Assembly: GCF_004799035.1 (NCBI RefSeq)
Contig: NZ_MWIO01000027.1
Location: forward strand, 1-64,000
Origin: Rhodanobacter lindaniclasticus
GTDB lineage: Bacteria > Pseudomonadota > Gammaproteobacteria > Xanthomonadales > Rhodanobacteraceae
Length of the DNA stretch: 64,000 nucleotides
Reading direction: 5' to 3'
Shown here: piece by piece, positions 1-64,000 of the stretch
Layout: each line of letters opens with the position of its first letter
Numbering within the stretch: position 1 is the stretch's first letter
Position numbers and translations under genes: made by a program
Notes under the pieces: model-generated
What the model saw: the letters and a program-made list of their open reading frames with translations, nothing else
Told to the model about the DNA's origin: nothing
The model's database searches: none

Positions 1-83
1 GCAGTCTGTATATTATGTCAAATTAAAGAAGGCAGCGTGAAGCGTTTCGGCGTGTGGGTCCGGCGGCCACGCTTTGTCCCGGC

Positions 84-97
84 TTGATGCTGATCAA
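84..97. promoter_or_regulatory. FNR-type box, perfect
   Basis: TTGATgctgATCAA matches the FNR/ANR consensus TTGAT-N4-ATCAA in all ten fixed positions. Its centre is 68 bases before the first start codon of the operon at 159. If it sits at -41.5, the -10 element should begin near 120, where TGAAAT (4 of 6 to TATAAT) occurs. The rest of positions 1-158 shows no gene. Confidence 0.8.
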
Positions 98-158
98 TAC
101 GCTGCCGTGGCGCACGGCGTGAAATGCCCAGCCGACGGCCCCCAGGAACGATAACGCC

Positions 159-500
159 ATGCGAATCATGAGAATCCGCGTCGTCGGCGACGAAACCCGC
201 GCCGAAACCCTCATGAACATGCTTCATACCATGGATGGCGTGGCGCGGGTGGAGGAGATGCCCCTGCCCCGCGCCGGACTCGGCGGCAACGGCGATGCCG
301 TCAGCCACCTCGAAGTGGCCGTAGCCGACGGCGCCGCCCATCGCATCCGCGCCTTCATGGCAGGTGCTGCCCTGCTGATGGATGCCTCCGCGGAATTCGT
401 CGACCGGTTCGGTATCGAGGGACCGCTGGCGGATCGCCACGCATCGCTGGCGCGACATCCGGTTGAGCCAGATCAATCGTCCGCTGCCGACGGGTGCTAA
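159..500 (+). CDS. Hypothetical protein, first gene of an FNR-box operon
   Basis: A 113-residue protein that I do not recognise. The first half (MRIMRIRVVGDETRAETLMN onward) looks like a small alpha/beta regulatory fold: a beta strand, a helix, then a strand with a gly/ala-rich stretch. Residues 45-85 are acidic and alanine-rich. There is no membrane segment or signal peptide. The start could be 159 or the internal Met at 171; no strong ribosome site separates them. It lies 68 bases after a perfect FNR box and 52 bases before the nitroreductase gene, so it is probably the first gene of a three-gene low-oxygen transcript. The function is unknown. Confidence 0.6.
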   Translation: MRIMRIRVVGDETRAETLMNMLHTMDGVARVEEMPLPRAGLGGNGDAVSHLEVAVADGAAHRIRAFMAGAALLMDASAEFVDRFGIEGPLADRHASLARHPVEPDQSSAADGC

Positions 501-552
501 ACCACTCCTGTCGCCGCCTGGCGCGGCTCGGATAGCAGCGGAGGACATGGCC

Positions 553-1212
553 ATGGTTCGCAGGGCCGCAGATCACGAACTCAACGAACACGTCGTCGTC
601 GCCGCCTCGAAGCTCGCGGGGCTGCAGGCGCAGGCCCGCACCCTGCCGCCGCCGCGCATGCAGGGCGGCCTGCCGCTGCTGGATGCGCTGGCCAGGCGGC
701 ACTCCACGCGGGAATACGACCCACGCCCGCTGCCGCCGGACCTGCTCTCCGGCCTGCTGTGGGCGGCCTTCGGCGTGAACCGCGCGCAGACCGCCGACCG
801 CACCGCACCCTACTGGCGCCACGTCATGGCAATGGACATCTATGTCGCGATGGCCGATGGCGTGTGGCTCTATGCACCGGGGCAGCACGCGTTGCTGCCG
901 CAACTGCCGATGGATCTTCGCGCGCGGACCGGCCTGCAGGACTTCGTCGGCAAGGCGCCGGTTAACCTCGTCTATGTCGCGCACGGCGAGCGCATGCACG
1001 ACGTCGCGCCGGCGGAGCGACGCCTGTACGCATCGGTGGACGCGGCCTTCATCGGCGAGAACGTCTACCTGTTCTGCGCCTCGGAGGGGCTGGGCACGGT
1101 ATTCCGCGGCGCGATCGATCACGCGGCCCTGGAGCGCCTGCTCGGCCTGGACGACGAGCAGTTCGTCACCTTCGCCCAGACGGTGGGCTACCCGGCGGCG
1201 GCTGCGCCATGA
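553..1212 (+). CDS. SagB-type nitroreductase-family oxidoreductase
   Basis: A 219-residue nitroreductase-fold protein, expected to bind FMN and use NAD(P)H; the substrate is unknown. The N-terminal family signature is visible as RRHSTREYDPRPLPPDLLSG followed by LLWAAFGVNR, and the C-terminal cofactor-proximal part as GENVYLFCASEGLGTVFRG. This is the SagB/ThcOx branch, related to the mycobacterial Acg proteins. An upstream ATG at 547 is in frame, but GGAGG at 540-544 is correctly spaced for 553 and only two bases from 547, so I chose 553. It overlaps the next gene by four bases (ATGA), indicating translational coupling. It is the second gene of the operon behind the box at 84-97. Confidence 0.85.
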   Translation: MVRRAADHELNEHVVVAASKLAGLQAQARTLPPPRMQGGLPLLDALARRHSTREYDPRPLPPDLLSGLLWAAFGVNRAQTADRTAPYWRHVMAMDIYVAMADGVWLYAPGQHALLPQLPMDLRARTGLQDFVGKAPVNLVYVAHGERMHDVAPAERRLYASVDAAFIGENVYLFCASEGLGTVFRGAIDHAALERLLGLDDEQFVTFAQTVGYPAAAAP

Positions 1213-1658
1213 ACGCGTCCATGCCGGAAAGCCCCGAGCCGGTGCTGGCGATTCCGCCCGACGCCGTCTGCTTCATCATCCGCAAGCTGCGCGAGTACGA
1301 GAGCATGGATCTGCTGGCCGAACGTGACATCCCCGCCAATCCGCTGGAGTACGAGGACGTGGACCGGATCACGGAGCAGGAGGACGAGTACTCGTTCGAC
1401 CCCGTGCGGCAGGAATTGGTGTCGTTCATCGACGAGCTTCCCGATGACCAGAAGATCGACCTGGTCGCCCTGATGTGGCTGGGCCGCAACAACGCCTCCG
1501 CGACCGAATGGCCGGCGCTGCGCGAGGAAGCCGCGGAAGCCGCCAACGCGCGCACCACGGACTATCTGCTGGGTTCGCCGCTGGTCGGCGATTTCCTGGA
1601 GGAAGGGCTGTCGGCGCTGGGCTACGCCTGCGACATGCCGGGCGAACAAGGGCCGTAG
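1209..1658 (+). CDS. DUF3775 domain protein
   Basis: A 149-residue acidic protein of unknown function. The part IDELPDDQKIDLVALMWLGR is characteristic of DUF3775, a small family found mainly in Proteobacteria. There is no signal peptide or membrane segment, so it should be cytosolic. It overlaps the nitroreductase gene by four bases and ends a three-gene transcript. A convergent gene follows 33 bases later on the other strand. The repeated link with stress and redox genes suggests an accessory role in low-oxygen physiology, but no biochemical activity can be read from the sequence. Confidence 0.75.
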   Translation: MNASMPESPEPVLAIPPDAVCFIIRKLREYESMDLLAERDIPANPLEYEDVDRITEQEDEYSFDPVRQELVSFIDELPDDQKIDLVALMWLGRNNASATEWPALREEAAEAANARTTDYLLGSPLVGDFLEEGLSALGYACDMPGEQGP

Positions 1659-1691
1659 CGCGCGGCGTGGCGCGGGAAAGAGCCGAGCCGC

Positions 1692-3002
1692 TCAGGCCGG
1701 GCTGGTCTCGGCGGCCACGTCCATCGGCTGCACCGCGCGGGTCTCGTCCAGATGGAACACTGCGTCGAACTGCGCCGGCAGCGATGCGGTGAAGTAGTGG
1801 CTCTGCAACTCGGTGTCCGGGCGGTACAGCACGCCGATGGCGCGCTCGCGCATCGGCGTGCGCAGCGCATGCGCAACCTCGCCCTGCAGCGGCAGGTAGA
1901 AGCGGTCCAGCCGGGTATCGCGGAACAGCGATTCGTAACTGTCCGGCCTGGCCGGCAGGACATCGCGGCACTCGGCTTCGCCATCCCATTCGTACGCGGC
2001 GGTGACGGTGCCGGTGTAGGTGGTGAAGCCCACCAGCAGGGCCTCCTCCGCGCCTGCGCTCTGCCGCACGAGCTGGCCCACGTTCCACTCCCCCGCGTAC
2101 GACATCTCGGTGGCGCGCGCGTCGCCGAGATGGGAGTTGTGCGCCCAGACCACGATCCGGCCCGCGCCGCCCTGCGCGCGCAGGTGGCCCTGCAGGGCTA
2201 GCAGCGTCTCCACCATGTGCTGGTCGCGCAGGTTCCAGCTCTGCGCGCGCGGACCGAACATGGCGCGGTAGTAGGCCTCCCCGCTGCTCACCACCTGCGC
2301 GTTGCGCTCGGCGAAGAAGAACGCGTCCGCCGCGCCGCGCCCGTCGCGCCCGAGGTAATCCGGCGCGCGCTGCCATAGCGCGAGCAGGCGCTCGCGCACG
2401 GCCTGCCGACAGTCGGGCCGCAGGCCATGCACGGCTTCGTAGCCGTAGCGCTGCGGGTCGCGCACGTGGTCGAGCGCGGCATACTGCCGCCTGGCGATGG
2501 CCGCCTGTTCCTCGTCCACGCCGGACAGGTAATCCACCACGGCTTCCGCCGAGCGGTACAGGCTGTACATGTCCAGCCCATAGAAGCCCGCACGCCGCTC
2601 CGACGGCCGGCCGAGGTTGAACTGGTGCAGGGCTTCGGCGAAGCGAAGCACCTCCTCGTTGCGCCACATCCAGCGCGGAAAGCGCCGGAAATCGCCGAAG
2701 GCCGGTGAGGCGTCGGCGTCACGGCCCTCCCCCCGCACGAACAGGTTGATGCGGTAGGCGTCCGGCCAGTCCGCTTCCACCGCCACCGCATCGAAGCCCT
2801 GTTCGGCGATCAGGCGCAGCGTGATGTCGGCGCGCATGCGGTAGAACTCTTCGGTGCCGTGGGTCGCCTCGCCGAGCAGCACCAGGCTGCGCGTCGCTGC
2901 GCTTTCCAGCAATGCGTCGTAGTCGCGCGGGCCGTCCCCCAGCCGCAGGGCTTCGCCGCGGAGCACCTCGAGAACGCCGTGATGGAGACTGGCCATGGCC
3001 AT
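1692..3002 (-). CDS. Erythromycin esterase-family protein
   Basis: A 436-residue member of the EreA/EreB-like (SCO-family) hydrolase superfamily. The family core is seen near residues 40-80: LVLLGEATHGTEEFYRMRAD with the catalytic-type His, then DAVAVEADWPDAYRINLFVR. Further on are RFPRWMWRNEEV and VVWAHNSHLGDARATEM, which carries the second conserved His. Length is typical. Most members in stress clusters are not known to give macrolide resistance, and the true substrate is unknown. It follows the Hsp20 gene by 50 bases on the same strand, the same order as mycobacterial hspX and Rv2030c (whose C-terminal half is this fold). Start at 3002; an in-frame Met two codons later is possible. Confidence 0.85.
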   Translation of the reverse strand: MAMASLHHGVLEVLRGEALRLGDGPRDYDALLESAATRSLVLLGEATHGTEEFYRMRADITLRLIAEQGFDAVAVEADWPDAYRINLFVRGEGRDADASPAFGDFRRFPRWMWRNEEVLRFAEALHQFNLGRPSERRAGFYGLDMYSLYRSAEAVVDYLSGVDEEQAAIARRQYAALDHVRDPQRYGYEAVHGLRPDCRQAVRERLLALWQRAPDYLGRDGRGAADAFFFAERNAQVVSSGEAYYRAMFGPRAQSWNLRDQHMVETLLALQGHLRAQGGAGRIVVWAHNSHLGDARATEMSYAGEWNVGQLVRQSAGAEEALLVGFTTYTGTVTAAYEWDGEAECRDVLPARPDSYESLFRDTRLDRFYLPLQGEVAHALRTPMRERAIGVLYRPDTELQSHYFTASLPAQFDAVFHLDETRAVQPMDVAAETSPA

Positions 3003-3052
3003 GCCCTCCAGCCCGCCCGCCCTCTTCCGCAGGGCGGGCTGGAGGTCTGCCG

Positions 3053-3499
3053 TCAGCTGACCGTGATCTTGCGCGCGCTGCCGTTTTCCTTTTTCGGCAG
3101 GGTCAGCGTGAGCAGTCCGTTCTCGTAGCGGGCATCGGCCTTGTCGCTGTCCACGTCGCCGGGCAGGCTGAACGAGCGGTAGACCTGGCCGTGATAGCGT
3201 TCCGTGCAGATGTCGCGCTCGTCGTCCTTCTTGCTGGTTTCGCGCTTGACCTCGGCGCTGATGGAGACCTGGTTGCCGTCGATCGACACGTCGATGTCGT
3301 TCTTGTCGACGCCGGGGATTTCGGCCTTCACCGCATAGGAGCGTTCGTTCTCCGACACGTCGATGCGCATGTCGGGAGCGTCCAGCTCCTGCCAGCGGGG
3401 CCGCAGGCCGAAGTCGCGGAAGAAATCCCCGAGCATGGGGGCGCGCGATTCGAACGGGGTCAGGGGCTTGAAGGGATTCCAGTGGGTCAGGTTGGCCAT
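3053..3499 (-). CDS. Hsp20/alpha-crystallin small heat-shock protein
   Basis: A 148-residue ATP-independent holdase chaperone that binds unfolding proteins as oligomers in the cytoplasm. The alpha-crystallin domain spans about residues 45-145: MRIDVSENERSYAVKAEIPG starts it, and the family signature ENGLLTLTLPK lies near the C-terminus. The N-terminal arm (NPFKPLTPFESRAPMLGDFF) is typical. The open frame extends far upstream, but GAGGA nine bases before position 3499 and the conserved N-terminus MANLTHWNPF support this start. A near-perfect FNR box lies 95 bases upstream, and the erythromycin-esterase-like gene follows closely, so the two are probably co-transcribed. Confidence 0.95.
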   Translation of the reverse strand: MANLTHWNPFKPLTPFESRAPMLGDFFRDFGLRPRWQELDAPDMRIDVSENERSYAVKAEIPGVDKNDIDVSIDGNQVSISAEVKRETSKKDDERDICTERYHGQVYRSFSLPGDVDSDKADARYENGLLTLTLPKKENGSARKITVS

Positions 3500-3587
3500 G
3501 GCATGGGTCCTCGTGGGAGAGAGTCGGGGTGACCCGCGCGTCGCGCTCGAGTCGGCAACCAGCCTAGGCGTCGCGCCGCGGGTGCAG

Positions 3588-3601
3588 GTGATACAGATCA
3601 A
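3588..3601. promoter_or_regulatory. FNR-type box upstream of hsp20
   Basis: GTGATacagATCAA differs from the FNR consensus at one base (the first T). It lies in the 122-base gap between the phosphoribosyltransferase-hydrolase gene and hsp20, centred 95 bases before the hsp20 start codon on the minus strand. Confidence 0.65.
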
Positions 3602-3621
3602 CGTCGCGCGAGGTTTCGCGC

Positions 3622-4956
3622 TCAGGAAGCCGCGGACTCGACGCCGCCGCGCAGCACCCCGCCGTGCCGCAGCCACCGCGCCAACCACTCGGCGGCCAGC
3701 CCGGCAACCGCCTCCAGCGCGCCGGGTTCCTCGAACAGGTGGGTGGCGTGCGGGACGAGCACCATTTTCGCGGGGCACGCCAGCGCCGCCAGCGCGGCGC
3801 GGTTGAGCGCGATCACCTGGGTGTCGGCGCCGCCCACGATCAGCAGCGTGGGCGCGCGCACGCGGGCGAGCATGTCTTCGCCGGCCAGGTCGGGCCTGCC
3901 GCCGCGCGAGACCACCGCGCCGATCCGCCGGGGATCGCGCGCCGCCAGCACCAGCGCGGCGGCGGCGCCCGTGCTCGCCCCGAACAGGCCCACCGGCAGC
4001 GAGGCGGTACCGGCGTGGCCGGCCGCCCATTGCAGGGCGCTGTCCAGCCGCGACGCCAGCCGGGGAATGTCGAAACGTGCCGGGAGGTCGCGCGCCTCCT
4101 CCTCGGTGAGCAGGTCGAACAGCAGCGTGGCCAGCCCCTGCGCATGCAGCGCATGCGCGACGCCCCGGTTGCGCACGCTCCTGCGGTTGCTGCCACTGCC
4201 GTGGGCGAAGATCACCAGGCCGGCGGCCTGCGCGGGCATTTCCAGGTCGCCGTCAAGCGCGACGCCGCCGGCGTCGATCCGCACGGCTTCCACCGTGGTC
4301 GCCGTGGGTCCGGGGGGACGGGCCAGCAGGCGCATCACCTGCGCATCCTCGACGGCGTCGAAGTCGAGGTAGAACTGGCCCACCGCGCGGAAATGCTCCG
4401 GCGCGGACAGGTACACCAGGTCATCCGCCAGCGCGGCGACTTCCGCCAGGCTGCGCGGCGACGCCACCGGCACCGCGCATACCAGCCGCGCCGGCCGCCG
4501 CGCGCGCACGGCCCGCAGCGCGGCCTGCATGGTTGCGCCGGTGGCCAGACCGTCGTCGACGACGACCACCACGCGCCGGGCCGGGTCGATGGCGCTGTGG
4601 TGCGGGCTGTAGCGTTCGCGCCGGCTCCGTATCGTGGCCAGTTGCCTGGCCGCCTCCCGCGTGACGTAGCGCTCGTCCGCTCCGACCGAGGCGGCTTCCG
4701 GCGTGGTCTGCACCCTGCCTTCCTCGTCGACCGCGCCGATGGCGAACTCTTCGTGGCCGGGTGCGCCGAGCTTGCGCACCAGCACCACGTCCAGTTCGCC
4801 ATCCAGCCGATCGGCCACGATCCGGCCGACCGGCACGCCGCCGCGGGGGATGGCCAGCACCAGCGGATGCTGGCCGCGCAGGAACGACAGCGCCTGTGCG
4901 AGCTGCTCGCCCGCGTCGTCTCGATCGCGGAAAGGACCGGCGTGCCGTTGCGGCAT
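3622..4956 (-). CDS. Phosphoribosyltransferase fused to alpha/beta hydrolase
   Basis: A 444-residue two-domain protein. Residues about 10-220 are a type I phosphoribosyltransferase with the PRPP-binding loop VVVVVDDGLATGATMQAA and the upstream LAIPRGGVPVGRIVAD segment. Residues about 225-435 are a dienelactone-hydrolase-like alpha/beta hydrolase: VIFAHGSGSNRRS oxyanion region, nucleophile elbow GLFGASTGAA, acid in VGGADTQVI and His in VPHATHLF, so a complete Ser-Asp-His triad is present. Substrates are unknown. Mycobacterium tuberculosis Rv0571c, a DosR-regulon protein of almost identical length, has this same fusion. Its start lies seven bases from the stop of the OmpA-like lipoprotein gene, so the two form an operon. 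Confidence 0.88.
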   Translation of the reverse strand: MPQRHAGPFRDRDDAGEQLAQALSFLRGQHPLVLAIPRGGVPVGRIVADRLDGELDVVLVRKLGAPGHEEFAIGAVDEEGRVQTTPEAASVGADERYVTREAARQLATIRSRRERYSPHHSAIDPARRVVVVVDDGLATGATMQAALRAVRARRPARLVCAVPVASPRSLAEVAALADDLVYLSAPEHFRAVGQFYLDFDAVEDAQVMRLLARPPGPTATTVEAVRIDAGGVALDGDLEMPAQAAGLVIFAHGSGSNRRSVRNRGVAHALHAQGLATLLFDLLTEEEARDLPARFDIPRLASRLDSALQWAAGHAGTASLPVGLFGASTGAAAALVLAARDPRRIGAVVSRGGRPDLAGEDMLARVRAPTLLIVGGADTQVIALNRAALAALACPAKMVLVPHATHLFEEPGALEAVAGLAAEWLARWLRHGGVLRGGVESAAS

Positions 4957-4962
4957 GGTCGC

Positions 4963-5559
4963 TCACCCGTTGCCCGGCGCCGCCAGGGTTCCGGCAAAGT
5001 CCACCACCAGCGTGACGCGGCGGTTCGGCTCGGCGCCGTCGCCCCACTTGCCCTTCAGCACCTGGCGGTTCTCCGCCTTGCCGTAGCTGACCGCGCGCAC
5101 CTGGTCGGCCGGCAGGCCACCGGTCTGGACGAGGTAGTCGCGCACCGCCTCGGCGCGGGCCTGGCCCAGGCGCAGGTTGTACGGCTTGCCGCCCGCCGCG
5201 TCGGCAAATCCCTCCACCGTCACCACGGCCTGCGGGAAGTGGCCGGAGACGACTTTCGCGAAGTCGTCCAGCATGGGCTTGTCCTCGTCGCGCAGGGTGG
5301 CCTTGTCGAACGCGAAGTGGGAGGCGACGTCGACACGGATACGCCCCGGCGATTGGGCGATCTTCGCGTCGTACTCGGCGAAGCGCTGCTGCATCTGCTG
5401 CGCAAGGCTGTCGATTTGCTGCTGCTGCCGCTGGTCGGTGGCACGCAGTTCGTTGACGGTCGCGTCGAAGTCGGCCTTCCTGACGTAGGTCTGGCAACCG
5501 CCTATGGCGACGACCAGGGCACCCAGTGAAACAACGGCGAAACGGCGATAGGCATGCAT
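4963..5559 (-). CDS. OmpA-family peptidoglycan-binding lipoprotein
   Basis: A 198-residue predicted outer-membrane lipoprotein. A signal sequence ends in a lipobox at Cys22 (VVAIGGC). Next is a Gln-rich coiled coil (DQRQQQQIDSLAQQMQQRF). A C-terminal OmpA domain covers about residues 75-190, with HFAFDKATLRDEDKPMLDDF and the peptidoglycan-contact part NLRLGQARAEAVRDYL, ending EPNRRVTLVV. The open frame begins further upstream, but AGGAGGA seven bases before position 5559 and the position of the signal peptide fix this start. It leads the operon with the downstream phosphoribosyltransferase-hydrolase fusion. A degenerate FNR box lies about 100 bases upstream. Confidence 0.88.
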   Translation of the reverse strand: MHAYRRFAVVSLGALVVAIGGCQTYVRKADFDATVNELRATDQRQQQQIDSLAQQMQQRFAEYDAKIAQSPGRIRVDVASHFAFDKATLRDEDKPMLDDFAKVVSGHFPQAVVTVEGFADAAGGKPYNLRLGQARAEAVRDYLVQTGGLPADQVRAVSYGKAENRQVLKGKWGDGAEPNRRVTLVVDFAGTLAAPGNG

Positions 5560-5651
5560 GGCAGATCCTCCTGGATGGGCCGCGGGGGCCGCCATGGTGG
5601 CGACCGCCTGCCGCGGAGGTCTTCAATCTAGGCAGGCGAGGCCCGGCGGAG

Positions 5652-5665
5652 TTGATCCATGTCAC
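5652..5665. promoter_or_regulatory. Degenerate FNR-type box
   Basis: TTGATccatGTCAC has a perfect left half-site and a right half-site with two mismatches to ATCAA. It is centred 100 bases before the OmpA-like lipoprotein start on the minus strand, a spacing like that of the hsp20 box. Confidence 0.45.
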
Positions 5666-5719
5666 GCAAACCGTTCGCGCGAGCGCGGCCCGACCGAGCA
5701 GGAGAAACCGGCGCGCTTG

Positions 5720-5733
5720 TTGATCGTCATCAA
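5720..5733. promoter_or_regulatory. FNR-type box, perfect
   Basis: TTGATcgtcATCAA matches the consensus fully. Its centre is 76 bases before the start codon at 5803. TAGCCT at 5755-5760 lies where a -10 element would be expected if the box is at -41.5. Confidence 0.8.
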
Positions 5734-5802
5734 GATGGCGTGCCGGGCACGGTCTAGCCTGCGGGTTGCCGCTCCATCCACGGACCGGCCCGGAGAAGCA
5801 CC

Positions 5803-6234
5803 ATGCCGAATACCTGGATCCTGGTCGCCGATGCCGCCAGGGCGCGCCTGTTCGAATCGCTCCGCAGGGGAGCCGAGCCCGTCGAGATAGCCTGCTACTA
5901 CTACCCCGACGGCCGCTCGCCGGGGCGCCATCTTGAGCACGGCCGGCTGCCCCGCACGCAGGAAAGCAACAGCCCGAGCCGCCACGCGATCGAGCCGAAG
6001 ACCTCGCTGCGCGACAAGCACGCGCAACGCTTCGCCGAGACCCTCGGCGCCGTCGTGCGGCAGGGGCGGCGCGAGGGCCGCTACGACAGGCTGGTGCTGG
6101 TGGCTCCGCCGCGCTTCCTCGGTGCGCTGCATGACAGCCTGGACGAGGCCACCGCGGCGTGCATCGTGGGCGAGGTGCGTCGCGAGCTGATGACGCTGTC
6201 CCCGGCCGAACTGCGCGCCCACCTGCCCCGCTGA
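5803..6234 (+). CDS. Host-attachment family protein
   Basis: A 143-residue protein of the Host_attach family (PF10116), named from plant-associated bacteria. It is structurally related to the release-factor-like bacterial archaeo-eRF1 folds. Visible features are NTWILVADAARARLFES at the N-terminus and the C-terminal half RYDRLVLVAPPRFLGALHD with DEATAACIVGEVRRELM. The loop at residues 45-70 is rich in charged residues. It is cytosolic with no signal peptide. The actual activity is unknown; nucleic-acid or ribosome binding is suspected from the fold. It is transcribed alone behind a perfect FNR box, which groups it with the stress genes around it. Confidence 0.85.
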   Translation: MPNTWILVADAARARLFESLRRGAEPVEIACYYYPDGRSPGRHLEHGRLPRTQESNSPSRHAIEPKTSLRDKHAQRFAETLGAVVRQGRREGRYDRLVLVAPPRFLGALHDSLDEATAACIVGEVRRELMTLSPAELRAHLPR

Positions 6235-6413
6235 TGCCGCGCATGGCGCCAGGGACGCCACCATCGGTGCGGCCTTCGACGAGATCTCTGGCTGACTGGA
6301 GCTGGACTCGGTCCATCCCTTCCGCATCTGCGTCTATCGCCATGCGGCGCGCACCGTGGCCGCGTGCAGGCGCGGGCCATGCTTGCCGGCAGGCGGTGCC
6401 GGGCCGCGTGCGC

Positions 6414-7133
6414 TCAACGCGCCGATTCCCACGGCAGGCGCACCACCGCCCCGGTCAGCGGCTCCACCGTGACGAGCTGGTCGTCCACGCGCACCACGCC
6501 GGCCATGTTCTCGACCAGCACCACCAGCGCGTTGCGGACGGCATCGTTGACCAGGACGCCGCGCAAGGTCACCACGCCGCCGCGCACGTCCGCGTGCATG
6601 CCCTGCCGCGATGCCCATGCCTGCGCGTCCAACGCGCGAGCGATGCGGCGGGCGATGGCCGCGTCGGAGAGATCGGGCGGCGCCTCGTCGGGCGCCGTCT
6701 CGACAAATGCCCGCAGCAGGTCGGCGCGGCTGAGGATGCCCACCAGGCCACCGCTGCCGACTACCGGCAGGCGCTTGACGTGATGCTGCTCCATCTTCCG
6801 CACTGCCTCGTCCAGCGGCGCGTCGGCGGCAATAGTGACCACCTCGCGCGTCATCACCTCGCCGACGCGGCGTGCGTGCGAGGCGGTGTAGTCGTGCGCC
6901 AGCCGGCCGGGGCCCAGCACGAAAGCGAGCCAGGCGGGACGCCTGCGCTCGGTGCCGGTCTCGACGCGGCGCATCAGGTCGCCCTCGGTCAGCATGCCGG
7001 CCAGCGCACCCTGCGCGTCCACCACGGGCAGGCCGCTGATGTGCTCGCCGAGCATGGTGCGCATGGCGTCGCCGATCGGCGTATCCGGCGTGACGGTGAC
7101 GACGTGGGTGGACATGGCTTGGCGGACTTGCAT
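6414..7133 (-). CDS. Tandem CBS plus BON domain protein
   Basis: A 239-residue protein. Two CBS motifs form a Bateman module that usually binds adenine nucleotides: residues about 1-60 (VRQAMSTHVVTVTPDTPIGD, HISGLPVVDAQGALAGMLT) and 92-150 (VMTREVVTIAADAPLDEAV, HHVKRLPVVGSGGLVGILS). A BON domain follows at about residues 165-235 (VRGGVVTLRGVLVNDAVRN). The frame is open to 7211, but GGGAG seven bases before 7133 and the CBS start MQVRQAM support this start. The CBS part is comparable to the mycobacterial hypoxic response protein Hrp1. A near-perfect FNR box at 7211-7224 lies between this gene and the divergent dodecin gene. Confidence 0.9.
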   Translation of the reverse strand: MQVRQAMSTHVVTVTPDTPIGDAMRTMLGEHISGLPVVDAQGALAGMLTEGDLMRRVETGTERRRPAWLAFVLGPGRLAHDYTASHARRVGEVMTREVVTIAADAPLDEAVRKMEQHHVKRLPVVGSGGLVGILSRADLLRAFVETAPDEAPPDLSDAAIARRIARALDAQAWASRQGMHADVRGGVVTLRGVLVNDAVRNALVVLVENMAGVVRVDDQLVTVEPLTGAVVRLPWESAR

Positions 7134-7210
7134 GGCGGGGCTCCCGTTGCGAGGCGACGATGCCGGCACTGCCGGCACGATGCATGCTCCCGCGCCCACC
7201 CGGACATCCA

Positions 7211-7224
7211 TTGATGCACGTCAA
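7211..7224. promoter_or_regulatory. FNR-type box in a divergent promoter
   Basis: TTGATgcacGTCAA has one mismatch to consensus. It stands between the CBS/BON gene (start 84 bases away, minus) and the dodecin gene (start 106 bases away, plus). TACGTT at 7247-7252 is in the right register for a plus-strand -10 element. Confidence 0.65.
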
Positions 7225-7323
7225 CAAGCCGGCGCTCGGGCTCGCCTACGTTGGTAGCGGCTGCCGCGCCGGGACACGGGTCCGTGCGGGCGGTCGACCA
7301 GCCACCTGTCCGAGGAATGTCCC

Positions 7324-7530
7324 ATGAACGCCATCGCCAAGACCATCGAGATCACCTCCGCATCCGCCAAGGGCATCGAGGATGCCGTGCAGTCCGGCCT
7401 GCTCAAGGTTGCCACCACCATCGACAGGATCCAGGGCGCATGGGTCAGCGACATCAAGGTGCGCACGTCGGCGAGCGGCGACGTCACCGAGTGGCGCGTC
7501 TGCCTGCGCGTGACTTTCCTCGTGGACTGA
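7324..7530 (+). CDS. Dodecin
   Basis: A 68-residue dodecin, a small protein that assembles into a dodecameric hollow sphere and stores flavins such as FMN or lumichrome. The conserved pattern is complete: AKTIEITSASAKGIEDAVQ, then the flavin-stacking Trp in IQGAWVSDIKV, and the terminal strand EWRVCLRVTFLVD. GAGG seven bases before the ATG is a good ribosome site. It heads a plus-strand stretch with two universal stress protein genes and is the first of two dodecins in the window. Confidence 0.95.
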   Translation: MNAIAKTIEITSASAKGIEDAVQSGLLKVATTIDRIQGAWVSDIKVRTSASGDVTEWRVCLRVTFLVD

Positions 7531-7560
7531 ATGCCATTCCCTCCCGTCGGAGCCGCTCCC

Positions 7561-8394
7561 ATGCGTGACATCCTGGTGTTCTCCGAAAGCTTCAAACGCT
7601 GGAGCGGCGGCGTCGAATACGCTGCGCGCCTCGCCGATTCCCTCGACGCCAACCTGACCGGCATCTGGGTGTGCGCCTCTCCGTTGCAGGCCATGCCTTC
7701 CTTCGAGCCGGTGCTGTTCGCCGAATTGCTGGACGCAACGCTCGACCTGGAGCAGGAGGCCTTCGCGGCGGCCGCGGCCTTCGAGGCCCACGTGCGGCAG
7801 TTCGGCCAGCGCAAGGCCGCCTGGCAGGTGGCCGAGGGCCATGTGCCGGAGGTCATCGCGCTAGCCGGCAGCTGGCACGACCTGCTGGTGGTCGAGCGGT
7901 CGGAGCGCGCGATCTGGGGCACGCCGGCGTCGGTCGGCAACATCGTGCTGGGCGCCGGCGGCCTGCCCTGCATCGTGGCGCCGGAACACGCGGCCACGCG
8001 GGTTCCCGCGCTGGATACCGTCGCGATCGCCTGGAACGGCTCGACCGAGGCGACGCGCGCCGCCCATGCCGCGCTGCCCCTGCTGCAAGGCGCGCGACGC
8101 ATCGTGATCCTGCAGGGCGAACAGCGCCCGCCGGTGAGGATGAGCGCCTGGCTGCCGCCTTTCGACCTGGCCAGCTACCTGCATAGCCACGGCATGGCGA
8201 CGGAGAGCCGCACCATCCATGGTGGCAGCGAGGACGACGTCGGCAGTGCCCTGCTCGATGCCGCCGGCGAGGTAGACGCGGGCCTGCTCGTGATGGGCGC
8301 CTACGGCCACACCCGCTTTCGCGAATGGGTGCTCGGCGGAGTGACGCGGCATGTTCTGGAGCATGCCGCGCTGCCGGTGCTGCTGCGCCATTGA
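7561..8394 (+). CDS. Universal stress protein, tandem UspA domains
   Basis: A 277-residue cytosolic protein with two UspA domains. Domain 1 (about 1-140) starts MRDILVFSESFKRWSGGVEY and has lost the clear nucleotide motif. Domain 2 (about 150-277) keeps the ATP-type signature as LVMGAYGHTRFREWVLGGVT, a G-x2-G-x9-G pattern with substitutions. An ATG at 7531 abuts the dodecin stop, but GGAG nine bases before 7561 and the conserved MRDIL start favour 7561. It sits 30 bases after dodecin and 52 bases before a second usp gene, so the three are likely one transcript. Tandem Usp proteins are also prominent in the mycobacterial DosR set. Confidence 0.88.
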   Translation: MRDILVFSESFKRWSGGVEYAARLADSLDANLTGIWVCASPLQAMPSFEPVLFAELLDATLDLEQEAFAAAAAFEAHVRQFGQRKAAWQVAEGHVPEVIALAGSWHDLLVVERSERAIWGTPASVGNIVLGAGGLPCIVAPEHAATRVPALDTVAIAWNGSTEATRAAHAALPLLQGARRIVILQGEQRPPVRMSAWLPPFDLASYLHSHGMATESRTIHGGSEDDVGSALLDAAGEVDAGLLVMGAYGHTRFREWVLGGVTRHVLEHAALPVLLRH

Positions 8395-8446
8395 GTGAAA
8401 CCCGGCAGCACCCGCTGCCGCCCACCCCAACGAAGAGGAACCGATC

Positions 8447-8884
8447 ATGTTCAAACGCATCCTGCTTCCCACCGACGGCTCGGAGCTGTGCCTGCACGGC
8501 GTCAGGCTCGGCGTCGAACTGGCCAGGTCGTGCGGCGCCAGCGTCTGCGCGCTGCACGTGATCCCGCCCTTCCACACCTTCACCTACATGGCGGAGATGA
8601 TCGAGGCCACCGAGACCACCTACATGGAGGGCGCCGTGCAACGTGCGGAGCGCCATCTCGCCGACGTGCGCGAACTGGCGACGAAAGCCGGGGTGCCGTA
8701 CGAAGGCAGCCATGTCGTCGGCGACACGCCCAGCGAATCGATCGTGCGGGAGGCGCAGCAGCGCCAGTGCGACCTGATCGTGATGGCCTCGCACGGCTGG
8801 CGCGGCCTCTCCCGGCTGCTGCTGGGCAGCGAGACGCACAAGGTCCTGCTGACCAGCTCGGTGCCGGTGCTGGTATGCCATTGA
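8447..8884 (+). CDS. Universal stress protein, single UspA domain
   Basis: A 145-residue UspA-family protein with a canonical fold: MFKRILLPTDGSELCLHGVR at the start and the ATP-binding signature VMASHGWRGLSRLLLGSE followed by VLLTSSVPVLVCH. All the glycines of the G-x2-G-x9-G(S/T) motif are present, so ATP binding is expected, unlike domain 1 of the upstream paralog. AAGAGGAA precedes the start with proper spacing. It is the third gene of the dodecin-usp-usp stretch. The 195 bases that follow contain no gene I can support. Confidence 0.93.
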   Translation: MFKRILLPTDGSELCLHGVRLGVELARSCGASVCALHVIPPFHTFTYMAEMIEATETTYMEGAVQRAERHLADVRELATKAGVPYEGSHVVGDTPSESIVREAQQRQCDLIVMASHGWRGLSRLLLGSETHKVLLTSSVPVLVCH

Positions 8885-9079
8885 GTTGAACGGAGGCGAC
8901 GCGCGCGGCGGACGCGGGCGCATGCCGTGACCGCCGCGATCGTTCGCGGCGTGCCATCCGATGCCTGCGTGGGCAGTCGATGGCCTCCATCGCGGCGGCA
9001 AGGCTGCGGTGATCCGGTCGGTGCGGGCATGCGCACCGGCGGCCGGGCATCGACCCGCGACCGCCGACACGAGGCTGCC

Positions 9080-9730
9080 TCAATGCACCTGGAGGTGGTC
9101 CACGACGCGTTTCACGCCCGGGGCATTCCACACCGCCTGTTCGACCACGTTGCGCTCGCCCAGCGAGTCGACCTTGCCGGACAGCGTCACCGTGCCGCGA
9201 TCGACACCGACCGTGATGGCCTTGCTGTGCAAGTGGGCCTGGCGCTGCAGCGCCGCCTCGATCTTTCCCTTGATGTCGTGGGTGGTAGCCGGCGGCTTGA
9301 TCGTGACCAGGTTGACCACGTCCTTGACGCCCATCAGCCCGCGCACGCATGACGTAGCCGCCTCGCGCGCGAAGGCCCACGGCACGGTACCGCTGAGCGT
9401 GACGTGGCCATCATCGACCAGTACCTTCACGCTATCCCGGGGGATCGACGCGCTCCACTCGATGGCGCGGATGGCCGCGTCCGCAATGTCCGCATCGGTG
9501 CGATGGCTCTCGCCGGGCAGCACGACTTCAAGGTCCACGGCCACGCCGCGCACGCCGGCGACGCGCTGTGCGGTGTGCTCGGCAGCGTACTTTTCCATGT
9601 AGCTGCCGACCTGGCCGGCCAGCGTGACGATGCCCTTGCGTACCTCCACGCCGATGTGATCGGCCTGCACGGCCGGTTCCCAGTGAAGCTCGTCGATGAC
9701 GTCCTGCTGAATCTGTCCGTCGGTGCGCAT
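9080..9730 (-). CDS. Triple BON-domain protein
   Basis: A 216-residue protein made of three BON repeats at about residues 5-70 (IQQDVIDELHWEPAVQADHI, KGIVTLAGQVGSYMEKYAAE), 75-145 (DIADAAIRAIEWSASIP, DGHVTLSGTVPWAFAREAA) and 150-215 (IKGKIEAALQRQAHLHSKAI, RGTVTLSGKVDSLGERNVVE). BON domains often bind phospholipid or sit in the periplasm, but no signal peptide is visible, so location is uncertain. GGAGAG seven bases before 9730 fixes this start over the upstream frame. A perfect FNR box lies 62 bases upstream. Proteins of this kind (OsmY-like, without secretion signal) recur in stress islands. Confidence 0.88.
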   Translation of the reverse strand: MRTDGQIQQDVIDELHWEPAVQADHIGVEVRKGIVTLAGQVGSYMEKYAAEHTAQRVAGVRGVAVDLEVVLPGESHRTDADIADAAIRAIEWSASIPRDSVKVLVDDGHVTLSGTVPWAFAREAATSCVRGLMGVKDVVNLVTIKPPATTHDIKGKIEAALQRQAHLHSKAITVGVDRGTVTLSGKVDSLGERNVVEQAVWNAPGVKRVVDHLQVH

Positions 9731-9785
9731 GATTGGCTCTCCGCGTTGCGAGGTTTTCAGGGTGGACCGGCCCGGGCGCGGGATG

Positions 9786-9799
9786 TTGATGCAGATCAA
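9786..9799. promoter_or_regulatory. FNR-type box, perfect
   Basis: TTGATgcagATCAA matches the consensus fully and is centred 62 bases before the BON-protein start on the minus strand. TGAAAA at 9754-9759 (minus) is a possible -10 element a few bases from the expected place. Confidence 0.8.
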
Positions 9800-10030
9800 C
9801 CGCCGCCGCTTCGATGCCGGAGCACGGCCAGCGGGGGGGCGACCGCGATCAGCACGATGATGTCGCGGACGCTCGCCTGCTTGCGGCCCACCGGGACGCC
9901 TGGCGCGGGTGCGCCACGCAGTTCCAGCGCGTTGGTGTACACGCGCGCCGGGCAGGGATTGTCGTGATCTGGAGGTCGAACAGGCGCCGGCCGATCACGT
10001 GCGCCCGGCGTGCGACGGGCGCGGCGCTGT
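9800..10030. other. Gap with no supported gene
   Basis: No frame here has convincing protein character. The minus frame through about 9830-9960 contains a short hydrophobic stretch but lacks a ribosome site, and it may be a remnant. Nothing else was recognised. Confidence 0.4.
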
Positions 10031-11026
10031 TCATGCCGGTGGCAGCAGGACGGCGGCGCCCTGCACACGGCCGTCACGCAGGTCCGCCAGGGCACGATTG
10101 GCGTCGGCCAGCGGATAGCAGTGCACGTGCGTGCGCACGCCGGCTCGTGCGGCCGTGGCGAGAAAGGCGTAGCCGTCCGCCCGGGTGAGGTTGGCGACCG
10201 AGAGCAGGCGGCGCTCCTGCCACAGCAGGCGGTACGGAAAGCCCGGGATGTCGCTCATGTGGATCCCGCCGCACACCACGGTGCCGCCCTTGCGCACGGC
10301 CGCCAGCGCGGTCGGCACCAGCTCGCCGGCGGGGGCGAAGATGATCGCGGCATCCAGCGGTTCGGGCGGTGGCTCGGCGGAACCGCCGGTCCAGGTGGCG
10401 CCCAGCGCGCGCGCAAGCGCCTGCGCCTCGACATCGCCGGCGCGGGTGAAGGCATGCACGCGGCGCCCTTCGGCGCGCGCCACCTGCACCAGGATGTGCG
10501 CCGCCGCGCCGAAGCCGTACAGCCCCAGCGTCGCGCCCTCGCCCGCCAGCCGCAGCGCGCGGCCGCCGATCATCCCGGCGCACAGCAGCGGTGCAGCCAG
10601 TGCGGCGTCCGGGTAGTCGCGCCGCGGCAGCGGCAGGCAGAACGCGGCGTCGGCCAGCATGTGGGTGGCGTAGCCGCCATCCCGCGTGCAGCCGGTGAAC
10701 TGCGGCGTGTCGCAGAGATTCTCGCGCCCGCGCACGCAGTAGTCGCAGGTGCCGCAGGCGCTGCCCAGCCACGGCACGCCGACGCGGTCGCCGGCCTTCC
10801 ATGCGTCGACTCCCGCGCCGACCATGTCCACCGTGCCCACCACTTCATGTCCCGGTACCACCGGCAGGCGTGCCTGCGGCAACTCGCCATCGACCAGGTG
10901 CAGGTCGGTGCGGCACACGCCGCAGGCTTCCACCCGGATGCGCACCTCACCCGCCGCCGGCCGGGGATCCGGCCGCTCCTCCGGCATCAGCGGCATCCCC
11001 AGCGAACGAAGAACCATCCTGAACAT
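10031..11026 (-). CDS. Zinc-dependent alcohol dehydrogenase
   Basis: A 331-residue medium-chain dehydrogenase. Catalytic zinc ligands are visible in VEACGVCRTDLHLVDGEL and VPGHEVVGTV. The structural-zinc cysteines are in CGTCDYCVRGRENLC. The nucleotide-binding part reads GLYGFGAAAHILVQVARAEG, with AFTRAG following. It resembles the AdhA-like subfamily (also annotated as zinc-binding alcohol dehydrogenase family protein), which oxidises or forms alcohols with NAD(P). Such genes are common in anaerobic regulons, where ethanol formation balances redox. No FNR box was found directly upstream. It lies downstream of cydX on the same strand, with a 236-base gap. Confidence 0.9.
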   Translation of the reverse strand: MFRMVLRSLGMPLMPEERPDPRPAAGEVRIRVEACGVCRTDLHLVDGELPQARLPVVPGHEVVGTVDMVGAGVDAWKAGDRVGVPWLGSACGTCDYCVRGRENLCDTPQFTGCTRDGGYATHMLADAAFCLPLPRRDYPDAALAAPLLCAGMIGGRALRLAGEGATLGLYGFGAAAHILVQVARAEGRRVHAFTRAGDVEAQALARALGATWTGGSAEPPPEPLDAAIIFAPAGELVPTALAAVRKGGTVVCGGIHMSDIPGFPYRLLWQERRLLSVANLTRADGYAFLATAARAGVRTHVHCYPLADANRALADLRDGRVQGAAVLLPPA

Positions 11027-11262
11027 GCCTGACCCGCCTCATGAACTTGCGGAACCACGCCGGCGCCGCGCCATCGTCAATGCCGGGACATCCGCCCGCA
11101 TCGGCACATGCCGCGCGGCGCAGCCAAACCACCAGTCGCCGAAGCGGTCACCTAGGCTACCGGCGTCGCCGCCAGCTGCTCCCGGCGGTTCCCGAGGTGG
11201 CTGAGGACGTCTTTCATGGGTGTGCCGATGGCAGGGTGGCCCGCGTCCGACGGCGGGCGGGT

Positions 11263-11391
11263 TCAGCAATAGTCGTTGACGACCGCCGCCCGGTCGCGTT
11301 CGTCGTCGGCGTGCAGTTCGAACCACATCGCGTTGAGGATGCCGAATGTGCAGGCGAGCCCGACACCCAGGAACCAAGCGAAATACCACAT
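11263..11391 (-). CDS. cydX: CydX/CbdX-type small subunit of cytochrome bd
   Basis: A 42-residue peptide. The first 17 residues, MWYFAWFLGVGLACTFG, match the CydX/YbgT family almost exactly (E. coli CydX begins MWYFAWILGTLLACSFG), followed by one membrane span and an acidic tail ending NDYC. AAGGAGGG six bases before the ATG is the strongest ribosome site in the area. It starts 30 bases after the stop of the CydA-like gene and is clearly co-transcribed with it. CydX stabilises the haems of cytochrome bd oxidase in the inner membrane. No cydB is adjacent. Confidence 0.92.
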   Translation of the reverse strand: MWYFAWFLGVGLACTFGILNAMWFELHADDERDRAAVVNDYC

Positions 11392-11421
11392 CGTCCACCC
11401 TCCTTCGTTGACCGGATCGGA

Positions 11422-12549
11422 TCAGTACTTTCTTGCCGCGTCGGCGTCTGCCGGCCACATCTTCATGCCCTCCGGGCCGAGGCGGACCAGGCCCAGCGAC
11501 AGGATCGCGCCGGCCACGAACAGGCCCGCGACGGCCGCGCACGCCACCGCCGCGATGGCCGTCTCCCACGCTCCCGCCTGCGTCGCGGTGACCGGCAGCA
11601 GCCCATTGACCAGCCAGGGGCCGCGGCCCGCTTCGCTCGCCAGCCAGCCCAGCGCACCCGCCGCCCACGGCACGGGCAGGCTCAATGCGGCAAGGCGCAG
11701 GAATCCCCGCCGGTCCAGCTGCCGTCGTGACGCGCGCCAGAACGCGACGCCGAACAGCGCGATGGCCCAGGCCCCCAGCAGCGCCATCGCACGGAACGAC
11801 CAGAACGACAAAGGCACGTCGCCGCGGAAGCCGAGCACGGCCAGCGACAGCGCCGCGGCCAGGCCGAAGCTGGCCGCGACGGTCATCGAGCGGCGCGCGA
11901 TCTGCACGTTGCGGCGATGCGCCAGGTACCAGGCCGAAACCGACAACACCAGCGTCGCCCCCGTGAGATAGCTGGCACCGAGCAGGTGCACGAACCGCGC
12001 TTGCGCCGCGGGGTTGCGCAGCGCCGCCGGCAGATCGCAGATCCGCACCTGCAGATTGCCGGGATCGAGACAGGCGCCGGCCGGGTTGTCCATCAGCCCG
12101 TAGACCAGCGCGATGCCCAGCACCGGCAGGGTCGACAGCGCCATCCACAGCCAGGTGACGAGCAGGTGCCGCAGCCGCCGCACGCCCAGCCAGTCGCCGA
12201 AGCGGCGCCAGAGCGCCACGCCGCCCGCGAACACGAGCGCCATCACCGGCAGGGTCAGCGCCAGTTCCGGGAGCCCGTGCAGGTAGCGGACGGAGCGGCC
12301 GGGATCCACTCCATGCAGGACGACCAGCACGATCGAGCCGACTGCCCACGCCAGCAACGCGATGCCGAACAGCCTGCCCCAGAAGCGGGCGATCTGCCGC
12401 CAGATCTCGCGCTCGGTCATCACGTACACGCTCTCCATGATCGCGACGATCGGGGGCAGGCCGACGACCAGTGGCAGCAGCATGGTGGCGTGGAAGGCGA
12501 CGAGGTGCGGCCACAGCGCCGACACATGCAAAGAGGAAGGTTCGATCAT
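11422..12549 (-). CDS. Shortened CydA-like cytochrome bd subunit I
   Basis: A 375-residue multi-span inner-membrane protein homologous to cytochrome bd subunit I (E. coli CydA is 522). Haem ligands appear kept: His20 (AFHATMLLPL), His188 (ARFVHLLGASYL), Met255 (SFRAMALLG), and Glu306 in GWLASEAGRGPW. The region between about residues 240 and 248 replaces roughly 150 residues of E. coli CydA, so the quinol-binding Q-loop is absent. In ungapped alignment the proton-path glutamates E99 and E107 fall on Pro101 and Gly109. The C-terminus RLGPEGMKMW is typical. Only cydX follows; there is no cydB. Whether it reduces oxygen, senses it, or transfers electrons otherwise is unknown. Confidence 0.85.
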   Translation of the reverse strand: MIEPSSLHVSALWPHLVAFHATMLLPLVVGLPPIVAIMESVYVMTEREIWRQIARFWGRLFGIALLAWAVGSIVLVVLHGVDPGRSVRYLHGLPELALTLPVMALVFAGGVALWRRFGDWLGVRRLRHLLVTWLWMALSTLPVLGIALVYGLMDNPAGACLDPGNLQVRICDLPAALRNPAAQARFVHLLGASYLTGATLVLSVSAWYLAHRRNVQIARRSMTVAASFGLAAALSLAVLGFRGDVPLSFWSFRAMALLGAWAIALFGVAFWRASRRQLDRRGFLRLAALSLPVPWAAGALGWLASEAGRGPWLVNGLLPVTATQAGAWETAIAAVACAAVAGLFVAGAILSLGLVRLGPEGMKMWPADADAARKY

Positions 12550-12591
12550 GATGGCCTGCTCTGCATGGGGGACGGCGGCACCAGCGCTCGC

Positions 12592-13020
12592 TCAGTGCAT
12601 CACCGGCACGGCGTCCAGGCATGCGTCGGAGCCTGTGCCGTCTCGCTGCCAGGCACGAACCTGGCGATGCCGTGCCTGCCGTGCGAGGCCATCACGATCA
12701 GGTCGCAACCCGCTTCCGCGGCTTTCGCCGCGATTGCGCGCCACCGCAGACCGCCCGGCTCCGATCGTGTCGCACGCCACACCGGCCTGCCCCGCCTCGC
12801 GCACGAACGGGGAAAGCAGCTTGTCGGCATGGGCGCCGGCCAGCTGTCGCCATGGTTCCGGCGGGGTTTCGACCAGTCGCTCCACGGCATTGGCGGGGGT
12901 GGGTTCCATCATCACCTGCAGGCCGGTGACACGCGCGCCGACAGCTTGTGCCAGGTGACGGCCTGCCCGATGGCATGGCGCGAACCCGCGTCGGCGTCGA
13001 ATCAGGATGTGCCTGAACAT
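12592..13020 (-). pseudogene. Frameshifted universal stress protein gene
   Basis: Conceptual translation shows a UspA protein broken by several small indels. The start MFRHILI and the stretch LAQAVGARVTGLQVMMEPTP lie in one frame, but the expected PTDGS motif has been shifted out. From about position 12765 downward the coding character moves to a second frame, with AKAAEAGCDLIVMASHGRHG and IARFVPGSETAQ. The final VPVMH is back in the first frame. The continuous open frame is therefore accidental. The order usp, cydA-like, cydX suggests it was once the first gene of that operon. Sequencing error is possible, but three or more compensating shifts make decay more likely. Confidence 0.75.
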
Positions 13021-13420
13021 GTTCTCCGATCCCTGATCCGCGCTCCGTCCCTGGAGCGCGGATCCTGCCCGGTCAGGGGCGCATCCATCCCGCGCCCGGA
13101 TCGATCCGAGCCTGGTCGATCCAGCCCTGCCGACGATCTCCCGTCGGCACGCCTGTCAATCCTTCGCGCCCCGGCGGCGAGGCCGCGCTGCGGTCCCTCC
13201 TCCTGCGCGCCGGATGACTGCATCGACGCGCCTGCCAGGCACGGGCCCCTGCCTGACTGGCGGATGCCACTATCCCGCGCGGCGGCCACGGCCATTTGAC
13301 GTGCGTCAACTTCAACGCCGAAAAGTCCGCCATCGGCCGCCATATCGCGGATTTCGGCCCGCGCCCGCGGTTTTGTTGCGATAAGCTGCGGCCACCGTAT
13401 TCCTGTGTGCGGCGGGCACC
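13021..13420. other. Intergenic region between decayed usp and response regulator
   Basis: Four hundred bases without a supported gene. The only signal found is the symmetric FNR-like palindrome at 13296-13309. It is 118 bases before the response regulator start and about 280 bases before the decayed usp gene. Confidence 0.5.
13296..13309. promoter_or_regulatory. FNR-like palindrome TTGAC-N4-GTCAA
   Basis: TTGACgtgcGTCAA is a perfect inverted repeat that differs from the FNR consensus by one symmetric base in each half. The same variant occurs at 17031 and 18277, so it may be a site class of its own. Confidence 0.55.
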
Positions 13421-14143
13421 ATGCCTGAGCCACTACATCTGCTGGTCGTGGATGACGACACCGGCGTGCTGGATCTGCTGCGTCGCTATTTCACGGGCCA
13501 GGGTTTCACGGTCAGCACGGCGGCCGACGGCGCCGGGATGCACACCGTGCTGGCGCGCCAGCCGGTCGACCTGGTGCTGCTCGACCTCGGCCTGCCGGGC
13601 GAGGACGGCCTCGAGTTGACGCGCCAGTTGCGGCGAAACTGGGACGGCGCACTGATCATCCTCACCGGCCGCGGCGAATCGGTGGATCGCGTGGTCGGCC
13701 TGGAGCTGGGCGCGGACGACTACGTCACCAAGCCGTTCGAGTTGCGCGAACTGCTGGCGCGCGTGCGCAGCGTGCTGCGGCGAAGCGCGCCGACCGCCGG
13801 CAACCCCGGCAAGCAGGACGAGGCGACGTTCCGTTTTGCCGACTACTGCCTCGATCCGCTGGGACGCACCTTGCGCAACGGTCACGGCGATGCGATCGCG
13901 CTGACCACCGGCGAGTTCGAGCTGCTGCGCGTGTTCGTCGAGCATCCGAACCGGGTGCTGTCGCGCGACGACCTGATGGGACGCACCCATGGCCGCGGCG
14001 CCAGTTCGTTCGATCGTGCCATCGATGTGCAGATCGCGCGACTGCGCCGCAAGATCGAATCCGATGCGGCCAACCCCGAACTGATCAAGTCGGTGCGGGG
14101 CGCCGGCTACCTGTTCGCGGCGCGCGTGCAGACGGTGCGCTGA
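13421..14143 (+). CDS. OmpR-family response regulator
   Basis: A 240-residue two-component response regulator. The receiver domain (residues 1-120) has the acidic pair in LLVVDDDTGVLD, the phosphoacceptor Asp55 in LVLLDLGLPGEDG, and the Lys in DDYVTKPFELRELL. The C-terminal winged helix (about 140-235) has LTTGEFELLRVFVEHPNRVL and RGAGYLFAARV. The downstream hybrid kinase starts on the base after its stop codon, so the pair is co-translated. It is an atypical pairing, as the kinase also carries its own receiver. It is probably the local DNA-binding output of that kinase. Confidence 0.95.
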   Translation: MPEPLHLLVVDDDTGVLDLLRRYFTGQGFTVSTAADGAGMHTVLARQPVDLVLLDLGLPGEDGLELTRQLRRNWDGALIILTGRGESVDRVVGLELGADDYVTKPFELRELLARVRSVLRRSAPTAGNPGKQDEATFRFADYCLDPLGRTLRNGHGDAIALTTGEFELLRVFVEHPNRVLSRDDLMGRTHGRGASSFDRAIDVQIARLRRKIESDAANPELIKSVRGAGYLFAARVQTVR

Positions 14144-16180
14144 ATGCCCTCCCCGCCTCCTGCCAGCGTCAGCCTGGTCATGCTGCGCACCTGGTTCGGC
14201 ATCTCGCCCGACGCGATGGTCGCCGTGAACCAGGAAGGCAGCATCGTGCTCGCCAATGCGCAGGCCGTGCGCATGTTCGGCTACGAGGGCGAGGCGCTGC
14301 TGGGCCAGCCGCTGGAGGTGCTGTTGCCCGAACCACTGCGGCATGCCCATCGCATCCATCGCCAGGATTTCATGGTCAATCCGCGCGTGCGCCCGATGGG
14401 CATCGGCTACGAGTTGATGGGCGTGCGCTCCGACGGCGAAGCGTTTCCCGTCGAGATCGGCCTGAGCCCGATCAGCACCGAGATCGGCGCGGTCGCCATC
14501 GCCTCGGTCCGCGACATCTCCGACACGCGGCGGGTGCGGCAGGCCCTGGCGCGCGCGCAGCAAGACAATTTTCTCGCGCAGATCGGCCGGCTCGCGCTGG
14601 AGTCGCCGGACTACAAACTGGCGATCCGCCGGATACCCGAACTCGTCGCGGCGGCACTGGACGTGCCGGCCGTCGCCATCCTCTCCACCGACTGGCATGG
14701 CAGCGGGCTGGGCGTGCGTGCGGCCACAGGGCTGGACGGCCCGACGGCACAGGCGATCGCGGCCATCTTCGGGCAGACCGGTTTCGTGCGCGGCAGTTTC
14801 GGCAGGGGAAGCCGCCATGCCGTCACGGTCGACTCGCTGCGCGAAGGAGGTCACGCCGCCATCCTCGCCAGCCTGGCCGAGGCCGGTTTCCACGACGTGG
14901 CAATGGTCCCGCTGTTCGGGCGCCACGAGCCGCTGGGGGCGCTGATTGCGCTCGCGGCAGAGCCGGTCGGCTTCGACCACGACCGGCTGGGCTTCCTGCA
15001 GGCGGTCGCCAACCTGCTGGCGGCAGCCGTGCAGCGCAGCCGCAGCGAGGAACAGTTGGCCCATGCGCGGCGGCTCGATGCGATCGGCCAGCTCACCGGT
15101 GGCGTCGCGCACGACTTCAACAACCTGCTGACGGTGATCTCGGGCAATCTGCAATTGCTGGAGGCCGAATTGCCCGATCGCACGGACCTGCTCGAGGTCA
15201 CCGGCAGTGCGCTGCGTGCGGTGGAGCGCGGCGCCGACCTCACTCGCAGGCTGCTGGCATTCGCGCGCCGGCAGCCGCTGCAGCCGCGCGCGGTGGTGCC
15301 CAAGCCGCTGCTGGACGAACTCGGGAACATGCTGAGGCGCACGCTCGGCGAAGCCATCGCGATGGAAGTGGCGTGCGCCGCGGAGGTGCCGGACGTCTAC
15401 GCGGACGCGAACGAGCTGGATACGGCCCTGGTCAACCTCGCGCTGAACGCGCGCGATGCCATGCCGCGCGGCGGACGTCTGCGCATCGCGGCGCGCGAGC
15501 TCGTGATCGATGACGCCTCCAACGGCTGGAAGCTGCCACCCGGCCGCTACGTGGCATTCGAGACCAGCGACACCGGTACCGGCATGGCACCGGACGTGCT
15601 GGCCCACGCGCTGGAGCCGTTCTTCACCACCAAGGAGGTCGGCAAGGGCAGCGGCCTCGGTCTCAGCATGGTGTACGGTTTCGCAACCCAGTCCGGCGGG
15701 AGTCTGTCGATCGACAGCCGGCTCGGCTATGGCACGCGCATCGAGCTGCTGCTGCCCGTGGCCAGGGCGCCGGCCGCCGCCGCGACGGAGGCAAGGCCCG
15801 CGCACGACGCCGCGCACGGACGACGCGCCACCATTCTGGTCGTCGAGGACGAGGCCGATGTGCGTACCGTCGCGGCACGGCTGCTGGCGGCGTTCGGTTA
15901 CCAGGTCATCCCTGCGCAAAGTGCGCGCGAAGCGCTGGAGCTGCTTGCCGGGAACCCGACGGTGGACCTGCTGTTCTCCGACGTGATGCTGGGCCGCGGG
16001 ATGGATGGCGTCGAACTCGCCCACGAGGCGCGCCGCCGGCGGCCCGGGCTCGCGGTGCTGCTCGCGTCCGGCTACCGGGGACGGCAGGACGGCTCGACCG
16101 CACCCTTCCAACTGCTGCGCAAACCCTATCGGCGCGAGCAGCTGGTCGATGCCGTGCGCCAGGTCCTTGAGGACGCGTGA
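14144..16180 (+). CDS. Hybrid sensor histidine kinase, PAS-GAF-HisKA-HATPase-REC
   Basis: A 678-residue cytosolic sensor with no membrane segment. Domains: PAS about 15-130 (DAMVAVNQEGSIVLANAQAV); GAF about 150-295; HisKA with phosphoacceptor His323 in GQLTGGVAHDFNNLL; HATPase with N-box LVNLALNARDAMPRGG and G-boxes DTGTGMAPDV and GKGSGLGLSM; C-terminal receiver from about 560 with ILVVEDEADVR, Asp613 in LLFSDVMLG, and Lys in QLLRKPY. The PAS and GAF domains could bind a cofactor or small molecule such as haem, oxygen or nitric oxide, but no ligand can be assigned. It is coupled to the response regulator directly upstream, and the Fnr-like gene follows convergently. Confidence 0.93.
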   Translation: MPSPPPASVSLVMLRTWFGISPDAMVAVNQEGSIVLANAQAVRMFGYEGEALLGQPLEVLLPEPLRHAHRIHRQDFMVNPRVRPMGIGYELMGVRSDGEAFPVEIGLSPISTEIGAVAIASVRDISDTRRVRQALARAQQDNFLAQIGRLALESPDYKLAIRRIPELVAAALDVPAVAILSTDWHGSGLGVRAATGLDGPTAQAIAAIFGQTGFVRGSFGRGSRHAVTVDSLREGGHAAILASLAEAGFHDVAMVPLFGRHEPLGALIALAAEPVGFDHDRLGFLQAVANLLAAAVQRSRSEEQLAHARRLDAIGQLTGGVAHDFNNLLTVISGNLQLLEAELPDRTDLLEVTGSALRAVERGADLTRRLLAFARRQPLQPRAVVPKPLLDELGNMLRRTLGEAIAMEVACAAEVPDVYADANELDTALVNLALNARDAMPRGGRLRIAARELVIDDASNGWKLPPGRYVAFETSDTGTGMAPDVLAHALEPFFTTKEVGKGSGLGLSMVYGFATQSGGSLSIDSRLGYGTRIELLLPVARAPAAAATEARPAHDAAHGRRATILVVEDEADVRTVAARLLAAFGYQVIPAQSAREALELLAGNPTVDLLFSDVMLGRGMDGVELAHEARRRRPGLAVLLASGYRGRQDGSTAPFQLLRKPYRREQLVDAVRQVLEDA

Positions 16181-16186
16181 AGCGCA

Positions 16187-16909
16187 TTACTGCAACGTGC
16201 AGGGCGTGCCGACGCAGGCGCGCAGCTTCGGGATGTCCAGCAACCGCACCTCGCGGCGAAGCACCGAGATGTACTCGAGCTTCTCCAGGTGCGACAGCGC
16301 CCGGCTCACGGTCTCGTGCTTGAGCGCGAGGAAACTGGCGATGTCGGCGCGCCCCATGCGCAGGATGAAGTGACGGGCGCTGAAGCCCAGGCGTGCAAGG
16401 CGGGAGGCGAGATCCAGCAGGAACGCAGCCACGCGCTGTTCGGCCGGCAAGGTCCCTATCACCAGCATCCACACGCGGTCGCGCCGGATTTCCTCGGCCA
16501 GCGCCGCCGCCAGCCGCACCTGCAGCTCGGGAATGCGCTGCAACGCATCCAGCACCAGCGGGTACGGCAGCTCCCAGATCTCGGCATCGTCCAGCACGAC
16601 GGCATCGCAGGTGTGCGCGCCGAGCCCGATGGACTCCACGCCGAGCAGGTCGCCGTGCATGCGGAAGCCTGTCACCTGTTCGCGGCCGTCCTCGGACAAC
16701 TCGCAGGTCTTCAGGAATCCCGCATGCACGAAGTGCAGCGCGCGGAACGGCTGCCCGTTGCGATACAGGTACTGGCCTGCCCTCACCTTGCGGCGCGTCA
16801 CGACCATGTGCCGCTGCAAGTGCGCAATATCCAGCTCGAGCGGCGCGTCGTACCCGGGTGGCTGGGCATTCCCGGTCTGGGCAGCGAGGGGTGCGAACGA
16901 GGTATCCAT
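16187..16909 (-). CDS. Crp/Fnr-family transcription regulator lacking the FNR cysteine cluster
   Basis: A 240-residue regulator. The cyclic-nucleotide-like sensor domain (about 25-145) has AGQYLYRNGQPFRALHFVHA and QVTGFRMHGDLLGVESIG, which closely follow FNR. The helix-turn-helix has the recognition helix KHETVSRALSHLEK with Glu199, Ser202 and Arg203, matching FNR E209, S212 and R213 that read TTGAT half-sites. Its only cysteines are at 69, 101, 232 and 237; the N-terminal triplet that holds the FNR iron-sulfur cluster is absent. GGGAG seven bases before 16909 sets the start. It is the obvious candidate regulator for the FNR boxes in this window. Its effector is unknown. Confidence 0.92.
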   Translation of the reverse strand: MDTSFAPLAAQTGNAQPPGYDAPLELDIAHLQRHMVVTRRKVRAGQYLYRNGQPFRALHFVHAGFLKTCELSEDGREQVTGFRMHGDLLGVESIGLGAHTCDAVVLDDAEIWELPYPLVLDALQRIPELQVRLAAALAEEIRRDRVWMLVIGTLPAEQRVAAFLLDLASRLARLGFSARHFILRMGRADIASFLALKHETVSRALSHLEKLEYISVLRREVRLLDIPKLRACVGTPCTLQ

Positions 16910-17030
16910 GCCGTACTCCCGATGATGGTTGCGTTTGCCGCCAAGGTTAGGCCGCGCCCGCAACGGCATGATGTCGGCCCGGCAACACCGTGTAACAGCG
17001 CGTAACCGCGGTCCGCCACGGCACGGCGAC

Positions 17031-17044
17031 TTGACGCACGTCAA
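17031..17044. promoter_or_regulatory. FNR-like palindrome in the divergent fnr-like/nrdJ-like promoter
   Basis: TTGACgcacGTCAA is a perfect inverted repeat centred 61 bases before the gene at 17099 and 128 bases before the Fnr-like regulator start. GATAGT at 17066-17071 is a 4-of-6 -10 element in the register expected for a box at -41.5 driving the plus-strand gene. Confidence 0.65.
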
Positions 17045-17098
17045 GCCGGTCGCCCGGCGGTCCGGGATAGTCGGCACAGTCCCGCTGCCTGTCCGCCC

Positions 17099-18178
17099 AT
17101 GATCGAGCCGCGCCCGTTGTCTCCGTTCATCGACCTCGCCGCCGTTGAAGCCTGGGATGCCTGGTTCCGATGGCGCGAGCACTCCGTGCTGCACGATGTT
17201 TCCATCGAGGACACATGGTGGCGGGTGGCCTGCGCGCTGGCCGCGGCCGAGGCCGGCAATGAAGGTCCGGCGTGGCGGTTGCGCGTCATGGATGCGTTGG
17301 CCAGCTGGCGGCTGCTTCCCGACCCGCGGGTACTTGCGAAGGCCGGTACCGGCCTCGCCGAGCGGCGCCACGGCACGCTGCACGCCGTGCTGAACGCGGC
17401 GTGCTTCGTGTCGCCCGCAGACGCTCCGCACGCGGCCATCGACACGGCGGCGCTGACCGATTGCGCGGCTCTGGCCGTGCGGGCCCTCGACAACGCTGCG
17501 CTGCTGGCCGGCAACGTGACGACGCGTCTCCGGATTGGTGTCGTGGGTATCGCCGATGCGCTGGCGCTGCTCGGATTGGAGTACGACAGCGAAGCGGGCC
17601 GCACGCAGGCGGCGGCAGTGGCGCAGGCGCTCGCGGAAGGTTGCCTGGGTGGCAGCATCGCGCTCGCCGCATCACGGGGAGGCTGCGAGCGCGACACGCG
17701 GGGACTGCTTGCCCGCGCCATGCTGCGCGGCGCGCCACAGGAACTGCTGAAGGATGCCGCCCGCCATGGCGTGCGCCATACGCAACTGACCGCGATCACC
17801 TCGCAACCCCGACTCGCGCTGCTCGCCAATAATGTGGCCGACGCCGTGGATCCCCTGCGGGGCGAGGACCATGCCGGGTTGATCATTGCAGCGGACGGGC
17901 AACGCACGATGCGCTCCCCCGGTTACGCGCTGAACGTGCTGCGTAGCGGCGGGAGTGGACCCAGCCACTGGCGGGACACACTGGAGCATCAGTCGTGGTT
18001 CGCGCAGATCGCGATGCGCGCCGCACTGCAGCCCTGGATGGACAGCCCCATCGCCTATCCGCTGCTGGCGACCCACCTGCCCGACGAGCCACAGCGGCTC
18101 GCGGCCCGGATGCTCACGGCACAGCACGGTCTTGGCGAACCCGCATGGCGCAGCTCGGCGGAAGTGCAGGCGGTCTAG
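17099..18178 (+). CDS. Degenerate class II ribonucleotide-reductase-like protein
   Basis: A 359-residue protein whose middle resembles the C-terminal half of the adenosylcobalamin-dependent ribonucleotide reductase barrel. Compare DCAALAVRALDNAALLAGN with the usual AVRFLDNVID region, LRIGVVGIADALALLGLEYD with the usual IGLGVMGFADLL-x-LGIPYD, and YDSEAGRTQAAAVAQALAE after it. The finger-loop region is replaced by HTQLTAITSQPRLALLANNV, so the IAPTGTIS motif and active-site cysteines are lost. It is much shorter than NrdJ/NrdZ (about 690 or more). It cannot be a reductase on its own; a regulatory or scaffold role is possible. The mycobacterial DosR regulon contains a related gene, nrdZ. Confidence 0.6.
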   Translation: MIEPRPLSPFIDLAAVEAWDAWFRWREHSVLHDVSIEDTWWRVACALAAAEAGNEGPAWRLRVMDALASWRLLPDPRVLAKAGTGLAERRHGTLHAVLNAACFVSPADAPHAAIDTAALTDCAALAVRALDNAALLAGNVTTRLRIGVVGIADALALLGLEYDSEAGRTQAAAVAQALAEGCLGGSIALAASRGGCERDTRGLLARAMLRGAPQELLKDAARHGVRHTQLTAITSQPRLALLANNVADAVDPLRGEDHAGLIIAADGQRTMRSPGYALNVLRSGGSGPSHWRDTLEHQSWFAQIAMRAALQPWMDSPIAYPLLATHLPDEPQRLAARMLTAQHGLGEPAWRSSAEVQAV

Positions 18179-18276
18179 ATGTTTCAAGCCATCGGTGGCG
18201 CGCAAGACGCCGCGCCACGCCGCGCGGCTGAAATGGATCGACGTCAAATCCGCCTGCGTTGCGGCGACGGGCTTGG

Positions 18277-18290
18277 TTGACGTGTGTCAA
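18277..18290. promoter_or_regulatory. FNR-like palindrome between convergent genes
   Basis: TTGACgtgtGTCAA is a perfect inverted repeat. It lies after the stop of the nrdJ-like gene and after the 3' end of the second dodecin gene, so no annotated start codon follows it on either strand. It is either a chance site or the promoter of an unannotated RNA. Confidence 0.35.
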
Positions 18291-18332
18291 AGCCGGCGCG
18301 ATGCCGGTGCGCAGCGCGTGGTCGAACGGCAT

Positions 18333-18536
18333 TCAGCCCAGTACGAAGCTGACCCGCATGCACACGCGCCAAGCCGTGATCTTCCCGTCGGGGTCGGTGA
18401 CGACCGTGGTTTCGCTGAGCCAGGCACCCTTGATCCCGTCCAGCGTGCCAGCGGCTTTCTCCAACCCTCTTTGGACGGCGTCTTCCACGCTGTCGGGCGA
18501 TTCGGCAATGATCTCGATGACTTTCGCGACGTTCAT
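18333..18536 (-). CDS. Dodecin (second copy)
   Basis: A 67-residue dodecin, beginning MNVAKVIEIIAESPDSVEDA, with the flavin-stacking Trp in IKGAWLSETTVV and the final strand AWRVCMRVSFVLG. It resembles the dodecin at 7324 but is clearly divergent in sequence. It is a flavin-binding dodecamer in the cytosol. AGGAAG upstream of 18536 is a good ribosome site. A perfect FNR box lies 69 bases upstream, so this copy is probably induced at low oxygen. Confidence 0.95.
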   Translation of the reverse strand: MNVAKVIEIIAESPDSVEDAVQRGLEKAAGTLDGIKGAWLSETTVVTDPDGKITAWRVCMRVSFVLG

Positions 18537-18598
18537 GGGCTTCCTCCAGCCACACCCGCACGGGCGCGTCCAAGCTGGGCCGGCGGCAGCGTCCGGTC

Positions 18599-18612
18599 TT
18601 GATGCCGATCAA
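18599..18612. promoter_or_regulatory. FNR-type box, perfect
   Basis: TTGATgccgATCAA matches the consensus in all fixed positions and is centred 69 bases before the second dodecin start on the minus strand. Confidence 0.8.
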
Positions 18613-18653
18613 CTCGGGGCCGGTTTGGCCAAGCGAGTGGTTGCGGTGGCGCG

Positions 18654-19547
18654 TCAACCAGCCTCACCGCCGATCGCACGCAACGCCTCGGCCACCGCTG
18701 TGCTCACGTCGATGGCGGCCAGCTCGCCCGGCACGGTATTGGTGGTCACCAGCCGGGCAATGCCGGCGCCGTGCAGCGCGTCGCGTGACTGGCGCGCGAG
18801 CAACCCATGCACCACCACCGCAACCAGCGCAGCTTGCCCGAGCTGCCCGCGTACACCCCTGGCCGTGTCGATCAGCGTGTGCCCCGAGGCGACGATGTCG
18901 TCCAGCAGCACCGGCATGTGCCCGCGCCAGCGCGCCAGCGACGGCAGCCGCACGCTGACTTCGCGGTCGCCGCGCCGCTGTTTGCGGGCAATCACGCAGG
19001 GTGCGTCGAGCGATGCGGCCACCGCCTTCACCCATTGCGCGCTTTCGCCGTCGGGGCCGACCAGCAGCGGCGCACGCACGTTGGCGCGGATCCACGCGGC
19101 CAGGTCCGGTGCTGCCGTGACGACGGCGGTTTGGCAGTCGAACACTTCCGCCAGGTGGTGGATGCGGTGCAGGTGCGGATCGACGGTGAGTACCCAGTCG
19201 AAGACCTTGCCGAGCAGCTCGCCCATCACCCGCGCCGAGACCGCCTCGCCGGGGTGGAAGCGCCGGTCCTGGCGCATGTAGCCCAGGTACGGCGCCACCA
19301 GCCCGAGCCGGGTCGCGCCGAGTTCGCGCGCCGTGGCCGCTGCGGCCAGCAGCGGAAACAGCTTGGCGTCGGGTCGGTGGAGCGAGCACAGCAACGCCAC
19401 GTTCCCCCGCGGCGGCGTGGCCAGCCGCAGCAGCGATTCGCCATCGGGGAAGCGGTGCAGTTCCAGCTCGCCGCGCCGCCAGCCGGCATGCCGGCAAAGC
19501 GCCTTGGCGAAAGCCGCGTTGCCGGGCAGCGCATACAGGAGGTTCAT
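18654..19547 (-). CDS. Divergent ribose-phosphate pyrophosphokinase
   Basis: A 297-residue PRPP-synthetase-family protein. Family motifs are present but diverged: LHRFPDGESLLRL, APYLGYMRQDRRFHPGEAVS for the ATP/flexible region, DPHLHRI for the metal site, and the PRPP loop VLLDDIVASGHTLIDTA. It is shorter than housekeeping Prs (about 315) and closer to the accessory forms that sit next to phosphorylase genes. Its start overlaps the stop of the phosphorylase by four bases. Inferred role: PRPP formation or recycling of ribose phosphates released by the phosphorylase. It is not the cell's main prs gene judging by context and divergence. Confidence 0.85.
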   Translation of the reverse strand: MNLLYALPGNAAFAKALCRHAGWRRGELELHRFPDGESLLRLATPPRGNVALLCSLHRPDAKLFPLLAAAATARELGATRLGLVAPYLGYMRQDRRFHPGEAVSARVMGELLGKVFDWVLTVDPHLHRIHHLAEVFDCQTAVVTAAPDLAAWIRANVRAPLLVGPDGESAQWVKAVAASLDAPCVIARKQRRGDREVSVRLPSLARWRGHMPVLLDDIVASGHTLIDTARGVRGQLGQAALVAVVVHGLLARQSRDALHGAGIARLVTTNTVPGELAAIDVSTAVAEALRAIGGEAG

Positions 19548-21094
19548 GTGCCGATCTCCTCGGAAGTGGCGCCCAGTGAGACGATGGACGGGTGGCGCGC
19601 GACGTACTCCAGCGCGTAGGCCAGCTCGCCCGGACTCTGCGCATGCAGGGTGAACAGCGGCTGGCCACAGGCCACCATGTCACCCACGCGCACGTCGATG
19701 GCCAGGCCGGCCAACGGAGACGCCGGGGCGCCGGCGAGCTTGGCCGCCTGCGCGAGGCGGCGATTGTCGATCGCCTCGACCCGGCCCTCGCGCGTGGCCA
19801 CCACCGGATACCGGTGCGGCGCGACGCCCGGACTGCGCAGGCCGCCCTGAGCCTCGCAGATGGCCTGGAACTGGCGCCAGGCCCGCCCGGAATCCAGGCA
19901 TTCGCGCGCCATCGCCAGCGACGACCCGCTTTCCGCGCGGCCGGCCGTGTCGAGCACCACCGCCGCCAGCGCCAGCGCCCGCTCGCGCAGATCCCGCGGT
20001 TGCGCCGGCAGGTTCTGCAGCACGGCCAGCACGTCGTGCGCTTCCAGCGCCGGTCCCACGCCACGGCCGACCGGTTGCAGCCCGTCGGTACGCAGCACCG
20101 TCAGGCCCAGGCCGAAGCGGCCGGCCACCGCATGCAGCATCCGCTCCAGCATCCGCGCGTGGCGGGCCTCACGCACCTTGGCGGTGGGGCCTACCGGCAT
20201 GTCGATCACCACGTGGGTCGAACCGGCGGCGACCTTCTTGGAGAGGATCGACGCGACCAGTTGCCCCGGGCTGTCGATGTCCAACGCGCGCTCGATGCGG
20301 ATCAGCGTGTCGTCCACCGGCGCCAGGTTGATCGCCCCGCCCCACACCAGGCAGCCGCCGGTGCGCTCGACGGTCCGCCGCATGCGCCCGACGTCCAGGT
20401 CCACCGGCGTGAGCACCGCCATGGTGTCGGCCGTACCCGCCGGCGAGGTGATCGCCCGGGACGAGGTCTTGGGCATGACCAGCCCCAGTGCGGTGGCAAT
20501 CGCCACCACGATCGGCGTGGTGCGGTTGCCCGGCAGCCCTCCGACACAGTGCTTGTCCACCACCATCGGGCTCGGCCAGCGCAGCCGCGTGCCGGTGTCC
20601 ACCATGGCGCCCGTCAGGGCGACCACTTCGTCCAGGGCGAGATGGTCACCGCTGCAGGCGGCGATGAAGGCCGCCATCTCGATGTTCGAGTAACGCTGCG
20701 CCGCGATGTCCGCGACGATCGCGCGCAGTTGGGCCTCGGCCAGCGTGCCCCCGTAGAGTTTGGCGCGCACGTTCGAGAGCGATTCGACACTGGGAGGATG
20801 GGCCAGTGTCACGTGATCGTCCGCCGTCGGCCGCAGGCTCGCCCAGACCGATTCGCTCAGGCCGATCTGGTCGGGTGCCAGCCCGTTGCCCTGCACGATC
20901 GCCAGGTTCGCCATCAACCGGTGACCGCCCAGGCTCAGCTGCAGGCGCGACTGCGGGCCGAAGCCCTCGCCCTGGCAAGCGGGCGAGCCGTGCGGGAGAT
21001 AGACCACGTGTTCGCCGCCGGTATCGATGCCGATGCGGTGCGGGCGCAGGCGCTCGCCGGTCAACGACGGGTCAGGCGAGGGCGCAGCAGACAC
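19544..21094 (-). CDS. Archaeal-type thymidine/AMP phosphorylase
   Basis: A 516-residue nucleoside or nucleotide phosphorylase. It has the extra N-terminal domain of archaeal-type members (LRPHRIGIDTGGEHVVYLP, GLAPDQIGLSE), followed by a thymidine-phosphorylase core with DKHCVGGLPGNRTTPIVV and KTSSRAITSPAGTADTM. The start is a GTG at 21094: GGGAG lies seven bases upstream and the N-terminal domain begins just after. Archaeal relatives cleave AMP and other NMPs with phosphate to give ribose-1,5-bisphosphate; bacterial ones are usually annotated thymidine phosphorylase. Coupling to a PRPP-synthetase-like gene suggests a nucleotide ribose-salvage branch. An FNR-like box lies 158 bases upstream. 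Confidence 0.85.
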   Translation of the reverse strand: MSAAPSPDPSLTGERLRPHRIGIDTGGEHVVYLPHGSPACQGEGFGPQSRLQLSLGGHRLMANLAIVQGNGLAPDQIGLSESVWASLRPTADDHVTLAHPPSVESLSNVRAKLYGGTLAEAQLRAIVADIAAQRYSNIEMAAFIAACSGDHLALDEVVALTGAMVDTGTRLRWPSPMVVDKHCVGGLPGNRTTPIVVAIATALGLVMPKTSSRAITSPAGTADTMAVLTPVDLDVGRMRRTVERTGGCLVWGGAINLAPVDDTLIRIERALDIDSPGQLVASILSKKVAAGSTHVVIDMPVGPTAKVREARHARMLERMLHAVAGRFGLGLTVLRTDGLQPVGRGVGPALEAHDVLAVLQNLPAQPRDLRERALALAAVVLDTAGRAESGSSLAMARECLDSGRAWRQFQAICEAQGGLRSPGVAPHRYPVVATREGRVEAIDNRRLAQAAKLAGAPASPLAGLAIDVRVGDMVACGQPLFTLHAQSPGELAYALEYVARHPSIVSLGATSEEIGT

Positions 21095-21543
21095 GCGGTA
21101 CTCCCAGGGACAGGCGCGGCTCGAGGGCGGGCCGGAGGTGGGTGCCCGGCCGGCGCACCCGAGGGTGCCTGGTGTCGACAGTGCGCATCGGCCTCGTCCT
21201 GCAGCAGCGGTTGCCGCGAGCATCGCCGTTTGCGGGAAACGCCGCTTGACCAGGATCAAATCGCCGGCGTGCCGGCGCGGCGGATCAACTCCCCCCCCCC
21301 GCCGCAAGCGCCCGGCAGCCGCGAAAGCTGCAGCCAGCGCCGTGCACTTTGCTGCGCACTCCCCGGCAGTGCGTCCGGGTTGGTACGAGGTTATCCGTGA
21401 CCACCCGGGCCGATACGCGGTTGCCCGCCGTGGAGCACGGAGACAGGCCTGGGTCTGGTGCTCCGTGCGACGTCATCCGCCCTGGATAGCGATGCGGTTT
21501 GGAGCCCGGAGTCACTTCAAGTGTTTCGCGCAGGCGACGAATG
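21095..21543. other. Intergenic region with FNR-like box, G/C tract and hairpin
   Basis: 449 bases without a supported gene. It holds the FNR-like box at 21246-21259, a run of ten C on the plus strand at 21291-21300, and an inverted repeat at 21432-21464 (GGAGCAC/GTGCTCC) downstream of the FMN reductase gene. The hairpin has no T run, so it is only a weak terminator candidate. Confidence 0.5.
21246..21259. promoter_or_regulatory. FNR-like box upstream of phosphorylase operon
   Basis: TTGACcaggATCAA has one mismatch to the FNR consensus. It precedes the phosphorylase GTG start by 158 bases on the minus strand. Confidence 0.6.
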
Positions 21544-22134
21544 TCAGTAAGGCGGGGCCTTGCGCTGGCGCTGTGCCCTCGCCGCCTCGGTCCACCACGC
21601 AAGATCGTCGGCGAAGCGGGAGAATGACTTTTCGAGGAATGTCCCGGCTTCGCCGAGGGGTTCGCCGGCTTCGTCGAGCGTGTGGGTGATCGAGCCCACG
21701 GTCACGGTGCTGGAGATGACGACCATGCCCATCTCCGAAAGTGTGCCGTGCCAATGCAGGTTGGAACGGGCGCCGGCGATCCGCCCTGCGGAGTAGCTGA
21801 CGATCCCGGCCGGGCGCCAGAACCATTCCTCCAGGAAATGATCGGTCAGGTTCTTCAGGCCGGGCTGCACGCCCCAGTTGTATTCGCCGGCGACAAAGAC
21901 GAAGCCGTCCGCGCTACGGATCTGCCCGGCGAGCGCTTCCATGGCGGCCGGCGCCTCGCCTGGCGGGTATTCCTTGTACATCCGGTCGAGCATCGGCAGC
22001 CCGATCTGCCTGGCATCGACGAGCCGCACATCGGCTCCGCGCGCGGCCAGTCGGCGCGTCACGTACTCGGCGAGGCGGATGCCGGCGCGGTCGGAGCGGT
22101 AGGAACCATAGAGGACGAGGATGCGATCGGGCAT
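21544..22134 (-). CDS. NADPH-dependent FMN reductase family protein
   Basis: A 196-residue flavodoxin-like NAD(P)H oxidoreductase of the chromate/FMN-reductase type. The phosphate-binding loop is in ILVLYGSYRSDRAGIRLAEY. The flavin-contacting part is VFVAGEYNWGVQPGLKNLTD, and the glycine-rich stretch is IVSYSAGRIAGARSN. It is cytosolic and expected to reduce free flavin, quinone or metal. It could supply reduced flavin in the same condition in which dodecins store it. It ends the stress island; no FNR box is directly upstream, and a 67-base gap separates it from the small reading frame at 22202. Confidence 0.88.
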   Translation of the reverse strand: MPDRILVLYGSYRSDRAGIRLAEYVTRRLAARGADVRLVDARQIGLPMLDRMYKEYPPGEAPAAMEALAGQIRSADGFVFVAGEYNWGVQPGLKNLTDHFLEEWFWRPAGIVSYSAGRIAGARSNLHWHGTLSEMGMVVISSTVTVGSITHTLDEAGEPLGEAGTFLEKSFSRFADDLAWWTEAARAQRQRKAPPY

Positions 22135-22201
22135 GAGCTGCTGCGCTCCAGGCTGGGTGTGCCGGAAGATGGACGCGGCCGCGTCGGCACGAAGTGGTCG
22201 A

Positions 22202-22291
22202 TCAGGCCAGTGCAGTGTCCATCACGAACAGCCGCCACTCGTCGGTAACGGCCTGCGGACCGGGAAACCAGGGCCTTGGCGGGTTGGGCAT
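22202..22291 (-). CDS. Possible 29-residue small protein
   Basis: A short frame MPNPPRPWFPGPQAVTDEWR continuing to FVMDTALA. GGGGAGG nine bases before the ATG is an excellent ribosome site. The peptide is Pro/Trp-rich at the start and ends in a short helix; it matches no family I know. It could be the 5' remnant of a longer gene or a true small protein. The rest of 22135-22420 shows no other gene. Confidence 0.3.
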   Translation of the reverse strand: MPNPPRPWFPGPQAVTDEWRLFVMDTALA

Positions 22292-22387
22292 GTGGAACGA
22301 CCTCCCCAACCGGTCGCCATAGGCGCCACGCACCATCCCCACCTCCGGCTGCCCGGACAGGCCGGTTATGTTAGTCCTGCGCCCGAT

Positions 22388-22406
22388 CGGGGGATACCGT
22401 CCCCCG
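22388..22406 (-). terminator. Hairpin after antitoxin-like genes
   Basis: CGGGGGA and TCCCCCG form a seven-base stem with a five-base loop 15 bases past the stop of the gene at 22421. No T run follows, so termination is uncertain. Confidence 0.35.
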
Positions 22407-22420
22407 CGGCACCCTTGAGT

Positions 22421-22750
22421 TCAGCAGGCGCCTCCAGCCTGGAGCGCGGGAGCTGGCTCCGGGGAGTCGCTCGACAGGCGGTCGCAGACGGTGTCGATGT
22501 CGCCATCGGCCAGCAGGTCGTAGGCCGAGCGGCCGCCGAAGGCGCGCTGGTGCATGCACATCCAGCGCACCGCACGCTGCCGGTCGCCAATGGACTGCAG
22601 CACCAGTTGCGCGACGGCGGCGTGCTGTTCCTCCAGCACGCGGAAGCCGCGCTGGACGGCCGCTTCGCGAGCGCGTTCCAGTTCGCGCAATTCCTCGGCC
22701 ACGGCGGCAAGGTTGTGGCCCGGCGTGAGCTTGTGCAGCGCGTTCCTCAT
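22421..22750 (-). CDS. Xre/MbcA/ParS-type toxin-binding domain protein
   Basis: A 109-residue protein. Residues 50-95 (QSIGDRQRAVRWMCMHQRAF then GGRSAYDLLADGDIDTVCDR) match the DUF2384 fold shared by MbcA, ParS and Xre antitoxins, which bind RES/ParT-type ADP-ribosylating or NAD-degrading toxins. The N-terminal part is helical (LAAVAEELRELERAREAAVQ). No DNA-binding domain is evident. Its ATG overlaps the stop of the upstream gene at 22747 by four bases. No toxin gene is adjacent on either side. It could be an orphan antitoxin or serve another partner. Confidence 0.65.
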   Translation of the reverse strand: MRNALHKLTPGHNLAAVAEELRELERAREAAVQRGFRVLEEQHAAVAQLVLQSIGDRQRAVRWMCMHQRAFGGRSAYDLLADGDIDTVCDRLSSDSPEPAPALQAGGAC

Positions 22751-23046
22751 TGCAGCGTCCGCCGTTCGGTCCGGTCGATCTCGATCGCGGCGCACAGGAA
22801 GGCGAGCACGGCGTGTGCCCTGCCCTGCCTCACCAGCGTCGCAGCGGTGAGCCCGTCCAGCACCGCGATCGGCACGCTGCGGTACCAGCTCATGGCTTCC
22901 ACCGGATCGGGCTCCAGTGCCGCGGCCATCTGCAGCACCGCCAGCGCGGCCGACAGGAAGCCTTCCGCCGGCGCCGGGGTGCGCCAGTCCTGCACTGCCG
23001 GCCGCGGCCTTGCCGCCGCCGGCCACATCAGGGACGTTGATCGCAT
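22747..23046 (-). CDS. Small MbcA/ParS-like protein
   Basis: A 99-residue protein. Residues about 45-90 (DPVEAMSWYRSVPIAVLDGL, then TAATLVRQGRAHAVLAFL) follow the pattern of the DUF2384 toxin-binding domain, in which a W-Y/L-x-x-x-P segment is followed by a gly-thr-leu-val-x-x-gly motif. AGGAGGT seven bases before 23046 is a very strong ribosome site. It is translationally coupled to the next gene, also of this fold, giving an unusual tandem pair. A GC-rich inverted repeat at 23069-23094 lies just upstream and may act as the terminator of the preceding efflux operon. Confidence 0.55.
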   Translation of the reverse strand: MRSTSLMWPAAARPRPAVQDWRTPAPAEGFLSAALAVLQMAAALEPDPVEAMSWYRSVPIAVLDGLTAATLVRQGRAHAVLAFLCAAIEIDRTERRTLQ

Positions 23047-23068
23047 GTGACACCTCCTGCCATGGCCC

Positions 23069-23094
23069 GCGGCGCGAACACTAGCCCGCGCCGC
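23069..23094. terminator. GC-rich inverted repeat
   Basis: GCGGCGCG and CGCGCCGC form an eight-base stem with a ten-base loop between the AhpD-like gene and the antitoxin-like genes. No T run follows, so it may be a weak terminator or a repressor site. Confidence 0.35.
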
Positions 23095-23145
23095 CCGCCG
23101 TGACTTGCTTTTTCCTGCTGTCGTTTGGCCGTTTCTTCCGCGACG

Positions 23146-23583
23146 TCAGGCCGGCATCTTGCGGAAGGCGATGGAGAAGCGGTTCCAGCCGTTGATCGCG
23201 ATGATCAGCAGCGTGAGATCGGTGATCTCCTCCGGCGAGAAGTGGCCGTGCACGGACGACCACACGCTGTCGGGCACATGGTCCTGGCTCACCAGAGTGA
23301 CGGCCTCCGTCCACTCCAGCGCCGCGCACTCGCGCTCGCTGAAGAATGACGTCTCGCGCCAGGCGCTCAGCGTGGCCAGCCGGCGCTCGTCCTCGCCGCC
23401 CTTGCGCGCGTCGGCGAAGTGCATGTCCAGGCAGAACGCGCAGCCGTTGATCTGCGACGCGCGCAGGCGCACCAGTTCCACCAGGGGCTTTTCGATGGAG
23501 CTTTTCGCGATGCGCTGCTCGAGTGCAAGCATCGCCTTGATCGCGTCGGGGCCGGCTTTGTAGAAATCGAGACGGGGACTCAT
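23146..23583 (-). CDS. AhpD-like carboxymuconolactone decarboxylase family protein
   Basis: A 145-residue AhpD-fold protein. The redox motif C-x-x-C-x-x-x-H is complete in GCAFCLDMHFADAR. Other family parts are KPLVELVRLRASQIN and ITDLTLLIIAINGWNRF. Such proteins act as alkylhydroperoxide reductants or peroxidases. Its start overlaps the stop of the second MarR regulator by four bases, making it the last gene of the efflux operon. That position suggests detoxification of the same compounds the pump exports. Confidence 0.88.
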   Translation of the reverse strand: MSPRLDFYKAGPDAIKAMLALEQRIAKSSIEKPLVELVRLRASQINGCAFCLDMHFADARKGGEDERRLATLSAWRETSFFSERECAALEWTEAVTLVSQDHVPDSVWSSVHGHFSPEEITDLTLLIIAINGWNRFSIAFRKMPA

Positions 23584-24110
23584 GGGTCGTTCTCCTTTGC
23601 AGGGGCATGGAGGTCATGCGGTCGGGGGGACGCGGCGGTGGCCCGGGACACCGCCGCGAATGGCGTCGCAGGCGAACTGCCGCAAGGGAACAGTGAGAGC
23701 AGGTGATCGAGCGGCAGCGCCCGGGACGCGCTTGTCGCGATGGTGGTCGCATCGAGGGCCGCGGCCACGCGGTCATGCAGGACGCGGCCGCGCGGGGTCA
23801 GGCTGAGGGTGGCGCGACGACGGTCCTTCTCGTGGCGGGTGCTGCGCAGCAGGCCGCGCTTGATCAGCCGCGTGGTGGCGCGTGACAACGCACCCGGATC
23901 GCGCGCGAGCCGCCGCGCGACGCGCGTGAGCGGAGCATCAGCGGCAGCGAGCTCGGAGACGATCATCCATTCGGCCAGCCCCAGTTCCTCGGGCTCGAGC
24001 ACCCGGTTGATCGCCTGCGCCAGCTCCCGCTGCAGCCGCTCGATCAACAGCAGGCCCTGGCGCATCCGCGTCGAGGCAGCGCCGGGGACGAACACGGGCC
24101 ACACGTTCAC
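23580..24110 (-). CDS. MarR-family transcription regulator (second of operon)
   Basis: A 176-residue winged-helix regulator. The DNA-binding wing region is LARDPGALSRATTRLIKRGL followed by the conserved HEKDRRRATLSLTPRG. The C-terminal 50 residues are extended and low in complexity (AAVSRATAASPRPHDLHAPA). It overlaps both neighbours by four bases, between the EmrB-like transporter and the AhpD-like gene. Two MarR regulators in one operon suggest control by different ligands, or that this one acts elsewhere. Confidence 0.88.
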   Translation of the reverse strand: MNVWPVFVPGAASTRMRQGLLLIERLQRELAQAINRVLEPEELGLAEWMIVSELAAADAPLTRVARRLARDPGALSRATTRLIKRGLLRSTRHEKDRRRATLSLTPRGRVLHDRVAAALDATTIATSASRALPLDHLLSLFPCGSSPATPFAAVSRATAASPRPHDLHAPAKENDP

Positions 24111-25633
24111 CGGAACACCTTCTGCACCAGCGTTACCGCCACGCCCAGCAGGCCGAGCGCCGCGACGAGAATGAAATGGTCGATGTTCGCCAGCATGGCC
24201 GACTGCTGCGCCAGCATCTGTGCAACCCGCGCCATCGCTAGCGGTGCGGCCTGGGCCGGACCCACGGCGTGCGCCAGGCCCTCGCGCAGCTGCTCGAACA
24301 GCGCCTCATAGGCGGGGTCGCCCGGCCGGATGCGGTTGTCGAGCACCGCGTAATGCACCGCGGTACGCCACTGCTGGCCCAGCGTGGCCAGCGTGATGCC
24401 AAGCGCGATGCCCGCCTGGGCCAGCATGTTCTTCATCTGCTGGGCGTTGGAAAACGCCGACTCGTCCTGATCCATCTGGCGGAACGACTGCATCGCCGCC
24501 ACCGGCAGCACGGTGAGCAGAAACACGCTGTAGAACGCCAGGGCCGGCAGCACGTCGCGCCACAGGTCGGCGCCGGTGTTGAGGCGTGACAGCGCGAGAC
24601 CGAACAGCGCCAGCGCGGCAAAGCCGGTCACCAGGTACTTGCGCGGCGCCGGATGGCGCGGCAGCAACGAGGTCACCGTCAGGAAGGTCAGCACCGCCAC
24701 CAGCAGGCCCACCGCCTCGACGACGCCTACCGTGTGCCAGCCGAAGCCCAGCGTGCGCTGGAGCATCATCGGGATTACGTAGTTGTTGGCGCCGAGCATC
24801 AGGTAGCCGAAGGTGAACAGCGCCATGCCTGCCAAGTAACGCGCATGCAGCATCTGGCGCACGCGCAGCAGCGGTTGCCGCGCACGATGCTGCAGCCAGG
24901 CGTAGCCGAGCAGCGCGGCACTCCCGAGCGCGATCAGCAGGAGCGTCGAGCCGGCGTCGCTGAAGAAGTCGTAATTGGAGCGCTGCAGCGCATAGAGCAG
25001 CGCGAAGCTGCCGCCGACCAGCAGACCCTGGTGCACGATCCGCGGCGCATGTTCTCCCTTCGGCGCAAGCGGGATCGGCGACAGCGTGGTGCCGGCCAGC
25101 ATGAAGGCCAGCGCCCCCATGCCGGCGACGATCCAGTAGATCGTGCTCCAGTGGTCGGCTGCGACTGCCTGGGCAGCAATCCACGGTCCGGCGGCGATGC
25201 TCAGCGCCAGGCTGATGCCGAGCGCGCGGATGCCGGCGAAACGGCGCGGGCCGGCCAGCAGGTGATGGATGATCATGCGCGCCGAGGTGAACAGCGCGCC
25301 GCCGCCGATGGCCATCACCACGCGCCCGAGCAGAAAGGAGGCGAAGTCGCTGCTGGTCGCGCACAACACCGAGCCCAGTACCGAGACTGCCGTGGCGCAG
25401 CGGATGACCGTGCGTCCACCCAGGCGCTCCACCAGCCAGCGCTGCATCGAGATCACCAGGATTGCCACGCTTGCGTACACCGCCGCGACCAGGCTGAAGT
25501 CCTCGGGACTCATGCCGAGCTCGCCCATGATCGGGCCGGCCGCGAAGGCAGTCATGCTCAGCTGCAGGAACTCGATCGCGGTCAGCGCCGCGATGGTCGC
25601 GTACAACATGCGCGGGGAAGCGTTCGCGTTCAT
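24107..25633 (-). CDS. EmrB-like MFS multidrug transporter
   Basis: A 508-residue major-facilitator transporter of the DHA2 family, with about 14 predicted membrane spans. Features seen: MLYATIAALTAIEFLQLSMT at the first span, the motif A-like GPIMGELGMSPEDF, VERLGGRTVIRCATAVSVLG, and the later large loop near residues 240-260. It exports lipophilic drugs with proton exchange and works with an EmrA-like adaptor and an outer-membrane factor, both encoded directly upstream in this operon. The gene starts nine bases after the adaptor stop and overlaps the next gene by four bases. Confidence 0.92.
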   Translation of the reverse strand: MNANASPRMLYATIAALTAIEFLQLSMTAFAAGPIMGELGMSPEDFSLVAAVYASVAILVISMQRWLVERLGGRTVIRCATAVSVLGSVLCATSSDFASFLLGRVVMAIGGGALFTSARMIIHHLLAGPRRFAGIRALGISLALSIAAGPWIAAQAVAADHWSTIYWIVAGMGALAFMLAGTTLSPIPLAPKGEHAPRIVHQGLLVGGSFALLYALQRSNYDFFSDAGSTLLLIALGSAALLGYAWLQHRARQPLLRVRQMLHARYLAGMALFTFGYLMLGANNYVIPMMLQRTLGFGWHTVGVVEAVGLLVAVLTFLTVTSLLPRHPAPRKYLVTGFAALALFGLALSRLNTGADLWRDVLPALAFYSVFLLTVLPVAAMQSFRQMDQDESAFSNAQQMKNMLAQAGIALGITLATLGQQWRTAVHYAVLDNRIRPGDPAYEALFEQLREGLAHAVGPAQAAPLAMARVAQMLAQQSAMLANIDHFILVAALGLLGVAVTLVQKVFR

Positions 25634-25641
25634 GCCGGAAC

Positions 25642-26814
25642 CTAGCGGTTGGCCTGGATGACCTGGGCGACCAGCGCGTCGGCGTCGGCCAACTGGTGCG
25701 CGTAGACATCGGTGCGATAGCCGTGTGCCGGCGACTTCACCGACGCCAGCCGCGCCCCGCCGCGCTCACGGGTATCCACCGTCACCCGCATCGACAAGCC
25801 CAGCTGCAGCGGATGCGCCGCGACCTGCCGCGAATCCAGCACGATGCGGATCGGCACGCGCTGCACCACCTTGATCCAGTTGCCGCTGGCGTTCTGCGCC
25901 GGCAGCAGGGAGAACGCGCTGCCGGTGCCGGCCTCCTGGCCCATCACGGTGCCGTGGTAGACGACTGCTTTGCCGTAGACGTCGGCAGTCAGTTCCACCG
26001 GCTGGCCGATGCGGAGATGGCGCAACTGCGATTCCTTGAAATTGGCCTCCACCCACAGATGGTCCAGCGGCACCACCGACATCAGCGGCACACCCGGCGC
26101 GATCTTCTGCCCGAGCTGCACGTGGCGCCCGGTGACCACACCGGTGACCGGCGCCGGCACGTCGGTGCGATAGGCCGTTACATAGGCGTCGCGCAACTGC
26201 GAAGCCGCCGCCAGCACGTCCGGCTGGGTCTCGATCGAGGCGCGGTCGACTAGGGCGCGGCGGCCCGCCAGTTGTTCCCGCGCGGCATCGAGCGCAGCCT
26301 TCGCGGCGCGCACCGCCTGCGTGGCGTGGCGCACTTCCTCGCCCGAGATCGCACCACTGGCGAGCAGCTCGCGCCGGTGCGCAAGATCGGCCTTGGCCCG
26401 CGCCAGGTCCACCTCGCGCGCAACCAGGTTGGCGCTCGTCTGTCCGACCGCCGCGTATTGCGCGCGCACCTGGCGCACCGTGCGCGCCAACTGGGCCTTG
26501 GCGCGGGCCAGCGCGAGCCGCGCATCGGTATCGTCCAGCTGCACCAGCGAACGGCCGGCTTGCACGAAGTCGGTGTCGTCGGCACGGATGGCGGTCACCA
26601 CCCCGCCCACCTGCGCGGTCACGCTGACCACGTTGCCGCCGACGTACGCATCCTCGGTGGATTCTTGGTACTGCCCGACCGCAATCCAATAGATCGCCAG
26701 CGCGATGGCGCCGCCCAGCACCAGCACGAGGGCGGCAATCCGGCTCGGCCACGGCGAGCGTTCCGTACCCGCTTCGTTGTCGGCGGGAGGCATGGTGGTG
26801 TCAACGGGTTTCAT
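25642..26814 (-). CDS. EmrA-like HlyD-family membrane-fusion protein
   Basis: A 390-residue periplasmic adaptor. One N-terminal membrane span at about residues 25-45 (IAALVLVLGGAIALAIYWIA) is followed by the EmrA motif QESTEDAYVGGNVVSVTAQV. The long coiled-coil hairpin is at about 100-200 and the lipoyl/beta-barrel part includes TGVVTGRHVQLGQKIAPGVP. The open frame begins earlier, but GGAG eight bases before 26814 and the position of the membrane span favour this start, giving a 14-base overlap with the outer-membrane factor gene. It bridges the EmrB-like pump and the outer-membrane channel. Confidence 0.92.
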   Translation of the reverse strand: MKPVDTTMPPADNEAGTERSPWPSRIAALVLVLGGAIALAIYWIAVGQYQESTEDAYVGGNVVSVTAQVGGVVTAIRADDTDFVQAGRSLVQLDDTDARLALARAKAQLARTVRQVRAQYAAVGQTSANLVAREVDLARAKADLAHRRELLASGAISGEEVRHATQAVRAAKAALDAAREQLAGRRALVDRASIETQPDVLAAASQLRDAYVTAYRTDVPAPVTGVVTGRHVQLGQKIAPGVPLMSVVPLDHLWVEANFKESQLRHLRIGQPVELTADVYGKAVVYHGTVMGQEAGTGSAFSLLPAQNASGNWIKVVQRVPIRIVLDSRQVAAHPLQLGLSMRVTVDTRERGGARLASVKSPAHGYRTDVYAHQLADADALVAQVIQANR

Positions 26815-28300
26815 GGTGAGCACTCCGCGGATTGGACGCCCCGGCCGGCGCAGCGGCGACGTAGCCACCGCCCAGGGCCCGGACGAGGTTGAGGTGCAGT
26901 TCGCGCTGGCGCGCCTGCGAGGCGATGACCTGCTGTTTCTGTCCCAGCACCTGGCCCTCGGCGCTCAGCACCTGCAGGTAACTGGCCAGACCGCTGCGAT
27001 AGCGCGCCTGCGCAAGCTCGTAAGCGTGCTGGCTCAGCGCCAGCGCCTGCTGCTCTTCGCGCTGCCGCTCGTCGAGCCAGTGCAGCGACACGAGCTGGTC
27101 GACCACGTCGTGCACGGCGGCGAGCACGGTGGCGTTGTAGGCCTCGACCGTGGCGTCGTACCCGGCCTGGTGCAGGGCCAGGTTGCTGCGCAGGCGGCCG
27201 CCGTCGAAGATCGGCAGCGAGATCGCGGGCCCGACGCCGAGCACGCGGCTGCCGGCCGAGAGGAAGTCGTCGAAGCCCAGCCGCTGCAGGCCGAGGAAGG
27301 CGTTCAGGCTGATGTCCGGGTAGAAGCGCGCCTTGGCGACCTTGATGTCCTGCCCCGCCGCCTCGACACGCCAGCGTTGCGCGACCACGTCGGGCCGCCG
27401 CCCGATGAGGCCCACCGGAAGATCGCCGGGCACGGCCACCGGCGCGGGTGGCGCCAGCTGCGGGCGCGTGATGGTGAGGCTGGCGTCGGGGCCCTCGCCT
27501 TCCAGCGCGGCGATCTGGTTGCCGATGCGCGCGATGGCCTCGTTGGCCGCGCTGATCTGCTCGCGCGCTGCCGGCAATCCCGCCTCGGCCTGGGTCAGTT
27601 CGAGCGCGGAATCGAGCTGGGCGGCGACCCGCTTGCGGGTCAGCGCGAGCGTCTGCCGGCGCTGCGTGAGCGTGGCCTGGGCCAGGTCGCGTCGTGCGTA
27701 GGCCGCATCGAGCCGCAGGTAGGCACGCACCATCGCGGTGGTCAGCATCAGCCGGGCCGCCTGCAGGTCGACCTCGGCCGCGTGCGCGCGATCCAGCGCC
27801 GCGTCGACGGCCGCGCGGTTCTTGCCCCAGAAATCCAGTTCGTAGTGCAACCCCAGCGAGGCGTCGTTGATGGTCTGCCAGCTGCCGGCGATCGGCGGCG
27901 GCACCGTGCCGTGTTCGCTGAAGCGTTCGCGCGTGCTGTGGAAGCCGCCGTCGACCTGCGGGACGAGTGACGCGCCGGCCATGCCCGCCACGGCGTCCGC
28001 CGCTCTCACCCGCGCTTCGGCGATGCGCAGGCCGGGCTGGCCCGCCAAGGCGCGGTCGACCAGGCGATCGAGTTGGGCGTCACCGTAATCCAGCCACCAG
28101 TCCTGTCGTGGCCAGGCGGCATCGGACAACGGCACGGCCCCGAGGCTGCGACCGGCGGCGATTCCCTGCGGATCATCGACGTGAGCCTGCGTATGCAGGC
28201 CGGCCATGCTTGTGCAACCGGACAGCAGCATGGCCGCCAGCGCGAGTATGCGAACGCCGGTTGGCGTGGCAGTGGGATGGGAGCGGACGAGCGTGGTCAT
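26801..28300 (-). CDS. NodT/OprM-family outer-membrane efflux lipoprotein
   Basis: A 499-residue outer-membrane factor. A signal sequence with lipobox LLSGC (Cys at about 28) is followed by two OEP repeats, each with long helices and beta-hairpins. Recognisable parts are WWLDYGDAQLDRLVDRALAG at the start of the first repeat, LGLHYELDFWGKNRAAVDAA, IGRRPDVVAQRWRVEAAGQD and QARYRSGLASYLQVLSAEGQ. It forms the trimeric exit duct of the tripartite pump. It is the first structural gene after marR, with an operator-like palindrome at 28327-28344 just upstream. Confidence 0.93.
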   Translation of the reverse strand: MTTLVRSHPTATPTGVRILALAAMLLSGCTSMAGLHTQAHVDDPQGIAAGRSLGAVPLSDAAWPRQDWWLDYGDAQLDRLVDRALAGQPGLRIAEARVRAADAVAGMAGASLVPQVDGGFHSTRERFSEHGTVPPPIAGSWQTINDASLGLHYELDFWGKNRAAVDAALDRAHAAEVDLQAARLMLTTAMVRAYLRLDAAYARRDLAQATLTQRRQTLALTRKRVAAQLDSALELTQAEAGLPAAREQISAANEAIARIGNQIAALEGEGPDASLTITRPQLAPPAPVAVPGDLPVGLIGRRPDVVAQRWRVEAAGQDIKVAKARFYPDISLNAFLGLQRLGFDDFLSAGSRVLGVGPAISLPIFDGGRLRSNLALHQAGYDATVEAYNATVLAAVHDVVDQLVSLHWLDERQREEQQALALSQHAYELAQARYRSGLASYLQVLSAEGQVLGQKQQVIASQARQRELHLNLVRALGGGYVAAAPAGASNPRSAHHETR

Positions 28301-28326
28301 CGCGGCACCTCGTGGCCTCGGGCAGC

Positions 28327-28344
28327 TATCAGCCCAGGCAGATA
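28327..28344. promoter_or_regulatory. Operator-like palindrome between marR and efflux genes
   Basis: TATCAGCC-CA-GGCAGATA is an 18-base inverted repeat with one mismatched pair. Read on the minus strand it begins TATCTGCCTGG, close to TATCTGCCTAG in the promoter operator near 28895, so the same MarR protein may bind both. Confidence 0.5.
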
Positions 28345-28405
28345 CATGGTCGTGCAGGGCAACGGATTTCTATTGCGCGAAACGGTTGGGGTTTGTGTGA
28401 AAAGG

Positions 28406-28864
28406 TCAGGAGATGCCGGCCGCGTTGGCCAGCACCTGCTCCAGTGATTGCCTGAGGGCTGCGGCCTGCTTCTCGTCGAAGCCCGCGAGCAGCCGCTTGA
28501 ATACCGCCTGCACCCGCTTTTTGGCTTGCGGGAACACTGCCCTGCTCTCCGGCGTGAGTTCGAGCAGGAAGCTGCGCCGGTCCTCGGGATTGGCCACCCG
28601 CCGGATCAGCCCCTTCTTCTCGATGCGGTCGAGCAGTCGCGTCATCGCGCCGGAGTCGTAGCCGAGCAGCCGGCAGAATTCGCCGATGGTGCGCCCCTTG
28701 CCCAGGGCGATGCTGTTGAAGACCACGAACTGCGCCGCGGTGATGTCCAGCGACTGCAACTCGGCTTCGATCGAGTTCCAGATGGCGGAGCGCGCTGCGC
28801 TGACTAGGAAACCGAGCTCGCCGCCGCTCAGGATGTCGATGGTGTCTGCTTTGGACTTGTTCAC
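28406..28864 (-). CDS. MarR-family regulator of the efflux operon
   Basis: A 152-residue MarR/EmrR-type repressor. The winged helix is visible as TIGEFCRLLGYDSGAMTRLL, DRIEKKGLIRRVANPEDRRS and FLLELTPESRAV. Starts with GTG at 28864; no better in-frame ATG exists before the conserved helix. The promoter at 28894-28922 ends about 30 bases upstream with an operator-like palindrome inside it, so autorepression is very likely. Loss of binding by drug-like ligands would induce the whole six-gene operon (marR, outer-membrane factor, emrA-like, emrB-like, marR2, ahpD-like). Confidence 0.92.
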   Translation of the reverse strand: MNKSKADTIDILSGGELGFLVSAARSAIWNSIEAELQSLDITAAQFVVFNSIALGKGRTIGEFCRLLGYDSGAMTRLLDRIEKKGLIRRVANPEDRRSFLLELTPESRAVFPQAKKRVQAVFKRLLAGFDEKQAAALRQSLEQVLANAAGIS

Positions 28865-28893
28865 GGCAATGACCTCGGAACGGATTGCCGGGC

Positions 28894-28922
28894 AATATAT
28901 CTGCCTAGTCAGAATATGTCAA
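28894..28922 (-). promoter_or_regulatory. Sigma-70 promoter with MarR operator
   Basis: On the minus strand TTGACA (28922-28917), a 17-base spacer and TATATT (28899-28894) form a near-consensus promoter. An imperfect inverted repeat, ATATCTG and CAGAATAT around CCTAGT, fills the spacer and overlaps the -10 element, as expected for a MarR repressor site. Confidence 0.8.
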
Positions 28923-28979
28923 CGTCAGAAATCTCTATGACGGCGCCCGCCTTCCGGCAGCCGTGTTGCTGCCGTCAGG

Positions 28980-29204
28980 TCATGCTGGCCAACGTTGGTC
29001 GCGCCCCTGCACCGTCCATCGCCGGGTCGCCTGCGTGCGGCCGATCCGCTGCAGCCAGTCATAACCGTCGTCGGGACCCAGCCCGGCCATGGTCGTGAGG
29101 AATTGCCGTGCGGTATCGCGACCGGCACGGATCGAGGAAAGGCTGCGCCAATGGTGCTGGTACGGCTGCTGCAGCCGAAGCCGCTGTGTGGTGTCGTGGG
29201 TCAT
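28980..29204 (-). CDS. Hypothetical small basic protein
   Basis: A 74-residue frame beginning MTHDTTQRLRLQQPYQHHWR, with the inner part LTTMAGLGPDDGYDWLQRIG. It is rich in Arg, Gln, His and Trp. Codon third positions are GC-rich like neighbouring genes, which argues for real coding. There is no strong ribosome site (CAGGAC at a loose spacing). No family is recognised. It stands alone between the efflux operon promoter and the VOC gene, and the remaining bases of 28923-29449 show nothing else. Confidence 0.4.
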   Translation of the reverse strand: MTHDTTQRLRLQQPYQHHWRSLSSIRAGRDTARQFLTTMAGLGPDDGYDWLQRIGRTQATRRWTVQGRDQRWPA

Positions 29205-29449
29205 GGTGCCGGGTCCTGTCGATGAGGCGGTGGCCGGTCGACGAACAAGCCGGCTCGGGTGTGTCAGAGAGGGTCAGGCCGCAGGGGCGTCGAATCAATG
29301 ACGTCGCGGTAACCACATCGTTTCCCCGCAGGGAACGGTGGTGGCATGACGGAACTGTTCGCCCGGGGAAACACACCGGTCATCAGTCACGGGTTTTGCC
29401 GAAGGCGATCGACACCATCTGGCTGCCGAGTTCTTCGGAAAACCCCATC

Positions 29450-30468
<1,019 letters not shown>

Positions 30469-30484
30469 TTATTGACTTTACTTG

Positions 30485-30510
30485 AGAAAAGACCGGCGCT
30501 TGGCCGGCCT
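30485..30510 (-). terminator. Rho-independent terminator after guaA
   Basis: On the minus strand GCCGG and CCGGC pair around a five-base loop, followed by TCTTTTC. It lies 30 bases past the guaA stop and before tadA. Confidence 0.7.
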
Positions 30511-30539
30511 TTGCTGCTGCATATAAGTCGTTGATTGTC

Positions 30540-32117
30540 TTATTCCCACTCGATCGTGGCAGGCGGCTTGCCGCTGATGTCATAGACAACACGAGAAACG
30601 CCACGCAATTCGTTGATTATCCTGTTGGATACCTTGCCGAGAAAGTCGTAGGGCAGATGTGCCCAGTGGGCGGTCATGAAGTCGATGGTTTCGACGGCGC
30701 GCAGGGCAATGACCCATTCGTAGGCACGTGCATCGCCCACCACGCCCACCGATTTCACCGGCAGGAACACGGCGAAGGCCTGACTGGTCCTGTCGTACAA
30801 GTCCGCGTTGCGCAGCTCGTCGATGAAGATCGCGTCGGCCTGGGCCAGCAGCTCGGCATATTCGCGTTTCACCTCGCCGAGGATGCGCACGCCCAGACCG
30901 GGCCCCGGGAACGGATGGCGATAGACCATTTCGCGCGGCAGGCCTAGCTCCACGCCGATGCGGCGCACCTCGTCCTTGAACAGCTCGCGCAGCGGCTCGA
31001 CCAGCTTCAGCTTCATGTGCGCCGGCAGGCCGCCGACATTGTGGTGGCTCTTGATGACGTGCGCCTTGCCGGTCTTGCTGCCGGCCGACTCGATCACGTC
31101 GGGGTAGATCGTGCCCTGCGCCAGCCACTTCACCTTGCTGCCGTCGGCGGTGATCTTGCCCGACTCCTCGTCGAAGATCTCCACGAACAGGCCGCCGATG
31201 ATCTTGCGCTTGGCTTCCGGGTCGGCCACGCCTTCCAGTGCCTTGAAGTAGCGGTCGGCCGCGTTCACGCGGATCACCTTGACGCCCATGTGCTCGGCCA
31301 TGGTCGCCATCACCTGGTCGCCCTCTTTCCAGCGCAGCAGGCCGGTGTCGACGAACACGCAGGTGAGCCGATCGCCGATCGCCTTGTGCAGCAGCGCGGC
31401 CACCACCGAGGAATCGACGCCGCCGGAGAGGCCCAGCAGCACGTGATCGTCGCCAACCTGCTCGCGCACGCGGGCGATCTGGTCGTCGATGATGTTGGCC
31501 GGCGTCCACAGCGTGGCGCAGCCGCAGACCTCGGTGATGAAGCGCTTGAGCAGCGCCCCGCCCTGCTTCGTGTGGGTCACCTCCGGATGGAACTGCACGC
31601 CGTACCAGTGCTTGTCGTGGTTCTCCATCACCGCCACCGGGATGCGGTCGGTGCTGCCGGTGACGACGAAACCCGGCGGCGCGCGCGACACGTGGTCGCC
31701 GTGGCTCATCCACACGTCCAGCCGGTGTGCGTCGACGTGGTCGCTGAGGCCGTCGAACAGGCGGCTGCTGGCGGCGATGTCCACCGTGGCATGGCCGAAC
31801 TCGCGCTGGTCGGCCGCTTCGGTGGCGCCGCCCAGCTGCGCGGCCAGGGTCTGCATGCCGTAACAGATGCCGAGGATCGGCACGCCCGCATCGAACACTT
31901 GTTGCGGCGCCTTGGGTGCACCCGGAAGCGTGGTCGATTCCGGGCCGCCGGACAGGATGATGCCCTTGGCGCCGAAGGCGGCGATCTCGGCAGGTTCGTG
32001 GTCCCAGGCCCAGATCTCGCAGTACACGCCCAGCTCGCGGACGCGGCGGGCGATCAACTGCGTGTACTGCGCGCCGAAGTCGAGGATCAGGATCTTGTCG
32101 GAGTGGATGCCTTGCAT
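30540..32117 (-). CDS. guaA: GMP synthase (glutamine-hydrolysing)
   Basis: A 525-residue enzyme that converts XMP, ATP and glutamine to GMP. The N-terminal glutamine amidotransferase (about 1-200) has the nucleophile in [12 protein letters not shown] and the His-Glu pair in [11 protein letters not shown]. The central ATP pyrophosphatase has the P-loop [17 protein letters not shown]. The C-terminal dimerisation domain has [15 protein letters not shown] and ends PATIEWE. It is downstream of guaB with a terminator-like hairpin between them, which would set the guaB:guaA ratio. Confidence 0.97.
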
Positions 32118-32139
32118 CTTTCAGACTCTTGGAAAGTAC

Positions 32140-32184
32140 AAAAACGGCCGCGGCGCCCTTCCCCGGATGCAGGAAGGACGCCGC
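32140..32184 (-). terminator. Terminator or attenuator between guaB and guaA
   Basis: On the minus strand GCGGCG...CGCCGC with an inner CTTCC/GGAAG pairing forms a long hairpin, followed by GGCCGTTTTTG. It lies in the 91-base gap between the two guanine-synthesis genes and would let only part of the transcripts continue into guaA. Confidence 0.7.
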
Positions 32185-32208
32185 GAAGTACTGGAAGGCC
32201 CGGACTCG

Positions 32209-33693
<1,485 letters not shown>

Positions 33694-33815
33694 TTATACG
33701 TTCCCTTCACTGCCCTCGCCAGCGCCAGGCTGGCCGCGCGCACTCCCGATCGCCGCGCTGTGATGACATAGCACCGCGCCCGGCGTGTATCTTGGCCTCC
33801 CCCGCAGGAGCAACC

Positions 33816-34802
33816 GTGCACTCGCATCCGTCCCACGATCATGATCACGCGCACCGGCATGGCCATGCCCATGCATCTGGCCATCATGCCCACGGCGTGG
33901 CCCGTGATGCCGATCGACCTTACCTGACGATCGCCCTGTTGCTGCTGCTGGGTTTCATGATCGTCGAGGTGGTGGTCGGCATCCTTGCCCAATCGCTGGC
34001 GCTGATCTCCGATGCCGGCCACATGCTCACCGACGTCGGCGCGATCGCCTTGGCGCTGGTGGCGATGCGGCTGGCCAGCCGGCCGGCGCGCGGCAGCTAC
34101 ACCTTCGGGCTCAAGCGAGTGGAGATCCTCAGCGCACAGGCCAATGGCGTGACCTTGCTGCTGCTGTCGGTATGGTTCGTGGCCGAGGCGGTGCGCCGGC
34201 TGATCCACCCGCCCTCCGTGCACGGCCTGCTGGTCACCGTGGTGGCGGTGGCGGGCATTGGCGTGAACCTGCTGGCGGTGTGGGCGATGAGCAAGGCCAA
34301 TCGCGAGAGCCTCAACATCCAGGGCAGCTACCAGCACGTTCTCACCGATCTCTACGCGTTCATCGCCACGGCGGTGGCCGGCGTGCTGGTGTGGTGGACG
34401 GGGTGGAACCGGTTCGATTCCCTCGCGGCGCTGGTGGTGGCGGCGCTGATGCTCAGGGCCGGCATCGGCCTGGTGCGCGACGCCGGTCGGGTTTTCCTGG
34501 AGGCGGCACCGCGTGGGCTGGAGCCGGACGCGATCGCCCAGGCCATGCATGCCCTGCCCGCGGTAACACGCGTGGACGACCTGCACGTATGGGAGGTGAC
34601 CTCGGGCATGCCGGCGCTGTCGGCGCACGTTTTCGTCGAGCTGGATGTCGATTGTCACGACGTGCGCCGCGAACTGGAAGCCATGCTGCGCGACCGCTTC
34701 GCGATCAGCCATACGACCATCCAGACTGACCATGCAGCCGGTGGCGAGGCGACCGTCATGCCCTGCTCGCTCGACTCCCACGGTACCAGTCACTGCGGCT
34801 GA
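33816..34802 (+). CDS. Cation diffusion facilitator (CzcD/ZitB-type)
   Basis: A 328-residue inner-membrane metal/proton antiporter that exports zinc and similar ions. A His-rich N-terminus (HSHPSHDHDHAHRHGHAHAS) precedes six spans. Metal-site residues are in SLALISDAGHMLTDVGAIAL and SYQHVLTDLYAFIATAVAG, the HD and D/H pairs typical of zinc CDFs. The cytosolic C-terminal domain has VDDLHVWEVTSGMPALSAHV. Start is GTG at 33816, six bases after AGGAG; the frame is open further upstream but that part has no such signal. It is divergent from guaB. Confidence 0.93.
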   Translation: MHSHPSHDHDHAHRHGHAHASGHHAHGVARDADRPYLTIALLLLLGFMIVEVVVGILAQSLALISDAGHMLTDVGAIALALVAMRLASRPARGSYTFGLKRVEILSAQANGVTLLLLSVWFVAEAVRRLIHPPSVHGLLVTVVAVAGIGVNLLAVWAMSKANRESLNIQGSYQHVLTDLYAFIATAVAGVLVWWTGWNRFDSLAALVVAALMLRAGIGLVRDAGRVFLEAAPRGLEPDAIAQAMHALPAVTRVDDLHVWEVTSGMPALSAHVFVELDVDCHDVRRELEAMLRDRFAISHTTIQTDHAAGGEATVMPCSLDSHGTSHCG

Positions 34803-34811
34803 GCGAACGAC

Positions 34812-35681
34812 CTAGCCGGCGCTGCTGCGGACAGCTTGCGCCTCGGCCGCTTCCAGCGTGTTCTCCATCAAGGTGGCGACCGTCATCGGCCCGACCCCGC
34901 CCGGCACCGGCGTGATCCAGCTGGCGCGCTCGGCGGCCGGCGCGAATTCCACGTCGCCGACCAGCCGTCCATCCTCCAGCCGATTGATGCCGACGTCGAT
35001 CACCACCGCACCGGGCTTGATCCAGTCGCCGCGCACCAGCCCCGGTTTGCCGACCGCCACGATCACGATGTCGGCCTGGCGCACGAAGCTTTCCAGATCC
35101 CGCGTGAAGCGATGGCACGAGGTGGTGGTGCAGCCGGCGATCATCAGCTCCAGCACCAGGGGCCTGCCGACGTGGTTGGACACGCCGACCACCACCGCAT
35201 GCTGCCCGCGCACCGGCCGGTCGGTGTGGCCGAGCAGGGTCATCACGCCGCGCGGGGTGCACGGCCGCAGGCCGAACCGGCGCAGCGCCAACCGCCCCAC
35301 GTTGACCGCCTGGAATCCATCCACGTCCTTGCCGGGATCGATGCGGTCGACCAGCGCGTCCTCGTCGATGTGCTCAGGCAGCGGCGACTGCACCAGGATG
35401 CCGTGCACCTGCGGATCGGCGTTGAGGCGGTCGATCAGCGCGAACAACTCGGCCTGCGTGGTTTCAGCCGGAAGGTCGTGATCGAACGAACGGAAACCGG
35501 CCTGATGGCAGGCCTTGCGCTTGTTGCGCACGTATACCGCCGAGGCGGCATCGCTGCCGACCAGCACCACGGACAGCCCCGGCGCAGGCAGCCCCCGGGC
35601 CACCCGGTCGGCGACCCGCAGTTGCACCTGTTCCAGCAGTTCCCGGGCAATGCGTTTGCCGTCGAGTATGCGTGCGCTCAT
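34812..35681 (-). CDS. folD: Bifunctional methylenetetrahydrofolate dehydrogenase/cyclohydrolase
   Basis: A 289-residue enzyme that interconverts 5,10-methylene- and 10-formyl-tetrahydrofolate with NADP. Motifs: [20 protein letters not shown] with the catalytic Lys, [20 protein letters not shown], and the C-terminal [20 protein letters not shown]. The Rossmann part has [15 protein letters not shown]. The start MSARILDG at 35681 follows the family N-terminus; the frame extends upstream without support. It is convergent with the CDF gene, and its promoter region is shared with the GNAT gene at 35767. Confidence 0.96.
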
Positions 35682-35766
35682 GCTGATCCCTGACAGTAAA
35701 GGATGCATTATCCCGGCTGGGCGACACGCGCACAAACGACGACACACCGGCAACCCGGGCAGGCAG

Positions 35767-36330
35767 ATGGAAAAAGACCCGCAGTACTCGATCGAGCTGT
35801 GCGATGCACGGCTGCGTTTGAGCCCGTGGATGGAGGACGATGCCGGGCGGCTGGTGGACGCCGTGCAGGAATCCGTCGCCAGTGTCGGACGCTGGCTGCC
35901 CTGGTGCCACGCCGGCTATGGCCGTGATCAGGCCAGCGCGTGGATCAGCCACTGCCAGGCTGGCTGGCACACCGGCCACCACTTTGCCTTCGCGATGCGC
36001 GACGGGTGCGGCGGTTCGCTGCTGGGCGGCGTGGGGCTCAACCAGTTCGAGCCGCTGCATCGGCGCGCCAACCTCGGCTACTGGGTACGCCAAGGCCGCC
36101 AGCGGCAGGGCCTGGCGGCGGCCGCGGCACAACTGGTTGCCCGCTTCGGGTTCGAGCGGCTGGGCTTGATCCGCATCGAAGTCGTGGCGCTGCCGGACAA
36201 CACGCCGAGCCGCGCCACGGCGCTGCGCATCGGCGCACGGTTCGAATCGATCGCCCGCCACCGCCTGCTGGTGAACGGGCAGCCGCGGGACGCGGCCGTG
36301 TATGGCCTGCTGCCGTCGGACCTGCCCTGA
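35767..36330 (+). CDS. GNAT acetyltransferase (RimJ/RimL-like)
   Basis: A 187-residue N-acetyltransferase. The acetyl-CoA loop is seen as [20 protein letters not shown]. It is preceded by [20 protein letters not shown] and followed by [20 protein letters not shown], the RimJ/RimL pattern that acetylates ribosomal or other protein N-termini and small amines. The N-terminal [20 protein letters not shown] is typical of the subgroup. The ribosome site is weak. It is convergent with der. Confidence 0.88.
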
Positions 36331-36340
36331 CGGCAGGCGC

Positions 36341-37744
36341 TCAGCGCGTGCGCTTGATCAGCTCGCTGAGCCGGCGTCGGGCCTTGTGCTGCTGCTCCTT
36401 GGTCAACACCTTCTTGCGCCCCGCATAGGGGTTTTCGCCTTCGCGGAAGGCAATGCGGATCGGTGTGCCTTCGAGCTTGTAACGCTTGCGGAAGAAGTTT
36501 TCCAGGTAGCGCTGGTAGGCCGGCGCGATGTGCTTGGTGCGCGTGCCGTGGATCACGATGGTGGGCGGATTGGTGCCGCCCGGATGCGCGAAGCGCAACT
36601 TCGGCGCGTGGCCGTTGACCAGCGGCGGCTGGTAGCTCTCGTACGCCTTTTCCAGTGTGCGGGTCAGGTCGGAGGAGGCCAGCTCCTTCGTCGCCGACGC
36701 ATGCGCACGCACCACCGCGCGCATCAGCTCGCGCAGCCCGGAACCGTGCAGCGCGGAAATATGCACGCGCCTGGCCCAGTCGACGAACACCAGCCGACGA
36801 TCCAGCGCGCGCAGGCACTCCTCGCGCTGGTAGGCGTCCAGGCCATCCCACTTGTTGAGCGCGATCACCAGCGCCCTGCCCTCGTCGATGGCGTAGCCGA
36901 TCAGGGTGAGGTCCTGATCGGCCAGGTTCTCGCGCGCGTCGATCATCATCACCACCACCTGGGCGGCGGCGATCGACTGCAGCGTCTTGATCACGCTGAA
37001 CTTCTCAACCGCTTCCTCGACCCTGGCCTTGCGCCGGATGCCCGCGGTGTCGATCAGGGTGTAACGCTTGCCGTCGCGCTCCAGTGCGACCCGGATCGGG
37101 TCGCGGGTGGTGCCGGCCACGTCGGAGACGATCAGCCGTTCCTCGCCGAGCAGGCGATTGATGAGGGTGGACTTGCCGGCGTTCGGGCGGCCGACGATCG
37201 CCACGCGAATGCTGCCATCCTCGGTGGCCACTTCGCCCGCGACATCCTCGTCCGGCGGCAACAGCGGCAGCACTGCACGCAGCAGCTCGTCGGTGCCGCG
37301 CCCGTGCGCGGCCGAGATCGGCAGGGTCGAGGCCATGCCGAACGCGGCGAATTCCGCCAGCGCGGCCTGTTCGTCCAGACCGTCCGTCTTGTTTATCGCC
37401 GCAATGATCGGCTTGCCGCTGCGGCGCAGTTCGGCAAGGATCGCGTGGTCCTGCGGCAGCAGCCCGTCACGCGCATCGACCACGAAAACCAGCACCTGGG
37501 CCTCGTCGATCGCCAGTCGCACTTGCCTGGCGGTGAGCACGTCCATCGTCTCCTCGACGCCGGACAAGCCGCCCGTGTCCACCACGAGGAACGGCCGTTC
37601 GCCCAGGTGACAGGCGCCGTAGTGACGATCGCGCGTGACCCCGGGCATGTCTGCCACCAGCGCGTCGCGGCTGCGCGTGAGCACGTTGAACAGGGTCGAT
37701 TTGCCGACATTCGGGCGACCGACCAGGGCGACGACGGGCAACAT
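36341..37744 (-). CDS. der: Ribosome biogenesis GTPase Der (EngA)
   Basis: A 467-residue essential double-GTPase that assists 50S subunit assembly. Two P-loops are seen, GRPNVGKSTLFNVLTRSR at residue 9 and GRPNAGKSTLINRLLGEE at about 186, each with DTGG/DTAG and NKxD motifs (INKTDGLD, LNKWDGLD). The C-terminal KH-like domain has RYLENFFRKRYKLEGTPIRI. The tail is KKVLTKEQQHKARRRLSELI. It lies 18 bases after bamB on the same strand, last gene of the ndk-to-der cluster. Confidence 0.97.
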   Translation of the reverse strand: MLPVVALVGRPNVGKSTLFNVLTRSRDALVADMPGVTRDRHYGACHLGERPFLVVDTGGLSGVEETMDVLTARQVRLAIDEAQVLVFVVDARDGLLPQDHAILAELRRSGKPIIAAINKTDGLDEQAALAEFAAFGMASTLPISAAHGRGTDELLRAVLPLLPPDEDVAGEVATEDGSIRVAIVGRPNAGKSTLINRLLGEERLIVSDVAGTTRDPIRVALERDGKRYTLIDTAGIRRKARVEEAVEKFSVIKTLQSIAAAQVVVMMIDARENLADQDLTLIGYAIDEGRALVIALNKWDGLDAYQREECLRALDRRLVFVDWARRVHISALHGSGLRELMRAVVRAHASATKELASSDLTRTLEKAYESYQPPLVNGHAPKLRFAHPGGTNPPTIVIHGTRTKHIAPAYQRYLENFFRKRYKLEGTPIRIAFREGENPYAGRKKVLTKEQQHKARRRLSELIKRTR

Positions 37745-37762
37745 GGGAACTTCGTTCTTCGA

Positions 37763-38974
37763 TCAGGGCGAGGACAGGCGATAGGCGCCGATGCGGCCCT
37801 TCACGTCCTGGACGTACACGACGTCACCCACCACCAGCGGCTGTGCGCGGATCGCCTTCTTGGAAAGGCGTTCGTGCGCGGCCAGTGCGCCGTCGCCGGT
37901 CTGCAGCCAGTGCACGTAGCCTTCGGCGTCGCCGACCACCACGTAATTGCCCTGCACCGCCGGCCCGGTCAGCCAGCGATAGCGCAGCGAGTCGTTCTTC
38001 CACATGTCAGCACCGCCGGACTTGTCGAAGGCCCATACGCGCGACTGGTCGTCGACCCCGAAGATGGAGTTGTACTTCGACGCCAGCGAGGTGTAGCTGG
38101 AGAACGGATGCGACCACAGCGGGCGTCCGCTGGGGCCGTCGACGGCCACCACGTTGCCGTGGTACGCGGCGCTGTACAAGGTGCTGCCGTCGAGCAGGAT
38201 CGTGCCATCGGCATCGCTCAGGCGGTCGATCTCGGTGCGGCCTTCGCCGCTGGCCAGGCGCTGCTCCCACAACTTGCTGCCGTTGTCCTGGCGCAAGGCG
38301 ACCAGCAGACCATCATCGCTGCCGAAGAACACCACGCCGTTGGCGACCAGCAAGCCGCCGTTGCCGCGCACGCTCAGCAGCGGCACGTTGCCCTGGTCGT
38401 ACACCCATTGGCGCTCGCCGGTGGCCGTATCGAGCGAATAGATCCGGCCGTTGCTGCCGCGCACGATGACCTGGTTGCCGACGATCAGGGGCGAGGCCAG
38501 CACCTGCGTGTCCAGCTCGGCTTCCCAGCGCGGGCTGCCGTCCTTCGCGCTGACGCCGTAGACGTGGCCGTCGAGCGTGCCCACCGCGAGCAGGTCGCCG
38601 CTGACCGCCGGGCCGCCGGCGTACATGGCGTCCTTGCGCTTCTTGTCACCCCAGCCGAACCAGCCGTGCGTGCGCGAGCTCTTCGACCACAGCTTCTTGC
38701 CGCTGGTGGCGTCGAACGCAGCCAGCTTGCCGTCGGTGCTGTCCGCATAGAGCACGCCATCGACCACGGTCGGGCGCAGTCGCACACCGCTGTCTCCCGC
38801 GCCGTCGCCCACCCGTGCGCGCCACAGCCGGGTCACCTGCACCGTCGGCTTGAAATCCTTGGCCAGCGGCGTCGGTGGCTGGACGTTCTCCTTCTTGAAG
38901 GAGTGGCAACCGGCGAGCGTCAGCAGCGATACCAGTGAAACCAGCATGGCGCGTTTGATCATGTGAACTTTCAT
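37763..38974 (-). CDS. bamB: Outer-membrane assembly lipoprotein BamB
   Basis: A 403-residue lipoprotein of the BAM complex, which inserts beta-barrel proteins into the outer membrane. The lipobox LLTLAGC at about residue 23 is followed by an eight-bladed PQQ-type beta-propeller; blade signatures include LAAFDATSGKKLWSK, GHVYGVSAKDGSPRWEAELD and VVAVDGPSGRPLWSH. The end VVYVQDVKGRIGAYRLSSP is typical. It overlaps the yfgM-like gene by four bases and precedes der, the conserved gammaproteobacterial order. Confidence 0.96.
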   Translation of the reverse strand: MKVHMIKRAMLVSLVSLLTLAGCHSFKKENVQPPTPLAKDFKPTVQVTRLWRARVGDGAGDSGVRLRPTVVDGVLYADSTDGKLAAFDATSGKKLWSKSSRTHGWFGWGDKKRKDAMYAGGPAVSGDLLAVGTLDGHVYGVSAKDGSPRWEAELDTQVLASPLIVGNQVIVRGSNGRIYSLDTATGERQWVYDQGNVPLLSVRGNGGLLVANGVVFFGSDDGLLVALRQDNGSKLWEQRLASGEGRTEIDRLSDADGTILLDGSTLYSAAYHGNVVAVDGPSGRPLWSHPFSSYTSLASKYNSIFGVDDQSRVWAFDKSGGADMWKNDSLRYRWLTGPAVQGNYVVVGDAEGYVHWLQTGDGALAAHERLSKKAIRAQPLVVGDVVYVQDVKGRIGAYRLSSP

Positions 38975-39621
38975 GCACCCTGCTTCCCGGCCACGGCCAG
39001 ATCATCGAGTTTCATCTGCAAGGCGCCGCGTTGCGGGGCGTCCTCGCTCAGTGCCGACATGGCCGACTGGTAGGCCTTGCGTGCGTCGTCCATGCGTCCA
39101 AGCTTGACCAGCGCATCGCCGCGGAGTTCCTGCGCCAGGGCCTGGAAGCTGCCGGCCGGCACGCGGTCGAGTGTGGTCAGCGCGGCCTGGGCCTGGTCGC
39201 GCGCCAGTTGGACCCGGGCAATCCGCACCATGGTCAGTGCCTTCAGCGGCTCTTCGGTGGTGTGGCTTTCGGCCCACTCCAGCGAGGCCTGGGCCTTGTC
39301 CAGCTGCTTGTCCTGCAGTTGCTGCCGGGCGCGGTCACTGACGGCGAACAGCGCATAGGGCGACTTGGCGTAATCCTTCATCAGCTGGTCGGTCAGCTGG
39401 GTAGCCACGTCGGTCTTGCCGGACAGCTGCGCCACCTTGGCCTGCTGGTAGAGCTGCGAGGCCGCGCTCTCGTTGCGCACCTGGTGATTGCGCCATTGCT
39501 GCCATCCGAAGATGCCGACCAGGCCGATGAGGATGCCGACGACGATCGAAACTCCGTTCTCGCGCAGCCACTTCTGTACCAATTCGCTCTGTTCGTACTT
39601 GTCGTACTCTTCAAATGCCAT
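38971..39621 (-). CDS. YfgM-family tetratricopeptide membrane protein
   Basis: A 216-residue inner-membrane protein with one N-terminal span (about 23-42, NGVSIVVGILIGLVGIFGWQ) and a periplasmic helical-repeat domain (TPR_21 type) with SKTDVATQLTDQLMKDYAK-like helices. The start MAFEEYDKYEQSELVQKWLR is highly characteristic of YfgM/AncA. In E. coli the protein associates with the SecYEG-PpiD chaperone complex and links envelope stress to RcsB. It precedes bamB with a four-base overlap. Confidence 0.92.
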   Translation of the reverse strand: MAFEEYDKYEQSELVQKWLRENGVSIVVGILIGLVGIFGWQQWRNHQVRNESAASQLYQQAKVAQLSGKTDVATQLTDQLMKDYAKSPYALFAVSDRARQQLQDKQLDKAQASLEWAESHTTEEPLKALTMVRIARVQLARDQAQAALTTLDRVPAGSFQALAQELRGDALVKLGRMDDARKAYQSAMSALSEDAPQRGALQMKLDDLAVAGKQGA

Positions 39622-39766
39622 GCAATCACCGTTCAAGAGGCCGCACACCGCTTGGCGCAGTCCGGCGCGTAAACACAGGTAATGGATAAGTCAGGCCCGC
39701 CTGGTCGCAGGCGGGCAGTGCGCAAGCATAACCGAATTGGAGCGCCGGCAGCGCCGGCGGAACCGA

Positions 39767-40753
39767 TCAGAGGCTGGTGGCGGAGGCCTTGCCGTCCTGC
39801 ACGTGCATGCGGAAATGCGCGACGTTGGCGCGACGGAAATCGTCCAGGCCGATCGCCTTTCCGTCGATCACGACCTGGGCGCCGCCGACGTTGCCGATGC
39901 TCACGTTCAGCGGCTGGTCGCTGTAGTAGACAGTATGACTGCCAGCCGGCAGCAAACCGTATTCGAGACGCGTACCGTCGGCACGCGTCACCTCGACCCA
40001 GCTCGGTGAGCTCAGCGTCAGCTCCAGCTGATGGCCGCCGCTGCTGACCACCGGAGGGGTGGCCGGCGACTTGGCCTGGGTCGGGCTGGAGAGGTTCGGG
40101 AACGGCGCCATCGACGCCAGCAGGGGCTGCTCCGACTCCGCCTCGGTGCCATCGACCTGGGCGGTTGCCGCGGGCTGGCTGGCATCATGTCCGGTTGCCG
40201 TCACCGCAGCGGCGCCGACCGGATCCTGTTGCGCTACCGGGGCAGCGTCCAGCGGAGCGAGGTGGGTGATGTCCCGGTCCAGCGTGCTTTTCACGCCGAA
40301 CCAGAGCGTGGGCACGGCGATCACCAGGGTCAGCACCACATAGGTGGCGGCGGTGGCGTAGCGATCGAACAGGAAACGCGAATGGGAGATGCCGCCACTG
40401 GTGACAAGCGGCGTGTCGACCTGGCGGATGCGATCCACTTCCAGCTGGACCGAGACCTCGTTGATGCCGAGATAGTGGCCGTACTTGGCGATGTAACTGC
40501 CCAGGTAGACCTTCGAATCGGTGCCGTCGTACTGGTCCATCTCCAGCTTGCGCAGCACCCTCACCGGCAGGCGCAGCGTGGTGGCGCAGGCTTCCAGGTC
40601 GAGCCCGCGCGCCTCGCGTGCCGCCCGCAGCCGGCTGCCGAAGCTTGGCTGGGTCGACTCGCCGGATGTCACGCCCTGCCCCGCCGCCTGGGCGGCGGGA
40701 AGTCGGGCGCCGTCAGGCGCGTGTTCGGACGATGGAGAGTGCATGGACGTCAT
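39767..40753 (-). CDS. rodZ: RodZ-like helix-turn-helix membrane protein
   Basis: A 328-residue protein. An N-terminal HTH_25 domain at about 35-100 (FGSRLRAAREARGLDLEACA, YLGSYIAKYGHYLGINEVSV) is followed by a membrane span at about 135-155 (TYVVLTLVIAVPTLWFG). A Pro/Ala/Gln-rich periplasmic linker and a C-terminal DUF4115 domain (LELTLSSPSWVEVTRADGTR) complete it. RodZ ties MreB to the cell-wall machinery and sets rod shape. It overlaps pilF by four bases. In many relatives ispG and hisS lie between rodZ and yfgM; here only 145 bases separate them. Confidence 0.93.
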   Translation of the reverse strand: MTSMHSPSSEHAPDGARLPAAQAAGQGVTSGESTQPSFGSRLRAAREARGLDLEACATTLRLPVRVLRKLEMDQYDGTDSKVYLGSYIAKYGHYLGINEVSVQLEVDRIRQVDTPLVTSGGISHSRFLFDRYATAATYVVLTLVIAVPTLWFGVKSTLDRDITHLAPLDAAPVAQQDPVGAAAVTATGHDASQPAATAQVDGTEAESEQPLLASMAPFPNLSSPTQAKSPATPPVVSSGGHQLELTLSSPSWVEVTRADGTRLEYGLLPAGSHTVYYSDQPLNVSIGNVGGAQVVIDGKAIGLDDFRRANVAHFRMHVQDGKASATSL

Positions 40754-41538
40754 GGGTTTTGGGTTGAGTCAAGGGCGTGCGCCTGTTCCGAGTCCGGGAA
40801 CTGGCTGCGCAGTCGCTTGCCGTAATTGCGGGCCCCCTCCGGGTTGCCCATGCTCGATTCGATGTCGTGCCCCAATTTCAGCGAAGCGGCAGTCGGCTTG
40901 CCCAGCGCGTCGAAACGCTGCAGGAATGCCCTCGCGCGAAACGCATCTTTCCCCTGGTACAGAAGGCTTGCGAGTTGGAAGAGTGCCTCGCCATTTTGTG
41001 GATTTCGCGCGATGGCGTCACGAAAATCCGCTTCGGCCCTGGTTTTGTTGCCCGCCAGCAGTTGGCAGACGCCGGCGTTGGTCAGGGCCTCCGAAGGGGT
41101 GGCGTAGAACGGATCGGCCACCGCCTTGCGAAAATAGGTTTCGCCCTCGGCATAGTTGCCCTGCGAGCACAGGAACTGACCCAGGTTGTTGTTCCACGCA
41201 CCCTTGGTCGGCTCCAGCGCAACCGCCTTGCGGTAGTGCTGCTCCGCTTCGGCCAGGTTGCCGATACGCGCGTAAATGAAGGCGATGACCGTATGCGCCG
41301 GCGCGTAGTCGGGGTCGAACTTCAGCGCCATCTGCACCTTGGCCAGCGCCGTCTGCATGTCGCCGATGGTGAGGTAATGCTGGCCCAGCTCGGTGTGGAT
41401 GCGTGCCGCTTCCTTGGCCTGCTCGGCCTTGGTCTCCTGCGGCAACGGCTTGCCCAGCGCGCCGGTATTGGTGTGCGTGGTGACGCAACCGGCCAGCGCG
41501 AACAACAGGCACGGAATCACCAACCGGTCAAAGCGCAT
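40750..41538 (-). CDS. pilF: Type IV pilus biogenesis lipoprotein PilF/PilW
   Basis: A 262-residue outer-membrane lipoprotein with lipobox LLFALAGC (Cys18) and six TPR repeats, for example [26 protein letters not shown]-type helices around 95, and [20 protein letters not shown]. In Pseudomonas PilF pilots the PilQ secretin to the outer membrane. The start at 41538 gives the signal peptide directly after the Met and an 11-base overlap with the rlmN stop. Context (between rlmN and rodZ) is the normal place of this gene. Confidence 0.94.
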
Positions 41539-42658
41539 GCGAAGCCCCCTGGTTCTGCCGCTTGCGAAGTTCGGCGCTGCGCCGGGTGCGGTCGGCAACC
41601 TGCCCCGCCAACTGGCCGCAGGCCGCGTCGATGTCGTCGCCACGGGTCCGGCGCAGCATGGTCAGCACGCCTGCATTGAGCAGCTGACTCTGGAAATCGT
41701 GGATCGCAGCCGCGTCCGATCGCGCGAACTGCGTACCGGGAAAGGGGTTGAACGGAATCAGGTTGACCTTGCACGTGGGCAGCTTGCGCATCAGCTTGAT
41801 CAGCTGGCGGGCGTGCTCGGGCTGGTCGTTGACGCCTTTCATCAAGGTGTATTCGAAGGTGATCGAGGTACGCGGCTTGCGCGCGACCCAACGCTGGCAG
41901 GCGGCCAGCAGGTCGGCGATCGGGTAGCGCTTGTTGATCGGCATCAACTCGGTGCGCAGCTCGTCGTTGGCCGCGTGCAGCGATACCGCCAGCGACACGT
42001 CGATGGCATCGGACAACTGGTCGATCAGCGGCACCAGGCCGGCGGTGGACAAGGTGACGCGCTTCGATGCCAGGCCGAAGCCAAGGTCGTCGCGCATCAG
42101 CTTCATCGCCTTCAGCACGTTCTCGAAATTGGCCAACGGCTCTCCCATGCCCATCATCACCACGTTGGTGATGCGACGATTCTGGTGGGTGACGTTGCCC
42201 AGGTACTTCGCCGCCACCCACACCTGGCCGATGATCTCGGCGGTGGACAGGTTGCGGTTGAAACCCTGCGCGCCGGTGGAGCAGAACTGGCAGTTCAGCG
42301 CGCAACCGATCTGCGAGGAAACGCACAAGGTGCCGCGGGTCGGCTCGGGGATGTAGACCGTCTCGATCGCATTGCCCGAGTCCATGCCCAGCAGCCACTT
42401 GTGCGTACCGTCGGTGGCGACCTTGTCCAGCAGGGTTTTCGGCGCACCGATGTAACAGGCCTCGGTGAGCTTGGCGCGCAGCGCCTTGCCCACGTCGGTC
42501 ATGTTGTCGAAGTTGTCTTCCAGGTCGTGGTAGATCCACTTCATCACCTGCTCGGCGCGATACGGCTTCTCGCCGATCTGCGTGAAGAAATCACGCAGAC
42601 CCTGGCGATCGAAATCGAGCAGGTTGACCTTCTTCGAGCTGGCAGCAACTTGGTCCAA
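41528..42658 (-). CDS. rlmN: Dual-specificity RNA methyltransferase RlmN
   Basis: A 376-residue radical-SAM enzyme that methylates C2 of A2503 in 23S rRNA and A37 of some tRNAs. The iron-sulfur cluster motif C-x3-C-x2-C is in [20 protein letters not shown]. The glycine-rich SAM loop is [14 protein letters not shown]. The late cysteine is in [14 protein letters not shown]. The start [20 protein letters not shown] fits the family N-terminus. It is followed without a gap by pilF. Upstream of it lie two copies of a 52-base repeat. Confidence 0.97.
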
Positions 42659-42677
42659 GGAAAAGCTCTTGTGAAGA

Positions 42678-42792
42678 GTGCGGCCACGGATGGCCGCTTT
42701 TTGATCTTCGCGTTCAGGGACGAACGCACTTGTTTTTACTGTGCGGCCACGGATGGCCGCATTTTGATCTTCGCGTTCAAGGATGAACGCAC
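42678..42792. repeat. Two direct copies of a 52-base hairpin element
   Basis: Copies at 42678-42729 and 42741-42792 differ at three bases and are spaced 63 bases start to start. Each holds a perfect stem GCGGCCA/TGGCCGC with a CGGA loop and a second stem GCGTTCA/TGAACGC (one mismatch in the first copy). T-rich or A-rich runs follow. They fill the 137-base gap between ndk and rlmN, and may be a doubled terminator for ndk or a REP-like element. Confidence 0.8.
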
Positions 42793-42795
42793 AAA

Positions 42796-43218
42796 TTAAC
42801 CAACTACATCCGTGGAGGCAAAGAAGTAGGCGATTTCCACCTTGGCGGTTTCCACCGCGTCGGAGCCGTGCACGGCGTTGGCGTCGATCGACTCGGCGAA
42901 GTCGGCGCGGATCGTGCCCGGCGCGGCTTCCTTCGGATTGGTGGCACCCATCAGGTCGCGATGGGCCAGCACGGCGTTCTCGCCCTGCAGCACGCTGATC
43001 ATCACCGGACCGGAGATCATGAACTCGACCAGTGCCTTGAAGAACGGGCGCTCGCGATGCACCGCATAAAAGCCTTCGGCTTCGGCGCGCGACAACTGCT
43101 TCATGCGGGCGGCGACGATCTTCAGGCCGGCCTTTTCGAAACGGGCGTAGATTTCACCGATGACGTTCTTGGCGACGGCGTCGGGTTTGATGATGGAAAG
43201 GGTGCGCTCCAGCGCCAT
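42796..43218 (-). CDS. ndk: Nucleoside-diphosphate kinase
   Basis: A 140-residue enzyme that balances NTP pools by phosphate transfer through a histidine. The family start [20 protein letters not shown] and the active-site motif NAVHGSDA with the phosphohistidine are complete. Length is standard (about 140). The frame extends upstream, but GGAG nine bases before 43218 and the family N-terminus fix the start. The 52-base repeats follow its stop. Confidence 0.97.
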
Positions 43219-43378
43219 GGGAATCTGCTCCGGCAAACGGATTTCGGGAAAGGTGATTGCGCCGGCAACTACCGGCAAGAGTAGCCAAATCTGACAAGGA
43301 TTGAGGATTTAGCCCACTAAAGTCTGACAGATTCTAGCTCATTGGCAAGGATCGCGCAGGCTTGATCCGTACGTTCGT

Positions 43379-43408
43379 TTGACGCCCGGGAAGCGCTTCC
43401 CGTATGCT
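43379..43408 (+). promoter_or_regulatory. Promoter of the psrA-like gene
   Basis: TTGACG (43379-43384), an 18-base spacer and TATGCT (43403-43408) form a sigma-70-type promoter. The spacer carries a perfect 16-base palindrome CGGGAAGCGCTTCCCG at 43387-43402. Confidence 0.6.
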
Positions 43409-43423
43409 CAAACGATCGTTTGA
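43408..43423. promoter_or_regulatory. PsrA-type operator
   Basis: TCAAACGATCGTTTGA is a perfect 16-base inverted repeat at the predicted transcription start. It matches the known PsrA motif (C/G)AAAC-N2-4-GTTT(G/C). It lies about 32 bases before the GTG start and would allow autorepression relieved by long-chain fatty acyl compounds. Confidence 0.75.
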
Positions 43424-43454
43424 ATCGTGCCGGTTGCCGAAGGACGTCCGCTCC

Positions 43455-44066
43455 GTGAACTCAACCAGCTCCACCCGGGATCGCATCCTCGGCACCGCGG
43501 AAAAGATGTTCGCCCAGCGCGGCTTCGACGGCGCCTCGCTGCGCCAGCTCACCTCCGCCGCGGGGGTCAACCTAGCCGCCGTCAACTACCACTTCGGCTC
43601 CAAGGAGAAGCTGGTCGAAGAGGTCTTCCGCCGCCGCCTGGACGCCCTGAACGCCAACCGCCTGGCCGCCCTGCACAAGCTGGCCGGCGGCGAGGCCACT
43701 CTGGAGCAGGTGCTGGCCGCCTATATCCGCCCCGCGCTGGAGCTGTCGCACGACGGCAGCGGCGCCCTGTTCATGCGTGTGCTGGCACGCGCCTTCGCCG
43801 AGCACGACGACAGCCTGCGCCGCTTCCTGTCGGAGAACTACGGCCACGTGATGCGCCAGTTCACCAGTGAGTTCGCCCGGCTGCTGCCCCACCTCGGCAA
43901 GTCCGAGCTGTACTGGCGCATCGACCTGGTCACTGGCGCGCTGACCCATGCCATGTCGGGCTTCGGCATGATCCAGCGCAAGGGCGACGTCACCGAACAA
44001 GAACATCTTGAGCAGACCGTCCAGCATCTGATCCGCTTCGCCGCCGCCGGGCTGAGCCACCCCTGA
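43455..44066 (+). CDS. PsrA-like TetR-family regulator of fatty-acid metabolism
   Basis: A 203-residue repressor. The helix-turn-helix is RDRILGTAEKMFAQRGFDGA, SLRQLTSAAGVNLAAVNYHF, GSKEKLVEEVFRRRL, very close to Pseudomonas PsrA. The ligand domain is helical with IRFAAAGLSHP at the end. An in-frame ATG at 43404 lies upstream of the predicted transcription start, so the GTG at 43455 is preferred; AAGGA is nearby. It is immediately upstream of the beta-oxidation genes, and the operator above supports control of itself and possibly of them. Confidence 0.9.
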   Translation: MNSTSSTRDRILGTAEKMFAQRGFDGASLRQLTSAAGVNLAAVNYHFGSKEKLVEEVFRRRLDALNANRLAALHKLAGGEATLEQVLAAYIRPALELSHDGSGALFMRVLARAFAEHDDSLRRFLSENYGHVMRQFTSEFARLLPHLGKSELYWRIDLVTGALTHAMSGFGMIQRKGDVTEQEHLEQTVQHLIRFAAAGLSHP

Positions 44067-44132
44067 ACTCGCCCCGCCCGCGCCGCCTGCCCCATTGATC
44101 GCGTCACCACCATCGCACCATCGGAGAAGCCA

Positions 44133-46517
44133 ATGACCGCTGCATCCTCCCCCACATCAAGCCTGCGCATCCGCAAGGCCGCCGTGCTGGGCGCCGGTGT
44201 CATGGGCGCGCAGATTGCCGCGCACCTGACCAACGCCGGCGTCGAAACCGTGCTGTTCGACCTGCCCGCAAAAGAGGGTCCGAAGAGCGGCATCGCGCTG
44301 AAGGCGATCGCCAACCTGGCCAAGCTGTCGCCGGCCCCGCTGGCCGACAAGGCCCTGGCCGCCTCGATCGTCCCGGCCAACTACGACGATGATCTCGATC
44401 ATCTGAAGGACGTGGACCTGGTGATCGAGGCGATCGCCGAGCGGATGGACTGGAAACTCGACCTGTACAAGAAGATCGCCGGCCATCTGTCGAAGACCGC
44501 GATCATCGCCTCCAATACCTCCGGCCTGTCGATCAACACCCTGGCCGAGGCGCTGCCGGAGGAAATGCGCCACCGCTTCAGCGGCGTGCATTTCTTCAAT
44601 CCGCCGCGCTACATGCACCTGGTCGAGCTGATCCCGACCCGGCTCACCGACCAGAACGTGCTGGACGGCCTCGAAGCCTTCCTGGTCACCACCGTCGGCA
44701 AGGGCGTGGTGATCGCCAAGGACACGCCGAACTTCATCGGCAACCGCATCGGCGTGTTCTCGATGCTGGCCACCATGCACCACACCGAGCAGTTCAAGCT
44801 CGGCTTCGACACCGTCGACGCGCTGACCGGTCCGGCCGTGGGCCGCCCCAAGAGCGCCACCTACCGCACCGCCGACGTGGTCGGCCTGGACACCATGGCC
44901 CACGTCATCAAGACCATGGCCGATACCCTGCCCGAGGATCCGTGGCACCAGTATTTCAAGGCGCCGGCATGGCTGCAGGGCCTGATCGACAAGGGTGCGC
45001 TGGGGCAGAAGAACGGCGCAGGCTTCTACAAGAAAGCCGGCAAGGACATCGTCGTGCTCGACGTTGCCAAGCAGGATTACCGCCCGTCCGAGCAGAAGGC
45101 TTCCGACGAAGTCGCCGCGATCCTGGCGATCGAGGACCCGGCCGAGAAATTCGGCAAGCTGCGCGCCTCCGGCGACCCGCAGGCGCAGTTCCTGTGGGCC
45201 ACGTTCCGCGACCTGTTCCACTACACCGCCTATCACCTGGCCGACATCGCCGACACCGCGCGCGACGTCGACTTCGCCATCCGCTGGGGCTACGGCTGGA
45301 AGCTCGGTCCGTTCGAGACCTGGCAGGCCGCCGGCTGGCAGCAGGTTGCCGCATGGATCAACGAGGACATCAAGGCCGGCAAGGCGATGAGCAAAGCGCC
45401 CCTGCCCGCCTGGGTCACCGATGGCCGCAAGGGCGTGCACGGCAAGGACGGCTCGTACTCGGCCAGCGCCAACGCCGACAAGCCGCGTTCGCAGCACCCG
45501 GTGTACCAGCGCCAGTTGTTCCCCGACCCGATCCTGGGCGAGAAGTTCGACAACGGCACCACCGTGTGGGAGAACGATGGCATCCGCCTGTGGACGCTGG
45601 GCGACGACGGCGTCGGCATCATCTCGTTCAAGACCAAGATGAACACCGTCAACGACCACGTGCTCGACGGCATCCAGCACGCGATCAAGCTGGCCGAGGA
45701 AAAGCTCAAGGCCGTGGTGATCTGGCAGACCGGCGAGCCGTTCTCCGCCGGTGCGGACCTGAAAGGCGCGCTGGGCCTGCTGAAGGACGGCAAGTTCGAC
45801 GACTTCGGCAAGATGGTCGCCAACTTCCAGCGCACCAGCATGGCGATCAAGCATGCCTTGGTGCCGGTGGTCTCGGCCGTGCGCGGCATGGCCTTCGGCG
45901 GCGGCTGCGAATTCCAGATGCATTCGGCCCGCACCGTGGCGGCACTCGAAAGCTACATCGGCCTGGTCGAGGCCGGCGTCGGCCTGCTGCCCGCCGGTGG
46001 CGGCCTGCATGAACTGGCCGTGCGTGCATCCAGGGCCAATCCGGCCGACCCGTTCGAGGAGCTGAAGAAGGTGTTCGAGACCGTGGCGATGGCCAAGGTT
46101 TCCCCCAGCGCCATCGAGGCGAAGAACATGGGCCTACTGCGCGACAGCGACGTGGTCGTGTTCAACGCCTACGAGCTGCTGTACGTGGCCAAGAAGGTGG
46201 CGCTGTCGCTGGCCGAGGCCGGCTACCGCCCGCCCCTGCCCGCCCATGTCACCGTCGCCGGTGACGTCGGCACCGCGACCTTCAAGGCGCAGCTGGCCAA
46301 TCTGCAGGCCGGCTACTTCGCGTCCGAACACGACGTCGACATCGCCTCGCGCATCGCCGACACCCTGTGCGGCGGCGTGATCGAGCGCGGCTCGAGCGTC
46401 GACGAGGAATGGCTGCTGGCACTGGAACGCAAGCACTTCGTGGAGCTGGCGAAAACCGAAAAGACCCAGGCGCGCATTGCCCACACCATGACCACCGGCA
46501 AGCCGCTGCGGAACTGA
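44133..46517 (+). CDS. FadN-type 3-hydroxyacyl-CoA dehydrogenase/enoyl-CoA hydratase
   Basis: A 794-residue two-step beta-oxidation enzyme with the dehydrogenase first and hydratase last, the reverse of E. coli FadB. NAD-binding motif AAVLGAGVMGAQIAAHLTNA is at about 15; GVHFFNPPRYMHLVELIPT carries the catalytic His; the hydratase oxyanion part is SAVRGMAFGGGCEFQMHSAR at about 585, with Glu in SYIGLVEAGVGLLPAGGG. The order and length match Bacillus FadN. GGAGAAG upstream of the start is a good ribosome site. It is followed by the thiolase gene, completing the cycle. Confidence 0.95.
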   Translation: MTAASSPTSSLRIRKAAVLGAGVMGAQIAAHLTNAGVETVLFDLPAKEGPKSGIALKAIANLAKLSPAPLADKALAASIVPANYDDDLDHLKDVDLVIEAIAERMDWKLDLYKKIAGHLSKTAIIASNTSGLSINTLAEALPEEMRHRFSGVHFFNPPRYMHLVELIPTRLTDQNVLDGLEAFLVTTVGKGVVIAKDTPNFIGNRIGVFSMLATMHHTEQFKLGFDTVDALTGPAVGRPKSATYRTADVVGLDTMAHVIKTMADTLPEDPWHQYFKAPAWLQGLIDKGALGQKNGAGFYKKAGKDIVVLDVAKQDYRPSEQKASDEVAAILAIEDPAEKFGKLRASGDPQAQFLWATFRDLFHYTAYHLADIADTARDVDFAIRWGYGWKLGPFETWQAAGWQQVAAWINEDIKAGKAMSKAPLPAWVTDGRKGVHGKDGSYSASANADKPRSQHPVYQRQLFPDPILGEKFDNGTTVWENDGIRLWTLGDDGVGIISFKTKMNTVNDHVLDGIQHAIKLAEEKLKAVVIWQTGEPFSAGADLKGALGLLKDGKFDDFGKMVANFQRTSMAIKHALVPVVSAVRGMAFGGGCEFQMHSARTVAALESYIGLVEAGVGLLPAGGGLHELAVRASRANPADPFEELKKVFETVAMAKVSPSAIEAKNMGLLRDSDVVVFNAYELLYVAKKVALSLAEAGYRPPLPAHVTVAGDVGTATFKAQLANLQAGYFASEHDVDIASRIADTLCGGVIERGSSVDEEWLLALERKHFVELAKTEKTQARIAHTMTTGKPLRN

Positions 46518-46582
46518 CCCTTACCGCCACGACAAGACTTCGCCCGCATCCGCGCACCGCGCGAAGGGCAACGGAGAACAAA

Positions 46583-47788
46583 ATGACCAAGCAAGTGCAA
46601 GACGCCTACATCGTCGCCGCCACCCGCACCCCGGTCGGCAAGGCGCCGCGCGGCGTGTTCCGCCACACCCGCCCGGACGACATGCTCGCCCACGTGATCC
46701 GCGCCGTGATGGCGCAGGCGCCGGGCATCGACCCGCACCAGATCGGCGACGTCATCATCGGCTGCGCCATGCCCGAGGCCGAGCAAGGCATGAACGTGGC
46801 GCGCATCGGCCTGCTGCTGGCCGGCCTGCCGCACACCGTGCCCGGCGTCACCGTCAACCGCTTCTGCTCCTCCGGCCTGCAGTCGGTGGCGATGGCCGCC
46901 GACCGCATCCGCCTGGGCCTGGACGACCTGATGCTCGCCGGCGGCACCGAGAGCATGAGCATGGTGCCGATGATGGGCCACAAGATCGCCATGAACCCCG
47001 CGATCTTCCAGGACGAGAACATCGGCATCGCCTACGGCATGGGCATCACCGCCGAAAACGTCGCCAAGCAGTGGAAGGTCAGCCGCGAGCAGCAGGACGC
47101 GTTCTCGGTCGAAAGCCACCGCCGCGCCCTCGCCGCCCAGGCCGCCGGCGAGTTCAAGGACGAGATCACCCCGTTCCAGCTCGACGACCACTATCCGGAC
47201 TTGGGCAGCCGCGGCATCACCACCGACAGTCGCGTCATCGACCAGGACGAAGGCCCGCGCGCCGGCACCACGCTGGACGTGCTGGGCAAGCTCAAGACCG
47301 TGTTCCGCAACGGCCAGTTCGGCGGCACCGTCACCGCCGGCAACTCCAGCCAGATGTCCGACGGCGCCGGCGCCGTGCTGCTCGCCAGCGAAAAGGCGAT
47401 CAAGCAATACAACCTGCAGCCCCTCGCCCGCTTCGTCGGCTTCTCTGTCGCCGGCGTGCCGCCCGAGGTCATGGGCATCGGCCCCAAGGAAGCCATTCCG
47501 AAAGCGCTCGCGCAGACCGGCATCAGCCAGGATCAGCTCGACTGGATCGAACTCAACGAAGCCTTCGCCGCCCAGGCCCTGGCCGTGATGGGTGATCTCA
47601 AGCTCGATCCGGCCAAGGTCAACCCGCTCGGCGGCGCCATCGCGTTGGGCCACCCGCTCGGCGCCACCGGTGCGGTGCGCATCGCCACGCTGCTGCACGG
47701 CATGCGCCGTCGCAAGCAGAAGTACGGCATGGTGACCATGTGCATCGGCACCGGCATGGGCGCGGCGGGAATTTTCGAGGCGCTCTGA
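46583..47788 (+). CDS. Acetyl-CoA acyltransferase (3-ketoacyl-CoA thiolase)
   Basis: A 401-residue thiolase that cleaves 3-ketoacyl-CoA to acetyl-CoA and a shortened acyl-CoA. Active-site Cys is in VNRFCSSGLQSVAMAADRI; the His is in NPLGGAIALGHPLGATGAVR; the second Cys is in MVTMCIGTGMGAAGIFE. GGAG eight bases before 46583 sets the start, because the open frame extends into the previous gene. It is 65 bases after the fadN-type gene and ends with a strong hairpin at 47827. Confidence 0.95.
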   Translation: MTKQVQDAYIVAATRTPVGKAPRGVFRHTRPDDMLAHVIRAVMAQAPGIDPHQIGDVIIGCAMPEAEQGMNVARIGLLLAGLPHTVPGVTVNRFCSSGLQSVAMAADRIRLGLDDLMLAGGTESMSMVPMMGHKIAMNPAIFQDENIGIAYGMGITAENVAKQWKVSREQQDAFSVESHRRALAAQAAGEFKDEITPFQLDDHYPDLGSRGITTDSRVIDQDEGPRAGTTLDVLGKLKTVFRNGQFGGTVTAGNSSQMSDGAGAVLLASEKAIKQYNLQPLARFVGFSVAGVPPEVMGIGPKEAIPKALAQTGISQDQLDWIELNEAFAAQALAVMGDLKLDPAKVNPLGGAIALGHPLGATGAVRIATLLHGMRRRKQKYGMVTMCIGTGMGAAGIFEAL

Positions 47789-47826
47789 AGCTCGTCATTC
47801 CGGCGAAGGCCGGAGTCTGAAACTGC

Positions 47827-47854
47827 AACGGCGCCGTAGCGATACGGCGCCGTT
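47827..47854. terminator. Strong hairpin after thiolase
   Basis: AACGGCGCCGTA, loop GCGA and TACGGCGCCGTT form a perfect 12-base stem 38 bases after the thiolase stop. The T run after it is short (GTTCGCGTTTG), so it may stop transcription on either strand or act with Rho. Confidence 0.65.
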
Positions 47855-47929
47855 CGCGTTTGAGCGGCTCTGATCCGCTGGCAACACCTTCTCGACCAAG
47901 GCGATGCTTTGCCCAACGAATGCACAGCA

Positions 47930-47961
47930 CGTTTGACGTATTACGTCAAACGTAATATCGT
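47930..47961 (+). promoter_or_regulatory. higBA promoter and operator
   Basis: TTGACG (47933-47938), a 17-base spacer and TATCGT (47956-47961) form a promoter. A perfect 23-base inverted repeat, with CGTTTGACGTA and TACGTCAAACG around a central T (47930-47952), covers the -35 and spacer. The higB ATG lies only seven bases after the -10, so the transcript may be leaderless. Confidence 0.75.
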
Positions 47962-47967
47962 CGATAC

Positions 47968-48246
47968 ATGATCAGGAGCTTTCACTGCAAGGATACGCAG
48001 GCGCTGTTCGAGGGTGGTGACCCTCGTCGGCTTCGCGCCATCAAGGACGCCGCCATCCGCAAGTTGTCACAACTCGATGCCGCACAAACGCTTGAGTTTC
48101 TGCGTTCACCACCGGGCAACCAGCTCGAGGCCCTCAAGCACGATCGCGCTGGCCAGCACAGCATCCGCATCAACCGGCAGTGGCGCGTGTGCTTTGTGTG
48201 GACCGCCGGCGGGCCCGAACACGTCGAAATCGTGGATTACCACTGA
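47968..48246 (+). CDS. higB: HigB/RelE-type toxin
   Basis: A 92-residue mRNA interferase of the HigB branch of RelE. Family parts are AIRKLSQLDAAQTLEFLRSP, GNQLEALKHDRAGQHSIRIN, and the catalytic C-terminal region RQWRVCFVWTAGGPEHVEIV ending DYH. It cuts mRNA in ribosomes when free of its antitoxin. The start is very close to the promoter -10, with no ribosome site. The antitoxin gene follows after nine bases, the usual toxin-first order of higBA. Confidence 0.92.
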   Translation: MIRSFHCKDTQALFEGGDPRRLRAIKDAAIRKLSQLDAAQTLEFLRSPPGNQLEALKHDRAGQHSIRINRQWRVCFVWTAGGPEHVEIVDYH

Positions 48247-48255
48247 GAGAGCATC

Positions 48256-48555
48256 ATGAAACTTCCCGTCAACCGCATGCGCCCTGTACATCCCGGCGAA
48301 ATCCTGCGCGAGGACTACCTCACCCCACTCGGGATGAGCGCCAATGCTTTGGCCGTGGCACTGAGCGTACCGGCCACCCGCATCCACGAAATCGTCAATG
48401 AGCGCCGCCGCATCAGCGCCGACACCGCCGAACGCCTGGCACGCTACTTCGGCGGCGACGCGGTGTCCTGGCTGAACCTGCAGGCGACTTACGACCTCAA
48501 GACACTGGCCACACGCGACGAAATCCTGCGCCGGGTGGAACCGCGGGCCGCGTGA
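48256..48555 (+). CDS. higA: HigA-type antitoxin
   Basis: A 99-residue antitoxin. It is XRE-type with the HigA opening VHPGEILREDYLTPLGMSAN and helix-turn-helix ALAVALSVPATRIHEIVNER, followed by ISADTAERLARYFGGDAVSW. It neutralises HigB and represses the operon through the palindrome upstream of higB. GAGAGC before the ATG is a moderate ribosome site. A hairpin with a T run follows about 170 bases downstream. Confidence 0.93.
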   Translation: MKLPVNRMRPVHPGEILREDYLTPLGMSANALAVALSVPATRIHEIVNERRRISADTAERLARYFGGDAVSWLNLQATYDLKTLATRDEILRRVEPRAA

Positions 48556-48721
48556 CTGGAGCGCCACGGGTTAGCTATTCCGTCCCCTGGGAGCATCAGT
48601 GACTTGAGGTGGTCAAACCAGCTTAATTACCCCCGTCCCCTTTGATTCGTCCCCCTTGATTGCCGCCGGGGCTTCGCCGCTATACCGACGGGTAAGAGAG
48701 CCTTGCGTGCCGAGTCCGGAA

Positions 48722-48741
48722 CCCCGTCGCCGGGGCTTTTT
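48722..48741 (+). terminator. Rho-independent terminator
   Basis: CCCCG, loop TCGC and CGGGG are followed by CTTTTTG. It lies 167 bases past higA and before the gene at 48805, so it could end the higBA transcript. A second perfect stem, CGAGTTT/AAACTCG, follows at 48752-48767 in the leader of the next gene. Confidence 0.7.
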
Positions 48742-48804
48742 GCTCCGATCTCGAGTTTCAAAACTCGTACACTCCCCCATCCATACGACACAGGGACGAC
48801 GATC

Positions 48805-49731
48805 ATGGGTATCGGCATGGGAATGCGCGGCATCGACCTGCAGAAGTTCCTCATGGTGGCGCGGGAGCGCAAGGTCATCCTGCTGGTGCGACATACCAAC
48901 GAGGATTCGCTGCGCTACGTCGGCATGCCCGGCTATTACCCCAAACCGGCCCTGGTGAAAGCCAAGACCGCCGACGTCAACCCGCCGGGCCTCATGCGCT
49001 CGGTGGCGGGGCGCATGGTGAAACAGGACTACGTCATCGCCGGGCTGGTGGTGCACCCGGGCATGCACCCGGGGGCCTTCAAGCCGGCCAAGCGGGACAA
49101 GGCGATGAAGGCCTGGCACGACGGCATGCATTACCTGGCGGCCGAGAACAAGATGCCTGCCATGGGCGATCCGCAGCGTCCGGAAAGCTGGGCGGCCTGG
49201 GGCGTGGGTCGCCCCGCCGCCTGCTCGGCCGAGTGGCGCTGGCGTGTCGACGTCGATCCCGCATCCCGCCACTACGGCTGCCTGCAGCTCGACCACGCCG
49301 GCAAGGGCTGGGTCTACATCCACGGCGACTACGATCTGAAGGATGTGATCGTTCGCGGCAAGGAAACCGACAACCGGCGCCATGAAGGCCAACTCCACGG
49401 CGTCAAGAACTTCACCCCGCTGCTCCCAGACATGGAGTTCGAGCGCATCCGCAGCTCGCTGAACCAGCTGATCGGTGCCGACATGGTGCAGCATGGCGCG
49501 GAGGCGCAGTTCGCCTGGCACGGCGACGAACCCATCACCGTCGTGTTCCCCGACTGGACCTTCCTGCTGCTCACCGACGCCACCACGGTGCAGCGGTGGT
49601 ATGAAGAACTGAACCGGTCCGTGCTCGCCGAAAAAGGCCACGACTACGTACGCGATCGCTCCCGCATGTTCCACTTCGGGCCGCAGGGGATGTTTGCGCC
49701 CGGCGCCACGCCGTTGTCGAGCTGGGGATAA
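48805..49731 (+). CDS. Unrecognised 308-residue protein
   Basis: A protein beginning MGIGMGMRGIDLQKFLMVAR that I cannot assign to a family. It has no signal peptide or membrane span. Notable parts are VAGRMVKQDYVIAGLVVHPG, WHDGMHYLAAENKMPAMGDP, an aromatic stretch WGVGRPAACSAEWRWRVDVD, and a conserved-looking end RMFHFGPQGMFAPGATPLSS. Many His, Trp and Asp residues suggest an enzyme or a toxin-like effector rather than a structural protein. AGGGA nine bases before 48805 fits this start; the frame is open upstream across the terminator, which is not plausible coding. It stands alone between the higBA module and the PLD gene. Confidence 0.7.
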   Translation: MGIGMGMRGIDLQKFLMVARERKVILLVRHTNEDSLRYVGMPGYYPKPALVKAKTADVNPPGLMRSVAGRMVKQDYVIAGLVVHPGMHPGAFKPAKRDKAMKAWHDGMHYLAAENKMPAMGDPQRPESWAAWGVGRPAACSAEWRWRVDVDPASRHYGCLQLDHAGKGWVYIHGDYDLKDVIVRGKETDNRRHEGQLHGVKNFTPLLPDMEFERIRSSLNQLIGADMVQHGAEAQFAWHGDEPITVVFPDWTFLLLTDATTVQRWYEELNRSVLAEKGHDYVRDRSRMFHFGPQGMFAPGATPLSSWG

Positions 49732-49875
49732 GCGAGAGACGGAAAACCGAGTACCCGGGTCAGAGGCGAGGGCTCGCGGTCGCATGGATTTCACGACCGT
49801 CTTCGCAAAGTAAGTCGCTGGCGGTGGACGATGGCCGCGAAGCCGTGATCGGCACGCAGCAAAAGGCGGGTGAAC

Positions 49876-51444
49876 ATGCGGCGACTCATCAGTGTGCTTG
49901 GCGCGGTGTTGCTCGGCGTGGCCCTGGCGGCCTGCTCGCCGCCCGCGCCCGTGGTCAAGCCGGTGTCGAAGGCGTTGCCGCCGACCGTGGGCACGCCGGC
50001 GGCGCGCTACGTGCATGCCGAGACCGACAAACACCAGGATCAGTCGGGCTTTCGCCTGCTGATCCGCAGCACCGATGCGTTGATGAGCCGCGTGGCGTTG
50101 GCCGACCACGCGCAGCATTCGCTGGATCTGCAGTACTACATCTTCGACAACGACGCGACCGGGCGACTGATGGCGCAGCGCCTGCTGGCCGCGGCCGACC
50201 GTGGCGTGCGCGTGCGCCTGCTGGTGGACGACATCAACGCCAGCCAGGCGATCGACCTGTTCGATGCGCTGGATACCCACCCGAACATCGAGGTGCGCCT
50301 GTTCAACCCGTTCGCGACGAAGAAGCCGTCGGTATTCTCCAAGGCTGCCCAGTTCCTGCTCGACACGCACCGGCTGAACCGGCGCATGCACAACAAGTCG
50401 TTCATCGCCGACGGCAACGTGGCGATCGTCGGCGGACGCAACATCGGCGATGCATACTTCGACGCGGGCGAGGACACCCATTTCCGCGACCTCGACCTGA
50501 TCGCGATCGGCCCGGTGGTGCCACAGGCCTCGCATGCCTTCGACGAGTACTGGAACTGCGACGCGGCTTATCCGGTGAAGGCATTCCATGGCAAGCATGC
50601 CGATCATGTCGACCTGGCGAAACTGCGGACCGAACTGGCGCACGATGCGCGCGCGTTCGCGCAATCGGATTACGCCCAGGCCACGCTGGACGCCCTGCCC
50701 TACGGCGCCTCCGCCGACCGCAAAGGCCAGTGGTTCTGGGGACCGGCCACGCTGGTGGCCGACCAGCCGGCCAAGATCGAGGCGACCGAGGACCAGCCCG
50801 AGCTGCGCATCGGCCCGGACATCAAGGCGATGGCGGATGGCACGCAGCACGAGTTGCTGCTGATCTCGCCCTACTTCATCCCCGGCGAGCGCGGCACGGC
50901 CTATCTCGATGCGCTGGCCAGGCGCGGGGTGACGGTCAAGGTGCTGACCAATTCGCTGGCCTCGAACGACGAGCCGATCGTTTACTCGGGCTACTCGCGC
51001 TATCGCCGACCGCTGCTGGAGAGCGGCGTGCAGCTGTTCGAACTGCAGGCCGCCGCCGGCGCGCCGCAACCGGCCACCACCGGCGGCACCTCCTCGGGGG
51101 TCAGCCTGCATGCCAAGGCCGTCGTGGTGGATCGGCAGAAGGTGTTCATCGGCTCGATGAACATGGACGCCCGCTCGAAACTGCTCAACACCGAGATGGG
51201 CATCATCGTCGACTGCCCGCCGCTGGCCGCGGCGGTCACCGCGTTCTTCGACAGCGCCACGCTGCCCGAGCATGCCTACCGCGTGACCCTGAAACAGGAC
51301 GGCTCGGCGCATGGCGGCGCCATGCAATGGCAGGCCACCGAGCACGGCAAGCCGGTGACCTACGACCACGACCCCGGCGCCACCACCGGCCGTCGGGTCG
51401 AGGTGCAGATGCTCAAGCTGCTGCCGCTGGAAAGCCTGCTCTAG
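49876..51444 (+). CDS. Phospholipase D/cardiolipin synthase-like lipoprotein
   Basis: A 522-residue protein with a lipoprotein signal (LLGVALAACS) and two HKD catalytic motifs: MHNKSFIADGNVAIVGGRNI at about 175 and LHAKAVVVDRQKVFIGSMNM at about 415. The two-HKD layout with SLDLQYYIFDNDATGRLMAQ at the start resembles ClsC-type synthases, but a lipobox suggests periplasmic anchoring. It may transfer phosphatidyl groups or cleave phospholipids. GGCGG seven bases before the ATG at 49876 fits; a GTG two codons upstream has no space for a ribosome site. Confidence 0.9.
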   Translation: MRRLISVLGAVLLGVALAACSPPAPVVKPVSKALPPTVGTPAARYVHAETDKHQDQSGFRLLIRSTDALMSRVALADHAQHSLDLQYYIFDNDATGRLMAQRLLAAADRGVRVRLLVDDINASQAIDLFDALDTHPNIEVRLFNPFATKKPSVFSKAAQFLLDTHRLNRRMHNKSFIADGNVAIVGGRNIGDAYFDAGEDTHFRDLDLIAIGPVVPQASHAFDEYWNCDAAYPVKAFHGKHADHVDLAKLRTELAHDARAFAQSDYAQATLDALPYGASADRKGQWFWGPATLVADQPAKIEATEDQPELRIGPDIKAMADGTQHELLLISPYFIPGERGTAYLDALARRGVTVKVLTNSLASNDEPIVYSGYSRYRRPLLESGVQLFELQAAAGAPQPATTGGTSSGVSLHAKAVVVDRQKVFIGSMNMDARSKLLNTEMGIIVDCPPLAAAVTAFFDSATLPEHAYRVTLKQDGSAHGGAMQWQATEHGKPVTYDHDPGATTGRRVEVQMLKLLPLESLL

Positions 51445-51450
51445 GCAGGC

Positions 51451-52422
51451 TCAAGCGCGCGGCCGCACCGACGCCGGACGGTCGTCGGCATGCGCTGCCC
51501 ACAAGCGGCGCAGCTGTCGCGCCGAAGCCAGGCCGGCGCGCTCGGCCGCGCGCTCCACGGTGTCGCCATTGGCCAGCGCCTGCCGCGCCAACGCCACCCG
51601 CAGGCGCGCGTGATAGCGGTTGACCGACATGCCGCTGGCTTCGCGGAAGTGGCGCGTGAGGCTGCGCACGCTGAGGTGGCCGATGTCGGCCAGCCGCGCC
51701 AGCGGCCAGTCCTGCGCGGGCGCCTTGAGCAGTGCATCCTGCACGCGGTGGATGGCCATGTCCATGTGGTTGCGCCCTTCCAGCCACGGCGACAGCGCCG
51801 GGTCGCCGGCGGCGCGGCGCATGTAGACGGCCATTTCCCGCGCCACGGCGGCGGCCAGGCGCGGCGAGCCGAGCCTGGCGATCAGATGCAGCGCGAGATC
51901 GATGCCGGCGGTGATGCCGGCGCTGGTGCAGACCTCGCCGTCTTCCACGAATACGCGGCTGTCCAGCACCTCGGCCGCCGGCGCCAGTTGGCGCAGCTCG
52001 TCGAGCAGGCTGTGATGCGTGGTGCAGCGCCGCCCGTCGAGCAGGCCGGCGGCTGCCGCCAGCAGCGCGCCGGAACAGACGCAGGCCAGTGGCCGCCCGG
52101 CGACGACATGCTGCCGCAACCATGCGACCAGGGTCTTGCCGGCCACCGATGACAACAGGCGTGCGGCGCTGCCGGTGGCGCCGCACACCACGATCAGCAC
52201 GTACTCGGGCAGCTTCGCCGGCAGCGGCTCGACGCCGGCGAGACCCACGCCGAGCGCGGTCGGCGCCACCTCGCCCGTCACCACCGGCGCCATCAGCCGC
52301 AGGCGCACCGGCAGACCCATCGTGGCGGCGATGCGAAAGGCATCGGCCGCGCCGGCCAGATCCAGCAGGATCAGGTCCGGCGGCAGCACGAAGCACACCT
52401 CAGTGATCGGCGAGGACGTCAT
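51451..52422 (-). CDS. GlxA-like AraC-family regulator with DJ-1/PfpI domain
   Basis: A 323-residue regulator. The N-terminal DJ-1/PfpI fold (about 1-170) has CFVLPPDLILLDLAGAADAF and a nucleophile-elbow-like CVCSGALLAAAAGLLDG. The C-terminal AraC helix-turn-helix pair (about 215-310) has LADIGHLSVRSLTRHFREAS and GMSVNRYHARLRVALARQAL. This architecture is shared by FtrA and GlxA-type regulators. It overlaps the end of the isochorismatase-like gene by 23 bases and shares its strand, so the two are co-transcribed and the regulator may control that hydrolase. The ligand is unknown. Longer starts at 52452 and 52491 are possible. Confidence 0.88.
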   Translation of the reverse strand: MTSSPITEVCFVLPPDLILLDLAGAADAFRIAATMGLPVRLRLMAPVVTGEVAPTALGVGLAGVEPLPAKLPEYVLIVVCGATGSAARLLSSVAGKTLVAWLRQHVVAGRPLACVCSGALLAAAAGLLDGRRCTTHHSLLDELRQLAPAAEVLDSRVFVEDGEVCTSAGITAGIDLALHLIARLGSPRLAAAVAREMAVYMRRAAGDPALSPWLEGRNHMDMAIHRVQDALLKAPAQDWPLARLADIGHLSVRSLTRHFREASGMSVNRYHARLRVALARQALANGDTVERAAERAGLASARQLRRLWAAHADDRPASVRPRA

Positions 52423-52948
52423 CGACGGTGCGGATGCGGGCAAAGCGTCCATCCAGAACCAGTTCCGTGCGTTGCTTGATGTCTTGCGCATCGTAGCGAG
52501 TGCCGCTGCCGGCGTGGACCATCGGAAAGGTCAGCGTGGCCTCGGTGACGTAGTCGACGTCGAAGCCGAGATCGGAAGCGACCCGGGCGGTCGTCTCGCA
52601 GCATTGCTCGCTGCGGATGCCGCTGATGATGACGCGGCCGATGCCGCGCTCGCGCAGCCATGCCTGCAGGCCGGTGCCGGTGAACGCGTTGTGCACCTGC
52701 TTGCGGAACACCGCGTCGTGCACCTGCGGCACCCATGCCATCGGCTGCACCAGTCCCGACGCCACGCTGAAGTGTCCGGCAGCCTCCTCGTGCAGGATGC
52801 GCACGATCGGCCAGCCGCGGGCGTTCGCGCCGTCGATCAGCTGCAACAACTTCTCGCGGAACAGCGGCACGTCGTCCTCGCGCCAGTACGGCGCCTGCAG
52901 GAACGATTGCTGCACGTCGATGACCAGCAAGGCGGGGGTGTCGGACAT
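52400..52948 (-). CDS. Isochorismatase-family cysteine hydrolase
   Basis: A 182-residue hydrolase. The catalytic Asp is in PALLVIDVQQSFLQAP, the Lys region is in HDAVFRKQVHNAFTGTGLQA, and the nucleophilic Cys is in VIISGIRSEQCCETTARVAS. Such enzymes act on N-carbamoyl compounds, nicotinamide, or similar amides; the substrate is not readable from sequence. It precedes the GlxA-like regulator in the same transcript, an arrangement often seen with DJ-1/AraC regulators. The 190 bases upstream (52949-53138) contain no gene. Confidence 0.9.
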   Translation of the reverse strand: MSDTPALLVIDVQQSFLQAPYWREDDVPLFREKLLQLIDGANARGWPIVRILHEEAAGHFSVASGLVQPMAWVPQVHDAVFRKQVHNAFTGTGLQAWLRERGIGRVIISGIRSEQCCETTARVASDLGFDVDYVTEATLTFPMVHAGSGTRYDAQDIKQRTELVLDGRFARIRTVDDVLADH

Positions 52949-53138
52949 GGGGCGACTCCATCATGGGGGAGCCGTCACTCTAGGCAGCCGTTCCGTCCTC
53001 GACGAGCCCCGCATCGGACCCGGAGCGGACCGATCCGGCCAACCTCGCCCGCCACCCGCTCGATGCGTCACCGGCCGCCGGGTCGAAGTGCAGAGGCTCG
53101 AGTTGCCACTGCGGGACAGCCCGCTCCAGAAGCCCGTT

Positions 53139-53663
53139 TCACCCGCGTTCGCCTGCGCTCGCCCGCGCATCGCGACGGCCATGCGCGGGACGCAACAGCA
53201 GTTGGAAGGCCGCGATGTGCGTGATCATCAGCAAGGGAACGTAGAGGATCGGGATCGCATAGCTGGCACCCAGTTGCCCGGCCAGCTCCGGAAGGCCGAG
53301 ACGGACGGCATGGCAGTAGTCGAGGACGAGATCGACCATGCCGACCAGATTGAAGGCGACCACGAGGGCCCGGAAAACGGGGCGCATGCGTGCCGCAAGC
53401 AGCGCAAGGACCGCCAGCACGCCGGTGGCGAAGTCGCCGTACGCGGCGAACTCGGCGAAGCCGGCAGGAAGATGCGGGCCGACCACGCCCGGTACGATGA
53501 AGGCAAGCCCGAAGAAACGGAAACTGTGCAGCGTGGCGATGGCGCGTTGCGCTTCGAACCGGTCCATCGACCGGAGCCTGGGCCAGAACCAGGCCTTGAA
53601 GCACAGCAGCCACGCGACATAGCCCAGCACGAGCTGCAGTTGGAAAATGATTTGCGGCGGCAT
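53139..53663 (-). CDS. Unrecognised small membrane protein
   Basis: A 174-residue protein with four to five predicted membrane spans, for example FQLQLVLGYVAWLLCFKAWF, FFGLAFIVPGVVGPHLPAGF, TGVLAVLALLAARMRPVF and IPILYVPLLMITHIAAFQLL. I do not recognise the family. The start at 53663 is fixed by AGGAG seven bases upstream. It is divergent from the LysR regulator at 53756 with a 92-base shared promoter region, so that regulator probably controls it. Confidence 0.75.
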   Translation of the reverse strand: MPPQIIFQLQLVLGYVAWLLCFKAWFWPRLRSMDRFEAQRAIATLHSFRFFGLAFIVPGVVGPHLPAGFAEFAAYGDFATGVLAVLALLAARMRPVFRALVVAFNLVGMVDLVLDYCHAVRLGLPELAGQLGASYAIPILYVPLLMITHIAAFQLLLRPAHGRRDARASAGERG

Positions 53664-53755
53664 GTAGTCTCCTGTGCGGCCGGCGTGGGTGCGGCGCTGC
53701 ATTCATGCTTGCACCGCTTATCGCCAGCGACTATCCGCCACAACGTGACCGCCCC

Positions 53756-54691
53756 ATGAAGAAAAACTTCACAGTCAGACAAGGCGCGCTGGACGGCGTG
53801 GAAGCATTCCTCGGCGTTGCGCGGCACCTGAGTTTTCGCCGGGCGGCGGCGGAACTCGGGGTGACCCCGTCGGCGATCAGCCAGGCGGTGCGCACCCTCG
53901 AGGATCGCGTGGGCACGGCGCTGTTCGTGCGCACCACGCGCAGCGTCGGCCTGACCGAAGCGGGCGAACGATTCCTGGCGCGCGCCCAGCCCGCGTTCGA
54001 GGAGCTGGTCGCTGCCGGTGAGGTCGCGCGCGATCTCGGACAGCGGCCGGCCGGACGCTTGCGCCTGGCGGTGCCTCGCGGCGTGGTGCCGGTGCTGCTG
54101 GAGCCGCTGATCGCCTCGTTCTGCCGTGCCTGTCCCGAGGTGGAAGTGGAGCTGGCCGCCGACGAGAAGCTGGTCGACCTTGCGGCCGACGGCTTCGACG
54201 CCGGCATTCGCTTCGGCCAGCACGTGCCGGTGGACATGGTCGCCGTGCGACTGACGCCGCCGTTCCGCCTCATCGTCGTCGGCAGCCCCGCCTATTTTGC
54301 GCAGACTCCCCGGCCCGAGCGGCCGGACGATCTGGGCCGGCATGCGTGTCTGCGCTCGCGGCGATCCAGCGGCGCACTCGCGCCGTGGGCGCTCGATGAC
54401 GATGGCCGCGCGACCGAGGTGGCGGTGTCAGGCCCGTTCATCGCCAATGACTTCCCCACTCTGCTGGGCGCCGCCGTGGAGGGCGTGGGCCTTGCCCAGG
54501 TGCCCGAGCCGATCGCCGCCGAACTGCTGCGTACGGGAAAACTCGTGCAGGTGCTGGGGCGCTTCGCGCCGATGACGCCGGGCATGTTTCTCTATCATCC
54601 CGGCCGCCGCCAGCTGACGCCGAAGCTGCGCGCGTTCATCGACCACGTGAAGTATCGGCCGGAGGTGGCGTCTGGCGAGTCCGGGCGGTAG
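53756..54691 (+). CDS. LysR-family transcription regulator
   Basis: A 311-residue LTTR. The winged helix is at about 10-70: LDGVEAFLGVARHLSFRRAA, ELGVTPSAISQAVRTLEDRV, GTALFVRTTRSVGLTEAGER. The effector domain is at about 95-300 with LRLAVPRGVVPVLLEPLIAS and the hinge DGFDAGIRFGQ. It is of the group that controls a divergent neighbour, here the membrane protein at 53139. The start at 53756 is chosen because the domain begins about ten residues later; an upstream ATG at 53705 is possible. Confidence 0.93.
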   Translation: MKKNFTVRQGALDGVEAFLGVARHLSFRRAAAELGVTPSAISQAVRTLEDRVGTALFVRTTRSVGLTEAGERFLARAQPAFEELVAAGEVARDLGQRPAGRLRLAVPRGVVPVLLEPLIASFCRACPEVEVELAADEKLVDLAADGFDAGIRFGQHVPVDMVAVRLTPPFRLIVVGSPAYFAQTPRPERPDDLGRHACLRSRRSSGALAPWALDDDGRATEVAVSGPFIANDFPTLLGAAVEGVGLAQVPEPIAAELLRTGKLVQVLGRFAPMTPGMFLYHPGRRQLTPKLRAFIDHVKYRPEVASGESGR

Positions 54692-54743
54692 CTGGCGCGC
54701 GAACGCACGCCGGGCCTCGAAGATCGACACCCGGCACAACTGC

Positions 54744-55328
54744 TCAGCGCGGCGCGTGGCCCACCATCCGCTCGATGCGCCGGTCCGGCACCAGCCACAG
54801 CAAGGCGGCCACGGCGTAGAGCAGCTGCGCGATCCACGCGGCGTGGAACGAGAAGAGGATGGCACCGGCGTAGATCAGCGGCGACAACTTGCCCTTCCAG
54901 TCCCCGCCGACGGCGCGGGCCAGCGCGGAGGTCCCGCCCTCGGCGCGGATCAGCGAGCGCTGCAGCATCCAGTACGCCAGCGCCGCCATCAGCAACACCA
55001 CGCCATACAACGCGGTCGGCCCCTGCGCGAAGTGGTTTTCACCCATCCAGCCGGTAGCGAACGGCAGCAGCGACAGCCAGAACAGCAGGTGCAGGTTGGC
55101 CCACAACACTCCGCCGCTGACCGGGCCGGCCAGTTGCAGCATGTGGTGGTGGTTGTTCCAGTAGATGCCGACGTAGACGAAGCTCAGCACGTAACTGAGG
55201 AACACCGGCGTCATCGGCAGCAGCGCGGCCAGCGTCTCGCCGTGCGGCACCTTCATCTCCAGCACCATGATGGTGATGATGATGGCGAGCACGCCGTCGC
55301 TGAAGGCCTCGAGTCGGTTCTTGTGCAT
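54744..55328 (-). CDS. TMEM175-family (DUF1211) potassium-channel-like protein
   Basis: A 194-residue membrane protein of the bacterial TMEM175 family. The hallmark R-x3-FSD motif of the pore helix is present in KNRLEAFSDGVLAIIITIMV near the start. About six spans follow, with MVLEMKVPHGETLAALLPMT and the last HAAWIAQLLYAVAALLWLVP. Family members form potassium-selective leak channels as tetramers. The start at 55328 places the motif ten residues from the Met; an earlier Met at 55409 is not supported. No promoter could be assigned. Confidence 0.85.
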   Translation of the reverse strand: MHKNRLEAFSDGVLAIIITIMVLEMKVPHGETLAALLPMTPVFLSYVLSFVYVGIYWNNHHHMLQLAGPVSGGVLWANLHLLFWLSLLPFATGWMGENHFAQGPTALYGVVLLMAALAYWMLQRSLIRAEGGTSALARAVGGDWKGKLSPLIYAGAILFSFHAAWIAQLLYAVAALLWLVPDRRIERMVGHAPR

Positions 55329-55550
55329 GGGTCTCGCCGTTGCGGAAGCCAGGGTGCGAGTATCCAGCCTGCCGCATCCCGATGCGAGCCGTCGCGTGGG
55401 CAACGCCACCTGTCGGGGCGGCGTGCGTCACCTCTGGCGCGGCCTCTTCGAGGCCAGGGCAACAGTCCGGCGGGCAGGCCCGAATCGCTTGCCCAAACCA
55501 GGGTGGGCAACGCAGAATCGCCGTTGGCCGCAGCGCTGGATACTTCCTTC

Positions 55551-56624
55551 ATGGAAGCGACTGAAACCACTCCCGACGACCGCTACGAAACGATCGAGGG
55601 CCACCTCGAGCGCGATCGCGAAACCGTGCTCGGCCTGTGGCGCGGCAACATCGGCTGGCAGGACCAGCTTGACCGCATGTACGACGTGTTCTACCTGAAC
55701 TGTCCGTACGAGAAGCCGCTGCTTCAGCTGCTCCGTCACCGTGCCAGCAACGAGATCGTGGGTACCGTCGGCATGGGTGCGCGCGCCGTGCTGTGGCGTG
55801 GCAGCGAACAGGTGGTCGGTTGCGCCAGCCATTTCGTCGTGCGTCGCGAGCACCGCTCGCTCAAGCCCGCGGTGGCATTGCTGCGCAGCCTGCTGGAGAC
55901 CAGCCTGCAGCGATTCCCCTTCGTCTATGGCATGTCCAACGAACGCGGTGGTGCTGTGTGCAAGCGCGCCGGCCTTGCGGTTCCGACCCAGCTGCAGCGG
56001 CACGTGAAACCGCTGCGCTATCGTGGTTACGCCACGCGCTTGCTGCCGGGCCCGCTTGGCCGCCTGGGCGGCAGCCTGCTCGATAGTGCGCTTGCGGCGG
56101 GGCGCCAGCTCGGCAAGCCGCTGCGACGCACCGGCCTGCATGCGCATTGGAGCGATACCATTGATCCACGCATGCAGCAGATGTGGGAACGCTCCGAACG
56201 GGGTGACGGCTTCAGCACCGTGCGCACCACCAGCATGTTGCGCTGGCGCTTTCTCGACCTGCCCGCGATCGACCGCCGTTTTCTGCTGGTGGCGCCCGCA
56301 CCCGGCGCGCCACTGCTGGCCTGGTTCGTGTGCGAAACCAATGTGCGCGCGCCACGTTTCATGACGGTGACCGACGCCTGGTTCGCCGGCGGCGCGCACA
56401 ATGCCGACCGCCGCGCCATCCGCGAGCTCGGCCGCATGGGCTATGCGGCCGGTTACGACGCCATCGAAATGCGCCTGACCGCCGCGCCCGCGGCGCTCGG
56501 GGCGTGGCGGGCGGAGGGCTTCGTCACCCGCGGACAGCAGCCGTTCTTCGTGCATGGCCTGGACCCGCGTGAAGGCGATATCGGAACCACGGCGCATATC
56601 ACCGACATCGAGCAGGACGGCTGA
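55551..56624 (+). CDS. GNAT-fold protein of unknown substrate
   Basis: A 357-residue protein whose fold looks like one or two GNAT domains of the kind used in exopolysaccharide or lipid biosynthesis: ETVLGLWRGNIGWQDQLDRM at the start, then IVGTVGMGARAVLWRGSEQV, and VVRREHRSLKPAVALLRSLL, where the acetyl-CoA loop would lie. The C-terminal third contains RSTSMLRWRFLDL-type residues and FVTRGQQPFFVHGLDP. No signal peptide is seen. It is divergent from the TMEM175-like gene and convergent with cysK. The exact role is unknown. Confidence 0.6.
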   Translation: MEATETTPDDRYETIEGHLERDRETVLGLWRGNIGWQDQLDRMYDVFYLNCPYEKPLLQLLRHRASNEIVGTVGMGARAVLWRGSEQVVGCASHFVVRREHRSLKPAVALLRSLLETSLQRFPFVYGMSNERGGAVCKRAGLAVPTQLQRHVKPLRYRGYATRLLPGPLGRLGGSLLDSALAAGRQLGKPLRRTGLHAHWSDTIDPRMQQMWERSERGDGFSTVRTTSMLRWRFLDLPAIDRRFLLVAPAPGAPLLAWFVCETNVRAPRFMTVTDAWFAGGAHNADRRAIRELGRMGYAAGYDAIEMRLTAAPAALGAWRAEGFVTRGQQPFFVHGLDPREGDIGTTAHITDIEQDG

Positions 56625-56644
56625 CGGCAACCGCCCGACGACAC

Positions 56645-57583
56645 TCAGACTTCGTCGGAACCCTCGTTGACGCCCTCGAACAGGAAGGTCGACAGGTAGC
56701 GTTCGCCAGTGTCGGGCAGCATCGCGAGCAGAACCGATCCGGCCGGCGCGTCCTTCGCCACTTCAAGCGCGGCGGCCAGGGTGCCGCCGGAGGACAGCCC
56801 GGTGAAGATGCCCTCGCGCCGGGCCAGTTCCCGCGCGGTGTCGCGCGCGACGACGTCGTCGACGGTGACGATCCGGTCGACCACCTTGGCGTTGAGCACG
56901 GCGGGCACGAAATCCGGCGTCCAGCCCTGGATCTTGTGCGGCTGCCACTCCTTGCCGCCGAGCAGCGAGGCGACCGCCGGCTCCGCACCGATCACCTTGA
57001 CCTCGGGCCGCGCCACCTTCATCACCTCGCCCACGCCGGTGAGGGTGCCACCGGTGCCCCAGCCGCTGACAAAGTAGTCCAGTCGCCGGCCGGCGAAGTC
57101 GCCGAGCACTTCGGCTGCCGTGGTCTGGCGGTGGTAAGCCGGGTTGGCCGGATTCTCGAACTGGTCGGCGAGGAACCAACCGTGCTGTTTCGCCAGTTCG
57201 ACGGCCTTCTCCACCATGCCGGTGCCGCGCGCGGCGCCGGGGGTGAGCACCACCTTGCCGCCGTAGGCCCGGATCAGCTTGCGCCGCTCCAGCGAGAACG
57301 TGTCGGACATCACCGCCACGAACGGATAGCCGCGCGCCGCGCACACCGCGGCCAGCGCCACACCGGTATTGCCGGAAGTGGCCTCCACCACGGTCTGGCC
57401 GGGCTTGAGCGTGCCGCGCTGCTCGGCATCCAGGATGATCGCCAGCGCGAGCCGGTCCTTCACCGAACCGGCCGGGTTGAACGCCTCGATCTTCACGTAG
57501 ATGCTGACGTGCTCGGGCGCCAGGCGGTGCAGCTTCACGATCGGCGTGCGGCCGATGGTGTCCAGGATGTTGTCGTAGATCAT
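56645..57583 (-). CDS. cysK: Cysteine synthase A
   Basis: A 312-residue PLP enzyme that makes cysteine from O-acetylserine and sulfide. The PLP Lys is in AFNPAGSVKDRLALAIILDA. The substrate loop is VVEATSGNTGVALAAVCAA. The glycine-rich phosphate cup is FVSGWGTGGTLTGVGEVMK. The start at 57583 matches the family N-terminus MIYDNILDTIGRTPIVKLHR. It follows cysG on the same strand after 77 bases and belongs with cysG and cysB to sulfur assimilation. Confidence 0.96.
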   Translation of the reverse strand: MIYDNILDTIGRTPIVKLHRLAPEHVSIYVKIEAFNPAGSVKDRLALAIILDAEQRGTLKPGQTVVEATSGNTGVALAAVCAARGYPFVAVMSDTFSLERRKLIRAYGGKVVLTPGAARGTGMVEKAVELAKQHGWFLADQFENPANPAYHRQTTAAEVLGDFAGRRLDYFVSGWGTGGTLTGVGEVMKVARPEVKVIGAEPAVASLLGGKEWQPHKIQGWTPDFVPAVLNAKVVDRIVTVDDVVARDTARELARREGIFTGLSSGGTLAAALEVAKDAPAGSVLLAMLPDTGERYLSTFLFEGVNEGSDEV

Positions 57584-57660
57584 GGGGGTCTCCTCGGGGA
57601 ATCGGACATGAGGCAACGGACGCATGGGCGAAAGCCGATCATGCGCCGATTCGGAATCGG

Positions 57661-59127
57661 TCAACAGGCTGCCCGATGAATGGCTTCGAGCACGTCGTCG
57701 CGCGCGGCGACGGGGGTGCGCAAGGCGTGCACGGTCGCGCCCAGCGGCGCGGCACCGAACCAGGCCAGCGACGGGGCCAACGCAGCCACCTCGCCCAGGA
57801 TCAGCAGCGCCGGTGAGCCCACGGCGTGGGCCGCGGCACGCTCGGCGAGGTTGCCCAGCACGCCGCAGACCACGCGCTGATCGGGCAGCGAGCCGTTTTC
57901 AACCAGGGCGAACGGCGTGGTGGCGTCGCGGCCGTGCTCGATCAGGCGTGCCTGCAGGGTCGCCAGCTCGCTGACGCCCATGTAGATCGCCAGGGTCTGC
58001 CGCTCCTGCGCCAGCGCGGCCCAGTCGAGCGTGTCGCGCGAGTCCCGGCAGTGCGCCGTGACGAAACGCACCGACTGGGCATGGTCGCGATGCGTCAACG
58101 GCACCCCGGAGAACGCCGCGCACGCCACGGCAGCGGTGATGCCCGGCACCACTTCGAAAGGAATCGCGTGGGCGCGCAGGAACTCCAGCTCTTCGCCGCC
58201 GCGTCCGAACACGAACGGGTCGCCGCCTTTCAGCCGCACCACGCGGCGGCCGGCGCGCGCATGTTCCAGCAGCAAGGCATGAATCGTTTCCTGCGTGGTG
58301 TGATGTCGCCCGCCTTGCTTGCCGACTTCGATCTGCTCGGCATCGCGGCGAGCCAGCGCCAGCACGCCGGCGCCGACCAGCCGGTCGTGCAGGATCACGT
58401 CGGCCTCGTTGAGCGCGCGCAACGCGCGCAAGGTCAGCAGGCCCGGATCGCCGGGACCGGCGCCCACCAGCACCACCGATCCGACCGCCGGCAGCGGCGC
58501 GTCGGCGAGGGTCTGTTCCGCCACCGCCTGCGCTTCGCCGTGGCGCTGCTGGCGCAGCAACTGCGCTACCGGTCCGGCCAGCAGGTTTTCGTAGAAGGCG
58601 CGTCGCGCCGCCGGTGCGGGAAAGCGGGCACGAATGCGCGGGCGCAGGCGCGCCATCAGCCGCGCCAGTGCGCCCAGCGAATCATCCAGCAGCGCCTCCA
58701 GCCGCTCGCGCAGCAGGCGCGAAATCATCGGCGCCTGGCCGCCGCTGGAGATCGCGATGGTCAGCGGCGCGCGGTCGATCACCGCCGGCACATGGAAGCT
58801 GGACAGTGCCGCATCGTCGACCACGTTGACGAAGATCCGGCGCAACTCGCCCAGGCTCGCCACCAGCGCGTTGATCTCGCGATCGGGCGTGGCCGCCACC
58901 ACCAGCCACACGCGCTCCAGCCAGCTTTCGCGGAACGGATCGGTGCGATGGGCGATGCGACCCTGCCGCGCCCAGCGCTGCAGGCGCGGCGTGAGGCTGG
59001 GCGCGTTCACGGTCACCTGTGCCTGCGCCTCCAGCAGTGCCGCCACCTTGCGCTCGGCCACCGCGCCGCCGCCGACCACCAGCACGGCGCGCTGCGACAA
59101 CGAGGCAAAGATCGGATAGAGCTTCAT
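57661..59127 (-). CDS. cysG: Trifunctional siroheme synthase CysG
   Basis: A 488-residue enzyme. The N-terminal CysG(B) part (1-200) has the NAD-site [20 protein letters not shown] and makes sirohydrochlorin into siroheme. The C-terminal CysG(A) methyltransferase (about 215-460) has [20 protein letters not shown] and the SAM motif [20 protein letters not shown]. Siroheme is the prosthetic group of sulfite and nitrite reductase. The start [20 protein letters not shown] at 59127 is the family N-terminus. It is divergent from cysB across a 269-base promoter region. Confidence 0.95.
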
Positions 59128-59184
59128 GCGCAGGACTGGCCGGAACAAAGGGTTCGCCTACGCTACGAAGCGGCCACCGGCGCG

Positions 59185-59197
59185 ACAAATGATTTGT
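59185..59197. promoter_or_regulatory. Palindrome ACAAATGATTTGT
   Basis: A perfect 13-base inverted repeat in the cysG-cysB promoter region, 58 bases before the cysG start. It may be an operator. Confidence 0.4.
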
Positions 59198-59238
59198 ACC
59201 TTGGTGCTTATGCCGTTGCGGCATGACCGCTGTCACGA

Positions 59239-59273
59239 TTGACATGTGAAACGAATGGACGTATAGACGTCCA
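59239..59273 (+). promoter_or_regulatory. cysB promoter with operator palindrome
   Basis: TTGACA (59239-59244), a 17-base spacer and TATAGA (59262-59267) form a sigma-70 promoter toward cysB. TGGACGT and ACGTCCA around ATAG (59256-59273) make a perfect inverted repeat over the -10 element, the usual position of a repressor or autoregulator site. Confidence 0.6.
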
Positions 59274-59396
59274 ATATGAAAGTACGTCATCCGACCGATC
59301 CAGGTATCCATGGTGCCCGCGGCCGGGGGATTGCACGATGTATGCGCAGTTGCAGCGCCCATCCATCCCCCGACCATCGCGCACGGATTCCCGCCC

Positions 59397-60392
59397 ATGA
59401 CGCTCACCCAGCTGCGCCATCTCATCGCCATCGCCGATTCCGGCCTCAACATCACCCTGGCCGCCGAGCGCGTGCACGCCACCCAGCCCGGGCTCAGCAA
59501 GCAGCTGCGCCAGCTTGAGGACGAACTGGGCTTCCAGCTGTTCGTGCGCAAGGGCAAGAGCCTGGACGCGGTGACCCACGCGGGCGAGCAGGTGATCGAA
59601 CGGGCGCGGATCATGCTGAGCGAGGCGGCCAACATCCGCGCGATCGCCGCCAACCTGCGCAACGAGGCCCGCGGCGAGCTGCGCATCGCCACCACGCATA
59701 CCCAGGCGCGCTTCGCCCTGCCCGCGGCGATCGCCGCGCTCAATGCCAGCTTTCCCCAGGTCAGCGTGCACCTGGAGCCGACCCGCGACGCCGACGTGCT
59801 GGCCCGGCTGGAAGCCGGCCAGGTCGACCTGGCCATCATCAGCAGCGCCGGCGCGGCACCCACGGCGGGCATGGCGTTTGCCGCCTACCGCTGGCAACGG
59901 GTGATCGTCACCCCGCGCGACCATCCGCTGGCCCTGCGCGCCAAGCCACCCACGCTGGCCGAGCTGGCGACGCTGCCGCTGGTCAGCTACGACTCCTCGC
60001 TGCGGCCCGAATCTTCACTGCGCCGCGCGTTCGAGGAAGCGGGACTGTCGCCGCAGATCGCGATGACGGCCGGCGATGCCGACCTGATCAAGACCTACGT
60101 GCGCGCCGGCATGGGCGTGGGCATCCTCGCCGAAATGGCCATGCAGCAGGACGACGCGGATCTGCACGCGCTGCCCGCCGATGCGTTGTTCGCGCCGTGC
60201 ACGACCTGGGTGGTGCTGCGCCGGGACAGTGTGCCGCGCGAGTACACGCTGGCCTTCATCCACCAGTTCGCACCCCACCTCGGGCGCCATGAACTGCGCC
60301 GCGCACTGGCCGGCGAGCCGCCGCAGGACGGCTGGGCCGAGGTGCCGCACTGGCGCGAACGCGGGGCATGGGCGACGGCGCGGGTCGCCTGA
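59397..60392 (+). CDS. cysB: CysB-like LysR regulator of sulfur assimilation
   Basis: A 331-residue LTTR. The winged helix MTLTQLRHLIAIADSGLNIT and AERVHATQPGLSKQLRQLED is followed by an effector domain with GELRIATTHTQARFALPAAI, the CysB/Cbl hallmark for N-acetylserine sensing, and DLIKTYVRAGMGVGILAEMA. It is longer than average LTTRs, as CysB is (about 324). The start at 59397 matches the family N-terminus. Its neighbours cysG and cysK are typical targets. Confidence 0.93.
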   Translation: MTLTQLRHLIAIADSGLNITLAAERVHATQPGLSKQLRQLEDELGFQLFVRKGKSLDAVTHAGEQVIERARIMLSEAANIRAIAANLRNEARGELRIATTHTQARFALPAAIAALNASFPQVSVHLEPTRDADVLARLEAGQVDLAIISSAGAAPTAGMAFAAYRWQRVIVTPRDHPLALRAKPPTLAELATLPLVSYDSSLRPESSLRRAFEEAGLSPQIAMTAGDADLIKTYVRAGMGVGILAEMAMQQDDADLHALPADALFAPCTTWVVLRRDSVPREYTLAFIHQFAPHLGRHELRRALAGEPPQDGWAEVPHWRERGAWATARVA

Positions 60393-60420
60393 CGCCCTGC
60401 CCGGCGATCGAACCGGGCGG

Positions 60421-61149
60421 TCAGGCCGGTTCGATGTCGAGCGCCTGCAGGTCGGTGTCCACCTCGTCCGCCCGCAGCTCGCGCAGCTCGGGGGTGTCGA
60501 TCACCCACGCGCCACCGGACAGCTGGAACATGCCGGCATGCCGTGGCGCATCACCGGCGAGCGTATCGATCAAACTCGACTTGCCGACGCCGGGGGCTCC
60601 GACGAAGGCCACCGTCTGACCACTATCCAGCCATGCCTGCAGAGGCTTCGTCGTCGAGGCCGTGGTGGCATCCACGGCGATGCACGCGACACCCGGTGCG
60701 ACCGCCTGCACGGAACGAATGCAGGAAGGGATCTGCGCGCAGAGATCCGCCCGGGTCAGCACGATCACCGGTTCCACGCCCGCCGCGAACGCGAGCGCCA
60801 GGTAGCGCTCCAGCCGTGGCAGGTCGAGGTCGTCGCCGCAGGAGTCGACCACGAACAGGCTGTCCAGGTTGGCCGCGCTGCCGGCGAGCGCGCTGTGCGG
60901 TTCGATCCGGCACAACACGTGCGGTGCATCCATCTCGAGCAGCAGCCAGTCGCCGACGACGGGCGCGGGCGCCTCGCCGGGCGGCAACGGCAGCACGGTC
61001 GCGCCACGCGAGGACAGCACGGACATCCCGCCGCGATGCACATCGATCACGCGGGCCGGATAACCGGCTTCGAAATCCTGCAAGGTGAGGTGTTGCGAGA
61101 GGCCCGGCCGCCAGCCGAGCTGGGACAGGGTGGGAAACTGAACAGACAT
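60421..61149 (-). CDS. Truncated RsgA-like GTPase
   Basis: A 242-residue relative of the small-subunit ribosome assembly GTPase RsgA (about 300-350). The OB-like N-terminus (about 20-90), the circularly permuted order with G4 LTRADL at about 131, P-loop FVGAPGVGKSSLIDTLAGD at 182, and G3 VIDTPELREL at 216 are present. The segment between P-loop and G3 is about 15 residues too short, so the GRHTTT switch is gone. The protein stops just after G3 and lacks the C-terminal zinc domain. Activity in ribosome assembly is unlikely. It may be a decaying paralog. Confidence 0.75.
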   Translation of the reverse strand: MSVQFPTLSQLGWRPGLSQHLTLQDFEAGYPARVIDVHRGGMSVLSSRGATVLPLPPGEAPAPVVGDWLLLEMDAPHVLCRIEPHSALAGSAANLDSLFVVDSCGDDLDLPRLERYLALAFAAGVEPVIVLTRADLCAQIPSCIRSVQAVAPGVACIAVDATTASTTKPLQAWLDSGQTVAFVGAPGVGKSSLIDTLAGDAPRHAGMFQLSGGAWVIDTPELRELRADEVDTDLQALDIEPA

Positions 61150-61511
61150 GTGTGGAACCCCGGACGATGACGATACGTGGCGACCGCCCTGACGGGAGGT
61201 CGAACGGAAACACCGGGGTCAACGCCTGCGATCAGGCTCGCGGACAAAAAGGATGGATGGGCCGGCAAACGGCCATCCGGGGCGCGTGTCTCAGCGCAGC
61301 GCCAACCCGGCGGAAATCGAGGAATGAATCACGGCAGCGACCTCCAGACGCGTCAGGTGGATGGGAAGGATGTGCAGGCTATCGTCTGCCTGCGCAGTGC
61401 GCAACGTGCTTCAAGTCATGGGTGTGATCGCGCGACATTGCACGCTCCGCCATCTCAGTCGGTGAGACGCGCCCGCGGCCTAATCCGCCGACCCTCGCGC
61501 GGAGCCTGCCG
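61150..61511. other. Gap without a supported gene
   Basis: 362 bases between the RsgA-like gene and the helicase. Frames here are low in coding character. The helicase promoter must lie here, but I see no clear consensus elements. Confidence 0.4.
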
Positions 61512-63956
61512 ATGAACGCACTACCCGACCGCTACGCCAGCGACGACCTCGTGCTGGGCGAGCCGGGCGATGGCCGCAACCTGGCTCGGCGGTTGTCGAA
61601 GCGCTACGCCGCGCGGATCACCGGCGCCTTCGTGGTCCCCGGTCGGGAGGGCAGGTTCGCGCCGCTGCCCGACGATCTCCCCGATGCGCTGGCCGGCGCG
61701 CTGCGCGCGCGGGGCATCGACCAGCTCTACAGTCACCAGGCCGAAGCGTGGCAAGCGACGCGCGCAGGCGCGCACGTGGCCATCGTCACCCCCACCGCCT
61801 CGGGCAAGTCGCTGTGCTACACGCTGCCGGTGGTCGCCGCAGCCATGCAGGATCACGCCAAGGCGCTGTACCTGTTCCCGACCAAGGCGCTGGCGCAGGA
61901 CCAGGTGGCCGAGCTGCTGGAGCTGAACCAGGCCGGCGCGCTGGGCGTGAAGGCGTTCACCTTCGACGGCGACACGCCCGGCGATGCGCGGCAGGCGATC
62001 CGCCTGCATGGCGACATCGTGGTCAGCAACCCGGACATGCTGCACCAGGGCATCCTGCCGCATCACACCAAGTGGGCGCAGTTTTTCGAGAACCTGCGCT
62101 ACGTGGTGATCGACGAGGTGCATACCTATCGCGGCGTGTTCGGCTCGCACGTGGCCAACGTGATCCGCCGCCTGAAACGCGTCTGCGCGTTCTACGGCGT
62201 CAACCCGCAGTTCATCCTGTGCTCGGCCACCATCGGCAATCCGCAGGAGCATGCCGAGGCGCTGATCGAGGACGCGGTCACCGCGATCACCGAAAGCGGC
62301 GCACCTACCGGCGACAAGCACGTGCTGCTGTGGAACCCGCCGGTCGTGAACCCCGACCTCGGCCTGCGCGCGTCCGCCCGCTCGCAGACCAACCGCATCG
62401 CGCGGCTGGCGATCAAGTCGGGCATGAAGACGCTGGTGTTCGCCCAGTCGCGCAGCATGGTCGAGGTGCTCACCAAATACCTCAAGGACGTGTTCGACCA
62501 CGATCCGCGCAAGCGCCCGCGCATCCGCGCCTACCGCGGCGGTTACCTGCCGAAGGAGCGCCGCGCCGCCGAACGCGCGATGCGCGAGGGCAGCATCGAC
62601 GGCATCGTCAGCACCTCGGCGCTGGAGCTGGGCGTGGACATCGGCAGCCTCGACGCGGTGGTGTTGAACGGCTACCCCGGCTCGGTCGCCGCAACATGGC
62701 AGCGCTTCGGCCGTGCCGGCCGCCGCCAGCAATCCGCGCTGGGCGTGCTGGTGGCCAGCTCCGATCCGCTGGACCAGTACCTGGTGCGCCACCCGGAATT
62801 CTTCCAGGGTGCCACGCCCGAGCACGCCCGCATCCAGCCCGACCAGCCGCTGATCCTGCTCGACCACATCCGCTGCGCCGCATTCGAGCTGCCGTTCACC
62901 GGCGACGAGATGTTCGGCACCGAGGTCGCCACGCCCTGGCTCGACCTGCTGGCCGAGGAAGGCGTGCTGCATCGCGAAGGTGATCGCTGGGAATGGATCG
63001 CCGACAGCTATCCGGCCATCGCGGTGTCGCTGCGCTCGGTGGCCGACGGCAACTTCGTGGTGGTCGACCGCACCGACGGCCGCCAGACCATCATCGCCGA
63101 AGTCGACTACTCCGCCGCCGCGGTGACGCTGTATGAAGGCGCCATCCACATGGTGCAGTCGCTGCCCTACCAGGTCGAGAAACTGGATTGGGAAGGCCGC
63201 AAGGCCTATGTCACGCGCACCAACGCCGACTACTACACCGACGCCATCGACTACACCAAACTCAAGGTGCTGGACTGCTTCGACAGTTCGCACGCCGGCT
63301 GCGGCCACGCCCACCACGGCGAGGTGCACGTGGTACGCCGCGTGCCCGGCTACAAGAAGATCCGCTTCTACTCGCACGAGAACATCGGCTACGGCCCGGT
63401 CAACCTGCCCGACCAGGAACTGCACACCACGGCGGTGTGGTGGCAGTTGCCGCAGATGGTGCTGGAGGCCGCGTTCGAACAGCGCCAGCAGGCGCTCGAT
63501 GGTTTTCTCGGCGCGGCCTGCGCGCTGCACATCGTTGCCACCGTGGCGGTGATGGCCGAGGCGCGCGACCTGCAGAAAGCCGTGGGCTCGGGCGACGGCG
63601 CGTGGTTCGCCAGCACCGACCTTCGTGGTCGCGGCCAGCTGCGCGGCAGCGACGGCCAGCCCGCCGCGCTGGCACCGGGCGCGCCATTCACGCCCACCGT
63701 CTACCTGTACGACGCCTTCCCCGGCGGCATCGGCCACAGCGAACCGCTGTTCCGGCGCCGCGAAGATCTGCTGGCGCAATCGGTGAGCCTGATCGAACGC
63801 TGCGACTGCCGCGCCGGCTGCCCCGCCTGCGTCGGCCCGGTGCTGGCTGCCGACGAAAGCGCGCCATCACTCCCCAGCGCATCGCCAGACGGCCTTGACG
63901 CCACCACACCGAAAGCCCTGGCCCTGCGCGTGCTCGCACTGCTGGTGGCGCTGTGA
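61512..63956 (+). CDS. YprA/MrfA-type DEAD/DEAH helicase
   Basis: An 814-residue helicase. The nucleotide site is IVTPTASGKSLCYTLPVVAA (Walker A) with VVIDEVHTYRGVFGSHVANV (DEVH) and FILCSATIGNPQEHAEALIE. The second RecA-like half has the QRFGRAGRRQQSALGVLVAS motif VI. The C-terminal DUF1998 zinc site is CDCRAGCPACVGP. This matches Bacillus MrfA (YprA), a 3'-5' helicase for repair of mitomycin adducts. Its stop overlaps the next GTG by four bases, and that gene begins like the MrfB partner. Confidence 0.92.
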   Translation: MNALPDRYASDDLVLGEPGDGRNLARRLSKRYAARITGAFVVPGREGRFAPLPDDLPDALAGALRARGIDQLYSHQAEAWQATRAGAHVAIVTPTASGKSLCYTLPVVAAAMQDHAKALYLFPTKALAQDQVAELLELNQAGALGVKAFTFDGDTPGDARQAIRLHGDIVVSNPDMLHQGILPHHTKWAQFFENLRYVVIDEVHTYRGVFGSHVANVIRRLKRVCAFYGVNPQFILCSATIGNPQEHAEALIEDAVTAITESGAPTGDKHVLLWNPPVVNPDLGLRASARSQTNRIARLAIKSGMKTLVFAQSRSMVEVLTKYLKDVFDHDPRKRPRIRAYRGGYLPKERRAAERAMREGSIDGIVSTSALELGVDIGSLDAVVLNGYPGSVAATWQRFGRAGRRQQSALGVLVASSDPLDQYLVRHPEFFQGATPEHARIQPDQPLILLDHIRCAAFELPFTGDEMFGTEVATPWLDLLAEEGVLHREGDRWEWIADSYPAIAVSLRSVADGNFVVVDRTDGRQTIIAEVDYSAAAVTLYEGAIHMVQSLPYQVEKLDWEGRKAYVTRTNADYYTDAIDYTKLKVLDCFDSSHAGCGHAHHGEVHVVRRVPGYKKIRFYSHENIGYGPVNLPDQELHTTAVWWQLPQMVLEAAFEQRQQALDGFLGAACALHIVATVAVMAEARDLQKAVGSGDGAWFASTDLRGRGQLRGSDGQPAALAPGAPFTPTVYLYDAFPGGIGHSEPLFRRREDLLAQSVSLIERCDCRAGCPACVGPVLAADESAPSLPSASPDGLDATTPKALALRVLALLVAL

Positions 63957-64000
63957 ACCCATTGCTCGCGAAACTGCGCCAGCTTCGGACTGAAGCGGGG
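63953..64000 (+). CDS. Start of YprB/MrfB-like nuclease gene (cut by window edge)
   Basis: A GTG overlapping the helicase stop (GTGA) opens a frame reading MNPLLAKLRQLRTEAG to the window end. This matches the usual N-terminus of the RNase H-like YprB/MrfB family, which is encoded next to YprA. Only 16 codons are visible. Confidence 0.6.
   Translation, partial: MNPLLAKLRQLRTEAG

Follow-up and report, generated by a model that had tools for sequence, protein, structure and literature searches.

Positions 84–21259 of the window, meaning the whole 64,000-nucleotide stretch of Rhodanobacter lindaniclasticus DNA that was analysed, probably form an lxa-like island for survival at low oxygen, run by its own copy of an hFixL-FxkR-FixK cascade. 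What is new is a trio of regulators at 13421–16909, which sits inside the island beside a K-box; as far as the literature was searched, this cascade is in print only for Rhizobiaceae. In the proposed mechanism, falling oxygen would cause a hybrid PAS kinase (14144–16180) to signal to an FxkR-type regulator (13421–14143), which would bind the K-box at 16981–17006 and switch on a FixK-like FNR protein (16187–16909). Together with an FNR with Fe-S cysteines from contig C70, the latter would bind TTGAT-N4-ATCAA boxes and switch on the chaperone, universal stress protein (Usp), CBS/BON, dodecin, nucleotide-salvage and hydrolase genes of the island, as well as genes on contig C16 for Usp, ion pumps and fermentation (phosphoketolase, PTA, acetate kinase). 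We infer here that the PAS domain holds heme, that signals pass in this direction and that activation occurs at low oxygen, and also what each enzyme does.

The gene families, the boxes and their spacing from the –10 element, the K-box with its conservation, and the FxkR grouping are read directly from the DNA. The families listed in an initial annotation of 84–21259 were confirmed in place using Pfam and NCBIfam. The FNR-type box TTGAYN4RTCAA occurred 10 times in the window (0.09 expected from shuffles), and 9 of these lay within 84–21259. The whole genome held 34 strict boxes, cf. 5 for a reversed-pattern control, such that 9 of 34 fell in these 21.2 kb (expected 0.18, P = 4e-13, a value somewhat too small because the borders of the stretch are the outermost boxes themselves). 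Eight of the nine stood upstream of a gene start, and TANNNT followed the box at +21/22 in 4 of 13 promoter directions, with one match at all other offsets from 0 to 49. No DosR box was found in the window at up to 3 mismatches. These results support a survival island with FNR boxes, carried by a gammaproteobacterium, the gene families of which overlap the DosR regulon; its control by low oxygen is suggested by the boxes. The window starts at base 1 of contig C30, and thus the island may extend leftward. A second box-rich region was found on contig C16 (8 FNR-type boxes in 136391–177733), with a NorB-family gene at a distance of 4 kb from the first box.

At the left end, a box at 84–97 has its centre 68.5 bp before the start codon of a 113-aa gene without a Pfam match (159–500, +), followed by genes for a nitroreductase-family protein of 221 aa (547–1212, +; PF00881, 3.4e-22; best solved relatives 3hj9, 8cqs and 3hoi) and a DUF3775 protein (1209–1658, +; PF12616, 9.8e-30). 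On the opposite strand, the gene for an erythromycin-esterase-fold protein (Ere; 1692–3002, –; PF05139, 1.6e-120) lies downstream of hsp20 (3053–3499, –; PF00011, 7.8e-21), before which stands a near-box, GTGATACAGATCAA (3588–3601), with TANNNT at +21. A 444-aa fusion of a phosphoribosyltransferase (PRT) and an alpha/beta hydrolase (3622–4956, –; PF00156, 7.5e-20, with DLH/hydrolase matches; PDB relatives 2o2g and 1wd5) has no box directly before its gene, which lies closely behind that for an OmpA-family protein (4963–5559, –; PF00691, 3.9e-20). The box at 5720–5733 (TANNNT at +21) precedes a gene of the Host_attach/baeRF family 12 (5803–6234, +; PF10116, 2.8e-32; PF18856, 6.7e-29), and after a gene for a protein with two CBS domains and a BON domain (6414–7133, –; PF00571, PF04972), the box at 7211–7224 (TANNNT at +22) precedes a dodecin gene (7324–7530, +; PF07311, 2.4e-15). 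Two Usp genes (7561–8394, +, 277 aa, PF00582 in the C-terminal part, 4.6e-11; and 8447–8884, +, PF00582, 1.3e-32) are followed by a gene for three BON domains (9080–9730, –; PF04972, 4.6e-49) with a box at 9786–9799 before it, and by a member of the zinc alcohol dehydrogenase family (10031–11026, –; PF08240, 2.6e-32).

To the right of the trio, the box at 17031–17044 lies between the FNR-like gene and a gene for an RNR-like protein of 359 aa (17099–18178, +; PF02867 partial; NF005401, 1.3e-17). No gene starts on either strand within 400 bp of the box at 18277–18290, and the box at 18599–18612 has its centre 69.5 bp before the start of a candidate second dodecin-like gene (18333–18536, –; frame judged by eye). 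Next come genes of the ribose-phosphate diphosphokinase subfamily (18654–19547, –; NF005537, 5.3e-108) and the archaeal-type thymidine/AMP phosphorylase family (19544–21064, –; NF003338, 3.8e-184), both above cut-off. The latter, with which the box at 21246–21259 is listed, likely has a TTG start at 21064, and the part searched begins at the ATG at 20914.

The first gene of the trio encodes an OmpR-type response regulator of the FxkR type (13421–14143, +; PF00072 and PF00486), with an FNR-type box upstream (13296–13309). It was 51% identical to rhizobial FxkR9 of pRL9 and fell in one clade with FxkR (support 95/91), while all 12 OmpR-type paralogs from its own genome in the tree fell outside; just outside the clade were the paralog L246 (44% identical) and one betaproteobacterial response regulator. 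The second gene encodes an hFixL-like hybrid sensor kinase with PAS-GAF-HisKA-HATPase-REC architecture (14144–16180, +), which was 46% identical to hFixL9 over kinase and receiver and has the same domains, but with one PAS instead of two, plus the GAF. Its PAS domain matched FixL (1d06) at 6.9e-18 and retains the position of the heme His of FixL; the distal heme-pocket Arg, a feature of FixL, was not conserved. DosR is a NarL-type regulator. The OmpR-type regulator that groups with FxkR and the kinase with FixL-like PAS and HisKA domains do not fit the DosS/DosR-like pair proposed in the initial annotation; the DosS sensor is a heme GAF-A (PMC4082495). The third gene (16187–16909, –) encodes a CRP/FNR regulator without N-terminal cysteines. 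Since it was only 30% identical to FixK9b and scored best against the FNR family, below that family's cut-off, it would correspond to FixK by function rather than by ancestry. It keeps the FNR-specific E-x-x-S-R pattern of the recognition helix.

The promoter of the FNR-like gene carries a K-box of three half-sites, GTTACG-N4-GTTACA-N4-GTTGCC (16981–17006, –), with one mismatch to GTTACA-N4-GTTACA and TANNNT 31 bp after it. It was the single site with ≤ 1 mismatch in the 4.06 Mb genome; the reversed pattern occurred at 5 sites, and thus it is the location of the K-box that counts, not the number of sites. Exact K-boxes gave 70 listed sites in 398 genomes of the order, where the reversed pattern was about as frequent (61 sites, counted from the table), cf. 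25 K-box and 7 reversed sites in the window's own family. Thirty of the 70 were read together with 1.5 kb of flanking sequence per side, and 20 of these stood 67–145 bp before an FNR-like gene, with a kinase relative nearby in 18; none of the 6 sites read from other families preceded an FNR-like gene. In 19 of 24 K-box/FNR-like promoters, the distance from the third half-site to TANNNT was exactly 31 bp, and none of the 24 FNR-like proteins had a C..C.{3,8}C motif in its first 45 residues. The FNR-like protein of locus L068 retains two cysteines spaced CxxC. The R. etli p42f stretch had no K-box at ≤ 2 mismatches.

The FNR encoded on C70 has all four cysteines (C27, C30, C36 and C118) in the canonical FNR pattern and could act at the boxes alone; FNR-type boxes need no second regulator. 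The trio would then be a neighbour that regulates something else. In favour of this reading, K-boxes also precede FNR-like genes in congeners that lack a strong fusion match (e.g. G006). We consider this unlikely, however, given that the trio lies inside the island, that its own promoters contain FNR boxes (13296 and 17031), that the FNR-like protein retains the recognition pattern of FNR, and that relatives of the FNR-like protein, response regulator and kinase occur together in three loci that bear the fusion (L068, L069 and L071). Of 20 control stretches, 2 contained relatives of the response regulator gene and 1 of the FNR-like gene. It is more doubtful still that the island responds to nitric oxide or to denitrification and not to oxygen, with the cysteine-free FNR-like protein as a Dnr-type NO sensor. 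DNR is among the FNR-like proteins that lack these cysteines, there was a weak match to 3dkw, and the NorB-family gene near the C16 boxes would fit; however, the K-box and hFixL-like kinase partner of the FNR-like gene constitute an arrangement that answers oxygen in rhizobia.

The proposed cascade shares with its rhizobial counterpart a hybrid PAS kinase with receiver, an OmpR-type regulator, a K-box in front of the gene for an FNR relative that lacks Fe-S cysteines, and boxes of the form TTGAT-N4-ATCAA. It differs in its gammaproteobacterial host, the GAF in place of one PAS, the low identity to FixK9b, the FNR box in the response regulator promoter, and boxes that precede genes for survival, not for cbb3 oxidase or nitrogen fixation. 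The likeness to the Burkholderia cenocepacia lxa locus (BCAM0275–BCAM0323), which low oxygen induces and which has been connected with persistence under anoxia (PMC6127331, PMC9104464), is one of protein names in Table 2 of PMC6127331, not of sequences, and covers Usp, Hsp20, BON, nitro/flavin reductase and Zn-alcohol dehydrogenase in the island and PTA and metallo-beta-lactamase (MBL) on C16. Unlike lxa, the set in this genome is divided over two contigs and the island contains the hFixL-FxkR-FixK-like trio; its PRT-hydrolase, Ere, phosphorylase and PRPP synthase genes may be further differences. PMC6127331 already notes overlap between lxa and DosR.

The initial annotation had read the island as a family-by-family repeat of the DosR regulon; this was only partly borne out. 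According to PMC5309233, PMC4410610 and PMC5069765, nitroreductase, PRTase proteins, the erythromycin-esterase fold, Hsp20 and Usp are common to the island and the regulons of DosR (DevR, M. tuberculosis) and OsdR (Streptomyces); CBS is a further shared family, through Rv2626c. The island differs in its regulators, its boxes, the BON domain of its CBS protein, and an RNR-like protein without catalytic motif. An Acg type of nitroreductase was unsupported, as none of 11 PDB matches up to E 0.1 was an entry named Acg. Class II RNR (NrdZ/NrdJ) is recognised by the catalytic motif NxCxE; the RNR-like protein lacks this motif, matches PF02867 in part and had no PDB relative at E 0.1, and so a working NrdZ was likewise unsupported.

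FNR boxes stood before PRT genes in 9 of 15 gammaproteobacterial and 9 of 11 alphaproteobacterial cases, and DosR-type boxes in 9 of 51 actinobacterial ones. The DosR core GGGACN4GTCCC, searched in 250 bp upstream, was present at ≤ 2 mismatches in 29 of 51 actinobacterial promoters, cf. 22% in other windows, and at ≤ 1 mismatch in 0 of 15 gammaproteobacterial PRT promoters; other promoters of the same loci served as a further control. An earlier search with a 20-base consensus at up to 5 mismatches had found 1 of 21 actinobacterial PRT loci, and a search of entire loci with the 14-base core gave 6 vs 1 for a control motif (≤ 2 mismatches) and 26 vs 13 (≤ 3). A first FNR-box run gave 5/10 gammaproteobacterial (strict), 8/10 alphaproteobacterial (≤ 1 mismatch), 1/23 betaproteobacterial (strict), 0/3 Bdellovibrionota-type, 1/10 unclassified and 0/21 actinobacterial loci; the later count leaves out the last two proteobacterial sets and the Bdellovibrionota-type loci of this run. 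Thus, two unrelated low-oxygen switches appear to drive genes of the same family, the wiring of which appears, from promoter sequences, to have been built at least twice.

In a PRT-domain tree sampled without any named mycobacterium, the window copy fell in a clade of beta- and gammaproteobacteria (SH-aLRT 96) that was separate from actinobacterial and alphaproteobacterial forms, and thus recent transfer was not seen. Passage of a whole DosR-type persistence module between actinobacteria and the Rhodanobacter lineage is highly improbable. The families overlap, the hsp20–ere order is kept, and gammaproteobacterial Ere grouped with some actinobacterial Ere (98; 30-row tree); against this, the PRT domain lies with betaproteobacteria, the regulators differ, there is no DosR box, and a single proteobacterial Ere clade was not rejected (p-AU 0.122). 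Transfer of Ere from actinobacteria, suggested by its tree, thus gained no support from the AU test, and recent transfer of the PRT-hydrolase was unsupported by the PRT tree, the hydrolase tree being less sharp. One betaproteobacterial row (L051) fell on the actinobacterial side of the PRT tree, on which the fusion showed 5 changes of state.

We lean towards a cascade resident in Rhodanobacteraceae and Lysobacter relatives that commands a dormancy-like survival set, with the same PRT-hydrolase effector captured by FNR/FixK control in proteobacteria and DosR-type control in actinobacteria through convergent rewiring. This would provide a test case of different phyla attaching unrelated low-oxygen sensors to one survival-gene set, which includes relatives of DosR-regulon proteins such as Rv0571c and Rv2030c, given as not yet characterised in PMC5309233. 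Rhodanobacter strains could then serve to find what the PRT-hydrolase and esterase-fold proteins do.

Twenty island families gave 40 matches in 11 gammaproteobacterial PRT loci, cf. 4 in 20 control stretches, and FNR-type boxes numbered 35 and 3, respectively; related loci were counted as independent, and thus P values are too small. This count leaves out L061, L067, L070 and L116 (short) and L141 (20.6 kb, with no island families and no boxes); all 16 loci, short ones included, gave 45 matches and 46 boxes. The CBS-BON protein had no relative in the 11 loci. Among same-genus genomes, 5 of 35 had a strong PRT or hydrolase match, fused in 3 of these; most congeners thus lack the fusion, and island gene order differs between species. 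In Rhodanobacter sp. T12-5, both sets are joined in a single locus that has genes for PTA, acetate kinase, phosphoketolase, Usp and a P-type ATPase, and a K-box with FNR-like gene lies ~5 kb left of the PTA gene. A smaller set, consisting of hydrolase, PRT, Ere and PRPP-synthase-like genes, was observed on P. phymatum pBPHY01.

The gene families that the initial annotation had named in the island (84-21259 of the window) were confirmed with Pfam and NCBIfam. The window's first base is base 1 of contig C30, and beyond ~24 kb the content, judged by eye, turned to efflux-like and then core genes. The FNR-type boxes were also borne out: TTGAYN4RTCAA occurs ten times in the window, nine of them inside the island, with 0.09 sites expected in the shuffled window. 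The 4.06-Mb host genome held 34 such sites vs five for the reversed pattern; nine of these fell within the 21.2-kb island (0.18 expected, P = 4e-13) and eight further boxes within 41 kb of contig C16 (P = 4e-9), the borders of both box-rich stretches having been set by the boxes themselves. Eight of the nine island boxes were centred 61.5–188.5 bp from the nearest start codon; around the box at 18277-18290, neither strand showed a gene start up to 400 bp away. A TANNNT element stood 21–22 bp past the box in 4/13 promoter directions, with a single match at all other offsets of 0–49 (three boxes in this test, at 463, 3588 and 5652, were relaxed matches). The stretch is very probably a box-controlled low-oxygen island; every statement on its expression is a prediction.

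Additional FNR-type boxes were observed outside both stretches on contigs C1, C18, C23, C29, C33, C44, C79 and others. Within the island, a CydA-like protein of 375 aa (11263-12549) was accompanied by a 42-aa CydX-like frame (identified by eye) with no adjoining CydB, the sole CydB match of the host genome being on contig C34, and a usp-like frame at 12595-13020 was interrupted by a frameshift.

The C16 region encoded three Usp proteins, two cation P-type ATPases, phosphoketolase, PTA, acetate kinase, a beta-CASP metallo-beta-lactamase, a NorB-family protein and a second FNR-like gene. Relatives of the island and C16 sets adjoin within ~22 kb in Rhodanobacter sp. T12-5 (locus L054 and the start of L055), where L054 carried eight boxes in 20 kb. 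Compared to the gene list in PMC6127331 for lxa, the low-oxygen-activated locus of Burkholderia cenocepacia, the island and C16 agreed by name in Usp, Hsp20, BON, nitro/flavin reductase, Zn-ADH, MBL and PTA. The parallel between lxa and the DosR regulon is not new, because the discussion of that paper already likens the two.

Island families recurred around phosphoribosyltransferase (PRT) genes of other gammaproteobacteria. A total of 40 matches to 20 island families were found in 11 PRT loci (8 fused, 3 unfused). The 20 control stretches, 16 of them from gammaproteobacterial and 4 from actinobacterial genomes of this kind, gave 4. The 32 non-island window genes gave 2 matches in the loci and 7 in the controls. 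The RR, Usp and FNR-like matches are in part generic. Boxes numbered 35 in the 11 loci vs 3 in the controls. All three control boxes were in a single stretch, L200 (G030:C1:3000001-3020000). Across all 16 gammaproteobacterial loci there were 45 family matches and 46 boxes, and five of the 16 had no island family beyond PRT/hydrolase. None of the 11 loci gave a match to the CBS-BON, cydA-like, RNR-like, PRPP synthase, phosphorylase or FMN-reductase family; in T12-5, phosphorylase and PRPP synthase lay just outside, in L055.

The proposed likeness to the M. tuberculosis DosR regulon did not extend to control or to several individual proteins. No DosR box was found in the window, and the response regulator and kinase that had been likened to DosR/DosS belong to other families, being OmpR-type (13421-14143) and PAS-GAF-HisKA-HATPase-REC (14144-16180), respectively. 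The nitroreductase, described as Acg-type, had 3hj9, 8cqs and 3hoi as its best solved relatives, and none of its 11 PDB matches was named Acg. The RNR-like protein spans part of the barrel, has no NxCxE and gave no PDB relative at E 0.1; a working NrdZ is not supported. For the protein compared with Hrp1, the CBS assignment stood, but it carries an extra BON domain and matched Rv2626c more weakly (1xkf, 5.3e-8).

The kinase PAS domain matched FixL (1d06, 6.9e-18) and aligned over the histidine that we take to be the FixL heme ligand, a position kept in the kinase relatives in L068, L069 and L071; the distal arginine, presumably a heme-pocket residue of FixL, was not conserved. The adjoining FNR-like protein (16187-16909) had its first cysteine no earlier than residue 69, while the Fe-S FNR on C70 had the canonical four cysteines and the C16 copy lacked the third. 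These three genes show the same pattern as the rhizobial hFixL-FxkR-FixK cascade, in which, according to PMC7888657, PMC4999443 and PMC7769827, FxkR is OmpR-type and binds a K-box, GTTACA-N4-GTTACA, before fixK. The window regulator was 51% identical to FxkR9 of pRL9 and 53–54% to an R. etli p42f regulator that is almost identical to FxkR9. A tree with 21 OmpR-type regulators placed the window regulator in one clade (95/91) with its own relatives and FxkR, outside of which fell 12 own-genome paralogs, these being the ones that passed the length filter among 14 OmpR-type matches besides the regulator.

A K-box, GTTACGCGCTGTTACA then GTTGCC, lies in the FNR-like gene promoter (16981-17006). It was the only site in the host genome with ≤1 mismatch; the reversed pattern had five, and therefore the place of the K-box counts, not its number. 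Allowing ≤3 mismatches, the window held 8 matches vs 7.7 expected. The triple repeat preceded the FNR-like gene in all three of L068, L069 (one mismatch) and L071. Across the order, 70 exact K-boxes occurred in 61 of 398 genomes, with 61 reversed sites by our own count of the table; the window's family had 25 sites vs 7 reversed. Of 30 sites read, 20 lay 67–145 bp upstream of an FNR-like gene, all of them among the 24 read in the window's family and none among the six from other families. TANNNT stood exactly 31 bp past the third half-site in 19 of 24 promoters (the 20 read sites plus L068, L069, L071 and the window, some being near-copies), with one match at other offsets of 0–49. None of the 24 FNR-like proteins had C..C.{3,8}C in the first 45 residues, with start codons picked by script. 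On pRL9, K-boxes preceded fixK9a, with no TANNNT 31 bp past the box, and also lay between fixK9b and fxkR9. We consider it likely that the trio has hFixL-FxkR-FixK-like wiring, and control of the whole island by the trio is a reasonable, somewhat less secure prediction. Judged by titles and abstracts, the papers listed on FxkR, OmpR, hFixL and the K-box concerned rhizobia or plants, and the one paper found on hFixL and FxkR that also names Gammaproteobacteria does so in unrelated contexts. That the cascade is in print only for Rhizobiaceae is a statement on the literature searched. A betaproteobacterial record (L126) had an exact K-box at 19353 with relatives of the response regulator nearby.

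The PRT-hydrolase fusion (3622-4956) is sporadic. Strong matches to one or both domains occurred in 5 of 35 same-genus genomes (three fused; the closest protein was in G031), and the full fusion in 8 other genomes of a 200-genome order-wide sample; among actinomycetes, 224/296 genomes matched at E 0.001, many via one domain only. The 250 bp upstream of PRT genes (≤1 mismatch; gammaproteobacterial set fused and unfused, window excluded) contained an FNR box in 9/15 gamma-, 9/11 alpha- and 1/24 betaproteobacterial and 0/51 actinobacterial cases. The DosR-type core GGGACN4GTCCC (≤1 mismatch) was present in 9/51 actinobacterial promoters and 1.6% of other windows, with 42 actinobacterial loci lacking it, and in 0/15, 0/11 and 0/24 of the gamma-, alpha- and betaproteobacterial ones; the control motif was found in none. 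In the same loci, PRT promoters exceeded those of other genes for the DosR-type core in actinobacteria (9/51 vs 5/391) and for the FNR box in alpha- (9/11 vs 13/145) and gammaproteobacteria (9/15 vs 33/207), with P values that are too small because the loci are related. Two different switches thus appear to act on one effector family.

The domains are also joined differently. PRT is fused to hydrolase in the window and, according to PMC4410610, to the erythromycin-esterase fold (Ere) in Rv2030c. All three are joined as PRT-hydrolase-Ere in 13/120 loci: nine alphaproteobacterial (including a Rhizobium protein of 865 aa), two of Bdellovibrionales/Oligoflexia and two unclassified. These fusions hint at a common pathway for the domains but are no proof of one. 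Hydrolase, PRTase and CBS protein genes were consecutive on a plasmid of the haloarchaeon Haladaptatus salinisoli (L053, 4992-6958). On Rhodococcus opacus pR1CP1 (L048, 2788-14279), CBS, Hsp20, GAF protein, PRT-hydrolase and PRPP synthase genes were clustered, with a DosR-type core 78 bp upstream of the PRT gene.
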